Shown: in pieces, positions 1 to 64,000 of the stretch
How the letters are laid out: each line of letters opens with the position of its first letter
Numbering within the stretch: position 1 is the first letter of the stretch
Virus record (IMG/VR): IMGVR_UViG_3300032293_001294
Location: 1 to 64,000 of that record
Reading direction: 5' to 3' (one strand)
Source of the DNA: a virus
Length of the DNA: 64,000 nucleotides
Notes under the pieces: model-generated
What the model was told of the DNA's origin: nothing
Databases searched by the model: none
The model's input: the letters and a program-made list of their open reading frames with translations, nothing else
Position numbers and translations under genes: made by a program

Positions 1-338
1 ATATACCCACAGTCGTTTGTTGCAAGTGTTGATTCTGCAATACCCATAAAGTAATCTGGGTTAGCATTAATTTCACTTGGAACTGCTGGCTTCATTAAGA
101 TATGATCACCTTGAACACCAGCGAATTGTACCGCTTGTCCCTTAGTAATTGCTGACTGTGCTTTACCATACATGTATAAGTATTTTAAATCAGCTTTATT
201 AACGGCAGGTACAGACCAAGTTCCATCACCACGAAGAAAAGTAGAACTACTTGGAGTCCCTGTTGCTACAATGCTTGAAACATTGACCTCAGGATAGTCT
301 TGAACCCAAGCACTACCGTTCCACTTTTTTAGCTTCAT
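1..338 (-). CDS. Tail-fibre-like protein, N-terminal part (runs off left edge)
   Basis: An ATG start opens 112 codons with no stop before the left edge, so the C-terminal part is missing. Residues 2-11 (KLKKWNGSAW) nearly repeat the N-terminus of the next gene upstream, and residues 35-43 read LRGDGTWSV, a motif type common in phage fibre and appendage proteins. The visible part is rich in Ser, Thr, Ala and Gly with no membrane segment. It is the last gene seen of the minus-strand structural block, 18 nt after the preceding gene. A fibre or fibre-adaptor role is inferred from these motifs and position; the receptor-binding end cannot be seen. Confidence 0.6.
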   Translation of the reverse strand, partial: MKLKKWNGSAWVQDYPEVNVSSIVATGTPSSSTFLRGDGTWSVPAVNKADLKYLYMYGKAQSAITKGQAVQFAGVQGDHILMKPAVPSEINANPDYFMGIAESTLATNDCGY

Positions 339-356
339 ATTGGCTCCTTAGCCTAA

Positions 357-1658
357 TTAAAGCTGAAACCAAAGATTATCTGTAACTTGATAAGAAGCTG
401 AAGGTTGAGTTGCACTTGCAACAAATGGTTGTGTCATTTTTAAACCAGTTGCTTCTTGCGTTAAACCAACACCTGCGCCTACACTGAATTGATAAGATGC
501 TAAACTGATACCGTTACCTGCGGTATATGCTGTAGCTTCAATCGTAATTTCATCATTAGCTCTTGTTAAAGTAGTATTAGTACCTTGAACTAACGTAACA
601 TCATCTGTACCTGAACCAGATCCACCAGCAGTTAAACGAATAATCTTTTTACCAGTAGTACCATCTACAGCACTAATGCTATATGTAGTGTTAGTATCAA
701 CAACAGTTTCACTAGCGCTATCAATAATAGTAACGTGACCATATTCGTCTAATGTAATATTTTGAATATAAGTTCTACCAGTATTACTATTAACAGAAGC
801 TTGTGAAGATGTATCAGCGTGTTTAATTGTAATAACATCACTTGTTTGAGAAATAGTTAAACCGTGTGTAGATCCTACAGCACCGACTGCAATCGTAACA
901 TCATCTGTTGCAGCAGCAGAATCAGTAAGTCTAATTTTTGTACTGTTAGCATCTCCATTAAGTGTAGAAATACCATAAGTAGTATTAAGATCAGTTGGAA
1001 TAGCCCATGTAGCATCTGCTCTTAAGAACTTAGCTTGATCACCTGCTAAAGATGAAGGAACAAGACCAGGAGTACCTGCGGTTCCAGCAGCAGCAGCACC
1101 CATAATTTCATAAACGTTATTAATAACAGCAGCAGTAAATACACGTGGACTTGCTAAGGTACCAAGACCAGTTACACTTTCAATAACCCACCAATCTCCA
1201 ACTTCAAGAACACCGGAAGAAGTATTAGCAGTTCCACTTGAACCACCATCTTGCGGTCTAAATTGTAACGTAGCATATTCTCCATCACCCGGTTCACCAG
1301 TACCAATAAGCGTTTCTTGTATTGCGGTTAAACCGCTAATAGTTCCGGCAGTATTAACAACATAGTATTTTCCTTTTAATCCACCTGCATTTAAATAAGT
1401 ATGATATGCAGTAAGTAATGTACTGGCTAGTACACCTCTTGGAGTAGCAGAGTTTACATCTGCAGTTCTAGCACTTTCAAATGTTAAACCATCAAATACA
1501 CTGTCAGGTAAATACGCAGGTTTAAGTTTAATGTTAGCACCAGCAATATCAAATAAAGTAGTAGGTGTAACAGCTGTTACATCAACAACTAAATCCGCTG
1601 CATTAGTCTTTGCACTTTGTGCCTGCCAAGCAGATCCCGTCCATTTTTTAATAATCAT
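357..1658 (-). CDS. Tail-fibre-like protein with internal repeats
   Basis: 433 residues, almost entirely Thr/Ser/Ala/Gly/Val-rich beta-type sequence. The N-terminus (IIKKWTGSAW) matches the neighbouring fibre gene and may be a shared virion-attachment peptide. Two repeats of about 40 residues each contain an NTTY-x-IS element, an IRLT element and a TDDVT element (roughly residues 226-262 and 318-358). The C-terminus ends in NLWFQL, resembling the IWFNT end of the 134-residue protein upstream. The start codon overlaps the stop of the coiled-coil gene upstream, which argues for translational coupling. Fibre or head/tail decoration is inferred from composition, repeats and position; no catalytic motif is visible. 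Confidence 0.6.
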   Translation of the reverse strand: MIIKKWTGSAWQAQSAKTNAADLVVDVTAVTPTTLFDIAGANIKLKPAYLPDSVFDGLTFESARTADVNSATPRGVLASTLLTAYHTYLNAGGLKGKYYVVNTAGTISGLTAIQETLIGTGEPGDGEYATLQFRPQDGGSSGTANTSSGVLEVGDWWVIESVTGLGTLASPRVFTAAVINNVYEIMGAAAAGTAGTPGLVPSSLAGDQAKFLRADATWAIPTDLNTTYGISTLNGDANSTKIRLTDSAAATDDVTIAVGAVGSTHGLTISQTSDVITIKHADTSSQASVNSNTGRTYIQNITLDEYGHVTIIDSASETVVDTNTTYSISAVDGTTGKKIIRLTAGGSGSGTDDVTLVQGTNTTLTRANDEITIEATAYTAGNGISLASYQFSVGAGVGLTQEATGLKMTQPFVASATQPSASYQVTDNLWFQL

Positions 1659-2101
1659 TTTTTATCTCCTTCTTCACCATTAAAGGCTTTAATTTTATTT
1701 TGTAACAACTCTTGTGTTCTTAAGTTGTTTCTCAAAAATAACTTACTTAATTCTACCATATCATCTGCGCCTTTGATATATTCATCAAAAAGTTTTGCTA
1801 AGTCATTAAACTTAGTTGATAGCTCTTCCATTTGTTTTGCTTTTATTTCTGATTCTTTTTTTATCGCTTCAACAACAAGCTTATGTTCTTGGTCATCTTT
1901 TATTTTTTGTTTATCACGATCAAATACTTGTTGTGTCAAAGTGTCACGTGTCTTAATTAAATCTTTAATTTGTTCTTGAAGTTGTTTAATTGATCCTTCT
2001 AACTCAACAACTTTTTGTTGTAAAGGATTAATACTTTCTTCTTGAACAAGTAAAAGCGCTGGTGCTTCTTCAGTAATTTTAGTTTCTTTTTTAGTTGCCA
2101 T
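1655..2101 (-). CDS. Coiled-coil structural protein, hypothetical
   Basis: 148 residues with a continuous charged heptad-like pattern from about residue 20 to 140 (many Lys, Glu, Gln, Leu), predicting a long coiled coil, and no membrane segment. It sits between tail-fibre-like genes and its stop overlaps the next start, so it probably contributes to the same appendage, for example as a fibre trimerisation or linker protein. An extended -10 promoter lies 17 nt before the start, and the ribosome site is GGAAAA. No family is recognised. Confidence 0.6.
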   Translation of the reverse strand: MATKKETKITEEAPALLLVQEESINPLQQKVVELEGSIKQLQEQIKDLIKTRDTLTQQVFDRDKQKIKDDQEHKLVVEAIKKESEIKAKQMEELSTKFNDLAKLFDEYIKGADDMVELSKLFLRNNLRTQELLQNKIKAFNGEEGDKK

Positions 2102-2117
2102 ATTGTTTTCCTTTTTT

Positions 2118-2128
2118 AGTATAACATA
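2118..2128 (-). promoter_or_regulatory. Extended -10 promoter for the fibre block
   Basis: On the minus strand the sequence reads TATGTTATACT, matching the motif T(G/A)TGnTATAmT found before several other minus-strand genes here. No clear -35 box is seen. The expected leader is only about 10 nt. Confidence 0.45.
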
Positions 2129-2131
2129 AAA

Positions 2132-2536
2132 TTATGTATTGAACCAAATATCTCCAGTTTTATTTTCACTTGGAGCAGTATCACTTGTTACAACTTTGTT
2201 AGCATCTATGTTTTTAAACTGTGACGTTGCACTTTCGTACCGTAAAAACTGTCCATCAGTAGGATTATTAACAGTGATACTACCTAAAATTTGTAGCAAC
2301 TCGTTTAGTAATCCTGCGTCAATTGTTTCATACACACCAACAGTTTGACTTGAATAATTACCAAATAAAAAACGGTGAAGTTTTTCAAGATATTCAACGG
2401 TTACGTTAGTTTGTAGTTTAAGGGTGTTAACGACTTGATTCCATTCTTGGATCGTCAAACTATTAGCAGCTTGTTTAACTTGCTCTACAATCCCGTTACG
2501 AACTAATATAGGTTTTTTATCAATAAGTAAAGCCAT
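2132..2536 (-). CDS. Fibre-associated protein, hypothetical
   Basis: 134 residues: a mainly helical N-terminal two thirds (helix near residues 14-40 and 55-62) and a C-terminal stretch containing DGQFLRYES and ending DTAPSENKTGDIWFNT. That C-terminal pattern (T-x-P-S then D-x-WF) resembles the end of the 433-residue fibre protein, which suggests a shared fold or attachment motif. It overlaps by one base the gene for the four-helix membrane protein. Position suggests a tail-fibre or baseplate-like part; this is inference. Confidence 0.5.
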   Translation of the reverse strand: MALLIDKKPILVRNGIVEQVKQAANSLTIQEWNQVVNTLKLQTNVTVEYLEKLHRFLFGNYSSQTVGVYETIDAGLLNELLQILGSITVNNPTDGQFLRYESATSQFKNIDANKVVTSDTAPSENKTGDIWFNT

Positions 2537-3003
2537 TATTTATTCACCACTCCTAGTACATAACCTTTAGAAATTAAGTAAAGTTCTTTATATTTAAGAT
2601 GAAATGCATCGAATATACTAGCAGCGGACATACTTCCAAACAATACGATCACAGTTTCGAAGTAAGCTGTAAATGCTACATCAATTGCATTTTCGATTAC
2701 ATACTTTAGCGTAAGTCCTAATGTAATCAATACAATAAACAATAATATCTTTGGGGTTGCTTTTACTAAACCTTTTAATAAACTAGGTTCCCATGAGCTA
2801 ACCCACCGCGGCATATCTGACGCTAGTTTAATAATACCTAGCGTTCCTACAATAATTGTTGGCATGACAATCTTATTAGATACTGGTGCTTCAGTAAAAC
2901 CTAACTTAACTGCAAAGTATATAAAAGGTAAAACATATCCTATTAAGAATCCAATCCAATAGTATCTGTTCTTTAACTTTGCATAGTTAGCTGTGGTACT
3001 CAT
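2536..3003 (-). CDS. Multi-pass membrane protein, holin candidate
   Basis: 155 residues with four hydrophobic segments at about 16-33, 45-62, 84-105 and 113-132 and short basic ends (KLKNRYYW near the start). Size, several membrane spans and location at the end of the structural block next to another membrane protein fit a phage holin or a membrane pore used at infection or lysis. No endolysin lies in the window, so the lysis role is not supported by an adjacent enzyme. Stop and start codons overlap with both neighbours, implying coupled translation. Confidence 0.45.
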   Translation of the reverse strand: MSTTANYAKLKNRYYWIGFLIGYVLPFIYFAVKLGFTEAPVSNKIVMPTIIVGTLGIIKLASDMPRWVSSWEPSLLKGLVKATPKILLFIVLITLGLTLKYVIENAIDVAFTAYFETVIVLFGSMSAASIFDAFHLKYKELYLISKGYVLGVVNK

Positions 3004-3503
3004 TACTTTGCTCCTACGTATTTACTTAATAAATCTCCTGCGGCTTTGACAACGGTTTCAACCGTTTGAACAACTGCTTCTTGGTTCACAACTGGTTTAG
3101 GTAGTTCTGGTGTAACACCTGCAGTTCCTTCAGAAACCACGGGTTTAACTGCCAATAACTTTGTAAACTCTGCTTGTAAAGCTAGCTTATCTTCCATAGG
3201 AAGTTTAGAAGCAATAACAATATAAGATAACGCTTTAAACGTAGCAACGTTAACTTGTTCTAAATAATGATCTTTAGCTTCTAATGCTTGGTGTCGTGCT
3301 TCTAAAGCATTGTACTTTTGCGCAATATCTTTAACTAACTGACTAGAGTTAGTTGTTTGATTTGTGTTTTGCAAACGTAATGCATTAAATTGAAAAATAG
3401 ATCTAACTTGCACAACAATAAAAGTAAGCAGCGTTCCTACGGTTACACCACCCGCGATCGACACGCCCCAGTACTCTTCTAAAAATTGAATAACTTGTTC
3501 CAT
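3003..3503 (-). CDS. Membrane-anchored coiled-coil protein (holin/spanin-like candidate)
   Basis: 166 residues. One N-terminal transmembrane segment (about 13-32, IAGGVTVGTLLTFIVV) is followed by a Gln/Asn/Glu-rich helix (about 40-85) and a Pro/Val-rich tail. This topology, one membrane anchor with a soluble helical domain, occurs in holins of the XhlA type and in inner-membrane spanins. A virion ejection protein is also possible. It is paired with the four-segment membrane protein by a one-base stop/start overlap, so the two probably act together. No sequence family is recognised. Confidence 0.45.
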   Translation of the reverse strand: MEQVIQFLEEYWGVSIAGGVTVGTLLTFIVVQVRSIFQFNALRLQNTNQTTNSSQLVKDIAQKYNALEARHQALEAKDHYLEQVNVATFKALSYIVIASKLPMEDKLALQAEFTKLLAVKPVVSEGTAGVTPELPKPVVNQEAVVQTVETVVKAAGDLLSKYVGAK

Positions 3504-3520
3504 AAATTATTCCTCCTTTC

Positions 3521-4516
3521 TTATCTTGTTACGTTACCTGCAGGATTACCTGTAGATACACGATTACTTGTTTCCGTCCATTGTGCTGCAGTCCATTTAC
3601 TTGGATCTGCACCATATAACGTAGTCATTTGACGGATTGTTTGTTGATATGCATCGCCTGCATCAGATGCAGCCATTGCGCTAGCAACTTGACCACGTTG
3701 ATTAGCCTGAGCTAAGAAGTCTGTGTATGCTTGATCTTGTGCAGTGTTCATACCGATTTGCGCTTGTAGTCTTTGATCATTTAACATCTGTGCGTTCTGG
3801 TTTAATGTATTAACATTCGTCATTAACATTTGCATATCTTGGTTAGCAATCTGTGATTCACTCATACCTGCTCTAAGTCTAGCCATACGTTCTCCACGTA
3901 CTTGATCTGTAATTTGTTTTACGGTTTGTGCTTGTTGTAATGCTGCTTGTTGGAATCCTACATCAGCCATCGTAGCAGCTTGTTGTGCTTGGTTCATGTA
4001 CGATTGTTCAAGACGGTTTAACATGTCAGCTCCACCAGTGCCAGGTGCTAATGAATATACATCTTGATAGTATTGATTAAACGCACCAAGTTGAGCTTCA
4101 TCAACGTTTACACCGCCTGCAGGTGTAAGCCCGTCAGGACTTGTAATAGTACCTATATCTGCTCTTAAATTTTCTGTAAAAGTAGGTTTATTGAGTGTTT
4201 CGTAAATAATTGGTATTTCAAATTGGTTTAAAGAAATACTATTATTGGTTAAATATGTTTCAAAATCATCTTGAGTTTTTCCTGATAAATCTCCATTATT
4301 ATCAATAAACCAACGTATGTAAGCTTGAACACCTTTTGCTTTAGCTTCATTACTAACTTGAATACTACTTGTGGTACCGATATTTAAAGTGCTCGTAGGA
4401 ATGCTATATGTTGTGCCTTTATGAGTTATATTAAAAAAACCATCATCTTTAGTATCAGATGTGTCTAATCTTTGTTCAGCTTCACCACCAAACCAATTAA
4501 GTTTTAATTCAATCAT
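3521..4516 (-). CDS. Ala/Gln/Met-rich virion (ejection-type) protein
   Basis: 331 residues. The N-terminal third is a small mixed domain; residues about 165-300 are a long, uninterrupted Ala/Gln/Met-rich helix (runs such as QQAALQQAQTVKQ). That composition is typical of internal virion or ejection proteins of short-tailed phages and of tape-measure-like helices. It follows the 141-residue gene with a short stop/start overlap and precedes the membrane proteins, consistent with a tail or internal-core part. No catalytic motif is seen. The role is inferred from composition and neighbours. Confidence 0.5.
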   Translation of the reverse strand: MIELKLNWFGGEAEQRLDTSDTKDDGFFNITHKGTTYSIPTSTLNIGTTSSIQVSNEAKAKGVQAYIRWFIDNNGDLSGKTQDDFETYLTNNSISLNQFEIPIIYETLNKPTFTENLRADIGTITSPDGLTPAGGVNVDEAQLGAFNQYYQDVYSLAPGTGGADMLNRLEQSYMNQAQQAATMADVGFQQAALQQAQTVKQITDQVRGERMARLRAGMSESQIANQDMQMLMTNVNTLNQNAQMLNDQRLQAQIGMNTAQDQAYTDFLAQANQRGQVASAMAASDAGDAYQQTIRQMTTLYGADPSKWTAAQWTETSNRVSTGNPAGNVTR

Positions 4517-4938
4517 ACAATGTCTCCTTTCTCTTCTAATGCTACAATCATCGTTTTTAAACGGTTTGTTTCATCAATAAGTGTTTGTTTTAAAACACGT
4601 ATTTCTTCTTCTAGTCTATAAAGATAGTCTTCAATGTCAGGTCGAATAGGCTTACTACCTAAGACTTGATATACATTATACGCTACTTTAGATTCATAGA
4701 TATGTATAATCGTACCTTTATTATCTAAAAGTTCTACTTTAATATTTACTTCACCTGGTTGTATTTCATCTGTTATGTTAATAAATGGACTTGTAAAACG
4801 TAAATGATTGATATATAAAACAGGATTTAAATGTTTTGTATTTGCTTCCAATTCAAATTTAACTACAGTATGTTCCTTTAATTCGGGAACAAACATAGTA
4901 TCAATTAATACTTTACCCTCTACAAGTTTTAAAATCAT
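4513..4938 (-). CDS. Small tail-region protein, Ig-like plus coiled coil
   Basis: 141 residues. Residues about 1-90 alternate hydrophobic and polar residues like a beta-sandwich, and residues about 105-140 form a short coiled coil (LEEEIRVLKQTL). It overlaps by 4 nt the end of the 1495-residue tail gene and by 4 nt the start of the Ala/Gln-rich protein, so all three are translated as a unit. It may be a trimeric tail accessory or chaperone; no family is recognised. Confidence 0.5.
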   Translation of the reverse strand: MILKLVEGKVLIDTMFVPELKEHTVVKFELEANTKHLNPVLYINHLRFTSPFINITDEIQPGEVNIKVELLDNKGTIIHIYESKVAYNVYQVLGSKPIRPDIEDYLYRLEEEIRVLKQTLIDETNRLKTMIVALEEKGDIV

Positions 4939-7900
4939 ACTCTTCTCTCCTTATAAATAATACCAAAGTTTTGAAGTTTATATAAACCTTTTGATATAAA
5001 TTGAAGTTTAAGTCTAAATACTTTACCTAACCCTAGTATGCTTGTACGGTGGGTAAGTAACTTGCTAGACGTGTATTCTGAAAAATCCATCAGCATGTTA
5101 TTGTTTTCAAATAAGTTATTAGTTAAAGAATATTTAACAACATCTGTTGCAACTTCTGAAATTTGATTAACATCAACAAGTTCAATAAGATCTTTTTTAT
5201 CTTCTTTTTTTACAGTTACATAGTAAGAAACATTGTTCGAGTCTATGACTTGTAACTGTTCATTATAAAAAGGTCTGGCAACAATTTCATCGATCATAGT
5301 TTCAAGATTAAATAACACATTACCTGCATTAAGGTTTTTAAACGTTACATGTAGATCCCGGAAACGTTTAAAAAGATGATTATTTAAATTCATGTTACCT
5401 GTATCTATTAAACAGTTAATACCTTCTTTTTTAAAGTTATTAGTAAACGACATATCAACGTAATTATCTCTAGTATTAACTTCAACATATGGTAATGTAA
5501 AATAAAGTTTATTGTTTTGTTCTGTAATAAATAAATCTCCGCTATCAATAAAACGTTTATCAAATATATTTGTAAAAGTTAAAGTATCATAAGCAGTATA
5601 ACGATTGTTAATGACATCATAAATTAACATATAAGTAATAACCCCAGGCACGTAATAAATAATTTTAATGAAGTTAATCGAAACCAAAGCTTTGATTTTA
5701 ATTTCATTTCTATTAACACGCATTGGACTTCCATACGATGCTAAACGTTCGTTAATATATACTTCGTAATTTTTAAGAATATCATTAGCGGCTTTATTAA
5801 AGTATTGAATACTGAATCGTGTTTGATCATCTATTTGACTACTTGGGCGTATCATAAATAACTGTCCGTCTTCAGAATAAAATAAAATCATTTGATTAAA
5901 TATTTGTATAACATCAGTGTAGTCTGTATTAACAAGAAGATTATAAAGAACTGTTTGTTTAAGCCAAGCTGAACCTGTAACATTTTGTTCAATTTGATTT
6001 GTTGCTGTATTTAATTGTGTTGCAACTGTTTCTACACGGTACACTGCGTAAAGATGTTGTCTAGTAAATACAAGAATAATTTGTTTATATTGAAGTACTT
6101 TAACAATCTCTTCTCCAAATTCAACACGATTACGTTCTTTGAACCAATAAAATTTACCTTCTTCTGAAATGTATAATACATTTTCATACCAAGTAAGTAA
6201 TCGGCTATCTTCAAAAACAGTCATTGTGTTACTTGTTTGTATTTGAAGTGCTTCTTTTTCTTTAAATTTTTCAATAAAAGTTACTTGGTCTTTGTCGTAT
6301 GTATAAACTAAATTAAACGTTTGTGTAAAACTTGTTGCACCCCAAACAGCTTTTAATGTTTCAAGTTCTTCAAAGTTTTTAGATGTGCCTTCGCTATTTA
6401 AAAATTCAGAATCATTGTAAGGCTTCATGTAAAAAATACCTGTAACACCTTTATCAAAAAATCCTTCATCTTCTAAAGCTAATATTTGATTTGTATAAGG
6501 TGTAAAAGTTCCTACAGTAGCTGAAGTATTATACCAACGATACGTCGTATTTGTACGTGTATCATTATAAACTGTATAATTATTAAGCGCACTGTATGGT
6601 TCAGCATTTAAATTAATAACAACATTATTAAATGTTAAATTACTAGTACCTGAAGCTGTTGCAGGTAAACTCATGATTAAAGTATTTGAATCCGTTATTG
6701 ATGTAATAGTTGTTCCATTTGTAATTCCTGTTCCAGTAATGCTCATGCCTACGTATAAACTAGTTGTTGAACCTGTAATTGTTATACTATTATTTGTTCT
6801 TGTAAACGATCTCGTTACATTAGTTAAACTTCCATTTGTTGCTATACCTAAGTCTACCCAATTATTACCTAAGCCATTGTAAACACCATAGTCACTTTGT
6901 TCATAAACTTTATTATCTTGTCTAGAATGTACACGTGTTAAGTATGGAGCGTAAGTATTAACTCCTGGTGTGGTAAGATCTATTCTTATTGGCATAGCAC
7001 CAAACTGATGTGCACTCTGAAAGTTAATCACAGGTAAACTATAATTACCTAATTCTGATATATTAGCTTCAAGACTTGTTTGATTATTTATTTTTTTAAA
7101 AAAGAAAAAGTCACTATTAATATTCACATTGTTTTTAGTCAGATAATCTGCAAAAGAACTATTACCACTCCAATAATTTAAAGAAGCAAAAAACCAACGT
7201 GTTGTTATTTTTTCTGTAGTAGGGTTACTTACAGATGTTAAAGAACCTATAGTAGCCGTAGCATTATTCCATTGATAATAAACATCACGTCGATCATCAA
7301 AATAATACGCACCTTTAACAAAAAATGTACTATTAGGAACATCACCTGTTGTACTGACTTGAGTATAGGTCATACTTGTTGTTCCAGAAGTTTGTTTATA
7401 AACATAACCATGTTGTGCTATAGATGTATTAATAACTTGAACAAACGTATTTACAGGTACTTTTAAATTACTATTTTCTCCATCAGTTGGAAACTGATTA
7501 AAATAATAAGGAGTTCTTGTATCAAACGAACTGTTACTATTAAAAGTATTCACTTCTGCTGTAGTAGTTAAAGTATCTTTTGTCGCAAAAGGTAATAGTT
7601 TAAAAGTTATATTATAGTTACTTTTAAAAATATTATTAGTTTCAATAAACTCAATAAGTTTATCACCATTTAAAAACATGTCATAGTTAGTATCTTCTAC
7701 GGCAGCATTAATAGAAAAAGAACGTGTATTAACAGTACTGTTATCTTCTAAACTAGATTCAAACTCTTCAAACTCTCCTTTAGTAGCGCTTGAAGTTAAA
7801 TTATAAACATGAAACACTGCGTTTGCGGATATTAATCTAATCGCATCTCGTAAACTTTTTAAATTATTAATTTTATCAATTCTACTTTTCCAATTGCTAT

Positions 7901-9422
7901 ATGTTGTTCTAAACGTATCGATTGTAAAATTAGACAATTCAAATGCTGTAGCACTGTTAGTAGCTTTTGCAGGAAAGCTTTGATCTAACGTTGCATCAAT
8001 TTGCACTGTATCGCTGCTAGTTGTTGTAATTGTAGTAGCTTTAGGTACAATAAAAATTACAAAACGAGAACCTTGATAATGATTTAAATTAGGATCTTCG
8101 TTTCCTAAACTAATTGAAGTTCTAGAGGTATTAAAAATTTTTACTGGAGTTGAACTAACACCGTCATAAGACATCCATGGTGACGAAAAAACTACTTCTT
8201 TTGTTTTGTCTGTAACTTCTGTAGAAGTATTAAAAAATTCTACTTTATACGCCCACTTATTATTATTCAAAATAAAAGTTAAACTTGTAGTTCCTGACGC
8301 TGTAGCTGCCAGGCTAATAGTAATAGAAGTAGTACCAACATTAGTTACAGTTGTGTTAGCAGGTATTCCAGTTCCAATTACTTGTTGTCCTGTCTTAATA
8401 TCTTCTACATTAATATTTGTAATAATAGTACTTCCTGATGTTCTTGTACCTGTTCTAAATACTTGAAACTCATTATTTAATTGTATAGCCGCAGGGTTTA
8501 ATGAAAAGTACGGTTTAATTGTATAGTCTTTTCCGCGTTCAATAAAATTATTAACATATTGATTTGCTGCGTCGTATACATAAACAAAGTTACCAAGTGT
8601 AGTAATACTTCCTGAAGGTACTGGGTTTACACTATTAGGATTAATTGATTCTGGTTCTGTATAAAGATTTTGAAATACCGTAGGTATAATTGATTTAGAT
8701 ACAGCAAGATTCCGTTCAGTAGGAGCAAGTGTTGGATGCTCGAACATATAAGGAAGACCTTCAATAACAAGTGTATCTGCTGCATTTCCACCTGTCTCAA
8801 ATTGTCTATATCTAAGCTGCATTATAAAATTAAAAGATGGTTCTTGTTCATCTCCTGTATCTAATGTAACTTTTACTAAAGCACGGCTAATACCGTCCTC
8901 ATCATATATATGTTCTATTTTTGTATCAGGAATTGCTTTAATGTATTTAATATACTCTGTAATTGTTCCACTTAATTTTTGTGCTGCTGTACCTACAATA
9001 CTGTTATACCAATTTCTTACATAACTTACATTTGGAATAAGTACTTGTGTAAATAATAGATCCCAATCTTTATTAGCAATTATAGATTTAATAGGTAAGT
9101 AATATTCTGGAACATTGTACCCAGATATATCGGCTATGTATGCTACATTTGCAGTAATATCAAACAATATATAATCACCTATATTGTTATCTTTATATAT
9201 AATTGTGTTATTGCTCAATGAAATATGATTAACATTTTTTAACACTGTTGTTAAAAAACCTTCACGTGGTTTAACCGACTGTCCTGTATCAGAGACATCA
9301 AAGTTAACCATGTGTTTAAACAATCCTTCGTTTAAAGGATCGGTAGTTGCAACAATACCTAGATATCTAGTATTGTCGTAATATGATTTTTCAGGAAATC
9401 CCTGTACTGCTTTTCTAGCCAT
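4935..9422 (-). CDS. Very large tail protein, nozzle/tubular-type candidate
   Basis: 1495 residues, beta-rich and rich in Asn, Thr, Tyr and Phe, without membrane segments. Two copies of a domain of about 60 residues, marked by a G-x-GI-x-x-x-T-x-V/I element followed by ATASGT-S/N-LTF, lie near residues 320-385 and 870-930; such inserts are common in phage structural proteins. The last 50 residues (FRLKLQFISKGLYKLQNFGI) resemble the closing strand region of short-tail nozzle (T7 gp12-type) proteins, and it follows the gene for an adaptor-like protein, the usual order for tubular proteins A and B. The nozzle assignment rests on size, order and this weak C-terminal resemblance. Confidence 0.5.
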   Translation of the reverse strand: MARKAVQGFPEKSYYDNTRYLGIVATTDPLNEGLFKHMVNFDVSDTGQSVKPREGFLTTVLKNVNHISLSNNTIIYKDNNIGDYILFDITANVAYIADISGYNVPEYYLPIKSIIANKDWDLLFTQVLIPNVSYVRNWYNSIVGTAAQKLSGTITEYIKYIKAIPDTKIEHIYDEDGISRALVKVTLDTGDEQEPSFNFIMQLRYRQFETGGNAADTLVIEGLPYMFEHPTLAPTERNLAVSKSIIPTVFQNLYTEPESINPNSVNPVPSGSITTLGNFVYVYDAANQYVNNFIERGKDYTIKPYFSLNPAAIQLNNEFQVFRTGTRTSGSTIITNINVEDIKTGQQVIGTGIPANTTVTNVGTTSITISLAATASGTTSLTFILNNNKWAYKVEFFNTSTEVTDKTKEVVFSSPWMSYDGVSSTPVKIFNTSRTSISLGNEDPNLNHYQGSRFVIFIVPKATTITTTSSDTVQIDATLDQSFPAKATNSATAFELSNFTIDTFRTTYSNWKSRIDKINNLKSLRDAIRLISANAVFHVYNLTSSATKGEFEEFESSLEDNSTVNTRSFSINAAVEDTNYDMFLNGDKLIEFIETNNIFKSNYNITFKLLPFATKDTLTTTAEVNTFNSNSSFDTRTPYYFNQFPTDGENSNLKVPVNTFVQVINTSIAQHGYVYKQTSGTTSMTYTQVSTTGDVPNSTFFVKGAYYFDDRRDVYYQWNNATATIGSLTSVSNPTTEKITTRWFFASLNYWSGNSSFADYLTKNNVNINSDFFFFKKINNQTSLEANISELGNYSLPVINFQSAHQFGAMPIRIDLTTPGVNTYAPYLTRVHSRQDNKVYEQSDYGVYNGLGNNWVDLGIATNGSLTNVTRSFTRTNNSITITGSTTSLYVGMSITGTGITNGTTITSITDSNTLIMSLPATASGTSNLTFNNVVINLNAEPYSALNNYTVYNDTRTNTTYRWYNTSATVGTFTPYTNQILALEDEGFFDKGVTGIFYMKPYNDSEFLNSEGTSKNFEELETLKAVWGATSFTQTFNLVYTYDKDQVTFIEKFKEKEALQIQTSNTMTVFEDSRLLTWYENVLYISEEGKFYWFKERNRVEFGEEIVKVLQYKQIILVFTRQHLYAVYRVETVATQLNTATNQIEQNVTGSAWLKQTVLYNLLVNTDYTDVIQIFNQMILFYSEDGQLFMIRPSSQIDDQTRFSIQYFNKAANDILKNYEVYINERLASYGSPMRVNRNEIKIKALVSINFIKIIYYVPGVITYMLIYDVINNRYTAYDTLTFTNIFDKRFIDSGDLFITEQNNKLYFTLPYVEVNTRDNYVDMSFTNNFKKEGINCLIDTGNMNLNNHLFKRFRDLHVTFKNLNAGNVLFNLETMIDEIVARPFYNEQLQVIDSNNVSYYVTVKKEDKKDLIELVDVNQISEVATDVVKYSLTNNLFENNNMLMDFSEYTSSKLLTHRTSILGLGKVFRLKLQFISKGLYKLQNFGIIYKERRV

Positions 9423-10725
9423 TATAACCCCATAAAATTTCTACATTGTAACTTGTTAAAGGATCGTTTGTATTAATACTATTAGCATACCAACCATTAA
9501 CCCAACCTACTGGTTTATTAATTTCTAACACACGTGTTTTAATGATCAGTCGTTTACCTAGTACTGCTGGAAAAGCACCGGCTTCAATAGTAGTAACACT
9601 GTCTGGTATTACGATTTCAAATAAAGAAGGTGTAGCAGCAAATGCGTTTGCACGAATTGTAGTTAAACCTTGATTGAGTAAGATAGTATGTCCTTTAAAG
9701 CCATTAAATGCATTAGACTGCAGTTCTAAAATACTCTTAGGTAAATAAATACCTTGTGTTAACAAATCTGGTGTAGGTGGCGTAGGTGTCGTAATAAAAT
9801 TACTTTTAATTGTTTTAGCAATGATACTACCAATTTTTTCTGGAATAATTAAATTAATAAGTTTAGGTCTTGCATTTGTATTAATAGAAACTAAACCTAA
9901 ACTTGTAATATCCAAAGTATTAACAGAAGTCCAAAAAGCATATAAATTAAGATCAGCACGCATAGGTACTTTTATTCCACCAGTTACTCCAAGCTGTGCT
10001 ACTGTATAACCATTTGATGCTGTAACACCTGCGGCACGATGCTCTCTAGTCCAACCAGCAAACGTATATATAAACTGTCCATCTAAAGAAGCAAACTCAT
10101 TAAATCCTGCAAGAGGATATTTAATTGTAGCAACTTCATCATATAAATATACTTTACTGTCAATTGTAAAAGAATTACCTGCAGGTACATAAAGATTGTT
10201 GTTGTCTGGATAATAATTAATTCTGAATCTAAACGTAGGAATATTTAAGTTACGTTCATTGTGTTGAATAATACCTTGTGCCGTATCTAAACCAAAGAAT
10301 ACGCCTTGATCTGGGTTTTGTCTGAATTCAACAGGAACACTGTTAAACTCTTTTTGAAACATATCAAATAAACCTTCTTGCATTTCAAGTAAGTATTTAT
10401 TATAAATGGTTGTAAATTCTTCATCACGTGCTAGTATTTCTGCTGCAATGTAGGGGATAATTACACTATGAAAGTATTCTTCTTTGATGATTTCATACTC
10501 TGCAATTGTTTGTTCATCACCATTTTCATCTATTTCTATTTGAGGAATACTATAAGTATCAGTAGGCGTTTTTAAATACAGTGTAAGTTTAGGATACTTT
10601 GTACCCAAAAAACTATTGATCTTTGTAATAGCTTTGTCAGCATCGTACTTAATATCAAACCAAGTAAGGTTATACCTTAAGGTTAACTGATTAAGACGGT
10701 CAATTAGTTCTTGTTGTGTTAGCAT
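9415..10725 (-). CDS. Tail adaptor-like protein with InlB-type and BspA leucine-rich domains
   Basis: 436 residues. The N-terminal ~150 residues are helical (LTQQELIDRLNQLTLRYN) and fit a head-tail adaptor (tubular protein A type). Residues about 165-275 look like a Listeria-Bacteroides InlB B-repeat: TFAGWTREH and then MRADLNLYAFWT. Residues about 318-395 are BspA-type leucine-rich repeats (ILELQSNAFNGF, TTIRANAF, TTIEAGAF). These C-terminal folds are known from bacterial surface proteins and would be exposed on the virion, where they could bind host surfaces or glycans. It has its own promoter and follows a terminator, and overlaps the big tail gene by 8 nt. Adaptor function is inferred; the appended domains are seen. 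Confidence 0.55.
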   Translation of the reverse strand: MLTQQELIDRLNQLTLRYNLTWFDIKYDADKAITKINSFLGTKYPKLTLYLKTPTDTYSIPQIEIDENGDEQTIAEYEIIKEEYFHSVIIPYIAAEILARDEEFTTIYNKYLLEMQEGLFDMFQKEFNSVPVEFRQNPDQGVFFGLDTAQGIIQHNERNLNIPTFRFRINYYPDNNNLYVPAGNSFTIDSKVYLYDEVATIKYPLAGFNEFASLDGQFIYTFAGWTREHRAAGVTASNGYTVAQLGVTGGIKVPMRADLNLYAFWTSVNTLDITSLGLVSINTNARPKLINLIIPEKIGSIIAKTIKSNFITTPTPPTPDLLTQGIYLPKSILELQSNAFNGFKGHTILLNQGLTTIRANAFAATPSLFEIVIPDSVTTIEAGAFPAVLGKRLIIKTRVLEINKPVGWVNGWYANSINTNDPLTSYNVEILWGYNG

Positions 10726-10747
10726 TTCAAAAGGTCCTCACAGTTTG

Positions 10748-10758
10748 ATTATAACACA
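10748..10758 (-). promoter_or_regulatory. Extended -10 promoter for the tail block
   Basis: The minus strand reads TGTGTTATAAT, a perfect extended -10 (TGnTATAAT), 23 nt before the adaptor start. It lies directly downstream of a hairpin terminator, so a new transcript starts here. No good -35 box is visible at 16-18 nt. Confidence 0.6.
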
Positions 10759-10785
10759 AAAGATTTTAAACAATAGTCCAATTAG

Positions 10786-10809
10786 TAAAAACACACCCGA
10801 AGGTGTGTT
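10786..10809 (-). terminator. Intrinsic terminator after the scaffold-like gene
   Basis: Read on the minus strand: an 8-bp stem (AACACACC / GGTGTGTT) closed by a TTCG tetraloop and followed by T residues. It sits just past the scaffold-like gene and before the tail-block promoter. Confidence 0.8.
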
Positions 10810-10815
10810 CTTATT

Positions 10816-11763
10816 TTACTTTTTACGTTCAGCTGCTTGAGATAACAAATCTGACAACGACGGTCCGCTATTATTAATAGGTTTAGGTTGTGCTGGTTGT
10901 GCTGGGTTTGCAACTGGTACTTTAGCTTGACGAGCACGTTCTTCTTCCCATTTAGTTTTAGCTTGTGTAACAGCAGTATCAATTTGTTGTTTTAACAACT
11001 TATCACGGTAAACAAGAATGTAGAGATCTTGTAAGTCTCCACCCTGTGCTAACCATTGGTATGGATTTTTCTTTACAGACATTGCGTCTTTAAAGAAGTT
11101 GTTAACTTCAGAACCTTTAATATTCATATTTTGTTGAAGATTAGTAAGGGCACGATCCATTGAAATTTGAAGTCTTTGCTTTTGAATTTCAACCTTTTCT
11201 CTATCAATACGTTCAATTTCAGCTTGAACTTCAGGGGTAATTCCTTTGGCTTCTGCTTTAATTTTAGTATCAGATTGATCCATTGCTTTAGTTAAAGCAT
11301 CATAATCGATCTTACCTTCCTTCATGAATTCTTTAAGTTTAAATTCATAAGTTCCAGTAGTATACCGTTGTACAAGCGCTTCAATCTTTTCTTTACTAGC
11401 TTTTTCAGTAGCATACTTATCCCGAATTTCTTTCATCGGGTTTATTTTGCCGTCTTTCTTTTCTTCTGGTTTAATATCTGCTGGTTTAACCTCAGCCGAT
11501 TTAACTTCAGTTGTAGCGGGTGCTGATGTTTCAGTTGCTGGTTTTGCAGGTGTTGGTTCAGCTAACTTTGCTTGTACCAATTGATCAGCTGCTTTATCAG
11601 TAGCAGTAGCAGTAGCTGCTTCAACTTTAGGTTGTTCAGTTGTCGTCGTATTGTTGACAACTGGAGCATCAGCAGTTGCTGGAGCTGGGGTTGGAGCTGC
11701 TGCAGTTGGTTTATTACCTGCAGCTTGACTTAACACGTCATTTAAACTAATTTTGTCTGCCAT
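10816..11763 (-). CDS. Scaffold-like head protein
   Basis: 315 residues. The first ~110 residues are disordered and Ala/Pro/Thr-rich; residues about 110-290 are charged helices (EIDREKVEIQKQRLQI). This long-helix, low-complexity make-up fits a capsid scaffolding protein. The motif SL(N/S)D(V/L)LSQAA occurs twice, at residues 6-15 and about 302-311, at the two ends of the protein, suggesting two equivalent docking sites. It lies between portal-proximal head genes and the tail adaptor. There is no capsid protein next to it in this window, which is unusual for a scaffold. It is too helical and too short to be the major capsid protein itself. Confidence 0.5.
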   Translation of the reverse strand: MADKISLNDVLSQAAGNKPTAAAPTPAPATADAPVVNNTTTTEQPKVEAATATATDKAADQLVQAKLAEPTPAKPATETSAPATTEVKSAEVKPADIKPEEKKDGKINPMKEIRDKYATEKASKEKIEALVQRYTTGTYEFKLKEFMKEGKIDYDALTKAMDQSDTKIKAEAKGITPEVQAEIERIDREKVEIQKQRLQISMDRALTNLQQNMNIKGSEVNNFFKDAMSVKKNPYQWLAQGGDLQDLYILVYRDKLLKQQIDTAVTQAKTKWEEERARQAKVPVANPAQPAQPKPINNSGPSLSDLLSQAAERKK

Positions 11764-11918
11764 TATTGTTTACCTCCTTCAGGTTTTTTTGGCTCTTGAG
11801 CATTGAGGGTTTCCACAATGTTTTCAATAAACTTAGCGACTTGATCATATGGTAGTCTGGCTAGTGAGTTTAAAATGACTTTAACTTCTTCGACTGTGAA
11901 TTCAAATTTGTACTTCAT
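11763..11918 (-). CDS. Small hypothetical protein (51 aa)
   Basis: 51 residues: one amphipathic helix pair (residues about 9-40, VEEVKVILNSLARLPYDQ) and a Lys/Pro/Gly tail. AGGAG lies 9 nt before the ATG, and its TAA overlaps the ATG of the scaffold-like gene, so the two are translationally coupled. It may be a head assembly cofactor; no family is recognised. Confidence 0.6.
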   Translation of the reverse strand: MKYKFEFTVEEVKVILNSLARLPYDQVAKFIENIVETLNAQEPKKPEGGKQ

Positions 11919-11920
11919 GT

Positions 11921-12274
11921 TTATTTTTCTCCTTTAAACATTTTTAATAAATCGATGTATATTTTGGCTTCAATAATAGACTTGTCTATTTTATCTTGCA
12001 TAAACTTTTCAACTTCTTTGTCAGATGCTAGTACTTGGTTATCTTTGATAATGTTTTGAATATCTCGAATAGTTGCAAGGTTTACATCAAGACTTTGATC
12101 AACTATAGCAGTGGGTTTTGGAATGTGTATATCAGGGACTTTTTTACCTAAAGATACTTTTGAAACATACGACGCTGATACACCATACTTTTTAGCAACA
12201 TCTTTGTTTAGCATTCCTAATCCTACGTCGGCTAGAATTTGCATATCAATTTCTGCACTAATTCGTTTTGGCAT
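11921..12274 (-). CDS. Helix-turn-helix protein
   Basis: 117 residues. Residues about 18-45 (GLGMLNKDVAKKYGVSASYVSKV) form a clear helix-turn-helix of the kind used in transposase, resolvase and small-terminase DNA-binding domains; the rest is helical and charged. It overlaps the membrane protein gene by 17 nt and precedes the 51-residue gene. Possible roles are a late-gene regulator or a DNA-binding packaging accessory. The HTH is seen; the target is unknown. Confidence 0.55.
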   Translation of the reverse strand: MPKRISAEIDMQILADVGLGMLNKDVAKKYGVSASYVSKVSLGKKVPDIHIPKPTAIVDQSLDVNLATIRDIQNIIKDNQVLASDKEVEKFMQDKIDKSIIEAKIYIDLLKMFKGEK

Positions 12275-13496
12275 TTTGCACCTCCTTTAACTCTTTAGGT
12301 ATATCTTTCTTTAAGTCCGCTAAGTAAAGGAGTCCAATTGCACGTCGACTAATCAAGTTATTAACAAGTTGCGTATCCATAAATACATTACTGTAATCAA
12401 TTGACAATGGTATTTGTAAGATAAGCGGTGCAATCTTAGATATCGCATTGACAACAATCCAGAAGGGATCTTGTTGATAAGAAGATACGGCAGTTACTGT
12501 AAATAAAACTGCGAATAAGAATGTATTAATAAGTGCCCATAAAACTTTACTACCTGCATCTTTAGCAATACGTTTTTCGTTACTATTAATTAATGAGTAA
12601 CTGTCAACACTTAATCCAGAATTATCACTGCCATTGTAAACAAACATTGGACTAATGTACTTAAAGTGTTTAACGTGTCCATCCACAACATATTCTTTAA
12701 TGTATGAATCATCTAACAATTGTAGTAGACGTTCTTTCTTTTTAATATAACGACGTTCTTTCCAGGAAAGTTTACCGATTATTTTAAGTGATGATGCAGC
12801 GTCTTCAGGTTTATTACGTAATGTTTCAAAGTATGTTTTAAGTTTTTTACGAACTTCATAAGTTGTTTTTTGTTCTAACTTATCAATATTATACTTAACA
12901 TTAGTTTTATGTTGTTGGATTTTACGATGGTAGTTAAACACATCATGTATCCATGGTTCAAATGTAACAGGGTCTAAATGTTTTTCAGTCATATCTTCGA
13001 CTTGGTTTGACAAATCAACATAACGTTTGTATTTATCTTTAGCTAAAACAATTAAGTAGTTGAATAAACTATAAAACAAAATAATAGCAGAACCAATTGA
13101 AATAGTCGTAGACACGTACCAAAATGGATATTCAAAAAAGAATTGTGTATACACTTGTACTTTAAAATTGTCTGGTATTTCTACTTCAAACGGGTTTGTA
13201 CCCGGATTATCAATAACGTACGTCGTTATATATAGATTTATATTTTGTTGAGAGAACCATGTTAAACGATAGTTTACGTTTTCTGCTTTCATGATTTCAT
13301 ACTCACCATACGTACGATCAACAGCGCTAACTGTGTATTGCGCTTGTCCTTCGATAACCGGCAACACACCGTTAATACCAAGTACAATCAACAAAGACAA
13401 AAGTAAAAATATAACACTTCGTGACTTTTTGTTTGTCACAATCTGCGATGCTTTTTCCACCGCTTGTTCTACTTTTGATTGTCTTACTTCTGCCAT
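12258..13496 (-). CDS. Large membrane protein of the head block, hypothetical
   Basis: 412 residues with hydrophobic segments at about 28-47, 126-152, 318-338 and 342-366. Between the first two lies an ~80-residue soluble, probably extracytoplasmic, domain (residues 50-125); between the second and third is a ~160-residue highly charged, coiled-coil-like cytoplasmic domain. A 400-residue polytopic protein inside a head-gene block is unusual; it could be a superinfection-exclusion protein, a membrane-remodelling protein or a virion membrane protein. No family is recognised. The upstream ribosome site is weak, and the start follows the preceding stop by 1 nt. Confidence 0.45.
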   Translation of the reverse strand: MAEVRQSKVEQAVEKASQIVTNKKSRSVIFLLLSLLIVLGINGVLPVIEGQAQYTVSAVDRTYGEYEIMKAENVNYRLTWFSQQNINLYITTYVIDNPGTNPFEVEIPDNFKVQVYTQFFFEYPFWYVSTTISIGSAIILFYSLFNYLIVLAKDKYKRYVDLSNQVEDMTEKHLDPVTFEPWIHDVFNYHRKIQQHKTNVKYNIDKLEQKTTYEVRKKLKTYFETLRNKPEDAASSLKIIGKLSWKERRYIKKKERLLQLLDDSYIKEYVVDGHVKHFKYISPMFVYNGSDNSGLSVDSYSLINSNEKRIAKDAGSKVLWALINTFLFAVLFTVTAVSSYQQDPFWIVVNAISKIAPLILQIPLSIDYSNVFMDTQLVNNLISRRAIGLLYLADLKKDIPKELKEVQNAKTN

Positions 13497-13497
13497 A

Positions 13498-13731
13498 TTA
13501 AATATCCGTTAATGTAAAAGTTGCTTTTTTAACAAGATCGTATTGATCATCACGTTCTTTAACTTCTGTATAAGTAGCAGTGATTGGCTCACGTACATCC
13601 GCTAACCAAACTGTTAAAGCAAAAGCTTCAGGTGTTTGTAGAGTAGCAGGAATGGTAAGTTTGCCAAATGCAACAACTGAACGAACATCAACAGCTACAT
13701 CTTTTAATTCTACGAATCTAATCTGTTCCAT
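13498..13731 (-). CDS. Small beta-rich hypothetical protein
   Basis: 77 residues with alternating hydrophobic strands (VAVDVRSVVAF, TIPATLQ, EPITATYTEV) and no membrane segment. A strong AAGGAGG site precedes the ATG. Located between an acetyltransferase-like gene and the large membrane protein. It could be a small decoration or stabilising protein; no family is recognised. Confidence 0.5.
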   Translation of the reverse strand: MEQIRFVELKDVAVDVRSVVAFGKLTIPATLQTPEAFALTVWLADVREPITATYTEVKERDDQYDLVKKATFTLTDI

Positions 13732-13745
13732 ATTTATTTTCCTCC

Positions 13746-14180
13746 TTAAATGTGGATGACGTATTCTATTTGTGTATCTTTACTTTTAAGTACTTTAGCT
13801 TTAATAAATTTAGCTAATGTTTGCATGCGTTTATTTTCTAAATGTACAATAAAGTGTATTGGTCTTATATACATTTTTAACTGGATAATCATTTCAAGTA
13901 ACACAGGTAATGATCCTAAACGATGCTTTGGATCTACATACATTTCTGTAATAAATAATTCATTATCATTATTTAAATCGAAGCTAGTAAATCCAATTGT
14001 TTTTCCTTCGTCATTAAGAAGCATCACGCACTCACCTTTAATAACTTTATAATGTAAGTTAGTTAGTTTTACAAAAAAGTGTTGATTATCAAAGAATAAT
14101 AATTTTTTATCTTCTTCAGACATTTGACCAAACATTTCAATAACTTTATATAAGTCAGGGTGGCTGCTGTAATGTATCAT
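13746..14180 (-). CDS. GNAT acetyltransferase-like protein
   Basis: 144 residues with the order of elements expected of a GNAT fold: strand IGFTSFDL, then ELFITEMYVDPKHR (core strands and start of the cofactor-binding loop), a helix LPVLLEMIIQLK, and VHLENKRMQTLAKF near the C-terminus. The usual R/Q-x-x-G-x-G/A loop is degenerate (HRLGSL), so acetyl-CoA binding is uncertain. GNAT-like genes occur in phage head blocks. It overlaps the zinc-ribbon gene by 4 nt. Confidence 0.45.
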   Translation of the reverse strand: MIHYSSHPDLYKVIEMFGQMSEEDKKLLFFDNQHFFVKLTNLHYKVIKGECVMLLNDEGKTIGFTSFDLNNDNELFITEMYVDPKHRLGSLPVLLEMIIQLKMYIRPIHFIVHLENKRMQTLAKFIKAKVLKSKDTQIEYVIHI

Positions 14181-14461
14181 CCGATGTTAGGATCCCATCC
14201 ACCGTCATCATCCTCATAAGGATTTTCAGGTTCTTGTGTTACTTCTTCATAATCAACGTCTCCATCAAAATCAACGTAGTTGTCTGTATTAGTAGGCGTA
14301 TCAACAACTATATTTTTTTCTTTAGAAGTTACTACAATTTTGTTGGCTTTACAATTTGTACATAAGAAGATATCAATAATTTTATTTAAACCTTCTATTT
14401 TACTTAACAACAAACTAAATCTAGTACCTTCGCATTTATCACATCTTAGCGGTTTTGACAT
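14177..14461 (-). CDS. Small zinc-ribbon protein
   Basis: 94 residues. CDKC near residue 8 and CTNC near residue 37 form a two-knuckle zinc ribbon; the C-terminal half is very acidic and disordered (repeated Asp/Glu/Asn). It overlaps the 162-residue gene by 23 nt and has GGAGG before its start. The acidic tail on a zinc ribbon could mimic nucleic acid or contact a basic partner. The exact function is unknown. Confidence 0.55.
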   Translation of the reverse strand: MSKPLRCDKCEGTRFSLLLSKIEGLNKIIDIFLCTNCKANKIVVTSKEKNIVVDTPTNTDNYVDFDGDVDYEEVTQEPENPYEDDDGGWDPNIG

Positions 14462-14927
14462 CTTTACCTGGGTCCTCCTCTTTGACTTCTTTGGCTAAGT
14501 CTTCAATAAAGCGCTTGTGATCAGCAGCTTCATCAGGTTTCATTTCAGTAACAAGCGTTTGTTGATGTTTAATAGCCTCGCTAATAAATTCAATATCAGG
14601 AAATAAATCTTTTAAAGTGTTATTAAACACATCTGAGATTGCTTGATAAATGGCTTTACGGGTAACATATAATGCGTTATCGTTTTTTTCATCTTTAAAA
14701 ATATAAGCTTTGGCCTCGACTTCAGCTTTAGTTGCTGGACGTAATACAGGTAAGTCTGCTAGAATTGCAGTCAAACCAACTTTGACACTACTAAGCATAA
14801 CGTTTAAATATGGTTTAATATCAGTCATCACACCACGTTTTTGTTTAGGAACAATACGTGCTTCTAGCTCACCTTTAATCATATCTGCAGCGAATGAGAT
14901 TTTAATTACGTCAGTCTTTTTTGGCAT
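14439..14927 (-). CDS. Hypothetical head-region protein
   Basis: 162 residues, mixed alpha/beta with a charged C-terminal helix (residues about 130-160). It is the first gene after the portal terminator and carries its own promoter 22 nt before the start, with an AAGGAGG site. Location between portal and scaffold suggests a head-assembly part or capsid accessory. No motif is recognised. Confidence 0.5.
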   Translation of the reverse strand: MPKKTDVIKISFAADMIKGELEARIVPKQKRGVMTDIKPYLNVMLSSVKVGLTAILADLPVLRPATKAEVEAKAYIFKDEKNDNALYVTRKAIYQAISDVFNNTLKDLFPDIEFISEAIKHQQTLVTEMKPDEAADHKRFIEDLAKEVKEEDPGKDVKTAKM

Positions 14928-14948
14928 AAAGCCTCCTTGGTTTTCTTA

Positions 14949-14959
14949 AGTATATCATA
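14949..14959 (-). promoter_or_regulatory. Extended -10 promoter for the head block
   Basis: The minus strand reads TATGATATACT, followed by TTAAG, then AAGGAGG and the ATG. The leader is only about 15 nt. It sits between the portal terminator and the next gene. Confidence 0.55.
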
Positions 14960-14964
14960 CCATA

Positions 14965-14995
14965 TAAAAAACACAAGATGTGTATATCTTGTGTT
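14965..14995 (-). terminator. Intrinsic terminator after the portal gene
   Basis: On the minus strand a 10-bp perfect stem (AACACAAGAT / ATCTTGTGTT) with a 6-nt loop is followed by TTTTT. It lies 25 nt past the portal stop and ends the terminase-portal transcript. Confidence 0.8.
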
Positions 14996-15019
14996 CTTTG
15001 TGTAAACTTTTACAATTGT

Positions 15020-16819
15020 CTACTTAAACCCTTGTCCCATACCAGGATCTTGTTGAATCGCATTCTTTTCTTCGATTAAGATAGTAATTGCTTGTTGGGC
15101 TGCTTGTTCTTCAGATAATCCTTGTGATAGTAATCGGCTGAATATAGAAGCAAAGTTGGTAAGATCAGCTACTAAAGTTTCTGCTGTACTATCTTGTTGT
15201 TCTTTTTCAAGACGTTGTAAGAATAAGTCTTTTTGTGGGAAGTCTGAGTACTTGACTAAATCTTGTGGAGTAATGATTTGTGGTTTAATTTGATACTGTG
15301 CTTGCATCTCATAGAGTGCTTTAGCTGAATCAAACAAGTTGGCTTGGTTCATTGGAAGCAGTGTCGATGCTGCAATATTGTAGTCAAATTTCATACCTCG
15401 TGCTCTTAACTCATTAAATTTAATTGTACTTTGATCAATAACACGGTTAGTGCCTGTAGCTGATAGTTTAGGTACAATATAAGATTTTTCACCACCATAA
15501 GCAAAGTAATATTCAAGTACTAATTTAGTTAAGTCTTCACAAAATTCTTCAAGTAATGTAATACGGCTGTTATCGGTTAACATGGTTACACGTGCTTGAA
15601 ATGCTTGAGTTGCGCCAGTTGTTTGAATACTATTTGTCATACGACCTTTATAGTATGGGTCAACACCTGTAACTTGAAAGATTGAATTTTCTAAACGTTG
15701 TTTAATATTACCTAAGTCAGGAATGACTGGAACGTCAACATAGTAAACTAAGTTACGTGGATCGCCTTTGGTTTCAAAAGAAGCTCCAGGAGTGCCACCG
15801 TAGTCAGCAAAGGAACGCATATTAATACGTCCATCTGTATTAACAAATCGTACCCGATTAAGTACACGATAAGGTTGGGTTGCTTCCATAGAGTCTAGCA
15901 TGTTAAGAGCAATAACAGTGTTAAGAACTTTATTTAATTTTGAATTTCCGTAAGGATTTGCATCTGGGCGTTGAGGACTATAACAAACAATAGGAAAACG
16001 TTTAAGTGGAATGTTTAAGTTTTCGTAGATAATCGTATCTTCGTTAAGTATAAAGATTTGATCGATTGTTCCTTTTTCATTACGAATAAAACATTCAATA
16101 AGAGAAACTACTTTATTGTCAGTAACTACTTGATTTGCATCTACATTAGCATTAGGAATTTTTTGATTAAGAGGATCTTTCGGAATACCATAAGATCCAT
16201 AACCACCTAATTTGTTTTGAGCAGTTTTGTCTGTAATCGCACCTTTATTTCTTTTAATAAACTCTTCAACAGGTTCTTTAAAATTAGGATTAGTTACAAG
16301 GGTATAAACATTAACAGCTCTTTCAATAAAAATAGCTTCACCATTTTTATATGAATCCACACTTGGGTCAAAATAAAGTTCATCAGGAGACAATGCTTTA
16401 AGTTTAATATGATTATCAGTGGCATCCCAATCTACACGCATTGCTCCTAAATTATATAACTCTGCGTTTTCACCAACATGTAAAAATTTATTTTTCATTC
16501 CCCAACGATTCCAGTTGTACGAAATGAATGCATTAAGATCTTGTACAGTTTTTTCATCCTTAGCAAACCGTGGAGTAATAGTGCCGATAAAAGCACCACT
16601 ATAAATAGAGTTCATATACCCTTGAACAACATATTCTAAATAATTCCAGTCAGGTGTAATAGAATATTCTTTTAAATTCTTTTTAAATAAAGTCCAAAAT
16701 TCACCTTTATATAAAGAACGAATAAGCCGCCACTCGCTTAAAATGCCTTGTTTATAAGCACGATACTCATCAAACATTTGTTTAATACGAAAAACATCAT
16801 AAGTAAAATTTTTTGTCAT
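15020..16819 (-). CDS. Portal protein
   Basis: 599 residues, the normal size for a podovirus-type portal. Characteristic features are the N-terminal FDEYRAYKQ-type helix, the NWNYLEYVVQGYMNS segment, GAMRVDWD (residues ~126-133), LSPDELYFDPS (~143-153) and a Gln-rich C-terminal barrel tail (EEQAAQQAITILIEE). The portal is the dodecameric ring through which DNA enters and leaves the capsid and on which the terminase docks. It lies two genes downstream of the large terminase, the standard packaging order. Its start overlaps the end of the small membrane protein gene. Identification rests on size, context and pattern. Confidence 0.8.
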   Translation of the reverse strand: MTKNFTYDVFRIKQMFDEYRAYKQGILSEWRLIRSLYKGEFWTLFKKNLKEYSITPDWNYLEYVVQGYMNSIYSGAFIGTITPRFAKDEKTVQDLNAFISYNWNRWGMKNKFLHVGENAELYNLGAMRVDWDATDNHIKLKALSPDELYFDPSVDSYKNGEAIFIERAVNVYTLVTNPNFKEPVEEFIKRNKGAITDKTAQNKLGGYGSYGIPKDPLNQKIPNANVDANQVVTDNKVVSLIECFIRNEKGTIDQIFILNEDTIIYENLNIPLKRFPIVCYSPQRPDANPYGNSKLNKVLNTVIALNMLDSMEATQPYRVLNRVRFVNTDGRINMRSFADYGGTPGASFETKGDPRNLVYYVDVPVIPDLGNIKQRLENSIFQVTGVDPYYKGRMTNSIQTTGATQAFQARVTMLTDNSRITLLEEFCEDLTKLVLEYYFAYGGEKSYIVPKLSATGTNRVIDQSTIKFNELRARGMKFDYNIAASTLLPMNQANLFDSAKALYEMQAQYQIKPQIITPQDLVKYSDFPQKDLFLQRLEKEQQDSTAETLVADLTNFASIFSRLLSQGLSEEQAAQQAITILIEEKNAIQQDPGMGQGFK

Positions 16820-17229
16820 TAATTCTTACCGTCCTTTACTTCAACACCTGTCATAATTTCCTGAAGTGTTTTGTCTAAAGCATCTTTTGTTTTTTGTGTA
16901 CTAGCAATAATTGCGTCTTCAATTTGTTTTAAACGAATACGTTCTTTTTTCTCTAATTCTTTTTTTTGTTGTTCACTTAATTCTTCTTGTGCTTCTTCTG
17001 GATTATCAGCTAATGTATTGTGTTGAGCAGCTTCAATAATAGCTTGAACAGGTCCGCTGATGTCTCCAACGTTATCTGCTTCTTTATTTCGGGATCCACG
17101 CACTGAGCGGTTTGTGGAAATCTTCTTCGTCGGTTTTTTCAGAATCTTCATCAAAAACACTGCTTGCAGTGATAACGCTGCTGCTACCAGTATAAGTGAT
17201 ATTGCTATTAAAGCCATCAGAATTTCCAT
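16819..17229 (-). CDS. Membrane-anchored coiled-coil protein overlapping terL
   Basis: 136 residues: an N-terminal transmembrane segment (about 3-29, ILMALIAISLILVAAALSLQAVF), a basic linker, then a Glu/Lys/Gln-rich coiled coil (about 75-125). The first 146 nt are also the end of the large terminase gene in another frame, yet AAGGAG sits 9 nt before the ATG, so the start looks genuine. It ends in a one-base overlap with the portal gene. Single-anchor coiled-coil proteins of this size include inner-membrane spanins and ejection accessories. The function is not known. Confidence 0.6.
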   Translation of the reverse strand: MEILMALIAISLILVAAALSLQAVFLMKILKKPTKKISTNRSVRGSRNKEADNVGDISGPVQAIIEAAQHNTLADNPEEAQEELSEQQKKELEKKERIRLKQIEDAIIASTQKTKDALDKTLQEIMTGVEVKDGKN

Positions 17230-18949
17230 TGTTTGTGTTCTCCTTTAATGGGTCGTAATAAGTCGAGGTCTTTTTAATTATAGCATTCTTTTGTTTATCA
17301 TGGATGAAACTTTTGCCACTTGGTAAAAATACATTAAGCCTTAGTTCTTGTAAATTATGTGGAAGTTCTACTACAATAAACTCTAAAGCTGTGATCCCGT
17401 GGTCTCGTCCGTCTTCTGGTTTACCTGTAGGTGCTCCACTTTTATCTAATAAGAACTTATAGTTTAAAGCTTCGTCAATTAAAAACTCACAAGTAGAATA
17501 CACTTCAACTTGATTGTGATTAAGTAATGAGTTCATTTTAATAATACGCGCATCGTGGCTTGCAAAGGATGGTTCAAAGTATAAACCTTCATCTTCAAAC
17601 ATACTGCCAATAGTAACCAAGTTACTTTCACGTTTACTATAACTGCGTCCGTCAAACTTAGGCATCATAAGCAGTCCATCTAAATCTGTACCATTAAGCT
17701 TTGTTTCTTTACGATACTCTTTAGCAATGGTTTTAATGTCAGAGTTATTAATACGTAACTCATCATAAACGTATAACTTCTTTGTTTCAGTAGAAAATGC
17801 TCCATAAACAATGTGTGTTGGATCATTAATCCCATAGTCTACACCAATAAGATAGTACAAAACTCTACGACCAGATTCATCAAAAGCTCTTGGTAATGGG
17901 TGTGGTGGTACAATGCAAACACCAAAGTTTGGAAATACTAAGTTACTTGAGAAGTTAAACGAACCTTTATAGAACTGTTGAATATATGCTTGCGACTTAC
18001 CACGTGTTTGTTCTTCTTCGTATGTTGCTGGTAGAAATGGGTTAGCACTTGTAGAAATAATCTGTGTATACTTTTGTGGATCACGTTCTTTATTAAACTT
18101 ATAACCCTCGTTATACGCGTCTCCATAAAACTCTACTGTCGCAGAATCTAAAAGAAACTTTGATTTAACCCAACCAGAATCTGGGTTTGTTTCTAGATTA
18201 ATGTGACGTGCGTCAACGCGATACTTGGGTTTATATACTTGTTGATTAGGATCCCATTGCATTTTAGGTTGTCCATTTTCGTCAACTTCAGGAATCATTG
18301 CGGCTGTATTACGAATACGAGATTGCAACATCGTAAACCCTGCGAACTGTACATCCGATGATTCAACAATCACAGCCATTGTTAAGTTAATCGATTTAAG
18401 TTTTGTTTCGTCATCAAATGAGCGGAATAAAATTTCTGAACCGTTGGTTAATTGAAGTTCATGTTTCTGATCGTTTTTACGTCTCACCAATTTTTCAGGA
18501 AATATACTGTAGAATTCTTTAACAAAGGTTGCTTCAAGAGCTGGGTATGTACGTGCTGTTACAGCAACACGTGCGTTTTGAATTAACATAATATGTTTGA
18601 TGACATCTTCAATGTTAGCTCTAGATTTACCCGAACCGTAACCACCTGCTGTCATTTTATAACGCTCACGTCTACGCAAGAACATTGCTTGGTATGCTGT
18701 AGGTTTAAATGTATTAATTAATGTTCCACACTGAGGGCATTCCTTAAACGTTAAACTTTCACTGCCGTTAATTGCTTTAGCTGGCACTAAAGGTTTATTA
18801 CAGCGTGGGCAGTGATGTAAACTATCCACACGAATAACTTGTGGCTTTGCTTCTTCAAGAGAAGGTACAAGTGCAGGCTGAACAATATCAAACACTTCTC
18901 CAGTATCTTGATCAACAAATCGTTGCGTATCAATGATTGACTTTGGCAT
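17084..18949 (-). CDS. terL: Large terminase subunit
   Basis: 621 residues. The ATPase has a Walker A loop GGYGSGKS (residues ~100-107), a Walker B-like strand with catalytic Glu (MAVIVES, ~190-196) and a nuclease domain opening with IGVDYGINDPTH (~370) and closing with GRDHGITALEFIV. It packages DNA into the prohead using ATP and cuts concatemers. Unusually, residues ~48-77 hold a four-cysteine zinc ribbon (CPRC and CPQC) ahead of the ATPase core. The C-terminal tail is low-complexity Ser/Asn/Asp-rich and lies in the segment shared with the next gene. Likely small terminase lies directly upstream. Confidence 0.92.
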   Translation of the reverse strand: MPKSIIDTQRFVDQDTGEVFDIVQPALVPSLEEAKPQVIRVDSLHHCPRCNKPLVPAKAINGSESLTFKECPQCGTLINTFKPTAYQAMFLRRRERYKMTAGGYGSGKSRANIEDVIKHIMLIQNARVAVTARTYPALEATFVKEFYSIFPEKLVRRKNDQKHELQLTNGSEILFRSFDDETKLKSINLTMAVIVESSDVQFAGFTMLQSRIRNTAAMIPEVDENGQPKMQWDPNQQVYKPKYRVDARHINLETNPDSGWVKSKFLLDSATVEFYGDAYNEGYKFNKERDPQKYTQIISTSANPFLPATYEEEQTRGKSQAYIQQFYKGSFNFSSNLVFPNFGVCIVPPHPLPRAFDESGRRVLYYLIGVDYGINDPTHIVYGAFSTETKKLYVYDELRINNSDIKTIAKEYRKETKLNGTDLDGLLMMPKFDGRSYSKRESNLVTIGSMFEDEGLYFEPSFASHDARIIKMNSLLNHNQVEVYSTCEFLIDEALNYKFLLDKSGAPTGKPEDGRDHGITALEFIVVELPHNLQELRLNVFLPSGKSFIHDKQKNAIIKKTSTYYDPLKENTNNGNSDGFNSNITYTGSSSVITASSVFDEDSEKTDEEDFHKPLSAWIPK

Positions 18950-18950
18950 A

Positions 18951-19385
18951 TTATAATCCTGGCTTTTTATTTTCTGGTACGTTAGGTAAAAACTCAGCTT
19001 CTTCTGCAGTTAACGGAGTTTGAATATAAATATATTGGACAGGAGTTGCAAAACTAGGACGATGATCATCACGATACTTAATCGCTGCGTTTAGTTTAGT
19101 TGCATCAGCCATCCCAACATGTACACCATCTTTCATGTACTTGTTGACGATAATACCAGCTTGGGTATAAATAACACGATCAATATAATCTTGAACACGA
19201 CTGTCAGCTAAAAACATTTGCCAGTCATGATACGTTGTGTTTTGTCCAATAACCCCAGCAAGTTCGTGTGGATTAGAAACAAAAAGTTTGTCATACGCCA
19301 TCGGTACGCTTTCTGCAAAGTTCCATAAATTAACTAGATGTAATAACTTAACTTCTGTTTTTGTAAATTGTTCTAATGCAATCAT
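18951..19385 (-). CDS. Small terminase subunit, likely
   Basis: 144 residues, helical, ending 1 nt before terL, the normal place for the DNA-recognition subunit of packaging. An N-terminal helical domain (FTKTEVKLLHLVNLWNF) precedes NPHELAGVIGQNTTYHDWQ and a segment IIVNKYMKDGVHVGMADATKLNAAIKYRDDH that fits the helical core used for oligomerisation in small terminases. Assignment is by context, size and overall pattern. Confidence 0.6.
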   Translation of the reverse strand: MIALEQFTKTEVKLLHLVNLWNFAESVPMAYDKLFVSNPHELAGVIGQNTTYHDWQMFLADSRVQDYIDRVIYTQAGIIVNKYMKDGVHVGMADATKLNAAIKYRDDHRPSFATPVQYIYIQTPLTAEEAEFLPNVPENKKPGL

Positions 19386-19993
19386 AACTTACCTTTCAAG
19401 TGGGGCAGGTTCACAGGTACTCCCCTACGATTTGATTCCAAAATTAAAGGAACCTTTTGTTTATAGTATACACCTTTTGATTCTCCAGTTCGATAGAGTG
19501 TAAATTGTTCGATAGGATAAAATCTTGTAAGATTAATAACTTCTTTACGTGCTTCTGCTAATGTTTGGAAAGACCATTCGTATTTTTTAACACCATGTTC
19601 TCTAATTAAAACAGCACCACTTAAAGTGCCGGCTTTGTAGTTTTCTCCAACAATGCCTTTGAAATTATTAAGACCTTTGTATGTTTCAAGTTCTTCTATG
19701 TTTTTTAAATTTGAAAACACATGTCTAAATGTAGAGCGTAAATAAACAAGTGTATATTTTTTAAATTCATTTATAAGCCAGTTATATCCTAAGGTTGTTA
19801 AATACATATTTTTATCTTTATAGTCTTCAATGTTTGTAATATCAAAAACAAAAGGCAACTTAGCGTATAGTGAATATAGTTTTAACACTACGCCTAAATT
19901 GCCTGGTCGTAAAGGATAATTTCTAAATTTATCAACAGTTAAGATACCAACGGTCATACATTGGTACAAATATTGATATACTAAATAATTCAT
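19382..19993 (-). CDS. Hypothetical protein
   Basis: 203 residues, aromatic-rich and basic (Tyr, Phe, Lys), no membrane span. Residues about 140-175 (KYEWSFQTLAEARKEVINLTRF) have the look of a small strand-strand-helix DNA-binding module of the AP2/integrase-like type, but this is a weak resemblance. It overlaps the likely small terminase gene by 4 nt and so may be a packaging or DNA-binding accessory. Confidence 0.4.
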   Translation of the reverse strand: MNYLVYQYLYQCMTVGILTVDKFRNYPLRPGNLGVVLKLYSLYAKLPFVFDITNIEDYKDKNMYLTTLGYNWLINEFKKYTLVYLRSTFRHVFSNLKNIEELETYKGLNNFKGIVGENYKAGTLSGAVLIREHGVKKYEWSFQTLAEARKEVINLTRFYPIEQFTLYRTGESKGVYYKQKVPLILESNRRGVPVNLPHLKGKL

Positions 19994-20283
19994 TACATGT
20001 TTAACATTGCTTCGTCTAACGCAGTTTCTTGTGCATCTTCTTCAGCATTGTCTTCTGCAATAGGTTCAATCATTGGTTCTTCTGTTGGCGTTCCACCAGA
20101 AATAGTCATTGTAGTATCATTTAATTGATCTACGGTCATGCCCATAGAATAAACCATATTTAAGACTTCAATAAGTTGCATCTTATCTAACTGGCCTACT
20201 TCTACAGATAACATACCTTGGTCAGCCATTTCTTCATAGCCAACGTTCATACCTTGTAGAGCATTAATAATTTCTTCAAACAT
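19993..20283 (-). CDS. Acidic hypothetical protein, paralogue of its neighbour
   Basis: 96 residues from the ATG preceded by GGAGGTAAATAAA; an ATG seven codons further upstream would overlap this ribosome site. Very acidic C-terminus. The pattern MNVxYEE...VDQLxD...LxVxx parallels residues 12-55 of the preceding gene product (MNVMYEQ, VDLSDVDQMLML, YSVD, LYVYP), suggesting a tandem duplication. Function unknown. Confidence 0.5.
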   Translation of the reverse strand: MFEEIINALQGMNVGYEEMADQGMLSVEVGQLDKMQLIEVLNMVYSMGMTVDQLNDTTMTISGGTPTEEPMIEPIAEDNAEEDAQETALDEAMLNM

Positions 20284-20284
20284 T

Positions 20285-20770
20285 TTATTTACCTCCTTTT
20301 TCAATCATGTTATGTAGGATTGTACGATAGGGTTCTGCCACCATTTCCATATCCTGCATATGGATATCATAGTGACCATTTTTAATTAACTCAGCGTGAT
20401 ACATAAACTTACCGAACGCATCGTCATACTCAGGGATATACTTACGTGCAAACAATTCAATTTCTAATCCTAAGGTTTCATTTGGTTTTGAGTTAGTAGT
20501 TTCTTGTTCAGGATATGGTAGTTCCATTTCCATTTCGATTTCAATCGGAGCTTCCATTTCTACGCCCATCGTTTCAGGATAGACATACAAATATTGTTCA
20601 TCGACAGAGTATTGAACTTGTTTATCTTCAAGGTGATCCATCATTGATAACATTAACATTTGATCAACGTCAGATAAATCAACCACAATTTTTTCTGGCC
20701 ATTGTTCATACATGACGTTCATATCATCTAACATCATCATGAATTCGTTACAGTTACTATCATAGTGCAT
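20285..20770 (-). CDS. Acidic Met-rich hypothetical protein
   Basis: 161 residues with a striking Met/Glu/Asp content (MMMLDDMNVMYEQW near the start, an MEAPIEIEMEMELPYPE stretch in the middle). Residues about 12-65 resemble the adjacent downstream protein, so the two are likely paralogues. It carries its own promoter 23 nt before the start and a GAGGAGG site. Strong acidity would suit a DNA mimic or a chaperone for a basic partner; that is speculation. Confidence 0.5.
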   Translation of the reverse strand: MHYDSNCNEFMMMLDDMNVMYEQWPEKIVVDLSDVDQMLMLSMMDHLEDKQVQYSVDEQYLYVYPETMGVEMEAPIEIEMEMELPYPEQETTNSKPNETLGLEIELFARKYIPEYDDAFGKFMYHAELIKNGHYDIHMQDMEMVAEPYRTILHNMIEKGGK

Positions 20771-20792
20771 AGATCATCCTCCTCACTTTTTT

Positions 20793-20803
20793 AGTATATC
20801 ACA
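20793..20803 (-). promoter_or_regulatory. Extended -10 promoter inside the end of the VRR-NUC gene
   Basis: The minus strand reads TGTGATATACT followed by AAAAAA, then GAGGAGG and ATG. It overlaps the last codons of the upstream nuclease gene, and the leader is about 16 nt. Confidence 0.55.
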
Positions 20804-21152
20804 ACTTTTCTTTAAGCAAATTAAATTCTACATCTACAAGTATACTACCAATACGAATAAACTTTTCACACATATCTTTAACATGTTGTAAATCTTCATC
20901 ATTGTTAACTAAGAAGTAGCGATGTGGATTAGATGCTCGCAGATATTCTTCCCACCATCTTTGAAGTGGTGTAAGGTCGTAATAACTTGTACCTTTAAAC
21001 TCAACGTAGATTGTACCGCCACCTTTAGGTAATTGTAAAAACCTGTCAGGAAAACCTTTAGAAGTCATGACAGGTCCTTTGATAGCGACAATCTGTTTAG
21101 ACTGACACCACTTTACAAAATCAGTTTCAAGTCGTTTCTCTACTGTGCTCAC
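20799..21152 (-). CDS. VRR-NUC domain nuclease
   Basis: 117 residues matching the stand-alone phage VRR-NUC fold: N-terminal helix VEKRLETDFVKWCQ with the first Glu, then GFPDRFLQL (catalytic Asp), a strand IYVEFKG (E-x-K, metal-binding core) and LTPLQRWWEEYL. These PD-(D/E)XK-type enzymes cut branched or flap DNA and in phages often act in recombination or packaging clean-up. The start is a GTG overlapping the preceding TAG. Catalytic residues are all present. Confidence 0.8.
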   Translation of the reverse strand: MSTVEKRLETDFVKWCQSKQIVAIKGPVMTSKGFPDRFLQLPKGGGTIYVEFKGTSYYDLTPLQRWWEEYLRASNPHRYFLVNNDEDLQHVKDMCEKFIRIGSILVDVEFNLLKEKL

Positions 21153-21613
21153 TACTCAATGATACCATTTTTTCGAAGTGTATCAATAGTACTTTTGTAC
21201 AAATCACGTTGTTCTTCTAAATGCAAGTTGTCTGTTTTAAGATCTCGGATTTGTTTACTAGCGTTGTTTAGTACAGCAAACATCATCAGGAATAAGTCAC
21301 GTGTGATGACATGTGCGCGTTCACCTGCGCTATTAATAAATTGATTTCCGTAGTTTGCACGAGTACCTTTTTCTACAATACAGTACCGACGCTTGTTACT
21401 GTTGGCGACTGAAGTCTCACACTCCATTAGTTGGAATGTCGTCGCATCAAGGGTAACTTTTTCAGAACCAGGCTTAGAAACTACCATCCCTACGATGGCG
21501 GTTCCAATTGGAGTCTTCGCTTGTTCAGGATTAATTGCAGCGTTATCTAAAGTTGCATTACGCTTTTCTTCAGTTACTTGTTTGATCCTTGCGTTAATAT
21601 CATTAAACGGCAT
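21152..21613 (-). CDS. Hypothetical protein
   Basis: 153 residues. A central segment (CETSVANSNKRRYCIVEKGTR) is followed by two helices ending in a coiled coil (about 115-150, IRDLKTDNLHLEEQRDLYKS). Good AGGAG site. It lies in a cluster of small genes between MazG-like and VRR-NUC genes, so a DNA-metabolism accessory is plausible but not shown. Confidence 0.45.
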   Translation of the reverse strand: MPFNDINARIKQVTEEKRNATLDNAAINPEQAKTPIGTAIVGMVVSKPGSEKVTLDATTFQLMECETSVANSNKRRYCIVEKGTRANYGNQFINSAGERAHVITRDLFLMMFAVLNNASKQIRDLKTDNLHLEEQRDLYKSTIDTLRKNGIIE

Positions 21614-21614
21614 A

Positions 21615-21770
21615 TTAGTTTTTCTCCTTGTTCTTTACATCTTCGATTGATTTTTTAATTTCATACTTTTCGTACTTATCTTGTGTGTCATCAACAAGCT
21701 CTCTTACATAAACTGCTCCAACTACAATGAGCACTAGGAACACACTAAATAAAATTAACGGCCATTGCAT
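21615..21770 (-). CDS. Small single-pass membrane protein (51 aa)
   Basis: 51 residues: transmembrane segment at about 3-22 (WPLILFSVFLVLIVVGAVYV), then a charged helical tail (about 23-50). Its ATG overlaps the stop of the MazG-like gene by one base. Topology fits an i-spanin-like or exclusion protein, but position in a nucleotide-metabolism cluster makes the role unclear. Confidence 0.6.
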   Translation of the reverse strand: MQWPLILFSVFLVLIVVGAVYVRELVDDTQDKYEKYEIKKSIEDVKNKEKN

Positions 21771-22096
21771 TACAATTTCTTCCCGTGTTTATATGGACGC
21801 TTGATGTTGTAGTTATGTTTTTCGATGACAGCTTTTTCCATATCGATACCAAAGTATTCGCAAAGATCTAAGACACGGATGATAACATCAGCAAGTTCTG
21901 CAGGGACACCTTCAGGCTTACCATCTTCTTGGTAGTAGGCGTAAGTCGGCGCATAACCTTTACGAATTTCTTCTAAAGCTTCTGACAGTTCGCTGTGTAC
22001 AAGCGCGATTAATTCGGGCATCTCTCTACGTTTTTCCCACCAGCCATGTTCTTTCGCATTGTGGTGAATCATTTCTTGTAATTGTTTAAGGTTCAT
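21770..22096 (-). CDS. MazG-like nucleotide pyrophosphohydrolase
   Basis: 108 residues, one MazG/all-alpha NTP-PPase domain. Metal-binding pattern: ELSEALEEI (residues ~34-42, E-x-x-E) and ELADVIIRVLDL (~66-77, E-x-x-D), followed by the typical C-terminal helix with HNYNIKRPYKHG. The family hydrolyses non-canonical NTPs or (p)ppGpp-type nucleotides; phage versions are thought to adjust the nucleotide pool or blunt starvation responses. It is coupled to the following small membrane gene by stop/start overlap. Confidence 0.8.
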   Translation of the reverse strand: MNLKQLQEMIHHNAKEHGWWEKRREMPELIALVHSELSEALEEIRKGYAPTYAYYQEDGKPEGVPAELADVIIRVLDLCEYFGIDMEKAVIEKHNYNIKRPYKHGKKL

Positions 22097-22098
22097 AT

Positions 22099-22308
22099 TT
22101 AGTCCTCTTTCTTTTCTACGTAACAGACTTCATAGCCCATTAACGTGTTTTTAGTTTTTACAAACTTGTTGTTAAGCGCAAGTGAGACCATTGGTCTTGA
22201 CACTGCTATGTAAACGGCAACTTCTTCTTGTGTATGGAAGATTTTCCACATATCATCATCTAGCTTACGTACACCGATTAAACCACGACGATGTTGACGC
22301 TTACTCAT
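22099..22308 (-). CDS. Small DNA-binding-like protein (HTH candidate)
   Basis: 69 residues from an ATG with TGGAGG 6 nt upstream. Residues about 25-55 (TQEEVAVYIAVSRPMVSLALNN) form a plausible helix-turn-helix, preceded by a basic N-terminus (KRQHRRG). Such small proteins in early or middle clusters can be regulators or homing-type accessory proteins. It overlaps the upstream gene by 8 nt. Confidence 0.5.
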   Translation of the reverse strand: MSKRQHRRGLIGVRKLDDDMWKIFHTQEEVAVYIAVSRPMVSLALNNKFVKTKNTLMGYEVCYVEKKED

Positions 22309-22495
22309 TATCAACCTCCACAAGTTGATGTTCTTCGAATGTCCAACCTTCAGGTACAACAGGTAAGCTAACTAAGTAAATGTTGCCATCCAATACTTGC
22401 ACAACTTTACCGATCATACCCATCCCGATATTTTTATGAATATCTTTAAGGTAGATTCTTTTGACTGCGACTTTAGTATTAACTTTAAATGCCAT
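22301..22495 (-). CDS. Small beta-barrel-like hypothetical protein
   Basis: 64 residues from an ATG with AGGAG 7 nt upstream. Strand-rich and basic at the start (FKVNTKVAVKRIYLKD), with GMIGKVVQVLDGNIYLVSLP, a pattern typical of small SH3/KOW-like barrels. Function unknown. Confidence 0.5.
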   Translation of the reverse strand: MAFKVNTKVAVKRIYLKDIHKNIGMGMIGKVVQVLDGNIYLVSLPVVPEGWTFEEHQLVEVDNE

Positions 22496-22496
22496 G

Positions 22497-22808
22497 TTAC
22501 TTCTCCTTGTATTTAGCTTGTAGCTCAATATCATTTGGGTAGTCTCGTTGAAGCTCGCTAAGAATAAACAATAGGTTCTCAATTAAGAGTTCACCTAACT
22601 TAGTGTGTGTCATAACCACTAATTCAAAGTCTCCGCGTTTGAGATTGAAACGTACGCTTTCCTGTACGCTTAGTTTTTCAAACGCATTAACTGTCATGGT
22701 TACCGCAGTCGATACTGCAGCACACACTAAGTTTTGGTTAAACGCGTGATCATTAATAACCACACGTGTGTAACCTTGCTTATTCTTTTCGACGACGCTT
22801 TTGATCAA
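22497..22808 (-). CDS. Hypothetical protein with TTG start
   Basis: 103 residues. The start is a TTG with AAGGAG 8 nt upstream; no better ATG exists. It overlaps the end of the upstream gene by 29 nt. The sequence is one alpha/beta domain with a hydrophobic core (CAAVSTAVTMTVNAF) and a C-terminal helix. No family is recognised. Confidence 0.45.
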   Translation of the reverse strand: MIKSVVEKNKQGYTRVVINDHAFNQNLVCAAVSTAVTMTVNAFEKLSVQESVRFNLKRGDFELVVMTHTKLGELLIENLLFILSELQRDYPNDIELQAKYKEK

Positions 22809-22968
22809 GGTCTTTCTCCTTCTTTAATTGTAACTCAACTTCTAGGTACCCAAGTTTATGTTCGAGCTGTTGACGAATCTTTGGGTTTGATTCCATCTTG
22901 ATGGTGATTTTTAAAAACCGAATTGCTGCTTCTGGTGTTTCGAATGTTCTGCCTAATACTTTGATCAT
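22780..22968 (-). CDS. Small basic hypothetical protein
   Basis: 62 residues, helical, with a very basic C-terminus (KKEKDLDQKRRRKE). It starts 4 nt inside the end of the upstream gene. Could bind nucleic acid. No family is recognised. Confidence 0.45.
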   Translation of the reverse strand: MIKVLGRTFETPEAAIRFLKITIKMESNPKIRQQLEHKLGYLEVELQLKKEKDLDQKRRRKE

Positions 22969-23351
22969 AAGTCTCCTTTTGTTACCGCTGGATACACTCG
23001 GATTAAATCCTTAAGGGTTCCAGGTCGGTTTGCGTAGATACGTTTATGTAACAACTCTTTTGTCAATAGATATGTCGGATTGGTTTCATTGAAGATCACA
23101 TAGTAGTAGAACTCTGTACCATGTCGACATATATACTTATCATAATACAAATATTGACCTGCGATTTGGAAGAATTCTTTTATTGGTAATCGGCCATCGG
23201 TTTCGAACACATTATGTTTGTAGATCTGATAGAGTGTTGTTGCTTTGATTAACACGGCTTTGTCTCGCATCTTGTTTAGCTCTTCGACGTTGTGCTCGAT
23301 CTTGTGGCAATCTGGATTGATGAACTTAATGAAGAAGTCTAAGGTTTTCAT
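22965..23351 (-). CDS. Hypothetical protein
   Basis: 128 residues, mixed alpha/beta and Tyr-rich in the centre (YLYYDKYICRHGTEFYYYVIF), with a basic N-terminal helix. It overlaps the 58-residue gene by 4 nt and is two genes downstream of the SF3 helicase, so it may assist replication. No motif is recognised. Confidence 0.45.
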   Translation of the reverse strand: MKTLDFFIKFINPDCHKIEHNVEELNKMRDKAVLIKATTLYQIYKHNVFETDGRLPIKEFFQIAGQYLYYDKYICRHGTEFYYYVIFNETNPTYLLTKELLHKRIYANRPGTLKDLIRVYPAVTKGDL

Positions 23352-23524
23352 AAGTTACCCCCTATGATTTCTTCAAGGTCTTTCGGGGATACAATTTTTT
23401 CGCCTTGCTTTGTCATTATCACAATTTGATTGTCGACTATCTTAATCTTAAGTCCTATCTCTTGATTGATGTAGGTTCCGTCTGGTCCTTTGACGAAACC
23501 TAAGTTAAGTAATTGAACATGCAT
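23348..23524 (-). CDS. Small hypothetical protein (58 aa)
   Basis: 58 residues: strand-rich N-terminus (VQLLNLGFVKGPDGTYIN) and IKIVDNQIVIM. Its ATG overlaps the TAA of the SF3 helicase gene and its TGA overlaps the next ATG, so it is locked between the two by coupling. Function unknown. Confidence 0.55.
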   Translation of the reverse strand: MHVQLLNLGFVKGPDGTYINQEIGLKIKIVDNQIVIMTKQGEKIVSPKDLEEIIGGNL

Positions 23525-25110
23525 TATAGATTAAACTTACTGATTTCATTATCGAAGAAGATCGTACGCTTAACGCCTTGTACATAATAGGACCCGTTCT
23601 TATGTACCACTGTGGCTTTCGCGAGATATGCATCGATGAGATTTTGAAATCCATTCGTTCCTTTATTTCGTATCGGCTTACGTCCATTTGCTTTGCAATA
23701 TTGTTCATACATGCGATACAGTTCACTGCGTAGCATTTCATCTTTGTTATTACCTGTAACCTGTAAGCATTCGCTCCAGTACATCCCGATGATATCAGAG
23801 TCTGCTCGGTATTGATTAAACTTTTGTTCGATGCCTGCTGGTTTCGGTACTTGTTTAAGTTTGATCCCTTTGTGCTTGAAGTAATTTAGATATAACCAAG
23901 CTTGGATTTTAGGATACTCTTGTGCCAGCTTATTAAGAAGGTGGGGGTCTTCTTGCGTAATCTTGAAATCAAATGGAACTAAGATGAGACGTTTGAAAAT
24001 TGGATCTAACGCTGACCAGTCACCGAAGTTAACGAGCGAGTTTGCGATCACAACTGGTGTACCACAAACGTTGACTTCATAGTTACGGCTATACGCTGGT
24101 CTCACGACAGTCATAATTTTATTTCCGAACTCATCACGTCCACCTTCAGTTAAGTCTTTAATATTTTGTGTGGATGCGATCATGCGTTCGTCGACTTCGT
24201 TAAACAGTAATAAGCTTCTACCTTCAGTCGCTGCGAGTGCGTCGTCTTTCTTGAACGAGGATTGTGGTTGTGAGTTTAACAACTCAGAGTTCATACGGAT
24301 CGCATGTGGTCCAAGAATATCTTGTAACACTTTTATGACTGTACTCTTACCGTTACGTCCTGACTCACCAAGAAAATAAATCATCACTTGGTTGTAGTTG
24401 TAAGGACTCATTAAGTATGCTAGCACTTTGTGAAAGTATTCAACTTTGTCTTTATCATTTAGCATGTATTCGCTGATTAGTTTTAACCACAAGGTTGGTT
24501 CTTCGTCTGTCGTGTTGATCGGCACTGGACTGATGTGCATCAAGTGTAAGTCCTGGGTGTCTTTGAAACTAACAGTCTTGAGATTAAAATCTGGTTGGCT
24601 CATGTCAAGTAAGGCTCGCTTTCCATCTACGGTGTTGAAGTATCTGAGTTGCTCCGTCGCATTGATGATGTCTGCGCTCTTATGTATGGTGAATACAATG
24701 GCAGTCTTGATCCGTGCGGCTAAGTTATTCAGTCTACCTGGAACAAAGAACGACTTTGCGTATCGGTAGAAGATACTGTCTTTCGCTGCTTCAGCTTCTT
24801 CGGCTACGACACTAAAGAAATCGGTGAGCATATTTCTTAGTTTCGTTTCATCTTGTTCGAAGCTCCATAGTCCACTCGTGTTGTCATAGAATAACATTTG
24901 TTCTTTGTCTTCGACATACTTGAAGTAAGAACCTAACCATTGGAACGTCTCTTGCGGAATCGGGATCGCACTGTCGCTGGTTAGTTCTGCGACAAACGCT
25001 TTGATCTCTGGCTCCGTCACACCTGTTCTGTCTTGGAACTGAAAAACTTCCTTAACATGTTTTCGCAAGTGCGCTTTGTAACTCGTCAAATAGTTATTAA
25101 AACCGGCCAT
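23524..25110 (-). CDS. SF3/D5-type replicative helicase
   Basis: 528 residues. The ATPase core holds Walker A GESGRNGKS (residues ~249-257) and Walker B LLLFNEVDE (~299-307), with an SF3-type motif C region VCGTPVVIANS (~346-356), the pattern of poxvirus D5/phage P4-like helicases. The C-terminal ~110 residues form a D5-associated winged-helix-like region (RKPIRNKGTNGFQNLIDAYL). SF3 helicases melt origins and unwind DNA at the fork. There is no primase domain in it; the primase is a separate plus-strand gene. It is the only replication enzyme on the minus strand and lies nearest the divergent intergenic region. AGGAG precedes the ATG. Confidence 0.85.
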   Translation of the reverse strand: MAGFNNYLTSYKAHLRKHVKEVFQFQDRTGVTEPEIKAFVAELTSDSAIPIPQETFQWLGSYFKYVEDKEQMLFYDNTSGLWSFEQDETKLRNMLTDFFSVVAEEAEAAKDSIFYRYAKSFFVPGRLNNLAARIKTAIVFTIHKSADIINATEQLRYFNTVDGKRALLDMSQPDFNLKTVSFKDTQDLHLMHISPVPINTTDEEPTLWLKLISEYMLNDKDKVEYFHKVLAYLMSPYNYNQVMIYFLGESGRNGKSTVIKVLQDILGPHAIRMNSELLNSQPQSSFKKDDALAATEGRSLLLFNEVDERMIASTQNIKDLTEGGRDEFGNKIMTVVRPAYSRNYEVNVCGTPVVIANSLVNFGDWSALDPIFKRLILVPFDFKITQEDPHLLNKLAQEYPKIQAWLYLNYFKHKGIKLKQVPKPAGIEQKFNQYRADSDIIGMYWSECLQVTGNNKDEMLRSELYRMYEQYCKANGRKPIRNKGTNGFQNLIDAYLAKATVVHKNGSYYVQGVKRTIFFDNEISKFNL

Positions 25111-25133
25111 GTCTTTCTCTCCTATCTTGGAAT

Positions 25134-25150
25134 TTCTCCGTCACCATCGG
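25134..25150 (-). promoter_or_regulatory. Leader hairpin before the helicase gene
   Basis: CTCCG / CGGAG stem with a 7-nt loop, flanked by GGAA / TTCC, in the transcribed leader about 25 nt ahead of the start codon. On the plus strand it is followed by TTTTT and could also terminate transcripts from the other side. Confidence 0.4.
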
Positions 25151-25163
25151 AGTTTTTCCTGCT

Positions 25164-25200
25164 ATGATATTATTTTATCATAACGATTTTCATTTGTCAA
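25164..25200 (-). promoter_or_regulatory. Consensus promoter with overlapping inverted repeat (helicase gene)
   Basis: Minus strand: TTGACA, a 17-nt spacer ending TGA, then TAAAAT, i.e. near-perfect -35 and extended -10. The -10 (25172-25177) lies within an inverted repeat ATGATA / TATCAT (25164-25181), an operator candidate. The -35 abuts a second inverted repeat at 25200-25236. Confidence 0.8.
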
Positions 25201-25236
25201 TACACACGCTGTAAATATTTTGTGTTGCGTGTGTAT
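25200..25236. repeat. 10-bp inverted repeat upstream of the helicase promoter
   Basis: Perfect arms ATACACACGC and GCGTGTGTAT separated by 17 nt, about 27 bp centre to centre (roughly 2.6 helical turns). It touches the -35 box and has no T-tract on either side, so a protein-binding operator fits better than a terminator. Confidence 0.5.
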
Positions 25237-25247
25237 CTCTAAATACT

Positions 25248-25258
25248 ATTATACCACA
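25248..25258 (-). promoter_or_regulatory. Extended -10 promoter at the end of the 43-aa gene
   Basis: Minus strand TGTGGTATAAT overlapping the stop codon region of the small gene. It matches the same motif as the other minus-strand promoters and would read into the 25200-25236 inverted repeat and the helicase leader. Confidence 0.45.
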
Positions 25259-25380
25259 GGATCGTATTCGTAGAACCAATTATTTAAATAAGCCGCTACG
25301 GCTTTCATCAGCTTCTTGGTCGAGTAACGTCCAACGAATCTGCATTTGCCAAATTGGTCTTGTTCATACAGGATATACAT
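25249..25380 (-). CDS. Small hypothetical protein (43 aa)
   Basis: 43 residues from an ATG with AGGAGGT 9 nt upstream: an aromatic, basic peptide (residues 13-30, CRFVGRYSTKKLMKAVAA). It ends FYEYDPVV. The strong ribosome site supports it as a real gene. Small early phage proteins of this kind often bind host enzymes; nothing more can be said. Confidence 0.6.
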   Translation of the reverse strand: MYILYEQDQFGKCRFVGRYSTKKLMKAVAAYLNNWFYEYDPVV

Positions 25381-25445
25381 CTGAGTCCACCTCCTACGTA
25401 GGAATGGTAACACGCGATGAATACCCTATGTTGATGAAAGCGGTT

Positions 25446-26111
25446 TTATTTTTTAATGATGTCGGCTTCGTATAGGAAGTCGTCTGTATCTTCCGTCACC
25501 CACGCATGTTCTTGTTCGCAGCTATATTCTTGCGTGTTGATCTTCCATGGTTTACCTTCGTACTTTTTCGTCACGAAGCTCGGCTCATACCATCTTAAGA
25601 TCCGGTTGTTCGGCTGTAGTGCAAACTGTCCTGTCGACAACATGATGAAGTGATGCGACTTATGTTCCTGCGGATCTTCTGACAGTGTCATGTCCATCCC
25701 GTTGTTTTCGTTCGCACCCCACTGGACTGTGTACAAGTAAGTCCCTTCGAGTGTCGTTCGGTTCTTCATCCTGACATCGACACTGGCGTTATACACGTAG
25801 TTGAGTGTGACTAAGGAGAAGACTTTAGAGAAGCAGTCCCATAGTTGTAGCGCATGGAACGGATACGTATCCCAGACAGACTCATCTTCTGGTATCTTCC
25901 AAGCCAGCGCCGAGATCGGCAACTTGTCTCGCATCATCCCATACTCAGTCAAGACTTGGAACAAAGCAGCAGACCCTTCGTTGCATCGGATCGAGATCAA
26001 GATCGCCTTGGTGTACTTACCGCGGTGGATTGGATTCTCAGGATCGTCAAAGAAGAACCCGTCGCGTACGAACACTTTCATCGGTGGCAGACTAGTTTCA
26101 ATGTATGGCAT
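25446..26111 (-). CDS. Hypothetical protein, GC-rich gene
   Basis: 221 residues, strand-rich and aromatic (many Trp, Tyr, Phe), without membrane spans or recognised catalytic motif. Around CNEGSAALFQVLTEYG and WGANENNGMDMTLSED there is no known pattern. The gene is GC-rich compared with the rest of the window (33 of 60 bases in 25861-25920), unlike the AT-rich late genes. TAGGAG precedes the ATG, with hairpins in the leader. It may be an early host-takeover protein, by position only. Confidence 0.5.
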   Translation of the reverse strand: MPYIETSLPPMKVFVRDGFFFDDPENPIHRGKYTKAILISIRCNEGSAALFQVLTEYGMMRDKLPISALAWKIPEDESVWDTYPFHALQLWDCFSKVFSLVTLNYVYNASVDVRMKNRTTLEGTYLYTVQWGANENNGMDMTLSEDPQEHKSHHFIMLSTGQFALQPNNRILRWYEPSFVTKKYEGKPWKINTQEYSCEQEHAWVTEDTDDFLYEADIIKK

Positions 26112-26170
26112 GTTTAACTCCTACAGGTATTGTAACACAGGCAACACAGAAATACACAAGAACCTGCACT

Positions 26171-26184
26171 GTTCGTGCACCTGC
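26171..26184 (-). promoter_or_regulatory. Leader hairpin before the 221-aa gene
   Basis: TGCAC / GTGCA stem with a 5-nt loop, closed further out by AGAA / TTCT, in the 91-nt gap between the 41-aa gene and the next start. Confidence 0.35.
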
Positions 26185-26202
26185 TTCTGTTAGCCCAAGC
26201 GG

Positions 26203-26328
26203 TTATTTCTGCTTGATCTCACACACGCCGTCTTGGCAACCCTCTTCGGCCAGCTTATCCCAGTAGGTCTTATCGAACTTGATCGTGACTTTAGGTTGAC
26301 GCTTTTTAGTCTTTGGTTTCTTAATCAT
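26203..26328 (-). CDS. Small basic hypothetical protein (41 aa)
   Basis: 41 residues: Lys-rich N-terminus (KKPKTKKRQPK), an amphipathic middle and a C-terminal GCQDGVCEIKQK with two Cys five apart. TGGAGG precedes the ATG and an extended -10 promoter lies 19 nt upstream. It is the first gene of the minus-strand transcription unit. The basic N-terminus suggests nucleic acid or acidic partner binding. Confidence 0.65.
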   Translation of the reverse strand: MIKKPKTKKRQPKVTIKFDKTYWDKLAEEGCQDGVCEIKQK

Positions 26329-26346
26329 AGGTTTACCTCCAGGTTT

Positions 26347-26357
26347 AGTATATCACA
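26347..26357 (-). promoter_or_regulatory. Extended -10 promoter, start of the minus-strand unit
   Basis: Minus strand TGTGATATACT followed by AAACC, then TGGAGG and the ATG of the 41-aa gene. Expected leader about 12 nt. A CACAGC / GCTGTG inverted repeat surrounds the spacer region and could bind a regulator. Confidence 0.55.
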
Positions 26358-26447
26358 GCTGATGTCTTTACAGGATCGGCTGTGTTTGGGACTTCACGTC
26401 CTACGAAGTGCTAGCTTTAAGGAGCCATCTTTAAAAACAAGGCGCTT

Positions 26448-26636
26448 GGTAGTGTAGGTAGTATATGTGGGCTCCCCCCTTAGAGTATCCTATGGATAGC
26501 TATATGATATATATATATATAAGGAGATAAGGTACTGGTGGTAAATATTTTATATATACTACATATACTACATATACTACTTCTTACGTCTGGGACGGTT
26601 GGATTCGGTTTGTGGTTATGCTACATGTGTACTACC
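26448..26636. repeat. Iteron-like 9-bp repeats, origin candidate
   Basis: Six copies of a TATACTACN family: two head-to-tail in inverted orientation (GGTAGTGTA GGTAGTATA, 26448-26465), three tandem direct copies (26555-26581) and one variant TGTACTACC (26628-26636). Between and after them are AT-only tracts at 26503-26520, 26544-26558 and 26656-26675. Repeats plus easily melted DNA between divergent transcription units, close to the SF3 helicase gene, fit a replication origin or a shared operator. Confidence 0.5.
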
Positions 26637-26675
26637 AATTGGAGAATGGGTCACTAATATATATTTATATATATA

Positions 26676-26727
26676 CCCCCAAATTCAGAAACATCCATTT
26701 AAGAACCACCCCCACCCCCCTACCCCC
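26676..26727 (-). other. G-tract cluster (quadruplex candidate) on the minus strand
   Basis: Four runs of 5, 5, 6 and 5 consecutive C on the plus strand (26676-26680, 26709-26713, 26715-26720, 26723-26727), i.e. G-runs on the minus strand, in otherwise AT-rich DNA. Confidence 0.45.
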
Positions 26728-26767
26728 TATGTAGGCACCGAAACAATAGGTACAACGTAAAAACGTC

Positions 26768-26871
26768 ATACCGCAAGGTATCACCTCCTCTGCGCGCCAG
26801 AGCATAAACAACCCGTAGGGCACAGTAAACTTTCAGTTTACGATCAGTGCATCACAGATGTTGTTGGCTCT
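26768..26871 (+). other. Multi-branched hairpin segment
   Basis: In order: ATACC-GCAA-GGTAT (a GNRA tetraloop hairpin when read on the plus strand), CTCTG/CAGAG, CCC-GTA-GGG, and GCAC...GTGC enclosing GTAAACT-TTC-AGTTTAC. AGAGC (26799-26803) and AACAAC (26807-26812) can pair with GTTGTT (26860-26865) and GCTCT (26867-26871), closing a multi-stem junction. Could be a structured leader, a small RNA or a hairpin promoter for the phage polymerase. Strand is judged from the GNRA loop. Confidence 0.4.
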
Positions 26872-27097
26872 ATACGCGTTCTCTCTACCTTGATTCATAA
26901 GTTTCTTCGAGTACCTCTATTTGTAAATGCCACATTCTTTAATATTTTCTTCTTAGATCACATGATTATGCTTATCCCACATACAACAGTAACCTCACCG
27001 GCCCCCTCGTCCCCTCGGGACCCGCTACCTCAACGCTTTGAGGCTCACTGCGTTCGCCCACATTGTTAAATCTAGTACAAAAGAAAGGAGATTGTGT

Positions 27098-27427
27098 ATG
27101 GAAAAACCAACCAATTCTCAAGTAAAGGAATACCTTTACACCGAAATCCCCGGAACAAAACGGGTTGTTGCCGCGTCCGAAGTATTCTACCAAAACGGGT
27201 GGGATAGAGAAGCCGGTGCACCTACCGGACTTTTCGACCGCCAAACTACCTTACTTGGTGAAGTGTTAACCCCCGTGGTTGCCGCTTTTATCAAGGACGC
27301 TAATGGTAATTTAGTGGCGAACCCAAAAGTGGGACAACCCGTTAATTCTACCACCCCCGACGCTTACTTGGGCGTCCAACTCAAACGCGAGTTGAACCCT
27401 AAGTTTGTGAAAGCAAGCGACCGGTAG
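27098..27427 (+). CDS. Small protein of foreign base composition
   Basis: 109 residues from the ATG preceded by AAAGGAG. GC content is about 50% (150 of 300 bases in five sampled lines), with codons such as CCC, GCG and CGG that neighbouring genes hardly use. The protein has mixed alpha/beta character (TKRVVAASEVFYQNGW, LTPVVAAFIKDANGN) with no recognised motif. It has its own ribosome site and is followed at once by an intrinsic terminator, so it is a self-contained cassette in the origin-proximal region. Recent acquisition is inferred; an anti-defence or host-takeover role is only a guess. Confidence 0.6.
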   Translation: MEKPTNSQVKEYLYTEIPGTKRVVAASEVFYQNGWDREAGAPTGLFDRQTTLLGEVLTPVVAAFIKDANGNLVANPKVGQPVNSTTPDAYLGVQLKRELNPKFVKASDR

Positions 27428-27441
27428 TTAGTTTGTGAATT

Positions 27442-27470
27442 GAAAGCACCTAATCAGTGCTTTCTTTTTC
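27442..27470 (+). terminator. Intrinsic terminator after the foreign gene
   Basis: 8-bp perfect stem GAAAGCAC / GTGCTTTC with a 7-nt loop, followed by TTTTTC, 14 nt past the stop codon. Confidence 0.85.
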
Positions 27471-27510
27471 ACTTAAAAACCCAAGACGTAGCATCATACA
27501 ATCTACGACC

Positions 27511-27711
27511 AGTGTTATAAATTAACACTCAATCAAACATGTGTGGGATGTCCCCACCAATAATCATGGGCGCACCACCCGATACACAACATGTGTATTT
27601 TGGTGCATTAGAGGCAACCAGCGGTAATCAATCCGACTGGTATTCATAAGTCCTCTACCAATGAACTAATAGGGTAACTCCCTTAACAGTTCACCACAAT
27701 ATAGGGTTGTG
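27511..27711 (+). ncRNA. Array of six hairpins (structured leader or small RNA)
   Basis: The 320-nt gap before the first early gene holds six consecutive non-overlapping hairpins: AGTGTTA/TAACACT (27511-27529), GTGGG/CCCAC (27543-27557), GCACC+ATACAC/GTGTAT+GGTGC (27572-27606), TAGAGG+ACCAG+CGG/CCG+CTGGT+CCTCTA (27609-27657), GAACT+AGGG/CCCT+AGTTC (27663-27692) and CACAA/TTGTG (27695-27711). Several are two-part stems with internal loops, as in folded RNAs. No open frame covers them. They lie between a terminator and the AGGAGG of the next gene, so the RNA is either the 5' leader of the early operon or a separate transcript. No known riboswitch is recognised. Confidence 0.5.
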
Positions 27712-27747
27712 ACCTACCACAATGCTTTTCCATAGGAGGGAAAAACA

Positions 27748-28002
27748 ATGCAAACTTATATTATTGTCGTACATGTCGGAGATGACAAACGTTATGTTCA
27801 ATTAATCGAAGATCGTGAAGATGGAATTGTTCTAAAATTTACAACGAAAATGAACGCAAGTTTATTTTCTGGAGAACAAATTGAAGAATATGTTCCTATG
27901 ATTAAATCACAACAACATGTATTCTTAAATAGTAATACAATGTATATTAATCATAACTTACGTATCTATGCAGAACCATATGCGGAGGTTACATTACAAT
28001 GA
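27748..28002 (+). CDS. Hypothetical early protein
   Basis: 84 residues, strand-rich (QTYIIVVHVGDDKRYVQLI) with a possible small beta-barrel. First gene of the rightward early block, preceded by ATAGGAGG and the hairpin array. Overlaps the next gene by 4 nt. No family is recognised. Confidence 0.55.
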   Translation: MQTYIIVVHVGDDKRYVQLIEDREDGIVLKFTTKMNASLFSGEQIEEYVPMIKSQQHVFLNSNTMYINHNLRIYAEPYAEVTLQ

Positions 28003-28184
28003 CATTTGAAACATTCGTTATTAAAGCCGAAAGGTCTCCCTTTGTATGGGAGATCTTTGGGCACGCTAATGATCTTATGTTCGATGGAGTTCCAGATAAT
28101 ATTGCCTACACCATGGCATTAGAATATGGTGAAAATTTAGAGTATGAAGCTCTAAAATGGAAAGAAGCAAATGAAACTAAATAA
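27999..28184 (+). CDS. Small acidic hypothetical protein
   Basis: 61 residues, acidic, one probable helical domain. The coding DNA contains a strong hairpin (TCTCCC / GGGAGA). Its last codons overlap the start of the 30-residue gene. Ribosome site GCGGAGG. Function unknown. Confidence 0.5.
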   Translation: MTFETFVIKAERSPFVWEIFGHANDLMFDGVPDNIAYTMALEYGENLEYEALKWKEANETK

Positions 28185-28263
28185 AATAGCCGGCGCTTCT
28201 GCCGGTGCATTCCGTATCATTGATAAAACTTGGCATCCTAAAAGAAAGAAAGGTAAAAAGTAA
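28171..28263 (+). CDS. Tiny basic peptide (30 aa)
   Basis: 30 residues, ending WHPKRKKGKK. It overlaps the preceding gene by 14 nt and its TAA overlaps the next ATG (TAATG). Coupled translation is likely, and an extreme basic tail suggests RNA or DNA contact. Existence is supported by phase and overlap only. Confidence 0.4.
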   Translation: MKLNKIAGASAGAFRIIDKTWHPKRKKGKK

Positions 28264-28439
28264 TGAAAAAAATGCAAACCAAGTATGCACAACGTCGTGA
28301 ACCAGACTATGTGTTATACGAAATACTATCTATTCTAATCGAAACTCGTACTAAATTAAGAAACAAAGACGTAAAACGATTTGAAGATCAACTTCAAACA
28401 ATCATTGATGGTCTTTATGCAGAATTGAAGGGCATGTAA
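28263..28439 (+). CDS. Small helical hypothetical protein (58 aa)
   Basis: 58 residues, all helical and basic (KYAQRREPDYVLYEILS). Starts on the TAATG overlap with the 30-residue gene and ends just before dprA. Function unknown. Confidence 0.5.
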   Translation: MKKMQTKYAQRREPDYVLYEILSILIETRTKLRNKDVKRFEDQLQTIIDGLYAELKGM

Positions 28440-28440
28440 T

Positions 28441-29217
28441 ATGGCACTTAAAGGTAAAGACATTCTAGTCTTCTTGTCAATTAAATACCAAGGAGACTGG
28501 AATAAAATCTATCAAGCAATTAAAAATAAAGAACTTGTCGATGAGCCACAAGTTCAAGAAACTGTTTCTAAAATAGAAAGTAAGATTGTCACCATCATCG
28601 ATGAAGAATACCCTGAATCCTTAAAGAAAATATACAAACCACCGTTTGTTGTTTACTATAAAGGTGATCTAAAGTTGTTGAATAAAAACAATGTAGGTAT
28701 TATCGGTACTAGTAATTTCAGTCATGAAACTGCTAAAAGACTAAATACTTTATTAAGAGAAACCAAACTAAAGTATCCAGGTATTACATATGCCACCATT
28801 AATAATTCTGGTTACGAAGGATTTATTAATAATACATACAGTAACGAATCTGTCTTAGTATTAGATAGAGAAGTTAGATCGTATGATAAAGAAAAATTAA
28901 TCATCTCTGAATACCCAGAAGGTAGTCCAGGTAACAACGAACATCGTCCATGGGCAATGAGAATATTAGCAGGCGTTACAAACGCTTTGCTAATTCCAGA
29001 AGTGAAACGCAAAGAAGACGCACTCATTGGTGCAGGATACGCATTGTATCTAAACAAATCGATTGGTGTATTTTCACAACCAAAAGATAAAGATGATGCA
29101 ACCCATCAGTTAGAAGAAGACGGCGCTAAAATTATTCTTAGTGCAGCAAATGTGTTTGAACTAACACAACTGCTTGCATATAAAAAAGAAGATAGTGTTC
29201 CAAAAGAAATGCAATAA
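28441..29217 (+). CDS. dprA: DprA-like SLOG-fold DNA-processing protein
   Basis: 258 residues. Residues ~52-75 (IDEEYPESLKKIYKPPFVVYYKGD) and ~160-205 (SEYPEGSPG, RILAGVTNALLIPEV, then ALIGAGYAL) are the conserved DprA/Smf pattern. DprA binds single-stranded DNA and loads RecA-type recombinases. Here the GS-R loop is changed to GTSNFS and the SG-x-A-x-GID segment to NNSGYEGF, so the nucleotide/ssDNA-binding pocket is altered. An N-terminal helical domain replaces the usual SAM-like one. Its neighbours are early phage genes. It may serve phage recombination with the Sak4-like ATPase, or act as a defence-decoy SLOG protein. Confidence 0.8.
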   Translation: MALKGKDILVFLSIKYQGDWNKIYQAIKNKELVDEPQVQETVSKIESKIVTIIDEEYPESLKKIYKPPFVVYYKGDLKLLNKNNVGIIGTSNFSHETAKRLNTLLRETKLKYPGITYATINNSGYEGFINNTYSNESVLVLDREVRSYDKEKLIISEYPEGSPGNNEHRPWAMRILAGVTNALLIPEVKRKEDALIGAGYALYLNKSIGVFSQPKDKDDATHQLEEDGAKIILSAANVFELTQLLAYKKEDSVPKEMQ

Positions 29218-29221
29218 ATAA

Positions 29222-29296
29222 TATGTGGTTGGAATTAAGCACTCTGTAAAACCCTAAACACTTTCCCCCTAGATTGTCCAAGGGTTCTCCACATTT
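29222..29296 (+). promoter_or_regulatory. Structured leader before the 88-aa gene
   Basis: ATGTGG and CCACAT arms enclose ACCCT / AGGGT, which encloses a smaller CCCT...AGGG alternative. This is the longest gap inside the early block and is folded like the other gap hairpins. Confidence 0.35.
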
Positions 29297-29327
29297 ATTT
29301 CCATTTAATCCATAGGAGGATATAAAC

Positions 29328-29594
29328 ATGGGAAGAAAAATTACAACTAAAACATTTGACGTTCTTGTTCGTATGGACATGACCGTTAGAGTTAAAGGCG
29401 CAGACAAAGATGAAGCAGCTGCTTGGATCAACGAAAGATTTATCGAAGGATTAACGATCGAAGATACAAGCTCAGAATTTATTCCATTAGAAATGATGCC
29501 AAAAATTATTCATGTTGCGATCAAGAAAGTTAAACGTCCACGTCGTATTAAGTTAAACGAAACGACACCTGCTCAAGAACCTACTGGAGAATAA
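29328..29594 (+). CDS. Hypothetical early protein
   Basis: 88 residues, one alpha/beta domain (TTKTFDVLVRMDMTVRVKGADKDEAAAWI) with strand-helix order like small ferredoxin-type folds, and a basic then disordered end (KKVKRPRRIK). Preceded by ATAGGAGG and a 110-nt leader with a stem AACCC...GGGTT inside ATGTGG...CCACAT. Function unknown. Confidence 0.5.
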   Translation: MGRKITTKTFDVLVRMDMTVRVKGADKDEAAAWINERFIEGLTIEDTSSEFIPLEMMPKIIHVAIKKVKRPRRIKLNETTPAQEPTGE

Positions 29595-29596
29595 CC

Positions 29597-30055
29597 ATGG
29601 GTTTAGACATGTACATTGAAAGCAATAAACGTAGTCAAGTCATGGCTTGGCGTAAAGCTAACCATATTCACGGTTGGTTTCAACGTAAACTAGGTGAAGT
29701 AGTCAACTGTAAAAAACATCCAATTAAATCAAGTGACATCGAAGATCTACTTGATGTATGCATCAAGGTTAAAGATTCACTTATTGCAGGTGGTATGTAT
29801 CTTAAAGATACAGTTGTCGAACGAACTTATAACATGGCTAAAGGACAATGGGATGACAAAGTCGAACCACGTCCACATTTTAAAAATACTAAACTCGCAT
29901 TAGAATTATTACCAGCAGTCGATGGTCCATTCTTTGGCGATAATAGTATTGATGAATGGTATCTAAAAGATATTGAAGATACGATCGAAACACTAACTGA
30001 AGTACTCAGTACAAAACAAACAAATGAAAGGTTTTACTACCTAGCCTGGTGGTAA
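29597..30055 (+). CDS. Conserved phage protein of unknown function (GLDMY family)
   Basis: 152 residues. The N-terminus MGLDMYIE followed by AWRKANHIHGWF and later LLPAVDGPFFGD and YYLAWW is the pattern of a widespread phage-encoded family of unknown function: one small alpha/beta domain with invariant His and Asp residues. It occurs in early and middle regions of many phages. GGAG precedes the start. No activity is assigned to the family that I can name. Confidence 0.65.
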   Translation: MGLDMYIESNKRSQVMAWRKANHIHGWFQRKLGEVVNCKKHPIKSSDIEDLLDVCIKVKDSLIAGGMYLKDTVVERTYNMAKGQWDDKVEPRPHFKNTKLALELLPAVDGPFFGDNSIDEWYLKDIEDTIETLTEVLSTKQTNERFYYLAWW

Positions 30056-30168
30056 ATTAATTCCAGACTGGTTTGACCTACCTATTCGGCACGAGCAACC
30101 TTATGGTTCAAACGGCCATTCATGGCGTACGCATCTACGTTCGATTCGTAGACTGGGAAATTTTATTT

Positions 30169-30324
30169 ATGGAAAAGAAATTACAATACGAATACTTAAA
30201 AAGATTTGTCGATAACTATCGGACACGTAAAACATACAACCCCATCATGTTACGCGTGTTCGATATTCTCTTAGCAGATCTAGAAGCTGACGTTATAACT
30301 CAAATAAAGAAAGGAAAATTATGA
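30169..30324 (+). CDS. Small helical hypothetical protein, start uncertain
   Basis: 51 residues from this ATG (MEKKLQYEYLKRF), a single helical domain ending just at the next start. The frame is open further upstream to an ATG at 30103 and a TTG at 30073, but neither has a ribosome site; a CTACG/CGTAG hairpin precedes the chosen start. Overlaps the next gene by 4 nt. Confidence 0.45.
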   Translation: MEKKLQYEYLKRFVDNYRTRKTYNPIMLRVFDILLADLEADVITQIKKGKL

Positions 30325-30527
30325 AACAACATCACGTTATTCTTACATATGCACTTGTCAATATTGCAATTGCAGCTATCTTATTTTACTTATGGGAATC
30401 ATCTTCCTATACAGTCTCACTAAGCGAAGCCATTAGTGGTACAGCTACCTTAAGATTCTGGTTGTTTGTATCTGGAGTTGTAGGCATATTTGTATTCGCC
30501 CACTTCTCAAGTAAAGAAACAAAATGA
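30321..30527 (+). CDS. Two-pass membrane protein (68 aa)
   Basis: 68 residues with hydrophobic segments at about 7-25 and 42-62 and a short charged end. Could be an early superinfection-exclusion or membrane-modifying protein. Overlaps both neighbours by 4 nt (ATGA-type coupling); AAAGGA precedes it. Confidence 0.55.
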   Translation: MKQHHVILTYALVNIAIAAILFYLWESSSYTVSLSEAISGTATLRFWLFVSGVVGIFVFAHFSSKETK

Positions 30528-30814
30528 AAAAATCAAAGTATGTTAAACAAGGATATTGTCCGTCTTGTGGATCTAATCAATTAAAATACAATGAAGATAT
30601 TATTGATGGTGAATATTTAACATATCTTTATCAATGTAACTCTTGTTATTTTGAAGGTGAAGAAAACTACACCATCGAATTTAATTCACATCAATATTAC
30701 GTCAGTCCTCAAGAAGGTTATGACGTAATGTATCCAGGTGAAAGTTTATTACAAGATCGATTATCCTTTGCAGAATTCCAAGCCAAACATAAGAAAGGTA
30801 AAAAGAAAAAATGA
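30524..30814 (+). CDS. Zinc-ribbon protein (96 aa)
   Basis: 96 residues. CPSC near residue 12 and CNSC near 39 form a zinc ribbon; the remainder is acidic and aromatic, ending KHKKGKKKK. Zinc ribbons of this size in early phage blocks often bind host transcription or translation proteins. ATGA overlaps on both sides. Confidence 0.6.
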   Translation: MKKSKYVKQGYCPSCGSNQLKYNEDIIDGEYLTYLYQCNSCYFEGEENYTIEFNSHQYYVSPQEGYDVMYPGESLLQDRLSFAEFQAKHKKGKKKK

Positions 30815-31014
30815 AACACCATCTTATTGGTAAACTTATTGTCATCGTTTATATGGACGGTGAACCACACTACAATGGACGACAAGGTATTGTCAATCAC
30901 ATCGATGACTGGGGTCAACTACATGGTACATGGGGTGGACTCGCAGTCAATCCAGAAGTAGATAAGTATCTTGTTATTGCAGAACAACAAGAAAGAGGAC
31001 CAGCTTATGACTAA
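30811..31014 (+). CDS. DUF4314-like small protein
   Basis: 67 residues. The core YNGRQGIVNHIDDWGQLHGTW ... LAVNPEVD fits the DUF4314 pattern: a small SH3-like barrel with G-x-x-G and IDD-x-G-x-(I/L)H motifs. The family is unassigned and widespread in phages and plasmids. Confidence 0.6.
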   Translation: MKHHLIGKLIVIVYMDGEPHYNGRQGIVNHIDDWGQLHGTWGGLAVNPEVDKYLVIAEQQERGPAYD

Positions 31015-31174
31015 GAAAAAAGAAGCAAACTTACATGGCTTAATCGCTAACCTTATTCAAGAACTTATTGATATGGGTTACAACGAAAAAGATTTAGTCT
31101 GGATGTTAAATCAATATGGCATTACAGAAGAAGAAACCAAAGAATGGTATGGTATTCCATATGACGAAAAATAA
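31007..31174 (+). CDS. Small helical hypothetical protein (55 aa)
   Basis: 55 residues from the ATG overlapping the previous gene's end, with GAGG upstream. Helical, with the segment ELIDMGYNEKDLVWMLNQYGI typical of small UBA-like or regulatory helices. A frame continuation upstream lacks a start with a ribosome site. Confidence 0.5.
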   Translation: MTKKKEANLHGLIANLIQELIDMGYNEKDLVWMLNQYGITEEETKEWYGIPYDEK

Positions 31175-31394
31175 AAATCCAATTAAAAATTTAGAAAAAT
31201 TAGCTAACGATGTTATTAAAGTAATACATTTGTTTAATGACTTAAAAATAAAAGATTTAAATTTAGGTCAAAAAAGATTTGCTTTATTAAATCAATTATC
31301 AAATGTCTTACCTGTTATTAATGAATTGATTAATCACATAGAACTTGAAGATACAACAGACGTACCTAATATAGGTATGACAACGGAGGACTAA
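31161..31394 (+). CDS. Small helical hypothetical protein (77 aa)
   Basis: 77 residues from the ATG at the end of the previous gene (14-nt overlap). Helical, Lys/Asn/Leu-rich, acidic C-terminus. Function unknown. Its stop lies one base before the MoxR gene. Confidence 0.5.
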   Translation: MTKNKNPIKNLEKLANDVIKVIHLFNDLKIKDLNLGQKRFALLNQLSNVLPVINELINHIELEDTTDVPNIGMTTED

Positions 31395-31395
31395 C

Positions 31396-32295
31396 ATGAC
31401 AACCCAAGAAATTATCGTCCGCATGCGAGATGATCTTGCTAAAGGTATTGTTAAAGTTGTATCAAGTGATGGGTATAGATACTATACAGACACACTTACA
31501 GAACAACTCATTGTTCCTATTACAACGCCAGATGAAACGGCAAACTTATATGAACGTGTAATTATAAACGCAAACCAAGCAAGAGCAGAAGCAACTAAAG
31601 ATTTATTCTCAACGCTGCCAAGAGTAAGTATGTTTGTAGGTCAACCAGATACTGGTAAAACTTTCAAAGCATTTGAAATTGCTAAGCAATGTGGTGTCAC
31701 TCCATTGTTTATTATGTGCAGAGATAATCTAAACTTAGAAACATTACTTGAAAACTTTACGTTAGTGGATGGTAAACCACACTTCTTACCATCACTTGCA
31801 ATTCAAATGATGTCCGATAAGGAAAAGAAAAAATATATTATTATTCTTGACGAATATAATACCTTGCTAACAGGTGTTATGAAAACTACTCAACCAATCT
31901 TTGATGACACTTCAACGACATTCGAATATCGTGGCGTTATCTATGAGAAGAATATGAACTGTAAGTTTATTGTTACACTCAATGATAAAGACAAAGGTAT
32001 TAGCATTGTCCCTGACGCGATTTTATCACGTGTTGAGATGACATTCTTTGATCCAGTTCCAACCAGTACCATTGCAAAATGGACGAACGTAAACATTGAA
32101 TGGATTAATAATCTATTTAATATTTATAAAGTGTTAGGTCTTACTAACATTTTTGGTACAAGACAAATCAAAATTCTCAGTGGTAAATCCATTGATAGAA
32201 TTAAAAACCATCTCTATGGTTTATGCAAGATGACAAAGACAGACGATAAGTTACTCGATACATTACAAGTCCAACAACTTATTAACAAATTATAA
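31396..32295 (+). CDS. MoxR-type AAA+ ATPase
   Basis: 299 residues. Walker A GQPDTGKT (residues ~77-84), Walker B IIILDEYN (~150-157) and a sensor-1-like FIVTLNDKD (~194-202); short inserts as in MoxR/CobS ATPases. MoxR proteins remodel or load a VWA-domain partner; the partner gene lies two genes downstream here. Such ATPase/VWA pairs occur in large phages, where their targets are not known. Strong GGAGG site. Confidence 0.85.
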   Translation: MTTQEIIVRMRDDLAKGIVKVVSSDGYRYYTDTLTEQLIVPITTPDETANLYERVIINANQARAEATKDLFSTLPRVSMFVGQPDTGKTFKAFEIAKQCGVTPLFIMCRDNLNLETLLENFTLVDGKPHFLPSLAIQMMSDKEKKKYIIILDEYNTLLTGVMKTTQPIFDDTSTTFEYRGVIYEKNMNCKFIVTLNDKDKGISIVPDAILSRVEMTFFDPVPTSTIAKWTNVNIEWINNLFNIYKVLGLTNIFGTRQIKILSGKSIDRIKNHLYGLCKMTKTDDKLLDTLQVQQLINKL

Positions 32296-32307
32296 AGGAG
32301 GTTAATC

Positions 32308-32562
32308 ATGGACTACGAAGATTTCTTTCCCATCACAGAAGAACAACTTGTTCGTATACAACAAGATGGAATTAAAGGTATAACTAGATATGAAAATAGT
32401 AGACCTATGCAACGACAAGAATTAAATAATCTAAAATTAATTTACATTGTCGGTGGTATAGATGAAACCATTTACTATCGTGGCTATGTAGATAAGTATG
32501 ATATCTGGGAATCAGATAACAACTTATACCTACGTCATCGTGTCCATGATTCAACGGACTAA
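32308..32562 (+). CDS. Hypothetical protein between MoxR and VWA genes
   Basis: 84 residues, acidic N-terminus (DYEDFFPITEEQLVRIQ) and a strand-rich end. It lies in the MoxR/VWA pair, so it may be a third member of that complex. AAGGAGG precedes the start. Confidence 0.5.
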   Translation: MDYEDFFPITEEQLVRIQQDGIKGITRYENSRPMQRQELNNLKLIYIVGGIDETIYYRGYVDKYDIWESDNNLYLRHRVHDSTD

Positions 32563-32563
32563 C

Positions 32564-34192
32564 ATGGAACAAGAAAAAAAGAAAAAGCTTGATCCAGTCA
32601 AGCAAGCATACGCAAACGTCTTGCAATTTATTACAAACAATTTTTATACACAACCAGGAGAAGAAATATTTGTTGAGATAGATGATCAATCTAAGGAAAA
32701 TAATTTCTATGATGGTAAACGAATTGTTCTTAGTGGTGAATTGCTAGACGCATTCGGTAAATTAAATCTTCCAAGATTCTTGATTTATTATCACGAACTC
32801 GGACATCACTTGTATAGCAGAGGTATGTTTCAACTTATTGACACATGGCAAAAGCAAACAAGTGGTCCGTTGGAATGGAATACAAACTATCATCACTTAG
32901 TAAACTGGCTTGAAGATTTTTATATCGAAGCTAGATTGAAACGTGAGCATAGTTATCTTACCGATGTAATCAACTGCATCCGTAAGATGCCTCCAGAATA
33001 TGACATCAGTCAAATACAATATGCATTTAATTATTATTATGTGCATGAAGCCCCATCTCCATCGCTAGTATACCTAGATCAAATCGTCTTTAAAAAGTAT
33101 ATCGATAAACTGTTACAGTTAAGAGATAGTAACAAGACAAGATTTGGATATGGTATTCTGACAACGCTTTCTATTAAGAAGAGTAACGAAACTCTATTTG
33201 CTGAAACCATTATTGAATTTTATAATTGGTGTGTAAGCAAAAATATATTTAATGATCAACAAAGAATGCCACCATTACGAAACCCTAATCAACATCTTGA
33301 ACCAGGTAAAGGTCAAACAACTAGTAAACTTTTACAAGATGTAGCAGGTTTATTCGATGACAAGAAACATCTTGATACAGGTAAATCCGTATCATCTGGT
33401 GGTAGTGTCAGTGATCATGCTAAAGAATTAGGTAAAGTTATTATAAGTCAATACAAAGAAGCACCGCATATTAAACAATCAACTGACATGTTGCAAGAAC
33501 ATTTAATTCAAGAAAAAACATTAATCAATAAAGAAATGTTAGACATGTCAATGCGTGCACAAACACAACGTCATACATTGGATGGGTTGTTTACTCCTAA
33601 TTATATTGAGTCAACAATCATACAACCAAGAATAAGTGTTGTGAATTTCTTTAATCCTAATCGACTTGTCGACCAACGTTTGTTCCTTGAAAGAGGACAT
33701 ACGTATATGAACGTCGCAATCTACCGAGATATATCAGGTAGTACATCAGGTACAACGCATACACTGATGAGTAAAGTAGTTGAAAAATTACTGGAACAAA
33801 TACCTGTTGATGTCACGTACTATCTGTATGCAAGTGGTAAAATTAGTATCCTTGAAGTCCCTTATATTAAATGGGATCACGATGCAGTTAAACCTAAAGA
33901 GTATACAAACAATCCTTTGTTTGAACAACTCGGAGGTGGTACAAACAGTGACGCAATTGCTGACGTAATGACACAACAACTTAGTGATAAGTGGTTAAAC
34001 ATCATCGTTACAGATGGTGACTTAAATAGTTTAATGGCAAGAGATAACATCAACGCCTTACTAAAGAACGTGTTTGCTATTGCAGTCAATGGTAATTTAA
34101 CAGACAAAGTAAATGGCATTGAGATCAAAGATGAAACTAAAATCAATGACATAACTGCTGCGATGCAAACGCTTAATTTGTCTGGAACTTAG
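32564..34192 (+). CDS. Metallopeptidase-like/VWA protein, MoxR partner (DUF2201-type)
   Basis: 542 residues from the ATG just after the previous stop. Residues ~80-87 contain HELGHHL, a zincin HExxH motif, in an N-terminal predicted metallopeptidase domain. Residues ~385-520 are a von Willebrand A domain with a MIDAS: DISGSTSG (D-x-S-x-S), a Thr/Gly loop and TDGD. This combination corresponds to the VWA-like DUF2201 family that works with MoxR ATPases. Both metal sites look intact. The protein probably acts as the substrate-binding half of an ATP-driven remodelling pair; the substrate is unknown. Confidence 0.75.
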   Translation: MEQEKKKKLDPVKQAYANVLQFITNNFYTQPGEEIFVEIDDQSKENNFYDGKRIVLSGELLDAFGKLNLPRFLIYYHELGHHLYSRGMFQLIDTWQKQTSGPLEWNTNYHHLVNWLEDFYIEARLKREHSYLTDVINCIRKMPPEYDISQIQYAFNYYYVHEAPSPSLVYLDQIVFKKYIDKLLQLRDSNKTRFGYGILTTLSIKKSNETLFAETIIEFYNWCVSKNIFNDQQRMPPLRNPNQHLEPGKGQTTSKLLQDVAGLFDDKKHLDTGKSVSSGGSVSDHAKELGKVIISQYKEAPHIKQSTDMLQEHLIQEKTLINKEMLDMSMRAQTQRHTLDGLFTPNYIESTIIQPRISVVNFFNPNRLVDQRLFLERGHTYMNVAIYRDISGSTSGTTHTLMSKVVEKLLEQIPVDVTYYLYASGKISILEVPYIKWDHDAVKPKEYTNNPLFEQLGGGTNSDAIADVMTQQLSDKWLNIIVTDGDLNSLMARDNINALLKNVFAIAVNGNLTDKVNGIEIKDETKINDITAAMQTLNLSGT

Positions 34193-34218
34193 ACTCAGAA
34201 AGGAGTATAATTATATAG

Positions 34219-35154
34219 ATGAATATCTACCAACTCGTCTTTGGTGTTGACTCTGGACAAGTCAACTGTGCCTTTCATGATGATACTAAACCAAGTGCTG
34301 GTATCAGCTTCGAAGGGCAATACAACTGCTTTATGTGTGGTGCAAAAGCACACAATGAAATTGGATTTATTAGTAAATACTTTGGCGTCAGTCAACGGTA
34401 TGCACAACGGATTAAAGACTCATTAGAAAAAGCAGAGCAATATAAATACAATAAACAACCATTAACAATGGACCAAGATAAATACCTTAAAGGTATTGGA
34501 TTGTCTGATCAAATTATTAAAGACAATTTCTTTTGTAGTAGTACAGGCGGTAAACTTATGTACGAACACAAATGGAATGGCATTCGTATAGGTACAACCT
34601 GGTTTAACAATCCAAGTCTACCTAACTATAATGCTGCAGCAGATAAATATAAGTATGGACCAGGTGTATTCGCAGGAATGCTAACACCATATGATGTAGT
34701 CCAAGCAAATAGTACACTTATTATTTGTGAAGGTGAGAAAGATATGTTGACTGCACGATCCCAAGGTATCACCAACGCAGTCGCTAAGTTAGGTGGTGCA
34801 AAATCCTACATTGTAGGTGGTCGTAATCTAGAAAACAAAAACGTTGTCTTGATTTATGACTGTGATGAAGCAGGTAGAAACGGTGCTCAACAAGATGCAC
34901 AAATCTTAACGGAAAGATTTAAATGTAAAGTTAAAGTCATTGACCTTGGTCTTGAAGACAAAGGAGATCTTAATGACTACTTTATTAAACACAATAAAAC
35001 TCCACAAGATTTATATGCATTGTTTAAAGCAACGCCTATCTTCGTAGCCCAACCGGAAACGGTCCAAACTAAATTACAAAAGCTAGTGTCCAAGCTCACA
35101 GATGATGAGATCGACCAGCTAGTAATAATGCTTAATGAACGGAAAGGAGAATAA
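34219..35154 (+). CDS. DNA primase (CHC2 zinc finger and TOPRIM)
   Basis: 311 residues. Residues ~16-46 form a CHC2-type zinc finger (C-x2-H ... C-x2-C). The TOPRIM domain shows IICEGEKD (Glu, ~171-178) and IYDCDEAG (D-x-D, ~216-223), the metal-binding signature of DnaG-type primases. It makes RNA primers for replication; no helicase domain is fused, in keeping with the separate SF3 helicase. AAAGGAG precedes the start. Confidence 0.88.
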   Translation: MNIYQLVFGVDSGQVNCAFHDDTKPSAGISFEGQYNCFMCGAKAHNEIGFISKYFGVSQRYAQRIKDSLEKAEQYKYNKQPLTMDQDKYLKGIGLSDQIIKDNFFCSSTGGKLMYEHKWNGIRIGTTWFNNPSLPNYNAAADKYKYGPGVFAGMLTPYDVVQANSTLIICEGEKDMLTARSQGITNAVAKLGGAKSYIVGGRNLENKNVVLIYDCDEAGRNGAQQDAQILTERFKCKVKVIDLGLEDKGDLNDYFIKHNKTPQDLYALFKATPIFVAQPETVQTKLQKLVSKLTDDEIDQLVIMLNERKGE

Positions 35155-35155
35155 C

Positions 35156-35608
35156 ATGAACAAACCGTCATTAAAAGACATCCTTATTAAGGATGCAAAT
35201 ACTGCCAAAACCCAAGGTGGTATCGTCAACGAAGTCTTAGCTCCAGGAAACTACGTCGCTAAAGTACTAGGCTTTACTGAAGAAGAAGCGTATCAATTCG
35301 TATCGTTGGAAATCAACAAGAAGAAATTTAATTTCTTTTACAACTATTACTTACGTAATACGACTGACTTAGATGCAAGCTTAATCAACTGGATTAAAGC
35401 GTTAGCTACTATCCCAGTTAAAGAATCTACTTCGTTATTAGAAATTGCTAACAGTGCAATTGGTTCTAGTTTTAAGATTACAATCTATAACTATGTATCC
35501 AAGACTGGTAAGAACGCTGGTAAAACTCAACACGCTATCTCATTCAAAGATAAGCCAGTGTTAGAAACAACCACGATCGAAACAGAACAAGTCGAACTAC
35601 CATTCTAA
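35156..35608 (+). CDS. Single-stranded DNA-binding protein, likely
   Basis: 150 residues. The C-terminus ends in ETEQVELPF, matching the acidic, Pro-Phe-ended tip through which SSBs recruit partners; the body alternates strands (FVSLEINKKKFNFFYNYYL) with a basic segment (SKTGKNAGKTQHAISF). It sits between primase and SNF2 helicase. The ATG preceded by GGAAAGGAG was chosen; a start seven codons upstream would overlap the primase. Confidence 0.65.
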   Translation: MNKPSLKDILIKDANTAKTQGGIVNEVLAPGNYVAKVLGFTEEEAYQFVSLEINKKKFNFFYNYYLRNTTDLDASLINWIKALATIPVKESTSLLEIANSAIGSSFKITIYNYVSKTGKNAGKTQHAISFKDKPVLETTTIETEQVELPF

Positions 35609-35613
35609 TTAAA

Positions 35614-35640
35614 CACCTGGCAGTGTATAGGTTAACTGCC
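35614..35640 (+). promoter_or_regulatory. Hairpin in the SSB-helicase gap
   Basis: TGGCAGT / ACTGCCA, 7 bp with a 10-nt loop, then CTTCT and AAAGGG. May end some SSB transcripts or protect the downstream message. Confidence 0.45.
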
Positions 35641-35663
35641 ACTTCTAAAGAAAGGGAAGCTAT

Positions 35664-36986
35664 ATGAAACACGCCTATCTGTTATACACAGGTTACGGTA
35701 AAACTAAAATGTGTTTAGATAAAATTATGGCTGCTCCTACCAAACCAAGAACGTTACTTATTAGTACTAAGAACGTAATTGAATCTTCATGGTCAAGTGA
35801 AATAGATAAGTGGTATAAAGATAAAATTAGTTATGGTTACATAACAGGTAAGATCAAAGAAGAAGATAGACTTAACATTGCTACACAGCAATTCGATATC
35901 TTCGGAATGAATACTGAAATGATCGACTGGTACATCAGTCATACTACAAACGTTAAACGTAAAACTTATAACAAACATGGTGTTAAACTACACTATGACG
36001 AACAAGATCTATTAGATCGATTCGACTTGCTCATCATTGATGAAGTAAGTTTGTTTAAGAACTACCGTTCACAACGCTTTAAACTTATTAAGAAGTGGGC
36101 ACATCAAATCAAAAACGTTATGATTCTGTCTGCCACACCAACACCTAAGAACATCGAAGATATATGGGCACCTATATTTTTACTAGACGGCGGACAAAGA
36201 TTGGGTCACACCATCACTGAGTTCAGAACGAACTATGCTATACCTGTACCATTAATGAATGGGCAGAATCGTTATCAATATTCTATTGAAGCAACGAATC
36301 ATATTCTTAATCTTATTAAGGATATTTCTACTAGCGTACCTGAACCAGCACAAGCTTTGTTTCCTGAACCGATTGTCAAGAAGCTATTGATTAAACCAGA
36401 TCCTAATACAGAACAATTGCTTAAGCAATTTAAACAAGACTTTATTGTTAAGTTAAATAACGGATCAAATCTTATTGCATTTAGTAAGACACAATTAATT
36501 AATAAAGTTAATCAGATTGCAAGTGGTAATGTATATAACCAAGATCAAACAGTACATGTTAATGATCTTAAGTTACGTGTATTACAACAAAGAATTTCTA
36601 CAATACAAACACCAGTATTAGTAACGTATACATACGTGTTTGACAAAGAACAATTACTTAAACTACCTGGTGCAAGAATGTTATCAACTAAAGAAGACTT
36701 CGAAGATTGGAATGCTAACAAAATTAAAGTAGGTATTCTTAGTCCATTCAGTGCAGCGCATGGTCTCAATCTACAGTACAGTGATTGCCAAGATATCTTT
36801 TGGTTCAGCCCAATATGGGATACTGAAAAGTGGATACAAACCAACGCACGCATCTGTCGACGTGGACAAACAAGACAAGTCACAATCAATGTCTTGCTAC
36901 TTAAGGAAAGCTACGATGATTACGCATTCGATTTATGCCAAGAAAAATTTAAAGCACAATATACAAATCTAGTAAAACTAAAATAA
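35664..36986 (+). CDS. SNF2-type DNA helicase/ATPase
   Basis: 440 residues. Walker A TGYGKT (~residues 9-14), DEVS Walker B (~123-126), ILSATPTPKN motif III (~152-161) and, in the second RecA domain, FSAAHGLNLQYSDC and NARICRRGQTRQV (arginine-finger motif VI, ~405-415). This is the full set for SF2 Snf2-like helicases found in phage replication modules, which remodel or translocate on DNA. No extra nuclease domain. It follows the SSB-like gene. Confidence 0.85.
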   Translation: MKHAYLLYTGYGKTKMCLDKIMAAPTKPRTLLISTKNVIESSWSSEIDKWYKDKISYGYITGKIKEEDRLNIATQQFDIFGMNTEMIDWYISHTTNVKRKTYNKHGVKLHYDEQDLLDRFDLLIIDEVSLFKNYRSQRFKLIKKWAHQIKNVMILSATPTPKNIEDIWAPIFLLDGGQRLGHTITEFRTNYAIPVPLMNGQNRYQYSIEATNHILNLIKDISTSVPEPAQALFPEPIVKKLLIKPDPNTEQLLKQFKQDFIVKLNNGSNLIAFSKTQLINKVNQIASGNVYNQDQTVHVNDLKLRVLQQRISTIQTPVLVTYTYVFDKEQLLKLPGARMLSTKEDFEDWNANKIKVGILSPFSAAHGLNLQYSDCQDIFWFSPIWDTEKWIQTNARICRRGQTRQVTINVLLLKESYDDYAFDLCQEKFKAQYTNLVKLK

Positions 36987-36999
36987 AGGAAGGACTTGT

Positions 37000-38985
37000 A
37001 TGATTAAATATCTGATCTATGATACTGAGACTACAGGTCTCAATATTATTTCAGACAAACCATTTATGTTTCAATATGGATTAGTCGATCACAATCTACA
37101 GCTTGTATCAAGCGATTGGTTTCACGTGAAAGACAAAGCCAAGATGGATGTGTTTAAACAACACTTACTGTCCATCAATACAATCGTCGGTCATAACATT
37201 AAGTTTGACCTACACATGGCAATCAATGCTGGGTTCGATAAAGAAATCTTTATGAATAAAAACTTTATTGATACATCAGTACTATCACGATTAGTGATAG
37301 ACCATGATACACAAACTGATAAAACATTTTCTGCCGGTCTTAAAACACTTGGTGTTAGATACTTAGGTATCGATTCCAATACAGAAGAACGTGCATTGAA
37401 AATGGAACTAAGCCGACTTGTATCAGAACATAAACAAAAGATGAAAGACTATTTCGTAGCGCAAGGTGTGTGGGATAATAAGCTAACACAAACAAATCAA
37501 ACCAAGTTAATTAATGACATTTATCTTAACTGGAATAAAGTGTTTCACTTACACTCACAATTCACACAACCACGTAAAGCATTCTTACAATCAAATCCTG
37601 AACCTACCTATGAACAATGTTCAAACGTTGTCACATATGGTATGACAGATATTAAATTGACCCATGGTTTACTTAAACTATGGTATCCAAAAGCAGTCAC
37701 ACTACAACAAGTTGATACGCTTAAACGGATTAGTAATGCGACCTATCCATTAGTCATTATGGAACGTCAAGGTCTAGCCGTCGATGTCCAACAAGTTCTT
37801 AAAGATAGAGCCAAGATTGTCGACGAACTTAGTAAGACAACCATCGTTGATCCAAGAACCAATACAACATTATCGATTGGTCAACATGCTAAACTTAAAG
37901 AACTATACGAATATGAATCAGGTGAATCGTTAGAAAGTTCAGATAAAGAAACACGCTCTGAGATCGAAGACGTATCTCCAGCGGCTAAAGCAGCAAACTA
38001 TATTGCTAAATTAGATAAGTATCTTAATACTTATGTAAGATCTATACTGGATAAACTAACCTTAGTTGGTAAAGAATACCGTGTCTTTACTCAATATAAC
38101 CTAGCAGGTACAATTACAGGACGCTTATCATCAGACTTCCAACAGTTCCCTAAGGATGCAATTAAACTAGCAGATGGAACTGAAGTCAATATACGTAGCT
38201 GGTTCGTTGTACCAAAGCAAGATAAGTACATGTTCTACTTTGACTATAGTCAAATGGAACTACGTCTTCAATGCGAATGGACTAACATTGTCAATGGTCA
38301 ACCAGACATCAACATGGCACGAGCATTCACGCCATACAAATGTATACAAAAAGATGGTAAGTATTTCTTAGAAGAAGATCCAACTAAAGAGTGGAAGCCA
38401 ACAGACTTGCATGCACTCACAGCTAAAAACGCTTTCCCAAACATAGATGAAACACACCCAGATTGGAAACAATATAGAAACCTTGGTAAACGTACCAACT
38501 TTGCAGTTAACTATGGTGCAGCCGCACCTAAAATACAACAAGCTTTAAAGGTAGATTTTCCTACCGCACAAGCTTTAGTACAAGGTTACCGTAAAGCATT
38601 TGCAGGTGTCGTCGCGTTTGGTAAGTGGATTAGCAACCGAGTGTATGTCACAGACAATATACCTAACCTATTACTGCGTAGATATTATTCACGTAATAAA
38701 CATCAGTTACAAAACTGGTTAGTACAAGGTAGTGGTGCTGACATTCTATTACTAAAGCTTAGAGAAATATTTGAGTATATTAAAAACAAACCACACTGGA
38801 AGTTCATGATCACAGTTCACGACGAACTAGGATTTGTATGCTCAGACATACCACAAGAACAGCTTAAGCGTGAAGTTAAAGATATACAAAACCTAATGAC
38901 ACATAGCATGTCTGCTGTGGATATCATTAGTGATGTAGAATATACAACGACCAAGTGGTCAGAAAAGGATGAATGGACAGAATGA
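37000..38985 (+). CDS. polA: Family A DNA polymerase with 3'-5' exonuclease
   Basis: 661 residues. N-terminal DEDD exonuclease: YDTETTGL (residues ~7-14) and NTIVGHNIKFDL (~60-70). Polymerase motifs: A, FDYSQMELR (~414-422); B, K-x3-NFAVNYG around 499-506; C, TVHDELG (~606-612). It copies the genome with proofreading. No 5'-3' exonuclease is present, as in T7-like polymerases. The gene has AAGGAAGG upstream and ends in the next start. Confidence 0.93.
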   Translation: MIKYLIYDTETTGLNIISDKPFMFQYGLVDHNLQLVSSDWFHVKDKAKMDVFKQHLLSINTIVGHNIKFDLHMAINAGFDKEIFMNKNFIDTSVLSRLVIDHDTQTDKTFSAGLKTLGVRYLGIDSNTEERALKMELSRLVSEHKQKMKDYFVAQGVWDNKLTQTNQTKLINDIYLNWNKVFHLHSQFTQPRKAFLQSNPEPTYEQCSNVVTYGMTDIKLTHGLLKLWYPKAVTLQQVDTLKRISNATYPLVIMERQGLAVDVQQVLKDRAKIVDELSKTTIVDPRTNTTLSIGQHAKLKELYEYESGESLESSDKETRSEIEDVSPAAKAANYIAKLDKYLNTYVRSILDKLTLVGKEYRVFTQYNLAGTITGRLSSDFQQFPKDAIKLADGTEVNIRSWFVVPKQDKYMFYFDYSQMELRLQCEWTNIVNGQPDINMARAFTPYKCIQKDGKYFLEEDPTKEWKPTDLHALTAKNAFPNIDETHPDWKQYRNLGKRTNFAVNYGAAAPKIQQALKVDFPTAQALVQGYRKAFAGVVAFGKWISNRVYVTDNIPNLLLRRYYSRNKHQLQNWLVQGSGADILLLKLREIFEYIKNKPHWKFMITVHDELGFVCSDIPQEQLKREVKDIQNLMTHSMSAVDIISDVEYTTTKWSEKDEWTE

Positions 38986-39896
38986 ACTTTGACGAACAGA
39001 AACATGAGTATGTCCACAATGGTGACCAATACACTAGCGTAACCCAGCTTCTTAAGAAGTATGGGTTATCCGCTAACTATGAAGGTATACCACAAGACGT
39101 ACTAACTAAAGCCGCCAATAAAGGTAAAAACATTCACAAGCAATTGGAATTATATATCAATGGCGACAAGTCTATGTTAGGCACAGTCAATGAAGTTGAC
39201 TTGTTTGACAACTACGTAAAGACTAGAGGCATTGATTTAGCAATGACAAAGTCTGAACAAATCGTATTCGATACAACCTACAAGATTGCTGGCACCGTTG
39301 ACGTACAGTACGCCGACGGAGCCGACAGTATTATTGCTGACTTTAAAACGACATCTAGTCTACACGTTGATGCAGTTGCATGGCAGCTTAGTATCTATAA
39401 CTTCCTGCTTTCTAAAGGCGATGTGATGACTTATTACTTTAATAAACTTAAAGTATTCCATTACACAGGAACTAAACTATACGTTAAAGATGTGTATCTT
39501 GTAGACTTTGATGCAGTCAAACAATTGTTAGAAGCTAACCAACGTGGTGATGCTACGTTCAATTACGTTAAACCAACAGAAGTTGTTGGTGGATCTGATG
39601 AACAATTGATTGGACAAATACTAAACGAACTTGAATCACATCAAGCAGTCGTTGATAAACTACAAGGAGAACTTGAAGTCTTGTTAACTAAAGTAAAAGA
39701 AAAGATGGTCACCACTAAAGACTATCAATTTAGTAATGATGATTACATGATTAATTATGTACATCCACAAACAAGACAATCTTTAGATCAAACTAAAGTT
39801 AAGCAATACCTCGAAAGTAAAGGCGAAAAAGTAGAAGATTACATGAAGACAACCACAACTAAAGATGGTGTCAAAGCTGTAACTAGACGACGTTAA
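38973..39896 (+). CDS. RecB-type PD-(D/E)XK nuclease
   Basis: 307 residues. Catalytic core GTVDVQYADGADSIIADFKTTS (Asp, then D-x-K) at ~108-130, followed by AWQLSIY (Q-x3-Y) at ~136-142, the RecB/Cas4-like family signature. The C-terminal ~100 residues are charged helices. It probably trims DNA ends for recombination or replication. It starts inside the polymerase gene (13-nt overlap); the ATG three codons later is an equally possible start. Confidence 0.82.
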   Translation: MDRMNFDEQKHEYVHNGDQYTSVTQLLKKYGLSANYEGIPQDVLTKAANKGKNIHKQLELYINGDKSMLGTVNEVDLFDNYVKTRGIDLAMTKSEQIVFDTTYKIAGTVDVQYADGADSIIADFKTTSSLHVDAVAWQLSIYNFLLSKGDVMTYYFNKLKVFHYTGTKLYVKDVYLVDFDAVKQLLEANQRGDATFNYVKPTEVVGGSDEQLIGQILNELESHQAVVDKLQGELEVLLTKVKEKMVTTKDYQFSNDDYMINYVHPQTRQSLDQTKVKQYLESKGEKVEDYMKTTTTKDGVKAVTRRR

Positions 39897-39932
39897 AATC
39901 AAACGGGAGAGCTAACCCCTCTCCCTTGATTA
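39897..39932 (+). promoter_or_regulatory. Hairpin before the Sak4-like gene
   Basis: AATCAA + GGGAGAG pairing with CTCTCCC + TTGATT, loop of about 7 nt. AAGGAGG follows 10 nt later. Confidence 0.5.
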
Positions 39933-39951
39933 GGCATAAGGAGGAAAACAA

Positions 39952-40863
39952 ATGCCAATCATATTACAAGCAGCCGTTAAGACGCTTAAGCCGTTGAAGG
40001 TATTGTCCTATGGACCTACCTATAGTGGCAAAACGCTTAGCTCATTGTACCTTGCAGTCGGTCTTGTTATGAAGATCCGTAAGTGTACTGAAGAACAAGC
40101 GTACAAACACATAGTCATGATCGACACTGAGTTCGGTCGTGGCGCACTCTACAATAAGATCGGATTGTATAACTACATCCGTATCGATCCACCGTACTAT
40201 ACCGAAAAGTTAGTTGATCTTATCAACGAACTCAATGGTATGGAACAAGTCGACGTGATTATCACGGACTCACTTACACACTTCTGGGTTAAAGAAGGCG
40301 GCATCCTAGATCAAAAAGCTGCTAAAGATAAGCTAGGTGGTAACTCATATACCAACTGGCAAGACTTTACCACTAAGTTTAATAAGATGGTTGACGCTAT
40401 CTTAGCATCACCGAAGCATATCTTTTCCACAGCACGTGCGAAAACGGATACCGCTTTAGTCACAGGTGACAATGGTAAAGCCACACCTAAGTCCTATGGT
40501 CTCAAGCCTGAGCTACGTGATAACGTTGAGTATGACTTCGATATTGTTTTCAATATTGATAAGTTATCCCACAACTTAATCGTAGACAAAGGTGTCCCTG
40601 GTCTTAAGCCAGTCTATGATATCGCTACTGTTAAAGTAGGCCAAGAAATCTATGACTTGTTTAGTGCTGACGCAGTGGTACCTGTACGTAGTAAAGCTGA
40701 CATTGCAGACAGCATTCGTAAAGTTGCCAAAGATAATGGCATGATTCCATTTGTTCAATTAGAATTACGTGGACGTAAGATTGAAGATCTTACAGAACAA
40801 GAACTTAAAGCAATGGAAACCATGTTACTTAACAATCTTAAGAAAGCACAAATCAAAAACTAA
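39952..40863 (+). CDS. Sak4-like RecA-fold ATPase
   Basis: 303 residues. Walker A GPTYSGKT (residues ~21-28), Walker B DVIITDSLTHFW (~101-112), a RecA-like core without the usual homologous-pairing loops, and a helical C-terminus. Fits the Sak4 (AAA_24, phage nucleotide-binding protein) family, single-strand annealing recombinases found beside RecB-type nucleases and SSBs as here. Preceded by a long hairpin and AAGGAGG. Confidence 0.78.
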   Translation: MPIILQAAVKTLKPLKVLSYGPTYSGKTLSSLYLAVGLVMKIRKCTEEQAYKHIVMIDTEFGRGALYNKIGLYNYIRIDPPYYTEKLVDLINELNGMEQVDVIITDSLTHFWVKEGGILDQKAAKDKLGGNSYTNWQDFTTKFNKMVDAILASPKHIFSTARAKTDTALVTGDNGKATPKSYGLKPELRDNVEYDFDIVFNIDKLSHNLIVDKGVPGLKPVYDIATVKVGQEIYDLFSADAVVPVRSKADIADSIRKVAKDNGMIPFVQLELRGRKIEDLTEQELKAMETMLLNNLKKAQIKN

Positions 40864-40877
40864 CCTGACACAGCGCT

Positions 40878-40902
40878 GGCATACCGCAATATAGTATGCC
40901 TT
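40878..40902 (+). promoter_or_regulatory. Hairpin before the 264-aa gene
   Basis: GGCATAC / GTATGCC, 7 bp, loop of 9 nt, 2 nt before AGGAGG. Confidence 0.5.
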
Positions 40903-40915
40903 AGGAGGTGAACAC

Positions 40916-41710
40916 ATGGCTAACATTAGTGAAGCCACAGGTTATTTACAGCTTATAGGAGATTGGACTAGAGAACAAGCAACTAATTTTGCTTACATGT
41001 TATACACAGTAGAGCATGCAGCAACTGACTATACAACAAATACGCATTTATCTTTTGATAAACTTGTAGATGAATTGTCTTTTACACAACAACAAGGACA
41101 CCATATTACAAGAAACAAAATACCTTTCGAAGGATTTGGAAGATGGGCGTTCAGTGCTAACTTAGAAAACTTTCAGCATTGGACAGAGGTTACTAAAGAA
41201 CGCTGGAAATCACAAATACTTCCAAGCATTACGCCTTCTTTTAAAATTACTTTTGAAGAATATAAACAGCGTAGATTAGAAATGATACGTGACTTTGCTA
41301 AACATAAACTAAAAGTGTTTTGGCAATACGTAGATATGGAACCTGGTGTTAATTACTTAGGAAAGATAGAAGGCTATATGTCTTGTGCCTTTGAGTATTC
41401 TACAGTCGATCATACCAATGAATACATATTAAAATTTATTATAAAAAATTCAGAAGATTATGAATGTACGCTTAGAAACCAATGCATGTTAATTGAAAAT
41501 GATACTCAACGTTTATTTGAAATCGCGGAAGGACTACGAAAAGTTTATAAGTTAAGCAAGGATATTTCTGTCGTCACTAAGATCTTTAATACGATCTATG
41601 AACATCCAACCTGGTACGATTTACCAGCGTACGCTAACATTGAAACTCTAGAAGATGTACCAGATGCGTTACATAAAGCTATCTTTAAGATGGCAAAAGG
41701 AGATAAATGA
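40916..41710 (+). CDS. Hypothetical protein
   Basis: 264 residues, mainly helical and aromatic (FGRWAFSANLENFQHW, VFWQYVDMEPGV) with a central strand region. No membrane span or catalytic motif is recognised. Last sizeable gene of the replication block, coupled by a 4-nt overlap to the following 92-residue gene. Confidence 0.5.
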   Translation: MANISEATGYLQLIGDWTREQATNFAYMLYTVEHAATDYTTNTHLSFDKLVDELSFTQQQGHHITRNKIPFEGFGRWAFSANLENFQHWTEVTKERWKSQILPSITPSFKITFEEYKQRRLEMIRDFAKHKLKVFWQYVDMEPGVNYLGKIEGYMSCAFEYSTVDHTNEYILKFIIKNSEDYECTLRNQCMLIENDTQRLFEIAEGLRKVYKLSKDISVVTKIFNTIYEHPTWYDLPAYANIETLEDVPDALHKAIFKMAKGDK

Positions 41711-41985
41711 ATGTAAAAGATTTATTGTCTCTTGTTAAATATGATTCTAGTTCACCTGTTTTATTTAATATTAATGGTAAAGATTATCATTACTATGATG
41801 TACTTAAAGATGAAAAGTTATTAAGTATATCAATAGATAAAATAAAAATACAAGGTAAAGTTCTAGAATTAAATGAAGAAGATGTTATCAAAATAATTAA
41901 TAAACCTACTATTAAATCAACAGATGTTAATCTTATGATACCTAATAGTAGCTATTATTACTTGATTACTATTAAAATAAATTGA
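41707..41985 (+). CDS. Hypothetical protein (92 aa)
   Basis: 92 residues, Lys/Ile/Asn-rich and strand-forming (VLFNINGKDYHYYDVL, YYYLITIKIN). The base composition is much more AT-rich than the gene before it, matching the 111-residue gene after it. Function unknown. Confidence 0.45.
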   Translation: MNVKDLLSLVKYDSSSPVLFNINGKDYHYYDVLKDEKLLSISIDKIKIQGKVLELNEEDVIKIINKPTIKSTDVNLMIPNSSYYYLITIKIN

Positions 41986-42001
41986 GAAAGGAGAACATTA
42001 T

Positions 42002-42337
42002 ATGTTCAAATATTTATTTAATGGAGTTATTTATAGTGCAGATACAATCGAAAACTTGCAAAGTATACTTACTAAAGCAGGTTATAAAGGAGATGTTATC
42101 GCTGAGTTCGAAGCAATTAATAAAGAGAACGAAGAACAAGATAATGCTGCTAAAGAATATTTAAAAGAAGAAGCAGAAGATTTTTCATTAAAAGAAGAAG
42201 CAGTACAAGAATCTGCAAATGATCTTAGTCAAAAAGAAATAGATCAAATGTTTAATGAATCAGCTGTTGATGTAGAAGAAAATTCTGATGGTTCATTTTC
42301 TGTTGTAACAGAAAAATCTTTTAATGATTTAAATTAA
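42002..42337 (+). CDS. Acidic hypothetical protein (111 aa)
   Basis: 111 residues, N-terminal ~35 residues folded (FKYLFNGVIYSADTIENLQSI), then a long acidic, Glu/Asn/Gln-rich helical tail. Last gene of the plus-strand unit, with AAAGGAG upstream. Acidic low-complexity suggests an interaction tail. Function unknown. Confidence 0.5.
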   Translation: MFKYLFNGVIYSADTIENLQSILTKAGYKGDVIAEFEAINKENEEQDNAAKEYLKEEAEDFSLKEEAVQESANDLSQKEIDQMFNESAVDVEENSDGSFSVVTEKSFNDLN

Positions 42338-42367
42338 ACTACACGTTTAGCCCACGTTACGGGCTCT

Positions 42368-42484
42368 CTAACTAAACTCTTTAATGGGGTAGTCGGGTAA
42401 GACATATCACTTTAGCAGATGCTCCTGCTTAACATATGTAACGTGGGTTCAACTCCCACCTACTCCACCAAAGAGTTTAGTTAG
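42368..42484. repeat. Perfect 15-bp inverted repeat enclosing the tmRNA-like element
   Basis: CTAACTAAACTCTTT (42368-42382) and AAAGAGTTTAGTTAG (42470-42484). The right arm begins with the last A of CCA. With a 3 x 3 internal loop it stacks directly on the acceptor stem. Confidence 0.85.
42386..42470 (+). ncRNA. tmRNA-type tRNA-like element (minimal)
   Basis: 85 nt. Acceptor stem GGGGTAG pairs fully with CTACTCC, including a G3-U70 pair (the alanine identity element), then A and CCA. The T-arm is a 5-bp GTGGG/CCCAC stem with loop TTCAACT, as in tmRNA 3' ends. Instead of a canonical D-arm and anticodon arm there is a stemless TCGGGTAAG segment, then ACATAT/ATATGT (a P2-like stem) around AGCAG/CTGCT. 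The inner sequence contains GCA GAT GCT CCT GCT TAA. A class II tRNA-Ser(GCU) with a 6-nt anticodon loop fits worse. No ordinary tRNA fold was found. Confidence 0.6.
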
Positions 42485-42487
42485 GTT

Positions 42488-42546
42488 AACTTATTACGGC
42501 ACCCAATAAGTTGATACATCACTCCTTCCTTTCATGTACGGGTGCC
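42488..42546. other. Pseudoknot candidate
   Basis: AACTTATT / AATAAGTT hairpin (42488-42495, 42505-42512) whose 9-nt loop ends GGCACCC; that loop is complementary to GGGTGCC at 42540-42546. Confidence 0.5.
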
Positions 42547-42554
42547 AAGTATGT

Positions 42555-42598
42555 CTAGGATAGCAAGCTGATTACTTGCTACCTAGATTACTTTTATT
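42555..42598 (+). terminator. Intrinsic terminator of the plus-strand unit
   Basis: CTAGG + TAGCAAG pairing with CTTGCTA + CCTAG (one bulged A, 7-nt loop), followed by ATTACTTTTATTT on the plus strand. It lies between the converging units; on the minus strand there is no T-tract. Confidence 0.7.
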
Positions 42599-45500
42599 TC
42601 AATATTGTAGCTTGTGATTGTCTGTACCGAACGTATTGTCTCCATTGAATATTCTTAACTAAACGATATGGATTAGTAGTAGGTCTACGCATTTTACCAT
42701 ACTTAGTAAACCAATCCTTGTATATATTTTCATACTTAGCCCAACGTCCATTACGTCCATAACGATAACGACGTGGTGTATATTTTTTAAACTGACTTAT
42801 ATCATACCCAATACCAGATATAGTTCTAAATAAAGTTGCTTGTCTTGTATCTAATATACGTGCTAATGATGGATCATTGCGTGCAATATCTTCTCTAAGA
42901 TTTGTACCCAACACCATGTCAGATAAACCAGTAGCAGTATTTACAAATCTTGTACCAAACCCAACAACAGCTAATTGAGCAAACCCTTTTAAAGCATCAC
43001 CATCTTTAAATAAACTTTGTATACCACGTAATAAAGGAGATGCTCTTCTAGTAAGTTCTATGTCAGTATTATAAATAAGATTCATGACATCAAATGCCCC
43101 GTTACCTATTCTTAATCCCCAATCTTTAGCAAATGGAATCCATCCTTGACGGATTTGATATTTAGTAAAGTCATCATATTCTTTAGTTTCTTCATCTCTA
43201 TATTGTGCATACCAACCATCAATAAAGTCAGATAAAAATCTCCAATACTTAGGACTCATTAATCTATCAATCCAGTTATTAATAGAACGTACAGGGAAAG
43301 ATAAGAATGGAATATCAGCAAGCAATCTAGTTTCTAACGGAGAACGCATACCATAATTAAACCAGTGATTTAAAGAATCTATTGTAGCTTGATCAAATGT
43401 TTTGTTATACAACATTAAGTTATAAAAGAAGTTAGTAATACGTGCAGCGTTTTCTATCTTAGTATTAGAATCAGTATACCAAGCAACAGGATTAAACTTA
43501 TTTAACCAACCACCTTTAACTTTATCTAATTGTTTTACAATTTGTTTATAAGTCATATTAGATTTATATGAATCTTTATAACCTCTATATTGTTCAAAGA
43601 ATTTAGGAAGTAATTCAAAACGGTCTTTACGTAAGTAGTCACTAAGTGCTTCTGTATTCATGAACGCACTTAATTGTTTTAATAAAGGTTTTTTAAATTC
43701 ATACTCATCAACTTTTTCTGCAATAGTTTTATGTCTTACAATTTGTCCCTGATTATTTTTAGCATCAGTTCTTAAACCAGCAACCCAAGTATTATTAATA
43801 ATTCGGTTATCATACATTTCAATGTATTCACCGAACTCTGTTTTAGATGCAAAAATAACAGATTGTTTTAACAAGTCTAAATACTTATCAATATTATCAG
43901 CGTTAGCTTCTTTTAATTTTCTAAATAAATTGATAGCTACTTTACGTCTTGTTTCAATATGTCTATTATTATTTTTAAGTGTGTCAGATATTTTAATATA
44001 GTTGAGTAAGAATTCTTTAATTAAATCTAATTTATTATTAATTACATTAGAATCTTTAACTGGTAATTTACTTGCTTTTAAAACATCTTCATAATGTAAA
44101 CCAATATTAATGATACTAATACTTAATTCATCGCTATATTTTTCATACAACTTCATAAGTTCTAATGAGTTTAATGTACTATTAACATATCTATTAGACT
44201 CAATTAACTTAGGAATGATAATAGAGTTACTAAACATTTGATTAACACTATCAAAAATATTACGTGCTATGAAAGCGGCGTTTAATTTAGAAAGATTTTT
44301 TGACATGATTTGTAATGAGAAGAAAAACTTATCTACTTTATTAGGCAATTGATAAGGAGAGTACACATCATTCATCGTGTCCATCCAGTCATTTAAATCT
44401 ACAAAACCAATGATATCACCTTTTAAATTTTGATCATAGATTTCTTGGAAGTCTTCAAAGTTATCTACAATGACTTCTTTTAAAGTAAAGTTAATATTTT
44501 TATTTGTAGCTAAAATTAATTTAGGATCAATACGGTTATACACTTTATTATCAAATACAACTTTACCACCAGCTCGTTGCCATGCTTCAAGGTTTTCTAA
44601 AGCAGAAATCTTTTTACCATTTACAACTGTATCTTTAAATAATAAGTCATTATAAATAGAGTTATCAATTAAACCAAACTTTTGACCTACTTTTTCTATA
44701 ATGTTTAAATCTTTTTTCTTATTAGTTGGGAATAAAACATCATCATAACGTGGATCATATTTTCTAATGCGTTCTGTAACAAGTTTAAATCTACCTTCAT
44801 CAGGATCAGCGTGTCTAATCTGCACAAGTTTAAACTGTTGTTGCTTTGTTGTGTATAGTTCGTAAGCATTTTTTAAACTTCTAATTCTATTATTAGAACT
44901 ACTGTTATCAACCATGTTCTTTAATAAAGTAATGCGATTATACATACTAAGTAATGAACGTTCTTTATATGCTTTTAAATCTTGCTCAGTTAAAACTTTA
45001 GGTTTCTTAACGGTAGTATCACCCATACCTTGACCACCTAAACCATCATCATCAGGAGTTCTTAATAAAAGAATTAAACCACCGATGTTATCAACCACAG
45101 CTTTCTTTAAAAGTTTGCTTCTAATATCTGCTTCTTTAGTATTAAGTTGAGTTATTTCTTCCTTAATAGTTTCTACTGGAGACTTACTTTGCTCAAGTAA
45201 TTTAACGTAGTTGTCTAATGGATCAATGCTTTCTTCAATTTCTTTAATTTCATCTTGGAATAATGAAATTAATTCTTGAATCTTATCAGATTTTAACTTG
45301 TTATTTGTAGCTTTGTTGTTTAATTCAGACAATCTACTTATGTTATTTCTTGTTAATGTTTCTTCTAATTTAGATTTAATTTCTTTAGATTCAATAATCG
45401 TTTCAGCATCTGTTTTATATTTTCTATTTTTAGTATCAGAATTTATTTTTTTAATAGTTGCTTCATATTCTTTTTTAGTTTCTAAAAGAACTTCGATTTG

Positions 45501-48500
45501 TGTTCTAAAACTGTTAATTAAATCTTTATATTGTTTAACTGCACCATTAAATGTAGCGTAGTTTAAATTATCTTGCAGCTCTTCACTTACTTTATTCATA
45601 GCTTCTCTACTAATTTCTTCAATAGGTGCTTGTAAATGTTCCATTGTAGGATCATCGTTTATAGCAAGTTTTAATTGAAGATTATTTTCATCAACAGATT
45701 TATTGATTTCATCTTTAGTTGGGAAATCTTCTCTGGTTAATAATTTTTTATTACCAAATTCATCTGTTCTATAATACCCTTCTTCAAAGTTATTAATGTT
45801 ACTGAAGAAATTAAATATAATCTTTTCTTCATTTTCATATTTACTATTAAAGGTTTTTTGGAAATCAGCATCAGCATATCTAAAGTTAAATATTTTAATG
45901 TTAACAATGTTATTAATAACATTATCTTTTGATGTGGTAAATTTTTCTTCCCCAATATAATTTCTTCTTACAACTGCTGTAACAGAGTCAATGTAATCAA
46001 CAAAGTCTACAAGTTTATAGAATGGAATATCATGTGTATCAAAGAATTGAATAGCTTTTTCTAAATCTTTTAACTTTAAATTCTTTGGATTATCTAAACC
46101 TTTGTTTAATTCTTTTACATTGTTTATTAATTCTACAATAAGTGTGTCAGGGACAAACATATTAAATAAGAATACTTTTGCTTTTTGTTTTATTACTTTA
46201 TCTAAATCTGATTTAGCATCTGCAACTTTTGTATAAGAATCTGAAATTAAAACTTGTCTTCCTGGATTTTCTTCAAACCATTTTTTATTAACTTCACTCT
46301 TAGATGTACGTTTTAATGTATTATCAAAACGTTCATTCATTTCTCTGTCTAGATTAATAGCCATACCAAACAAACTATCATTGTCATTACTACCAATAAT
46401 AACTTTTCTTCTTGCAGATTTTTCAATTAGTTTTTTCGTCTTATCTAATATACGTTTGGAAGCATCTGCTGCTTTTACTTCTTGACCATAGTGTTTAGGC
46501 AAGTCAATAGGTTCTTGAATTAAGAATGACATTCTATTTTGTGCAAGTCTTTCAATAATTTGTTGATTAAAGTATTCATTTAATAATGTTTCTGGGAGTA
46601 CTTCAGATTTAGAACTTAAGTAATTTTTCATAACATTAACATCTACGAAGTAACGCATAGCAATTTCTTTTATAAAGTTTAAGTTTAATTTTTTCTTTGT
46701 TAAATCAGATAGATCTTTAGAATTAAAAATACTTAAATACTCTTCAATAACAGGGTCGTTTTGTTTTGATGTTGATTTAAGCCAATCTTTAACTTCTTGC
46801 ACTTCTAAAGTTTTATCAGTGTCTACTAAACTTAATGCTTTTAAATAAAAGTCTTTTAATTTTTTAAGTTCTTCTGCACCAGTTTTAACTTTATTTTTAA
46901 CAATTAATATATCATCTATGATTTCATTAATATCATCTTTGTAAATATCATAGAATTCTTTTTCAAAATTAGTAGCTATTCTAGATCTTAATACATCCGA
47001 AAACCAGTAAGCATTTATAAAGTAATTATAAAATTTATATTTAGAATCAAAATTTTCTTGAACAGCATCTTTTAATACAACTTCTCCTTCTACTTCTCTT
47101 GTGTTCTCTTCGTTTTGTAAAAGCTTTTGATACTCTTGATTGGATTCATTAACCCATGAGTCGTATTCATTTTTACTTAATGAATTAGATTTTAAAGCCA
47201 AAGCTTGTAATAAAGAGTCAAATGTAATTGCGCCATCTGTATCAATAGCACCTATTTGTTCCCAGAAATAACCATACTTTAACTTGTTAATTGTTTTATA
47301 CGTTGATAAGTGCGAAGAACTAAATTGACTCTTACGTTCAGAACCTACTCCTGGAATCGTTGTTTTACCTGCACGAACACGTTCAGTTGTTGTAATGTGT
47401 GTTTCATAATAAGAAAGGATATTAACTAAATATTCGTATACTTTAGAATATTCAGTTGTGCCAATTAATTCTTTGTTATTTAAAATATCACGTTCTTCTT
47501 TATCTAAAACCTTACTGTATATTTTAATTAAAGTATCAGGAATTTCAATGTTAGGAACTTGTTTAACAATCTTAGTTTCAACTTTTTCTTTTGTTTTAAA
47601 TAAATCTCCAATAGTTTTTTCAATCAAAGGAAGATACTTAACATCTTCAAGACTACTAAATCTAGAACCAATACCAGCAATCTTGCCTTGTAATAAAGGA
47701 GCATTATTAATCTTAGACCAAGTAAGTTTACCAGTAGATACAAACCATTGGTTTTGTTTAGGATCAAAAACATACACAGGTTTACCTAACTCTTGTGACA
47801 TAGCTACGCCCCAACCAGTACCACCATCTACTGTGCCATCATTTTTTAAATACCCGGCAGCAACAATTGTGTCTGCATCATTAATAATAAAGTGATTTCT
47901 TATTTGTAATAACTTTGTTATAGGATTAGTTGGAACATTTTTGTTTAATAATGCAGCAGCTTTAACTACAGCTTTTTCTGCTGTTTTAACTTCAACATCG
48001 CTCATATCATTAACAGACATACTAAGAACAAAATTAGGTTGATCTTTAGGTTTGTCAACATCTCTGGCTACGTATACATTTGTCTTAATATTATTTTCAC
48101 GTGCAAACTTTTGGAACAAACTATCAGAACCTGGAGCATTGCCACTACTTAATTGTACAAATGGTTGACCTTTAACTTTAACGTCAACTTTTTTAATGTC
48201 ATTTTCAGGTTTAACTTTCCCGTATATAACCTTTTTATTTTTAATTAAATCTTCAATACTATATAGTTTATCTATAAAGTCTTTGTTATTATTATAATAT
48301 TTTAATAGCAGATCTTGATTTTCATAATCTTTAAGACTTGTAATAACACCACCAAAGTTTTCACCTTTGTTTTTTAATTTAATATGAGCATTAACAAATG
48401 TTTTTAATAAGCTTGCAAAATTTGGATTGTTCTTTTCTTGATCTAAAGATTTAATTTCTTTACGATTAGTTTCAAAATAATCCATCAATTGATTTAATAG

Positions 48501-51500
48501 ATTGGCTTCTTGAATAAAGTCATATCTTTCAATAGTCAAATACTCTTGATTGCTTCTGATAACTTTAGGAATAGCATACTTACCTACAATATTTCTTTCA
48601 AATTTATAGGTTATTCTTTGTGGATATTTTAAATCATGGACAATATTGTAGTCTACAAAACCAGGCATAATACTTTGTACCAGTTTTTCAATACTATCTT
48701 TAGGACTAATAGTGTAATCTGGAATGTCGTTTTCTAAACTTCCAAAAAACTCTGTATCTGATTTTTCTAAATAACTTACAAGATTAACTACCTTACCTTG
48801 ATCCTTAATTTGTTTTTCATCAAGCGTATAGTAGTTATAATCTGTAGCTAAAAGCGGACGTAAAGGTGCGTCTTTACCTTCAATAGCATCTAAACCTACT
48901 ATAGCCATACCAAAAGCGTCACCGTCAGTATCAGCACCCATCATTGGATAACCGAATCCATTAACATAAGTTGCTGCTGACTTACTAAAACCAATAACTT
49001 TATACACAGGAACAGCGTTATAGTCTTGTTGTGGCGAACGGCTGCTTAATAAGTAAGCATATGTTTGATAGAACTTGTAATTAGTTCTTAATAACTTCTT
49101 AAGTTTTTCTTTATAATTAATGACAGGTCCTACAGCGTCCCAAAGTTTTTTGTTATCAGCTTCTAATAACCCGCGAGAATTTAAGAAATCTTCACGATCT
49201 TTACTATCTGTTAAGGTTAGTAAATGTTCTACATAATAGTTTATCTTTTCACTATCTGTAAGTTCTTCTACACCTATAATATTCTTTTGTTCTTTATTTC
49301 TATTTTGTAAAACACTCCAACCACTTGCAGGTATTACAATTTCACCGACATCTAGTGTTCTATCCAAAGCAAACTGCGCACGTATACCGCTTAATGTTTT
49401 AAACGACGCTTTATAGAATGCACTTTCCTTACCACTATAAAGTTTATCTGGAATATTAGCATCGGTATTCTTAACTAAAATATCTATTTCACTTTCGTAA
49501 TACTTCTTCATAGCAGGATCAACACTATTATTTAACATGCTTAAAAGTCTTACATACTTAATACCATTGGTATAAATAAGATTGTGGATAAGTTTATCCG
49601 CATATAACTTTTCTAAGTTATCTATTAATCCTTGTTCTTTTTTCTTAGTTATATTATCTTTAGTAACATTTAAAGTATTTAAAATATAATCTGAAAATCC
49701 TAGTATTCTTGGACGTGCTAGATTCTTAGCATTTGTTTGATCAAATGCAAATACTCTATTAAAATCATTTAAACCAATTTTGTTAAGTATTAATTGTAAT
49801 GCAGCAGGACCTATGGTTTGTCCAGTATCAACGTTGCTGTTATCATCTAATATATTAAATACAAACTTACCAATTGTCTTTGTATTAGATTCAGTATATT
49901 GAGCTTGTGGGTTATTCTCATGGTCAGCCATAACGTAGACGTTTCCTCTGACAAAAGAACCAGTCTTTAAATTAATGGTAGCGTAACGTCGTTCTAATAA
50001 TTTATATGCGTCTAATTTTGCAGTATTAATATCTTGATAGGTTAATGGTTTATTTTGTAGACGAGACTTAGCAATAACAATAGGAACTTTAATTGGTGGT
50101 AGTTTATCAATATCAGGATTGTTTTTAACATCATCAATTAAAACCCATTGATAGATATCATTTAAATCAAAACGAGCGTTTCCTTTTGCGTCATAAAAAC
50201 TAGTTAAAGATTTAATTTGATCTTTATATTTAAATAAAAGATTACTTAATCCTTCTAATTCATCTTGTGTTTTATAATATTTATTAATTAAAATACCATC
50301 TTCATTAATGTTCTTTTTAAACGTTGCGTTTAAATACTCTTTGATTTCAGGAATATCAAATACTTCTTTTATTCTAGACGGTACAACTGCTTTACCATCT
50401 TGGTATGTTTCATTGTTTAAATAACTTGTTATATAGTTATATAACATTTCTACATACATACCTGATGTTCCACGTTTTGTTACAGACTCTGCGTTTGATA
50501 AGAAGAAAGCACCATATGTTTTATGTAGATCTTGTATAGGATAGATAGTACCTTTAAAACCGTGGTGTGTACCTAACCAAATTTTAGCTGACAATTCATA
50601 GCCAAATTCTTTTAAGAAATCAGCATCAACACCAATTGTATCAAGACCAACACGTGGATCATTAACCATTACAATAGGTAAAACTGTACCAAATTGATGT
50701 AGTTCAGCATCTGCTTTATAGTTTTGGTACATTTCAGCACTCATAACGTTAGGCATAAATAATTGTGAATATTTATTACCAAACTTTCTAATAAATTTAT
50801 TTCTTAAATCAGGACTTAATGGATTTTTATTTATAAACGTTTCCATTAATTTTTTACCTGGGGCAACTTTATCAGGTATTTCTTTATACATACGATTAAG
50901 TAAACCAATAGTAGTATACGTAGCCATTAAATGCTTAGCATGTAATTGTGTACGAATAGGGTTATCATTCATCGCAAATGGGAAGTTAAATGGAAGTCTT
51001 GGTTTTAGTTTATACACAACAGCTGTACTTGCTTCTGAGTTTAATTCTAAAGAAATATTATTTTCATCCAACCATTTATGATCAATATGTTCTAAATTAT
51101 AGTCATAACTATACTCATCACTAATTTGGTTGACTAAAGAACCACGTTCAAGGGCATTGTATTTAGAAGTAATTCTATTATAAATACCATTATAAACTTC
51201 TTTTAAATTAATATTCTTAATACCTTTATCATTAAGTAAGTTAATTTGATTAATAACAGCTTTTCTAATTATCTTGCTGATATTAGTAATCTTTAAATAT
51301 CTATCACTTGCACCAAACTGTTCGTACGGGAATACTTCGCCTTCATTCTTTATTAAATAATTTAATAAAATATCAATTGCGTTTTTACTAGAATCAATTA
51401 CTTCACCTTTTTCATTTATATCAGGTATTAAATATTCTTTAGGTATATTATCTGGTCCTAATACGTACTCAGGTTTTCCACCTTTAGGTTGGAAGTAAAA

Positions 51501-54500
51501 CTGACTTTGCATATTTTTTAAAGTGTCAATTGCTTGGCTATCTAAGTTACCTTCGTCATCTAATTTAAAAACTTTAGTCATTAATTTTTCATCAGGTCTA
51601 TTCATGTATTCATTATCTTTTGTAGTATAAACATACTTTAATTCTAGTTTTAAAGTCTTATTTATGTTATCAAATGTAGCTGTATTAATTCTGTTATAAA
51701 CTTCATCGTATACAAAATACTTTGTAATAGGACCAAAAGGCCTTGAAAAGATTCTATTTGGTACTTGTCTTAATACACTAATGTCGTCACCTTTTCTAGG
51801 TTCTTCATATTCTATTTCAATATTTAAATTCTTTTTACGTGGAGATTTGTCGATTTCTTTTTTATCAATACGAGTAGAAGCCAACGTTTGGTATTGTTCA
51901 AGAGACATTCTATCGCTAGAAGGAACTCCTTTTATAATTTCTGTAATGGTTCTTTCCATTGCATTATCTACGTTTGTTTCTTGTACACCAACTTCTTTTA
52001 GAATATTTGTATAGTACACACTTAAAACATTTTCGTTTATTTTTCCAATGTCATTAGCTTTATAATTAGTTAAAAAATTAATACTGTTTTGTAAGGATTC
52101 TAATTTTTGATTAATAATACTGACAAAGATATCTTTATCATAGAAGAAAGTTCTACTGTCGTATAAATCGTCTAAGGTATACTTAGAGAAGTTTTCAATA
52201 GATCTAATATCATTTATGTTTTTAAATAATCTAAACAACGTTGTTTGATTACGATCAAAGAAGTTTTTATTATTAGAATCATTCGTTAACGATAACAAAT
52301 ATTTATTAATATCTTGTAAGTTTACTTTAATTTCTTGTTTGTTACTATCTAGATAATACCAATAAGACTGTTCTTTATTATATTTATATTCAAATATTTC
52401 TATGTTTTTTCCAAGACCTAGCGCTTTATACTTAACAAGGTTATCATTTACAATCTTAAAGTTATTTTCTAATTCTTTTAAATAAATATCTAAATCAGAT
52501 TTTTGTTGGTTTTTAAGTACAGTTAATTCTTTATTTAAGATATCACGTACAGCTTCATCATCGATAGAAGTTCTGCCTTTAAAGATTAAATCAATTTGAT
52601 TTTGTAGTGCAGCTATTGCAGACTTTTGCTTAGTCGGATCTTTAATAACATCGATAACTGATTCATCAAATACTTTTAACATTAGACTTTCTTGTTTGCT
52701 TAGATCTTTTTCTTGTCTTATAAAACCAAGTAAGTTATTTAAATTACTTATCAAATCATTTAATTTCTTATTGGTTTGGTCTATTCTATTTTCCATAACC
52801 CCTAGATTAGATAACCCAATAACATTATTTAAAACAACTTTTGGATTATTCAAAGCAATCTTAATACTAGATAAACTAGTGCTATTATCTTCTGCAATTT
52901 TTCTTGCAGCTGAAAGCATTTCTTCTAAGATAACATTTCTTTCTTTAGTTAATCCTACTTGGCTAATTACTTGTGTATCATTTGAAGGATCACCATTTAA
53001 TAAAGTTTCAATTTCAGATTTTAGTTCGTTTATACGTTTAACTTTTTCTGCTTTTCTTTCTTTAGTAGCTTGAATAATTTCATCTTTGGTTTTACCTTTT
53101 TCAAGCATAGCAATTAAATCATTTTTAGCAGCTTTAGCTAATTCAATTGTTTTTAATTTTTTACCGTAGTCTATTTCAATATCTTTTAACTCTAGGTCTT
53201 TACCATACGTAGCGTATACATGCTTAGTAATTTCTTTCTTAAGCGTGGTATTAGCATCATCTTTATTAAAAGTAACAAGGTTATTTGGACCTCCAACAAT
53301 TAAACGATCAAAAGTATTTGGTGCGTTTTCTACAAATTTAGTAACAGCATCTAAAATTATCTTATGAATTTGTACTGTTTGTTGATCTGTACTATAACTG
53401 TTTAAAAACTTTATAGCCAAAGTATTAATAACTTTTTCTTTTATTTTTGGGTCTCTGTTGATAACGTATTTTTCTAATTCATTTGAAACATTACCCAATT
53501 CACCATCATTAAAGTCTAAAAGTTTCTTTTTTAATTCATCATTAAAAATATAATCAGTATCATACAGTGCTTCTTTAGTAAATTCATTTAGTTCAAGCTT
53601 CCACTTAGCTCTAATAGCCTGCTCAATAAGTTCACCAACTGCATCCAGCTCTTGTGGTTTAGCTTCTAAAGAATTTTTATTAGCAAGAATTTTGTTTTCT
53701 AATCTACTAATAATTAATTCAAGTTGTTTTTTGTATTCTTTATTACGTTCAATATCATTGAGTTTAGGATCAATGTTTTTTAATACATTATTAATAGAGT
53801 TATCTTCTTTAATACTACGATAGTATTCGTTAACAACAAGCTTCTTACCAACTTGACTAATAAAGTTTTGTATAATACCAAAGTCAAACTTATTACCGTT
53901 GTGTGCGACAATCTTAAAGTTATTTTCTACACCAATAATTTGGATAAATGCACGTATAAAGTTGTCGTTGTTTTGTTTAGTACTAACAGTTTCAATTAAT
54001 TTATTAAGTTTTTCTCTAGCTTTTAATTCAAGTTGTTCGTCGTTTAAAATTAAACCATCATTTTCCCATTGTTTTTTCCAAACTTCATTCTTTTGGAAAC
54101 GATAAAATTCTTCAATTTCTTTTGTATAACTACCGTCTTCATTAATAGCGTTATAAAATAACGAGCTGTTAATGTATGCGTTATGAATTTGCAACTCACC
54201 ATTCTTATCGATATATAACATACTCATTTGATATGGAAATTCTTGTCCATTTTGTTTGTATGTTTCAATATCAATAACAGCAAACTCATCGGTAAGTCCT
54301 TTTTCTTTAAGAACATTCTTTTGATGAATATAGTTTAAAGCAGTAGGCATAATATCAACTAAAGAATCGTGTAAAGCAAATTCACCTTCTGTATTAACCT
54401 TATTAATTAAAGATTCTTTGGTGTATCCTTTTGTTTTACTAGTAATAATTTCGGCAACTTTTTCTAATACTTCTTGGTTATTTTTTGTATCTTTTAATTG

Positions 54501-57500
54501 ATCTTTATAGTACTGCTTAAACAATTCAAGGTTACTTAATTTTTTACCTACAAACTCTAGTTCAGATTTATAAGAAGTTTCGCTAGCTTTCTCGGCTTTT
54601 AAAACATCTTCTTGTTTAATTGGTAGAGTGTCTTCAACAGTCTTAATAACACCAAGATTACTTTTATAACGATTAATAAGGTTTAAGTATTCATTAGCAT
54701 CTTTTAATTTATTATTTATATCTTGTTTTTTATTATTTAGTTCAACAATCTTTGTAGTTTCATTGTTTTCTACAACAAACGATACAAGTTCAGATAGACT
54801 AACATTGCTAGTATCGATCGTATTATCAAATACTTTTTTGTTTAAATTACTATATAAAGCTTTAGTATTAGAAACGTTTAAGTTTATTCTATCTTCAACT
54901 TTTTTAACACGTTCTTTAGGATCAACAGAAAATATAATACTAGATTTAATGCTTTCATCAATGCTTAGTCTATTCATAAGGCTAACAGATTTGTTTAATA
55001 TATCTTTAATATCTACAACAGTTTTAGAAAGAACCTTATTATACTTATTCTTTAGTTTATTGTTAATGTTATTTTTTAAAGTAGTTGCATAAGATAAATG
55101 TTCTGGATTTTTAAATACAGATAAATCTACTTCAACATCATTAGATCCAAACCCATGCTTAAATACATCTACATTTTTACCGGATGAAGCTTCATCTTCT
55201 ATATAGTTTAATATATCTTGGTTGGTTTTTCTTCCTATAGTAGTGTTAATAAAAGATTCTAAACTTCTATATTCAGTTTCAGTTATTTTACCACCTTTAG
55301 TAGTAGCTAATTCTTGTACTTTATAATCTAATAAAACACTTAATAAGATTTGTTTTTCTGCGTTTTTATCGCTCAAACTAATTAATGCTTTATACGAAGG
55401 AATGTTATCAACTAATTTATTATCTAACGACGTGATCGATGTAATAGCATAACTATCTAAGATATTGATATAATCTTTTAAAGTTAATTTTTTATCTTCT
55501 TTATAATTAGAATCAATTCTATACACATAATCTCTGATTTGTATTCCGAATCCACGTAAAAGCGCTTTGTTTTTTTCAATAGCTTTACTATGATATTTAT
55601 CGATTTTTGATAAAGTACTATCATCAATTGCAATAGACTTAGCATTCGAAACAACGTTTGTTTTTATAAGCTTATTGTATTCTTCAGAACTCTTTAATAA
55701 TGCAGGCAACATGTTTTCAACATTTTCTAAATCATTAAATTCTAGACGTAAACGATTTAGTTCTTCTCTATCTAAACGTTTATTGAATAAAGAAATACTA
55801 TTAAAGTAGTTAGTATAGTTGCTTCTTTCTTTTCCTTTAAACTTTTTAAATGTATTTTCTGCAATATCTCTTGCTTTTTTTAAACGTTCTTCTAGATTTG
55901 TTTGCTTGCTCATGTCGTATACAGCTTTTAAATCTTCTAGCGTAGTAATAAACTTGTCTGTACCTGGTACTTTGTAAGCAGCATAAGCATCTTTAAACAT
56001 GGCAAAGTTACTTGCTATATTTTTTCCTTTTGAAATTCTAGTAATTTGGTAAACATTAGAACTTTCAATTTCTTTTATAGTAGCAATACTTTCTAAATAC
56101 GCTTTGTACTCATCTTTAATTCTTTGACTTGTTTTTTTGTTTAACTCAATAACATCGTTATTGATCTTTAATTTTTCTTCTTCAATAGATTTAAAGTATT
56201 GTTCATCAAATAATTGTTTTAAACCAGGATAAACAATAAACATATTATTAATTAATTCTAGTTTTTCTTTATTAAAAGCTTTTTGTTCAACACTAATAGA
56301 TTGTTCAACAGTATCTAATTCTTTATTAGTATCAAGAATTAAATCCATAGTATTTTGAGTTAACAAAGGAATACTATTAGTATATTTGCCAAACAATTCT
56401 TGTTGTGTGTTTTCACCTAATGTCTTATTTAATATATTAACGTTTTCATTTTTAGTGTTTAAAAGTTTTTTATTGAGTAGATCTAATTCAAGTTTTAAAA
56501 CTTCTTCTTTCTTTTCTTCTAAAGTTGTAAAAGATTGCATGGTACGTTTAGGTCCTACTGCAGCTTTGTAAGTGTCAAACCAACGATCCTTACCAAAGAA
56601 GTCTTTAGAACCTTTAATAAAGTTCATTAAATAAACGTTTTGTAATATTGTGTTTTGTTTTTCTTTAGTTAACTCATTGAAAGTTTTTCCTTGAAGTTTT
56701 GCAATAGCTTCAGCTTTAGTAAGATCGTTTTCATTACTTTCAATAATACGTTCAATTTTAGTATCAACTTGTTTATAACGATATTGTTTATATTTAACAT
56801 CGTTCTTAATTTGTTTATCTATAAACGAAGATAAATCCATCGTAAGTTTTTCAGAGTTACTATAACGGGCTGTATATATAAACCCTAAAATTGCTTTAAT
56901 ATTGTTGTCATTAAAGATAATAAAACTTTGATTCTTTTCTGAGAATAATTTAATTTGATCAATTGCGTTTTTAATAACATCATCAAACTCTTTAATTAAT
57001 ACTTCGTCAGTCTTTACTTTTCCAGATACATCTAAATCTTTACCATGATTTTTTAAGTAGTTTGTTTTCGCATCAAAAATTAACTTATTATAAGTATTAA
57101 TAAAAAAGTTAACAGATGCTTTGCTCACACTTAAAGACTTTAAAGCTGTATCAATTTCTGAAGGCTTTATAAATTCTTTATCTTTGTAGTCTGGTTTTAA
57201 TTCCTTAAATAAATCATGCCAAGATTTTCTTAAATCATTATAAACAACCTTACCAGAAGCAACTTGCCAGCTCGGAGAATTATGTTCTGCACTAATATCA
57301 GCAATTGCATCCTTAGTTAATTGCATTAATTCATAGGTTTTTTCACCAACAAACCCTGCTTCATAGTCTCTATATAAATGCTTATATGCATTGCGTTGAT
57401 GTCTTCTGACAAGTGTTTCTACGTTGTTGTCTTTAAAATAGATACCTTTATAACTAGAATCATATTCATCAAAAGTCTTTAAGTTTTCTTCATCTAATAT

Positions 57501-60500
57501 AATGTTTCCTAATCTATCATTTAAGAATGAATTTGTACTTCTAATGTATCGAATGTTTTCAAATCCTTTATTTAACTGGAACTTAACACCAGTTTTTAAA
57601 GAACTTCCATAGCCAAGAAGATCGTTAATACTGATTGTTTGTAGTTTAATGTTATTAGATTTTGCTTTTATTGATTCTAATTCAAAAGCTTTCTTTATAT
57701 CATCGTTTGATATTTCAGCTTTGCCATCTGTTTTTAACTTTTCTCTAATAAACTTTTCTTTTTGATAGTTAATAAACAACATGAGTAAACTAGCTTTATA
57801 AAAGTCTTCTGTTGTTTCTTTGGTTTTAATATTTGCGTGGGTATTAATAAAATGTTCAATGTCATTGTATCCATCTTTTTGTATTAAAGTAATGACTTCG
57901 TCTTGATCTAAACCAAAAACACTCCAGTTATTAATTGCTTTTTTAAAGTCACTATTATTAGGACGTATTACTTTTCTAAAGTAATTAAAGAATTCTTCGC
58001 TATTTTCTAATAGATTAATTCTATTAATTTCAAAAATGCGTCTATAAGAAAGCTTCTTTTCTAATTTAGGTTTATCAGCTTTTGCTGCTTCTTTTATTTG
58101 ATCTCTATAAAAGTCTTTCTTTTGTAAGTCTTTATCTTCAAAAACTTTTTTAAACTCTTCTATATCAACAGGACTTATTATAGTTTCTCCAAAACCTTTA
58201 GAACCTATTTCAATAACAGTGTCTATTTGACTTTTTGTAAAACCTTTATTTCTTAATTCTTCTTTAATAAGCTCCAGTTTATTTGTTTCGCTAAATACTA
58301 AAGGAGTTTTTGGCGTGTATATTTTTTCATCTTTAGATGAATATAAATAATTGTTAGCACTATCAAGCACACTACCAGCAGCTTGTATTAAGTTTATTTT
58401 TTCTTTATCGTCTAAATCGTAGCCAAACTCACCTTTAATATAATCAACAATATAAGTATCTATAGTTATATCTTCTATATTGTCTACTATATTTTGTCGG
58501 TTATTCACTAAATCTACAACTTCACCTGCATCTTTAAATTTTGTGTAGGTTAAAAAATCTGTTTTATTGCTTATAAACTTTAAATGTTTCTTATTGAATT
58601 TATATTTTTGAGATTTATTAGGCGTGCTTTCAACTTCTTTTTTAAGACTTAAAGCTTGTTTATAAAGATTTAAATTGTATCCAGTTAACTTATCTACACC
58701 GATTTGTTGCCCGTTGCTAACTAATCTATTTAAAACATCGTAATAATTTAAATAAGCTTGGATATCAAAACGATCACCAGGATAACGTTCCATATATTGT
58801 CTGATAGATACTAAGTAAGACTTAATAACATAGGCGTAAATTAAGTGATCAGTTATACGATCAGCATTTTTATATCCATTTGGATTGTTTTTAAATATTC
58901 TTTGTGCAATCGTCTTAAATATTTTTCTTACACTAGGTTCAACACCTACATATTCTTTTAACTTTTCATACAGCTCTTGTGCGTTAATTTTTTGAGTTTG
59001 AAAATCATTAAATACATTCTTTAAAGAAACCATCTTAGCAATACTAATACTCTTATTTTTAACTTTGTCTTTAATCTTCTTATGATTTTTTACACCTTCT
59101 TGTATTACAGTTTGTAAATTGTCTAGATAATATTGTTGTTTTTCTAAGTGTTTCTTTGCATTTATTTCAAAAGTATCTAATACAGTATTTCTCTTTTTTA
59201 CATCAAACATATTACCGAAAGCATCTGAAAGTTTTTCAGTTAACGGCTTGCTTAAAAGTTCGTGTGCAGTTAGTTGGTTTCTAACATTACTAATTGTAAC
59301 AATCTTAGGTTGTGCATTTTCAATATGTTCTTTAATAATAGGTACAAGTTCTGTATATGCTTTGTTTTGTGTGCTTTCAACATGAGTAAGTAAATCATTT
59401 ACAATGTTATAAAATCTTTCTAATTTGTTTAAATGCTTTTCATCCATGATATTGTAGTAGCTTAAATCTTTAATATTAATATTGTTTTCATATCTGGATT
59501 TAACTGCTTCTAAACTTTTTACAATCTTATCCCAAACATTTTTGTCTTTAAGATCAGCAACAGTCATAGGATTAACATCTTTTTCTAAGTTATTAATATT
59601 ATATTCTTTTGTTAAATACTTACCATTTAAAAAGGTAGATCCGATATATTCTATTTCTAAACCACTATAATCAAACCCTTCAAAGAACTCAAAAAATACA
59701 ATATTAAATAAAGCTTCTTTTTCAGTTTCTTTAAATTGTTCTGTATTGTATAAATCTATTCCTTCGTTATAAAATTTATAGATAGGTACAAATCCTTTTA
59801 AATTGTCATTAGAGTATAGATTTTTATAGAATGTATTTAAGTTTTTTACAAGTGAACTTGGGTTGCCAAGCTTAGTAATAAGATTTAAATCATTTAACCA
59901 ACCTTTAACTACGCTGCCAATTGTTCTATTAATACTACTTTGAACGTTTATAAACCGTGGTAAAAATTTTACAGTGTCATCGACTTTATATAAATCAATA
60001 TCAGCATAATCTTTTTTATTATTCTTAATATTTTCAATTTCTTTATATTTAGATTCACTTAAAATATATACTTCGAAAACATCGTAAGTATCTTTGTTGC
60101 CATTCATGAGTTGTTTAAATGTTGCACGATCTTCTTCCATGGTTTTTAAAGACCACTTGTTATCTGGAACAATAACAATAGCTCTACCATTATCAGTAAT
60201 AATAGGTACTATATTTTCTTTATAGTCTACTACATATTGATTAAAGTCTTTATCATTTAAAGGTACTTTGTTTTTAATAAGTTCTTCACCAGTCATGGTA
60301 TTACGCATGTTTTCCACTCTAGTCTTTAGTTCTTGTTCCCATAAAGATTTGTAAATAACATCAAAAGATTGATTAACTTTTAATCTATTAATAACTTTAT
60401 TGCGAACGGCAGTACTATTGTTTCCGTATACGTAGTTAATTAAAAGGTTGTTTAAAGAAGGTATACCTTCTCCAGCATTTTGGATAGTTTTTACTTCAGC

Positions 60501-63500
60501 TCTTCTAACTAATCCTGTTTCATTTTTGTTGTTAACAGCTAATACATAGTTATCTGCGTCGGTATTAATAATGTTATTAAAGTATGATTCAGCAGTTACA
60601 CCGTCATCATTTTTAATAAGATCCTTATATAATTCTTCAAAACCAGCATCTGTTTGAGGATTAACACCAAGACGTTCGTTAATGTTTTTATATTGTTCTT
60701 GAAGCTTTTTATATACTTCAACTCTGTTTTCAAACGCGCTTAAAACAAACTTATAGTTATTACGTTTAATATTAGTTACGTCATTTTTATAAAGTTCTAA
60801 TTCAGCTTTTGCTTTTTCTTCTAATTCTTTATAACCTTTTAAACGTGTAGTTTGTGCTAAACCTTTAACATCTTTTACATCTTTAAAGAAAATATTTCTA
60901 ATAATTAGTTTAGCATCTGATGCTTTTATGTTTGGATCAATGCCTTTACTTAATTCAATTAATGCTAATAAGTTTAAAGTTTCTAAACTTCTTAGTTGAC
61001 CATTCACATTATTAACATTAATCTTAAATAAATCATTGTTATTATCATCTTTAAATACAATAAAGTCGTTTGGTTTAGACCCTGCACTAATTAAATCTAA
61101 AGCTTCTTTATAAGTATCTTCTATTTTCTTTCTATATTTAGTAGCATAGTTTACATTTAAAAAGGTTTCAAACGGTATATTGTTTTTATTATCAACGGTA
61201 TAAATAGAGTTAGTAAGTGTTAATAATTTTCTAGCCGAGTTTATAACTGGATCAGAAAAGATTTTATACAACTCCGGTGTAGCATCTTTTTGTGACAGAA
61301 ATAATTCTTTATCAATTGCTAAAGTATTATAGGATAAAACTGTATCCCATGTTTGTACAATCCGAGTATACTCAGCAATTGCTAATGCTCTTATTTCAGC
61401 TAAGTCCCCTAATTTTTTAGCATCATATGTCTTAGCCATTTCACTTACAACATTGTTTAATAGATCTATATAATCGTTATAGCTAATGCTATGGACAAAT
61501 ATTAAATCAAATAAACTAACGTTTGTTTCTTTTTCATTTTGTTTAAGTGTAAAAATAACGCTATTATTTTTACCTTGGTTTTCAACCACTTTTAAATCAG
61601 TAAAGTTTTTAAAATCTTCAATTAAATATTTATCAGCATAGTCTTCTGTTAAATTCTTTTGGATAGTATCTAATACTTTAAATATTAGATGGTCTCTGTC
61701 TTCTGGTTTCTTTAAGAAATCTTCTTCAATTCCTCTAATACTAGCATCTTGTAAGTATGCAAGTTTTGTTGTTGATGGATTTGTTTCTGCAATTTTAGGA
61801 CTAATACTAGCTACAATATTTTGTTCTTCTTCTCTTAAATTATTGATAAGTCTTTTTAAAGTACTAATAAACGGTATACTTTCTTTAGAACGACTTACTT
61901 GATTATTTAATATATTATTAGCATTATCAAATATTTCTAATAAAGTATCTTTGTTTGATTCATTTTTATTGTATTCATTTATTAAATCTTTTAGATATGC
62001 TCTAGCAGATTTATTAGTTACATCTTCAGTTCCGGTTCTAACAAGTACAGTTTTCGCAGCACTGACTAAATAATTTTTAAATAAATCTGTAAAGTTTTCT
62101 TTAGCAAATTTATTATCTTTGATAGAAATATCAACATCTATTTTTTGTTTAGTTAAATATTCATCATATATAATCTTAGCAATTTCATCTGCACTCATTG
62201 TAATTTTAATATTTTTTACACTAATAATATCTCCATACTCTTTTAATAACTCTGCTAATTCATACGAAAATATCATGACTTTTTCTTTGTATTCAAGATC
62301 ACTTCTATTTTTTGAATTTAAAAAGTTAATAAAAGAAATACTAGATTTACCTTTTTCTAATGAAAGTTGGCGCATTTTTAAACTGGCGGTGTACTTATTA
62401 TTTTCAATAACGTAGTTAGGTTCGTTTAGTATATCGTCAATAACCTTTATTTTTTCTACAGTAGCATCTAAAGATTTTGATGTTACTAAATCCAAAACAT
62501 TTTCTTTTAGTTGATTTGTTACAAGTAACGGTGAATATATATCATCAGAGCCTGGACCTAGTACAGAGTTGACTACAGTTTTATCTGTAAACTTACTGCT
62601 ATCATTCTTTACATTATTAAATACTGCTTTTGCTGCGTCTTTATATTTTAATTCATCAAGACGTTCTTCTGCTGCATCGTTTTTCATTGCATCAAATTGC
62701 TTGCTTAGTTCTTCAATTTCGTCATCTCTTAATGTTTCTAAAGCTAAAAGATCTTTTCCTTGTGAGAATTTTCTAATCTCATCAAGATCAAAGTCAGTTA
62801 AAAATGCTTTAGTAACTTCTGATTTAAGTTGGTTATCTATGATGTTATTAGGTATATTAATGTTCTTTAAAGACTTTTCAATATCAATATTTTTTATTTC
62901 TTTAGGTAGTTGCTTTGTTAATGCACTCTTTTTAAAGATGCTTAAAGAAGTAGCGTCTGTATTAAAATTATCATAGATATATGATTTAACATACTTATAT
63001 ACAGGCGATCCTTTGAATAACTTTTCAAAGTTATCTTGCAAGTTTAAACTTAAGAATTTATTTAATTCTTTTTCATCTGTAATATTCTTTGTTTCATTTT
63101 TATAAATGTCATCAAACTCTTTTATTTTTTGAGCAACAGCTTCTAATGATTTACTTAGTGGGTTATTGCCGGATACTTGTTTAATGTTTTCTTGTATAGC
63201 ATATCTGTACAAATCTTTTAAATCTAATTTATTGGTATAAATAAATCTTGTTTTAGACCCACCTGAAAATCTATAGGCAATATCAATTTGTTTTGCGACT
63301 TCTCGTACTTTGTCTCCAGAAAGTAAAAATGTTTTATCTTTTAAATCTATGTCACTTGTAGCAATAAATTCTACAATTAATTTATACTTATCTTCTGTTT
63401 CAAGCTTTAACCAAGCTTCTGGATCAACATTAAACAAAGGTTGATTAATATGTAATAAGTCATCATAAATGTCTTTAGTATTTTTAAAGTAGTTGTTTAA

Positions 63501-64000
63501 GATTCTTGAAACTCTAGTTTCAAATGTTTCTTTTATAGATATACCTACGTCAAAAATAACTTTATTACTTTGTTGTACACCAATAAAGAATTGATCTACA
63601 TCTGTAACACTTTCATTAAAGTAATGTGTTGTCTTTTTCTTTGTAATAGGATCTTCAACAATAATACTTAAGGTCAAACCGTTGTAAAAACTAACTAGGT
63701 TAATTGCTTTATCTTTTAAAATAGCAACCGCTTGTTTGTGTTTTTCAGCATCAAAACCACCAACAAGATCAGCAGGTCCTTTTTTACCAGCACTTATATT
63801 AGCAAGCAAGGTGCTTAATTCTTTTTCTTTAATAGCTAACTCGTCGTTTGTTTTATTAAGTTCGTCTCCGATATTGTTTTTTGTTGTAGTTAAAATCGTG
63901 ATGTCTTTAATTAACTTATCTTTAGCTTCTTTTTCAGCAGTACTATTTAATACGTTTGTTTTAATATCAATTTCTTTTTGTTTTTCAGCTTGTTGTTGTA
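42594..64000 (-). CDS. Giant virion RNA polymerase/polyvalent protein (5' end beyond the window)
   Basis: The frame is open from the stop at 42594 to the right edge without a start that can be trusted (7,135 codons in the window, over 800 kDa). Visible parts: long charged helices; a DEDDh exonuclease (DIET near 54270, HNGNKFD near 53890, HKIILDA near 53360); RNA polymerase barrels, GFKGTIYPI with a nearby Lys (50521-50578) and GADTDGDAFG (48915-48950); a SLOG-type Rossmann domain (GNAPGSDSL to GIGSR, about 47680-48170); and a C-terminal polyvalent-protein-like region (AAFIARNIFDS near 44260, DIPFLSFPVRSIN near 43300) with a basic tail. The barrels identify a crAss/YonO-type polymerase, probably packaged and ejected with the DNA for early transcription. 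About 25-28% GC. Confidence 0.85.
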   Translation of the reverse strand, partial: QQQAEKQKEIDIKTNVLNSTAEKEAKDKLIKDITILTTTKNNIGDELNKTNDELAIKEKELSTLLANISAGKKGPADLVGGFDAEKHKQAVAILKDKAINLVSFYNGLTLSIIVEDPITKKKTTHYFNESVTDVDQFFIGVQQSNKVIFDVGISIKETFETRVSRILNNYFKNTKDIYDDLLHINQPLFNVDPEAWLKLETEDKYKLIVEFIATSDIDLKDKTFLLSGDKVREVAKQIDIAYRFSGGSKTRFIYTNKLDLKDLYRYAIQENIKQVSGNNPLSKSLEAVAQKIKEFDDIYKNETKNITDEKELNKFLSLNLQDNFEKLFKGSPVYKYVKSYIYDNFNTDATSLSIFKKSALTKQLPKEIKNIDIEKSLKNINIPNNIIDNQLKSEVTKAFLTDFDLDEIRKFSQGKDLLALETLRDDEIEELSKQFDAMKNDAAEERLDELKYKDAAKAVFNNVKNDSSKFTDKTVVNSVLGPGSDDIYSPLLVTNQLKENVLDLVTSKSLDATVEKIKVIDDILNEPNYVIENNKYTASLKMRQLSLEKGKSSISFINFLNSKNRSDLEYKEKVMIFSYELAELLKEYGDIISVKNIKITMSADEIAKIIYDEYLTKQKIDVDISIKDNKFAKENFTDLFKNYLVSAAKTVLVRTGTEDVTNKSARAYLKDLINEYNKNESNKDTLLEIFDNANNILNNQVSRSKESIPFISTLKRLINNLREEEQNIVASISPKIAETNPSTTKLAYLQDASIRGIEEDFLKKPEDRDHLIFKVLDTIQKNLTEDYADKYLIEDFKNFTDLKVVENQGKNNSVIFTLKQNEKETNVSLFDLIFVHSISYNDYIDLLNNVVSEMAKTYDAKKLGDLAEIRALAIAEYTRIVQTWDTVLSYNTLAIDKELFLSQKDATPELYKIFSDPVINSARKLLTLTNSIYTVDNKNNIPFETFLNVNYATKYRKKIEDTYKEALDLISAGSKPNDFIVFKDDNNNDLFKINVNNVNGQLRSLETLNLLALIELSKGIDPNIKASDAKLIIRNIFFKDVKDVKGLAQTTRLKGYKELEEKAKAELELYKNDVTNIKRNNYKFVLSAFENRVEVYKKLQEQYKNINERLGVNPQTDAGFEELYKDLIKNDDGVTAESYFNNIINTDADNYVLAVNNKNETGLVRRAEVKTIQNAGEGIPSLNNLLINYVYGNNSTAVRNKVINRLKVNQSFDVIYKSLWEQELKTRVENMRNTMTGEELIKNKVPLNDKDFNQYVVDYKENIVPIITDNGRAIVIVPDNKWSLKTMEEDRATFKQLMNGNKDTYDVFEVYILSESKYKEIENIKNNKKDYADIDLYKVDDTVKFLPRFINVQSSINRTIGSVVKGWLNDLNLITKLGNPSSLVKNLNTFYKNLYSNDNLKGFVPIYKFYNEGIDLYNTEQFKETEKEALFNIVFFEFFEGFDYSGLEIEYIGSTFLNGKYLTKEYNINNLEKDVNPMTVADLKDKNVWDKIVKSLEAVKSRYENNINIKDLSYYNIMDEKHLNKLERFYNIVNDLLTHVESTQNKAYTELVPIIKEHIENAQPKIVTISNVRNQLTAHELLSKPLTEKLSDAFGNMFDVKKRNTVLDTFEINAKKHLEKQQYYLDNLQTVIQEGVKNHKKIKDKVKNKSISIAKMVSLKNVFNDFQTQKINAQELYEKLKEYVGVEPSVRKIFKTIAQRIFKNNPNGYKNADRITDHLIYAYVIKSYLVSIRQYMERYPGDRFDIQAYLNYYDVLNRLVSNGQQIGVDKLTGYNLNLYKQALSLKKEVESTPNKSQKYKFNKKHLKFISNKTDFLTYTKFKDAGEVVDLVNNRQNIVDNIEDITIDTYIVDYIKGEFGYDLDDKEKINLIQAAGSVLDSANNYLYSSKDEKIYTPKTPLVFSETNKLELIKEELRNKGFTKSQIDTVIEIGSKGFGETIISPVDIEEFKKVFEDKDLQKKDFYRDQIKEAAKADKPKLEKKLSYRRIFEINRINLLENSEEFFNYFRKVIRPNNSDFKKAINNWSVFGLDQDEVITLIQKDGYNDIEHFINTHANIKTKETTEDFYKASLLMLFINYQKEKFIREKLKTDGKAEISNDDIKKAFELESIKAKSNNIKLQTISINDLLGYGSSLKTGVKFQLNKGFENIRYIRSTNSFLNDRLGNIILDEENLKTFDEYDSSYKGIYFKDNNVETLVRRHQRNAYKHLYRDYEAGFVGEKTYELMQLTKDAIADISAEHNSPSWQVASGKVVYNDLRKSWHDLFKELKPDYKDKEFIKPSEIDTALKSLSVSKASVNFFINTYNKLIFDAKTNYLKNHGKDLDVSGKVKTDEVLIKEFDDVIKNAIDQIKLFSEKNQSFIIFNDNNIKAILGFIYTARYSNSEKLTMDLSSFIDKQIKNDVKYKQYRYKQVDTKIERIIESNENDLTKAEAIAKLQGKTFNELTKEKQNTILQNVYLMNFIKGSKDFFGKDRWFDTYKAAVGPKRTMQSFTTLEEKKEEVLKLELDLLNKKLLNTKNENVNILNKTLGENTQQELFGKYTNSIPLLTQNTMDLILDTNKELDTVEQSISVEQKAFNKEKLELINNMFIVYPGLKQLFDEQYFKSIEEEKLKINNDVIELNKKTSQRIKDEYKAYLESIATIKEIESSNVYQITRISKGKNIASNFAMFKDAYAAYKVPGTDKFITTLEDLKAVYDMSKQTNLEERLKKARDIAENTFKKFKGKERSNYTNYFNSISLFNKRLDREELNRLRLEFNDLENVENMLPALLKSSEEYNKLIKTNVVSNAKSIAIDDSTLSKIDKYHSKAIEKNKALLRGFGIQIRDYVYRIDSNYKEDKKLTLKDYINILDSYAITSITSLDNKLVDNIPSYKALISLSDKNAEKQILLSVLLDYKVQELATTKGGKITETEYRSLESFINTTIGRKTNQDILNYIEDEASSGKNVDVFKHGFGSNDVEVDLSVFKNPEHLSYATTLKNNINNKLKNKYNKVLSKTVVDIKDILNKSVSLMNRLSIDESIKSSIIFSVDPKERVKKVEDRINLNVSNTKALYSNLNKKVFDNTIDTSNVSLSELVSFVVENNETTKIVELNNKKQDINNKLKDANEYLNLINRYKSNLGVIKTVEDTLPIKQEDVLKAEKASETSYKSELEFVGKKLSNLELFKQYYKDQLKDTKNNQEVLEKVAEIITSKTKGYTKESLINKVNTEGEFALHDSLVDIMPTALNYIHQKNVLKEKGLTDEFAVIDIETYKQNGQEFPYQMSMLYIDKNGELQIHNAYINSSLFYNAINEDGSYTKEIEEFYRFQKNEVWKKQWENDGLILNDEQLELKAREKLNKLIETVSTKQNNDNFIRAFIQIIGVENNFKIVAHNGNKFDFGIIQNFISQVGKKLVVNEYYRSIKEDNSINNVLKNIDPKLNDIERNKEYKKQLELIISRLENKILANKNSLEAKPQELDAVGELIEQAIRAKWKLELNEFTKEALYDTDYIFNDELKKKLLDFNDGELGNVSNELEKYVINRDPKIKEKVINTLAIKFLNSYSTDQQTVQIHKIILDAVTKFVENAPNTFDRLIVGGPNNLVTFNKDDANTTLKKEITKHVYATYGKDLELKDIEIDYGKKLKTIELAKAAKNDLIAMLEKGKTKDEIIQATKERKAEKVKRINELKSEIETLLNGDPSNDTQVISQVGLTKERNVILEEMLSAARKIAEDNSTSLSSIKIALNNPKVVLNNVIGLSNLGVMENRIDQTNKKLNDLISNLNNLLGFIRQEKDLSKQESLMLKVFDESVIDVIKDPTKQKSAIAALQNQIDLIFKGRTSIDDEAVRDILNKELTVLKNQQKSDLDIYLKELENNFKIVNDNLVKYKALGLGKNIEIFEYKYNKEQSYWYYLDSNKQEIKVNLQDINKYLLSLTNDSNNKNFFDRNQTTLFRLFKNINDIRSIENFSKYTLDDLYDSRTFFYDKDIFVSIINQKLESLQNSINFLTNYKANDIGKINENVLSVYYTNILKEVGVQETNVDNAMERTITEIIKGVPSSDRMSLEQYQTLASTRIDKKEIDKSPRKKNLNIEIEYEEPRKGDDISVLRQVPNRIFSRPFGPITKYFVYDEVYNRINTATFDNINKTLKLELKYVYTTKDNEYMNRPDEKLMTKVFKLDDEGNLDSQAIDTLKNMQSQFYFQPKGGKPEYVLGPDNIPKEYLIPDINEKGEVIDSSKNAIDILLNYLIKNEGEVFPYEQFGASDRYLKITNISKIIRKAVINQINLLNDKGIKNINLKEVYNGIYNRITSKYNALERGSLVNQISDEYSYDYNLEHIDHKWLDENNISLELNSEASTAVVYKLKPRLPFNFPFAMNDNPIRTQLHAKHLMATYTTIGLLNRMYKEIPDKVAPGKKLMETFINKNPLSPDLRNKFIRKFGNKYSQLFMPNVMSAEMYQNYKADAELHQFGTVLPIVMVNDPRVGLDTIGVDADFLKEFGYELSAKIWLGTHHGFKGTIYPIQDLHKTYGAFFLSNAESVTKRGTSGMYVEMLYNYITSYLNNETYQDGKAVVPSRIKEVFDIPEIKEYLNATFKKNINEDGILINKYYKTQDELEGLSNLLFKYKDQIKSLTSFYDAKGNARFDLNDIYQWVLIDDVKNNPDIDKLPPIKVPIVIAKSRLQNKPLTYQDINTAKLDAYKLLERRYATINLKTGSFVRGNVYVMADHENNPQAQYTESNTKTIGKFVFNILDDNSNVDTGQTIGPAALQLILNKIGLNDFNRVFAFDQTNAKNLARPRILGFSDYILNTLNVTKDNITKKKEQGLIDNLEKLYADKLIHNLIYTNGIKYVRLLSMLNNSVDPAMKKYYESEIDILVKNTDANIPDKLYSGKESAFYKASFKTLSGIRAQFALDRTLDVGEIVIPASGWSVLQNRNKEQKNIIGVEELTDSEKINYYVEHLLTLTDSKDREDFLNSRGLLEADNKKLWDAVGPVINYKEKLKKLLRTNYKFYQTYAYLLSSRSPQQDYNAVPVYKVIGFSKSAATYVNGFGYPMMGADTDGDAFGMAIVGLDAIEGKDAPLRPLLATDYNYYTLDEKQIKDQGKVVNLVSYLEKSDTEFFGSLENDIPDYTISPKDSIEKLVQSIMPGFVDYNIVHDLKYPQRITYKFERNIVGKYAIPKVIRSNQEYLTIERYDFIQEANLLNQLMDYFETNRKEIKSLDQEKNNPNFASLLKTFVNAHIKLKNKGENFGGVITSLKDYENQDLLLKYYNNNKDFIDKLYSIEDLIKNKKVIYGKVKPENDIKKVDVKVKGQPFVQLSSGNAPGSDSLFQKFARENNIKTNVYVARDVDKPKDQPNFVLSMSVNDMSDVEVKTAEKAVVKAAALLNKNVPTNPITKLLQIRNHFIINDADTIVAAGYLKNDGTVDGGTGWGVAMSQELGKPVYVFDPKQNQWFVSTGKLTWSKINNAPLLQGKIAGIGSRFSSLEDVKYLPLIEKTIGDLFKTKEKVETKIVKQVPNIEIPDTLIKIYSKVLDKEERDILNNKELIGTTEYSKVYEYLVNILSYYETHITTTERVRAGKTTIPGVGSERKSQFSSSHLSTYKTINKLKYGYFWEQIGAIDTDGAITFDSLLQALALKSNSLSKNEYDSWVNESNQEYQKLLQNEENTREVEGEVVLKDAVQENFDSKYKFYNYFINAYWFSDVLRSRIATNFEKEFYDIYKDDINEIIDDILIVKNKVKTGAEELKKLKDFYLKALSLVDTDKTLEVQEVKDWLKSTSKQNDPVIEEYLSIFNSKDLSDLTKKKLNLNFIKEIAMRYFVDVNVMKNYLSSKSEVLPETLLNEYFNQQIIERLAQNRMSFLIQEPIDLPKHYGQEVKAADASKRILDKTKKLIEKSARRKVIIGSNDNDSLFGMAINLDREMNERFDNTLKRTSKSEVNKKWFEENPGRQVLISDSYTKVADAKSDLDKVIKQKAKVFLFNMFVPDTLIVELINNVKELNKGLDNPKNLKLKDLEKAIQFFDTHDIPFYKLVDFVDYIDSVTAVVRRNYIGEEKFTTSKDNVINNIVNIKIFNFRYADADFQKTFNSKYENEEKIIFNFFSNINNFEEGYYRTDEFGNKKLLTREDFPTKDEINKSVDENNLQLKLAINDDPTMEHLQAPIEEISREAMNKVSEELQDNLNYATFNGAVKQYKDLINSFRTQIEVLLETKKEYEATIKKINSDTKNRKYKTDAETIIESKEIKSKLEETLTRNNISRLSELNNKATNNKLKSDKIQELISLFQDEIKEIEESIDPLDNYVKLLEQSKSPVETIKEEITQLNTKEADIRSKLLKKAVVDNIGGLILLLRTPDDDGLGGQGMGDTTVKKPKVLTEQDLKAYKERSLLSMYNRITLLKNMVDNSSSNNRIRSLKNAYELYTTKQQQFKLVQIRHADPDEGRFKLVTERIRKYDPRYDDVLFPTNKKKDLNIIEKVGQKFGLIDNSIYNDLLFKDTVVNGKKISALENLEAWQRAGGKVVFDNKVYNRIDPKLILATNKNINFTLKEVIVDNFEDFQEIYDQNLKGDIIGFVDLNDWMDTMNDVYSPYQLPNKVDKFFFSLQIMSKNLSKLNAAFIARNIFDSVNQMFSNSIIIPKLIESNRYVNSTLNSLELMKLYEKYSDELSISIINIGLHYEDVLKASKLPVKDSNVINNKLDLIKEFLLNYIKISDTLKNNNRHIETRRKVAINLFRKLKEANADNIDKYLDLLKQSVIFASKTEFGEYIEMYDNRIINNTWVAGLRTDAKNNQGQIVRHKTIAEKVDEYEFKKPLLKQLSAFMNTEALSDYLRKDRFELLPKFFEQYRGYKDSYKSNMTYKQIVKQLDKVKGGWLNKFNPVAWYTDSNTKIENAARITNFFYNLMLYNKTFDQATIDSLNHWFNYGMRSPLETRLLADIPFLSFPVRSINNWIDRLMSPKYWRFLSDFIDGWYAQYRDEETKEYDDFTKYQIRQGWIPFAKDWGLRIGNGAFDVMNLIYNTDIELTRRASPLLRGIQSLFKDGDALKGFAQLAVVGFGTRFVNTATGLSDMVLGTNLREDIARNDPSLARILDTRQATLFRTISGIGYDISQFKKYTPRRYRYGRNGRWAKYENIYKDWFTKYGKMRRPTTNPYRLVKNIQWRQYVRYRQSQATILK

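What the first reader, a model, noticed from the sequence alone, without database searches (positions are those of the whole stretch)
42386..42470. A minimal tmRNA-like RNA of only 85 nt
Seen: full 7-bp acceptor stem with G3-U70, discriminator A, CCA, and the T-arm GTGGG-TTCAACT-CCCAC, the combination found at tmRNA 3' ends. The D-arm is stemless and a P2-like stem replaces the anticodon arm, as in the tRNA-like domain of tmRNA. The interior reads TTA GCA GAT GCT CCT GCT TAA, i.e. a possible resume codon GCA and short tag ADAPA ending in a stop. Ordinary tmRNAs are several hundred nt with pseudoknots; an 85-nt version carried by a phage would be new. If charged with alanine it could act as a decoy, a stripped trans-translation RNA, or a primer. 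An att remnant of a host ssrA gene is the main alternative, but that would not explain the matched 5' acceptor strand and inner stem.
Basis: partly seen in the sequence, partly recalled or inferred. Interest (0 to 1): 0.88.

Follow-up and report, generated by a model that had tools for sequence, protein, structure and literature searches.

The report
Phage tmRNA cut down to tRNA part
This phage carries an 85-base RNA that is only the tRNA-shaped part of tmRNA, the bacterial RNA that frees stuck ribosomes; it belongs to a large, mostly unannotated family of such RNAs in phages, which probably interfere with the host's ribosome-rescue system.

Summary
Window 42386-42470 (+) is a tmRNA tRNA-like domain (TLD) with no mRNA part: 7-bp acceptor with G3.U70, stemless D-loop, P2-like stem, T-arm, encoded CCA. 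Four related phages keep it in the same place, with three compensatory changes in the P2 stem. The proposed tag (ADAPA) is not conserved, so the 'minimal coding tmRNA' reading fails. Pattern scans found about 55 further distinct 65-100-nt TLD-only genes in viral contigs. A covariance model built without this lineage recovers the window (38 bits) and its relatives (53 bits). Across 61 sequences all seven P2 pairs covary and G3.U70 is kept in 60. The kind is not wholly new: mycobacteriophage DS6A has a described TLD-only tmRNA, and such an RNA inhibits E. coli tmRNA, perhaps by titrating SmpB (PMC4131195, PMC11915505). New here are the lineage, the breadth in phages including unannotated copies in cultured phages, and this lineage's 15-bp flanking stem and downstream pseudoknot. 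Most likely function, inferred: an alanylated decoy that binds host SmpB, AlaRS and EF-Tu and blocks or short-circuits trans-translation. No phage SmpB was found.

The parts
42386..42470 (+). TLD-only tmRNA (mini-tmRNA), 85 nt, CCA encoded
42386..42392 (+). acceptor stem 5' strand GGGGTAG, containing G3
   Evidence: sequence; covariation of the helix
42393..42401 (+). stemless D-loop TCGGGTAAG; CGGGTAAGAC is also found in unrelated phage L010
42402..42407 (+). P2-like stem 5' strand ACATAT
   Evidence: ACAATCT/AGATTGT in L002, L003, L005, L006; family covariation
42408..42433 (+). P2 interior holding the proposed tag reading frame; not conserved
   Evidence: alignment
42434..42439 (+). P2-like stem 3' strand ATATGT
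42443..42459 (+). T-arm GTGGG-TTCAACT-CCCAC
   Evidence: sequence
42460..42470 (+). acceptor 3' strand CTACTCC (U70), discriminator A, CCA
   Evidence: sequence
42367..42381 (+). flanking stem 5' strand TCTAACTAAACTCTT, pairs with 42471-42485 and encloses the TLD; probable processing stem
   Evidence: C-G to U-A compensatory change in L002
42471..42485 (+). flanking stem 3' strand AAGAGTTTAGTTAGG
42349..42365 (+). conserved 5' hairpin AGCCC-ACGTTAC-GGGCT
42488..42546 (+). H-type pseudoknot 3' of the TLD: S1 42488-42495/42505-42512, S2 42498-42504/42540-42546
   Evidence: read from the alignment; also in L004, which lacks the TLD

Best explanation
It is a phage-encoded tmRNA reduced to its tRNA-like domain. 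It is transcribed at the end of the replication operon and probably cut out of a precursor in which a 15-bp stem encloses it (transcription and processing inferred). With G3.U70, A73 and CCA it should be alanylated by host AlaRS and bound by EF-Tu and host SmpB. Having no mRNA-like domain, it cannot supply a resume codon or tag. It therefore most likely acts as a competitive decoy that takes SmpB, and possibly stalled ribosomes, away from host tmRNA, so that stalled ribosomes and their peptides escape tagging during infection. Shown: sequence, fold, conservation, G3.U70, absence of a coding part, no phage SmpB found. Inferred: expression, processing, alanylation, SmpB binding, inhibition.
For: Rfam tmRNA hit aligned over both ends. 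Same locus in four relatives with compensatory P2 changes. About 55 further distinct TLD-only genes in viral contigs. On 12 of them 99.1% of pairs form and 6 of 7 P2 pairs change on both sides, against at most 53% paired in slid controls. A model from those 12 finds the window at 38.3 bits and L002-L006 at 53.3 bits. On 61 sequences 97.4% of pairs form, all 7 P2 pairs covary, and G3.U70 is kept in 60 of 61. The pattern fixed U70 but not position 3, yet 63 of 63 seven-bp acceptors have G3 (this includes some canonical tRNAs). BRock and LuckySocke, found by similarity, also have G3.U70. No SmpB in 44 records, with a positive control. Literature: the DS6A TLD-only tmRNA, and a TLD-like RNA, charged or not, strongly inhibits tmRNA, perhaps by titrating SmpB (PMC4131195; PMC11915505, citing Mao et al. 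2009).
Against: No expression, charging or binding data for this RNA. Canonical tRNAs reach about 36 bits with the model, so the window's own 38.3 is only just above that ceiling; its membership rests on the relatives (53.3 bits), the fold and the Rfam hit. The D-loop CGGGTAAGAC departs from the tmRNA consensus GGNUUCGAC, so SmpB contacts may differ. Two related phages lack it (L004 and L020), so it is not essential to the group. Mao et al. 2009 could not be read directly.
Confidence: 0.6

Rival explanations
1. A tag-less rescue RNA that works with host SmpB: it accepts the peptide as Ala-TLD and lets other factors finish release, so it helps translation during infection rather than blocking rescue, as proposed for mitochondrial tmRNAs without a tag.
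For: Mitochondrial tmRNAs lack a tag reading frame yet co-occur with mitochondrion-targeted SmpB (PMC11915505). G3.U70 is kept although a pure SmpB sponge would not need charging.
Against: A TLD-like RNA inhibits tmRNA in E. coli, charged or not (PMC4131195).
Confidence: 0.2
2. A 3'-end processing or stabilising element of the replication-operon mRNA: RNase P and RNase III-type cuts at the TLD set the mRNA end, and the released RNA has no role of its own.
For: Position right after the operon, enclosed in a 15-bp stem, followed by a pseudoknot and hairpin. L004 keeps the hairpin and pseudoknot without the TLD.
Against: In other phages the same kind of RNA lies in tRNA clusters or elsewhere without a flanking stem. 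RNase P processing would not need G3.U70.
Confidence: 0.1
3. One half of a two-piece system: a separate phage RNA supplies the mRNA-like part.
For: Two-piece tmRNAs occur in some bacteria and phages (PMC9004378).
Against: No second piece: no tmRNA or other Rfam family at gathering score in the window, none called by ARAGORN. The P2 stem closes on itself.
Confidence: 0.03
4. A decoding or suppressor tRNA with an odd anticodon arm.
For: Size and T-arm; canonical tRNAs score up to about 36 bits with the same model.
Against: No D-stem; the 6-7-bp P2 has no 7-nt loop with U33; the interior is unconserved; ARAGORN calls no tRNA.
Confidence: 0.03
5. A complete 85-nt coding tmRNA with resume codon GCA and tag ADAPA.
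For: The letters are there in the window.
Against: Relatives lack the frame; other members have interiors of 3-4 nt.
Confidence: 0.01
6. An att-site remnant of host ssrA.
For: The 3' end resembles ssrA 3' ends.
Against: The 5' acceptor strand and P2 are conserved with compensatory changes in relatives; in this phage it sits between conserved neighbouring genes.
Confidence: 0.02

Closest known systems
TLD-only tmRNA of mycobacteriophage DS6A (Hudson et al. 2014, PMC4131195; PMC11915505)
   Different: The DS6A sequence was not in the collections, so no direct comparison. The window RNA has a CGGGTAAGAC D-loop, a 15-bp enclosing stem and a downstream pseudoknot, in a phage of another group.
Canonical one-piece tmRNA (Rfam RF00023)
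   Same: Acceptor with G3.U70, stemless D-loop, P2-like stem, T-arm, CCA.
   Different: No mRNA-like domain, resume codon, tag or tmRNA pseudoknots; 85 nt instead of several hundred.
Mitochondrial tmRNAs without a tag frame (jakobids) and the ~65-bp Mallomonadaceae plastid genes (PMC11915505)
   Same: tmRNA without a coding part.
   Different: Organellar genomes reduced by their own evolution, not phage genes.
Canonical tRNA-Ala
   Same: G3.U70, T-arm, CCA, similar length.
   Different: The window RNA has no D-stem and no anticodon arm.

Membership tests
[quoted passage not shown]
TLD-only tmRNA (DS6A kind) | phage-encoded | tested here: met
   terminase, portal, primase and PolA genes in the window; virus record of 75,709 bases
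TLD-only tmRNA (DS6A kind) | inhibits host tmRNA | not testable with these tools
   literature only, for a similar RNA
TLD-only tmRNA (DS6A kind) | sequence similarity to the DS6A gene | tested here: inconclusive
   DS6A record not held
tmRNA (full) | 7-bp acceptor with G3.U70, A73, CCA | tested here: met
tmRNA (full) | D-loop without a stem; P2 in place of the anticodon arm | tested here: met
tmRNA (full) | tag reading frame with resume codon and stop | tested here: not met
   frame not conserved
tmRNA (full) | pseudoknots around the mRNA-like domain | tested here: not met
   none within the 85 nt; the downstream pseudoknot lies outside the TLD and exists without it in L004
tmRNA (full) | alanylation, SmpB and EF-Tu binding | not testable with these tools
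   needs experiment
canonical tRNA | D-stem and anticodon arm with 7-nt loop | tested here: not met
   ARAGORN none; fold

The most novel reading that the evidence does not exclude
Mini-tmRNAs are a widespread, independently evolving class of phage counter-rescue RNAs: decoys that shut down or redirect host trans-translation in many phage groups.
Probability: 0.5. Interest if true: 0.85.

Novelty: new member of a known kind. Interest (0 to 1): 0.72.

Why it matters
TLD-only tmRNA was on record for one phage. Here it appears as a structurally conserved family in many phages, including cultured ones where it is unannotated and missed by ARAGORN. That makes a concrete question testable: do phages commonly attack bacterial ribosome rescue with an RNA mimic? 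Small natural TLDs with a closed P2 would also be handy tools for studying SmpB and for blocking trans-translation.

Tried and rejected
Tag ADAPA: rejected by relatives. Att remnant: rejected by 5'-strand conservation and covariation. Canonical tRNA: rejected by ARAGORN and the missing D-stem. Relatives via the C-terminus of the giant ORF found nothing. Two acceptor patterns gave no hits; the one used was one base too short, my error. The corrected genome contigs pattern gave 7 hits; the four that ARAGORN did not call as tRNAs had no matching acceptor. Two bacterial-genome hits at 45-46 bits were real full tmRNAs (L291, L292), so scores near 45 need a tmRNA check. Nearest cultured relative phage API480 has no such RNA. 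ARAGORN tmRNA calls over three minis (L156, L158, L188) have implausible tags for L156 and L158 at least, and were not pursued. DS6A could not be fetched.

Full report
What is there. Window 42386-42470 (+) reads GGGGTAG-TCGGGTAAG-ACATAT-[26 nt]-ATATGT-AAC-GTGGG-TTCAACT-CCCAC-CTACTCC-ACCA. It folds as a tmRNA tRNA-like domain: 7-bp acceptor with G3.U70, stemless D-loop, P2-like stem, T-arm, CCA. ARAGORN reports nothing. Rfam's tmRNA model matches both ends at 37.0 bits, below its 47-bit threshold.

Context. It lies in a gap between convergent genes: the replication operon (PolA 37000-38985, exonuclease, an AAA protein, three small ORFs) and a 7071-aa ORF on the other strand ending at 42594. The record is a 75,709-base viral contig. 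Terminase and PolA are only 29-32% identical to Paenibacillus phages API480 and SV21, so the host is unknown.

Relatives. Five contigs with 81-96% PolA identity were found. Four of them have the RNA in the same place (79 nt). Acceptor, D-loop and T-arm are unchanged. The P2 stem is ACAATCT/AGATTGT instead of ACATAT/ATATGT, which is three compensatory changes, and the interior is unrelated. So the stem is selected and the ADAPA frame is not. The fifth contig (L004) has the same gap with a short hairpin and a pseudoknot but no TLD, and none elsewhere in its record.

A wider family. A D-loop/T-arm pattern found the same architecture in unrelated phage L010/L013 (70 nt, GGGATTG/CAATTCC, again G3.U70, beside a tRNA-Thr). 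A later pattern gave L067/L080 and L083. About 55 distinct 65-100-nt TLD-only genes came out of it; a handful of these have a weak or bulged P2. Of 83 unique pattern matches, 63 have a perfect 7-bp acceptor against 10% in a swapped control, and all 63 have G3 (some of the 63 are canonical tRNAs). The usual form is D-loop (T)GGTTTCGA, a 6-9-bp P2, an inner AAAGCC...GGA motif, then GGAC.

Statistics. On 12 members with equal D-loops, 99.1% of cells pair, 62 cells change on both sides (shuffles 17.8), and slid versions pair at most 53%. The covariance model from these 12, which contains no window relative, scores L067 71.9, Stenotrophomonas phage Jojan60 71.3, L083 55.3, L002-L006 53.3, L010 45.1 and the window 38.3 bits. 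Canonical tRNAs reach about 36, so the window alone is marginal and its relatives are not. On 61 sequences 97.4% of cells pair and every P2 pair shows changes on both sides; position 3:70 is G.U in 60. That alignment was fitted to the model, which favours it somewhat.

Who has it. Unannotated copies occur in cultured phages Jojan60 and Streptomyces BRock and LuckySocke, and in a TM7 phage assembled from a dolphin sample. Among about 990 bacterial genomes only two likely copies turned up, one of them in a prophage and the other with a degenerate acceptor; the screen's sensitivity was limited. No SmpB gene is in any of 44 carrier records, though some of those are fragments.

Known before. Hudson et al. 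2014 (PMC4131195) list mycobacteriophage DS6A as 'TLD only' and state that a similar molecule strongly inhibits tmRNA whether or not it can be charged, perhaps by titrating SmpB. The 2025 tmRNA database paper (PMC11915505) repeats this and adds ~65-bp plastid genes and tag-less mitochondrial tmRNAs. Literature searches here found no report of a wider phage family, but subscription papers are mostly not held.

How it most likely works. The conserved parts are those that AlaRS, EF-Tu and SmpB read in tmRNA (established knowledge of that family); the coding part is gone. The simplest reading, inferred and in line with the DS6A result, is a decoy that competes with host tmRNA for SmpB or for stalled ribosomes. 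Keeping G3.U70 so strictly suggests that charging matters, which leaves room for a tag-less rescue role. In this lineage a 15-bp stem encloses the TLD, probably for maturation.

Noticed in passing
42488-42546; L004 near 15160-15215: H-type pseudoknot downstream of the TLD whose second stem covaries (GGCACCC/GGGTGCC, GTACC/GGTAC, AGCACC/GGTGCT, GCCCGTC/GACGGGC); in L004 it is followed by TTTT and may be an unusual terminator.
   Followed up: partly
42351-42360: CCCACGTTAC is the exact complement of GTAACGTGGG (42438-42447) in the TLD; exact in L003, weaker in L002 and L005. Possible alternative pairing.
   Followed up: partly
42594-63809 (-): 7071-aa ORF taking over a quarter of a 75.7-kb phage genome; no significant Pfam match, contains GADTDGD, resembling an RNA polymerase active-site motif.
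   Followed up: partly
L174 173-305 (-): 133-nt relative with a longer P2 interior, possibly intermediate between full and TLD-only tmRNA.
   Followed up: no
L267 953-1027 (Aeromonas phage Akh-2): Amber-suppressor tRNA (CTA) with an alanine-type G3.U70 acceptor.
   Followed up: no
L279 565-630 (TM7 phage DolZOral124_53_65): 66-nt TLD-only candidate in a phage of candidate division TM7.
   Followed up: partly

What the first reader, a model, noticed from the sequence alone, without database searches (positions are those of the whole stretch)
42594..64000. One reading frame with exonuclease, RNA polymerase and SLOG domains
More than 7,100 codons without a stop and still open at the edge, a third of the window. 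It joins a DEDDh nuclease with all three motifs, both double-psi barrels of an RNA polymerase and a SLOG Rossmann domain, with a polyvalent-protein-like C-terminus. crAss-like phages carry packaged polymerases with this core; the added nuclease and nucleotide-binding domain and the sheer length are not features I know for them. It may be cleaved into working parts before or after ejection.
Basis: partly seen in the sequence, partly recalled or inferred. Interest (0 to 1): 0.85.

Follow-up and report, generated by a model that had tools for sequence, protein, structure and literature searches.

The report
Giant phage protein with RNA polymerase
A small group of uncultured phages spends a third of its genome on one protein of about 8,000 amino acids that never contains cysteine and carries the signature of an RNA polymerase, so it is probably shot into the bacterium to start reading the phage's genes.

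Summary
The frame is real and longer than reported: on the 75,709-base record it runs from an ATG at 67280 to a stop at 42594, 8,228 aa, 946 kDa, 33% of the record. Six distinct relatives, this one included, each carry one uninterrupted frame of 7,596-8,437 aa. Both RNA polymerase barrel signatures are conserved, in the order of single-chain two-barrel polymerases. AlphaFold gave no usable fold, so the barrels rest on motifs. The nuclease has exonuclease motifs I and II in all six. The SLOG domain is real but occurs only here; the N4-like phage Pylas has one next to its unrelated virion polymerase. No polyvalent-protein domain was found at the C-terminus, and the phage is not crAss-like: its head and replication genes are nearest to Paenibacillus phages API480/SV21. 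New facts: no cysteine in 48,060 residues, as in N4-type virion polymerases and P23-45 gp96, and giant identity of 22-53% where terminase stays at 82-94%. Best reading: an ejected virion RNA polymerase of two-barrel type with nuclease-like and swappable cargo domains, a new variant of a known kind.

The parts
42594..64000 (-). Giant frame, window part; full gene is 42594-67280 on the 75,709-base record (8,228 aa, numbered G1-G8228 from ATG 67280)
53781..54308 (-). DEDD exonuclease-like core, G4325-G4500: motif I D4337-x-E4339-T, motif II A-H-N-G-x-x-F-D4466-F
   Evidence: Invariant in 6 of 6; PolB exonuclease/TREX1/TREX2 are 38 of 42 weak PDB profile hits, best E 0.028; PF10108 in 2 of 5 members, best E 0.013
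53451..53468 (-). Possible third exonuclease motif, Y4605-x4-D4610 (uncertain)
   Evidence: D invariant among five in alignment A4, not aligned in the sixth, which reads YVDAD
48411..51143 (-). Two-barrel RNA polymerase core, G5380-G6290
   Evidence: alignment A1
50448..50585 (-). DPBB-B (beta-type) signature, G5566-G5611: K-x-W-L-G-x-H-x-G-F-K-G ... S-V-x-x-R-G-x-x-G-x-x-x-E
   Evidence: E. coli RpoB 1065 KMAGRHGNKG...GVPSRMNIGQILE
48918..49040 (-). DPBB-A (beta'-type) signature, G6081-G6121: R-S-P ... M-M-G-A-D-T-D-G-D
   Evidence: RxP to DxDGD 36 residues, against 35 in E. coli RpoC and 38 in P23-45 gp96 and gp64
47766..48191 (-). SLOG (DprA/YpsA-like) domain, present in this copy only
   Evidence: phrog_768; gap in the relatives
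42597..42791 (-). Conserved basic C-terminal tail, G8164-G8228 (last 60 residues pI 11.1)

Best explanation
The gene encodes a virion-packaged, ejected, single-chain two-barrel RNA polymerase of about 0.95 MDa in a phage with a genome near 76 kb. Inferred course: the late gene is read from its own promoter; the cysteine-free chain is packed in the head, perhaps through its conserved basic tail; on infection it is threaded out with or ahead of the DNA, its hydrophobic N-terminal region lodges in the cell envelope, and the polymerase core transcribes the first genes. The exonuclease-like domain and, in this copy, the SLOG domain arrive at the same moment to act on nucleic acid and on host nucleotide signalling. 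Shown: the frame, its conservation, the motifs, the absence of cysteine, the optional SLOG. Inferred: packaging, ejection, activity, roles of the domains.
For: Both barrel signatures, B before A, in five distinct giants; in 2,000 shuffles of each, B then A within 1,200 residues occurred 0 times. Among 266 decoy ORFs pattern A hit only RpoC, gp96 and gp64, and pattern B only RpoB. The sixth giant, found after the patterns were set, has A and the K-WLG-GFKG core. Zero cysteines in 48,060 residues: expected in this protein 8 at the rate of the phage's virion-type ORFs and 65 at the rate of its other ORFs. P23-45 gp96 (5,002 aa) and the Pylas virion polymerase (3,819 aa) also have none; papers state the trait for N4-type polymerases and link it to ejection (passages). 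Hydrophobic segments lie in the first 500 residues in 5 of 5 giants, with one further segment elsewhere in one of them. The gene is in the late-gene orientation, directly after major capsid and a small gene that also matches API480.
Against: AlphaFold did not fold the core (pLDDT 39) and gave a weak nuclease model with no significant fold match. Profiles of the core find no polymerase in the PDB and no match in phi14:2 gp66, P23-45 gp96 or gp64. A three-sequence profile of known DPBB-A segments reaches the right site in 3 of 5 giants above all 100 shuffles, but weakly (best i-E 0.26); G000 and G005 are not among the 14 rows printed. No phage-specific early promoter was found in the early region. 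I found no virion proteomics for these phages; host unknown. Cysteine is scarce in the other virion-type proteins of this phage too (6 in 5,984).
Confidence: 0.75

Rival explanations
1. A tail tape measure protein fused to a polymerase, as in Thermus phage P23-45: the phage would have a very long tail and the giant would set its length as well as transcribe.
For: P23-45 gp96 is a cysteine-free 5,002-aa tape measure with an N-terminal two-barrel polymerase. The DPBB-A signature here resembles those of gp96 and gp64 in spacing. No separate tape measure gene was seen among the ORFs scanned (only a weak TMP_3 hit, E 0.0025, in a 315-aa protein placed like a scaffold).
Against: The polymerase lies at G5380-G6290, not at the N-terminus. 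Terminase, portal, major capsid, PolA and primase match API480, a phage named as a podovirus. Not every ORF was scanned for tail genes.
Confidence: 0.15
2. A polyprotein: translated as one chain and cut into working parts before packaging or after entry.
For: The length, and long weakly conserved stretches between conserved blocks.
Against: No evidence was found, and no search for cleavage sites or proteases was made. N4-type and P23-45 giants are described as single chains (passages). Both ends are conserved, which fits either view.
Confidence: 0.12
3. The polymerase and nuclease likenesses are short-motif coincidences; the giant is a structural or ejection protein of other function.
For: No fold or profile search confirms the domains.
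Against: The signature residues form dense clusters of invariant columns in the core across giants 22-53% identical, and shuffles do not give them in order.
Confidence: 0.07
4. Assembly artefact or chance open frame.
For: None found.
Against: Six distinct intact homologues, one of them identical in two records; frame-specific lack of cysteine codons.
Confidence: 0.01

Closest known systems
Thermus phage P23-45 gp96 (tape-measure-fused virion RNA polymerase)
   Same: Cysteine-free giant, single-chain two-barrel polymerase with R-x-P then DxDGD 38 residues on (36 here); packaged
   Different: 5,002 aa; polymerase at the N-terminus; fused to a tape measure; no profile match
N4-type virion RNA polymerase (Schitoviridae gp50)
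   Same: Cysteine-free giant ejected by a short-tailed phage, likely membrane-spanning N-terminus, similar genome size; in phage Pylas it also carries a phrog_768 SLOG domain
   Different: T7-like polymerase, 3,400-3,800 aa; phrog_2206 hits Pylas but not this protein
crAss-like phage polymerase (phi14:2 gp66)
   Same: Single-chain two-barrel polymerase brought in by the virion (passages)
   Different: 2,180 aa, no profile match; different phage lineage; 2 cysteines
Paenibacillus larvae phage API480
   Same: With SV21 the nearest named relative in terminase (32%) and PolA (29%), and related in portal, major capsid, primase
   Different: 45 kb, no polymerase signature in its ORFs and no profile match to the giant

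Membership tests
Two-barrel RNA polymerase | DxDxD metal-binding motif of DPBB-A | tested here: met
   DxDGD in 6 of 6 giants, R-x-P 36 residues before it. The same pattern misses the known polymerase gp66
Two-barrel RNA polymerase | DPBB-B lysine-glycine signature before DPBB-A on the same chain | tested here: met
   K-x-W-L-G...G-F-K-G in 6 of 6; full pattern with the final E in the first five giants, D for E in the sixth
Two-barrel RNA polymerase | Double-psi beta-barrel folds | tested here: inconclusive
   AlphaFold pLDDT 39
Ejected virion RNA polymerase | Absence of cysteine | tested here: met
   0 in 48,060 residues
Ejected virion RNA polymerase | Present in virions and ejected | not testable with these tools
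   needs proteomics
N4-type virion polymerase (phrog_2206) | T7-like polymerase domain | tested here: not met
   no phrog_2206 hit in the giant; hit with E 0 in Pylas
Crassvirales | Structural genes of the crAss-like clade | tested here: not met
   terminase and PolA best hits are Paenibacillus phages; portal and capsid match API480
P23-45-type tape-measure fusion | Polymerase at the N-terminus of a tape measure | tested here: not met
   polymerase at G5380-G6290
DEDDh exonuclease | Motifs I (DxE) and II (D) | tested here: met
   6 of 6
DEDDh exonuclease | Motif III H-x4-D | tested here: inconclusive
SLOG superfamily | Profile match | tested here: met
   phrog_768 E 2.2e-9 and 3.6e-12; Pfam YAcAr only E 0.053
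Polyvalent proteins | Recognised polyvalent-associated (LPD) domains | tested here: inconclusive
   no Pfam hit of that kind in the giant or in the five C-terminal or N-terminal members

The most novel reading that the evidence does not exclude
One polypeptide is the whole entry machine: envelope-spanning N-terminus, polymerase that pulls in and reads the genome, nuclease-like domain, and exchangeable anti-defence cargo such as SLOG, all evolving far faster than the rest of the phage under pressure from host defences. The SLOG fused independently to this two-barrel polymerase and to the unrelated N4-type polymerase of Pylas would then mark a general habit of loading counter-defence domains onto the first protein to enter the cell.
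Probability: 0.3. Interest if true: 0.88.

Novelty: new variant of a known kind. Interest (0 to 1): 0.75.

Why it matters
If true, these phages carry a virion polymerase about 1.6 times the length of P23-45 gp96 and more than twice that of N4-type enzymes, in a lineage for which I found none described. It would be a further case of an ejected two-barrel polymerase, would make cysteine exclusion usable as a sequence test for ejected proteins, and would link transcription start, genome entry and early counter-defence on one chain.

Tried and rejected
Structure: both AlphaFold jobs (five-sequence alignments) were too weak. Foldseek on the nuclease model gave nothing with E up to 0.001; DexA, RNase AS, ExoI, PolB and IS621 were among its weak rows. 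VIA rows cover mainly helices 184-273. I did not search with the polymerase model because its confidence was too low.

Profiles: Pfam and PHROGs on the whole giant gave only SLOG with confidence; PHROGs on the G001 giant nothing of note. PDB profile searches of the polymerase core and of each barrel gave no polymerase. tblastn of the core and of the C-terminus against named phages: no match; N-terminus: best E 0.03, a tail protein of Pseudomonas phages, taken as chance.

Relatives: scans with the polymerase, C-terminus, a DNA motif and terminase gave the same five large records; a first scan with the window's polymerase alone gave none; only the N-terminal scan added G010. Four further terminase records (L003, L004, L006, L009; 4-8 kb) are too short to judge. 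Two distant terminase hits (L047, L048) were not followed. No relative in species genomes by polymerase or terminase. Host not found.

Early promoter search: nothing convincing. A near-leaderless start was considered general but the sixth giant has a leader with a ribosome site.

Paper searches showed no paper describing this protein or a polymerase with both a nuclease and SLOG; only listings were read there, apart from the papers named in the report.

Full report
What is there. The window is the first 64,000 bases of a 75,709-base virus record. The frame reported at 42594-64000 goes on beyond the edge and is complete: ATG at 67280, stop at 42594, 8,228 aa, 946 kDa, 32.6% of the record. I number residues G1-G8228.

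It is conserved. Terminase matches in IMG/VR led to nine records, of which five of 56-76 kb hold the giant; four are 4-8 kb pieces. A later scan with the N-terminus added an 81,831-base record, G010. All six carry one uninterrupted frame: 8,437 (two records, identical protein), 8,038, 7,903, 7,858 and 7,596 aa. With the window this makes six distinct giants.

It evolves fast. Among the first five distinct phages, aligned giants are 22-53% identical while their terminases are 82-94% identical. Portal (79-83%), PolA (81-96%) and the Sak4-like protein (82-95%) of the window against the other four are also high. G010 is 22-33% identical in the giant and 65% in terminase. Conservation is highest at the ends (G1-G600, G7600-G8228), then at the nuclease and polymerase motifs.

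Polymerase. DPBB-A: R-[SW]-P, then 36 residues on D-[NT]-D-G-D. E. coli RpoC has R425 and D460 (35), P23-45 gp96 and gp64 have 38. DPBB-B, about 500 residues earlier: K-x-W-L-G-x(1-2)-x-G-F-K-G and then S-x-x-x-R-G-x-x-G-x-x-x-E, which follows E. coli RpoB KMAGRHGNKG...GVPSRMNIGQILE. In 2,000 shuffles of each of five giants pattern A occurred in 1-3, B in 2-10, both in order in 0. Of 266 decoy ORFs A hit only three, all known polymerases, and B only RpoB. I chose the patterns after seeing the family; G010 was found later and has A and the first half of B, but D in place of the last E of B. The known polymerase gp66 does not match pattern A. Sequence profiles do not reach known polymerases, which agrees with a published remark that many two-barrel families share no significant similarity beyond the DxDxD region (PMC10770324, section 12 read). 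A profile comparison of the DPBB-A segment with three known ones gave E 4e-4 for that single comparison, probability 36%. AlphaFold with five sequences failed.

Nuclease. D4337-x-E4339-T and A-H-N-G-x-x-F-D4466-F are invariant in six giants. The PDB profile search gave 42 weak hits, of which 38 are PolB, TREX1 or TREX2 (best E 0.028); Pfam's PolB-like exonuclease PF10108 hit 2 of 5 members (best E 0.013). The third motif is unsettled: H4639-x4-D4644 is in this copy only; Y/H-x4-D at 4605-4610 is kept in most but not cleanly. The model (pLDDT 58) gave no significant fold match. I call it DEDD-exonuclease-like; it may be inactive. The motif names are recalled knowledge of the superfamily.

SLOG. 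phrog_768 matches window 47766-48191. The other giants lack this stretch. A tblastn hit led to the virion RNA polymerase of Klebsiella phage Pylas, where phrog_768 matches residues 984-1112 (E 2.3e-11) just before the N4-type polymerase domain. So two unrelated virion polymerases have each gained such a domain. A review proposes that viral SLOG domains counter NAD-derived immune signals (PMC9503650, passages); that role here is inference.

No cysteine. The six giants hold 48,060 residues and no cysteine. In G000 the two other reading frames of the same strand have 84 and 451 cysteine codons. Expected for G000 are 8 at the rate of nine virion-type ORFs of this phage (6 in 5,984) and 65 at that of ten other ORFs (34 in 4,298); the sorting into these groups is mine. 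P23-45 gp96 and the Pylas polymerase also have none, phi14:2 gp66 has 2. Papers note it for N4-type polymerases and tie it to passage through tail or periplasm (PMC3715699, PMC2784036, PMC3915230, passages). This is my main ground for ejection.

Which phage. Terminase and PolA are nearest to Paenibacillus larvae phages API480 and SV21 (32% and 29%); portal, major capsid (record 67760-69760), a small neighbour and primase also match API480, which has no polymerase signature. Neither crAss-like nor N4-like by these tests.

How it would work. N4 gp50 is packaged in about four copies, has a likely membrane-spanning N-terminus and is ejected (PMC12633501, passages). By analogy this chain would be packaged, ejected and would begin transcription. 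The hydrophobic segments in the first 500 residues and the basic tail (pI about 11) fit envelope and DNA contact but are not tests. Against: no early promoter motif was found, and I had no virion data.

Gene start. In five of six a TTTTTTTATG-TATAAT-like element lies 10-12 bases before the ATG, without a ribosome site, while 31 of 41 ORFs examined in the window's record have one. The sixth has TATACT and a leader with AAAGGAG.

Verdict. New variant of a known kind: an ejected virion polymerase of two-barrel type, of unusual length, with a nuclease-like domain and an optional SLOG domain. Whether it is the longest phage protein known I did not test.

Noticed in passing
window 42386-42470 (+), outer stem 42367-42484: Small RNA like the tRNA-like half of tmRNA (Rfam tmRNA 28.5 bits, below the gathering score 47, E 5.6e-10): acceptor stem with a G3-U70 pair, T arm and CCA, but a short hairpin in place of the mRNA part, within a 16-bp outer stem; fold z -6.9. 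Present at the same place in 4 of 5 phages compared, with a changed inner hairpin that still looks paired. ARAGORN reports nothing. Perhaps a decoy of tmRNA or alanine tRNA.
   Followed up: partly
L040 8845-20304, residues 984-1112 of the protein: Klebsiella phage Pylas virion RNA polymerase carries a SLOG/DprA-like domain (phrog_768, E 2.3e-11) before its polymerase domain.
   Followed up: partly
record 67280-67310 (L002 7280-7310): Promoter-like TATGCTATAAT follows a T-run, with the giant's ATG 11 bases on and no ribosome site, so a near-leaderless start; kept in 5 of 6 giants.
   Followed up: partly
window 9415-10725 (-): 436-aa protein with a BspA-type leucine-rich repeat (Pfam LRR_5, E 3.9e-9) among the structural genes; perhaps a receptor-binding part.
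   Followed up: no
record 67760-69760 (L002 7760-9760): Major capsid protein matches API480 in two blocks (27% and 41%) with about 170 extra residues between them.
   Followed up: no
last about 300 bases of the giant gene: The C-terminal end is up to 92% identical in DNA between window and G005 or G001 where the gene just upstream is far less alike, which hints at local exchange or strong constraint.
   Followed up: partly
window 25446-28400: GC rises to 0.41-0.43 and much of 26.1-27.0 kb has only short ORFs and AT-repeat stretches between the two divergent gene blocks; perhaps an origin or early control region.
   Followed up: no
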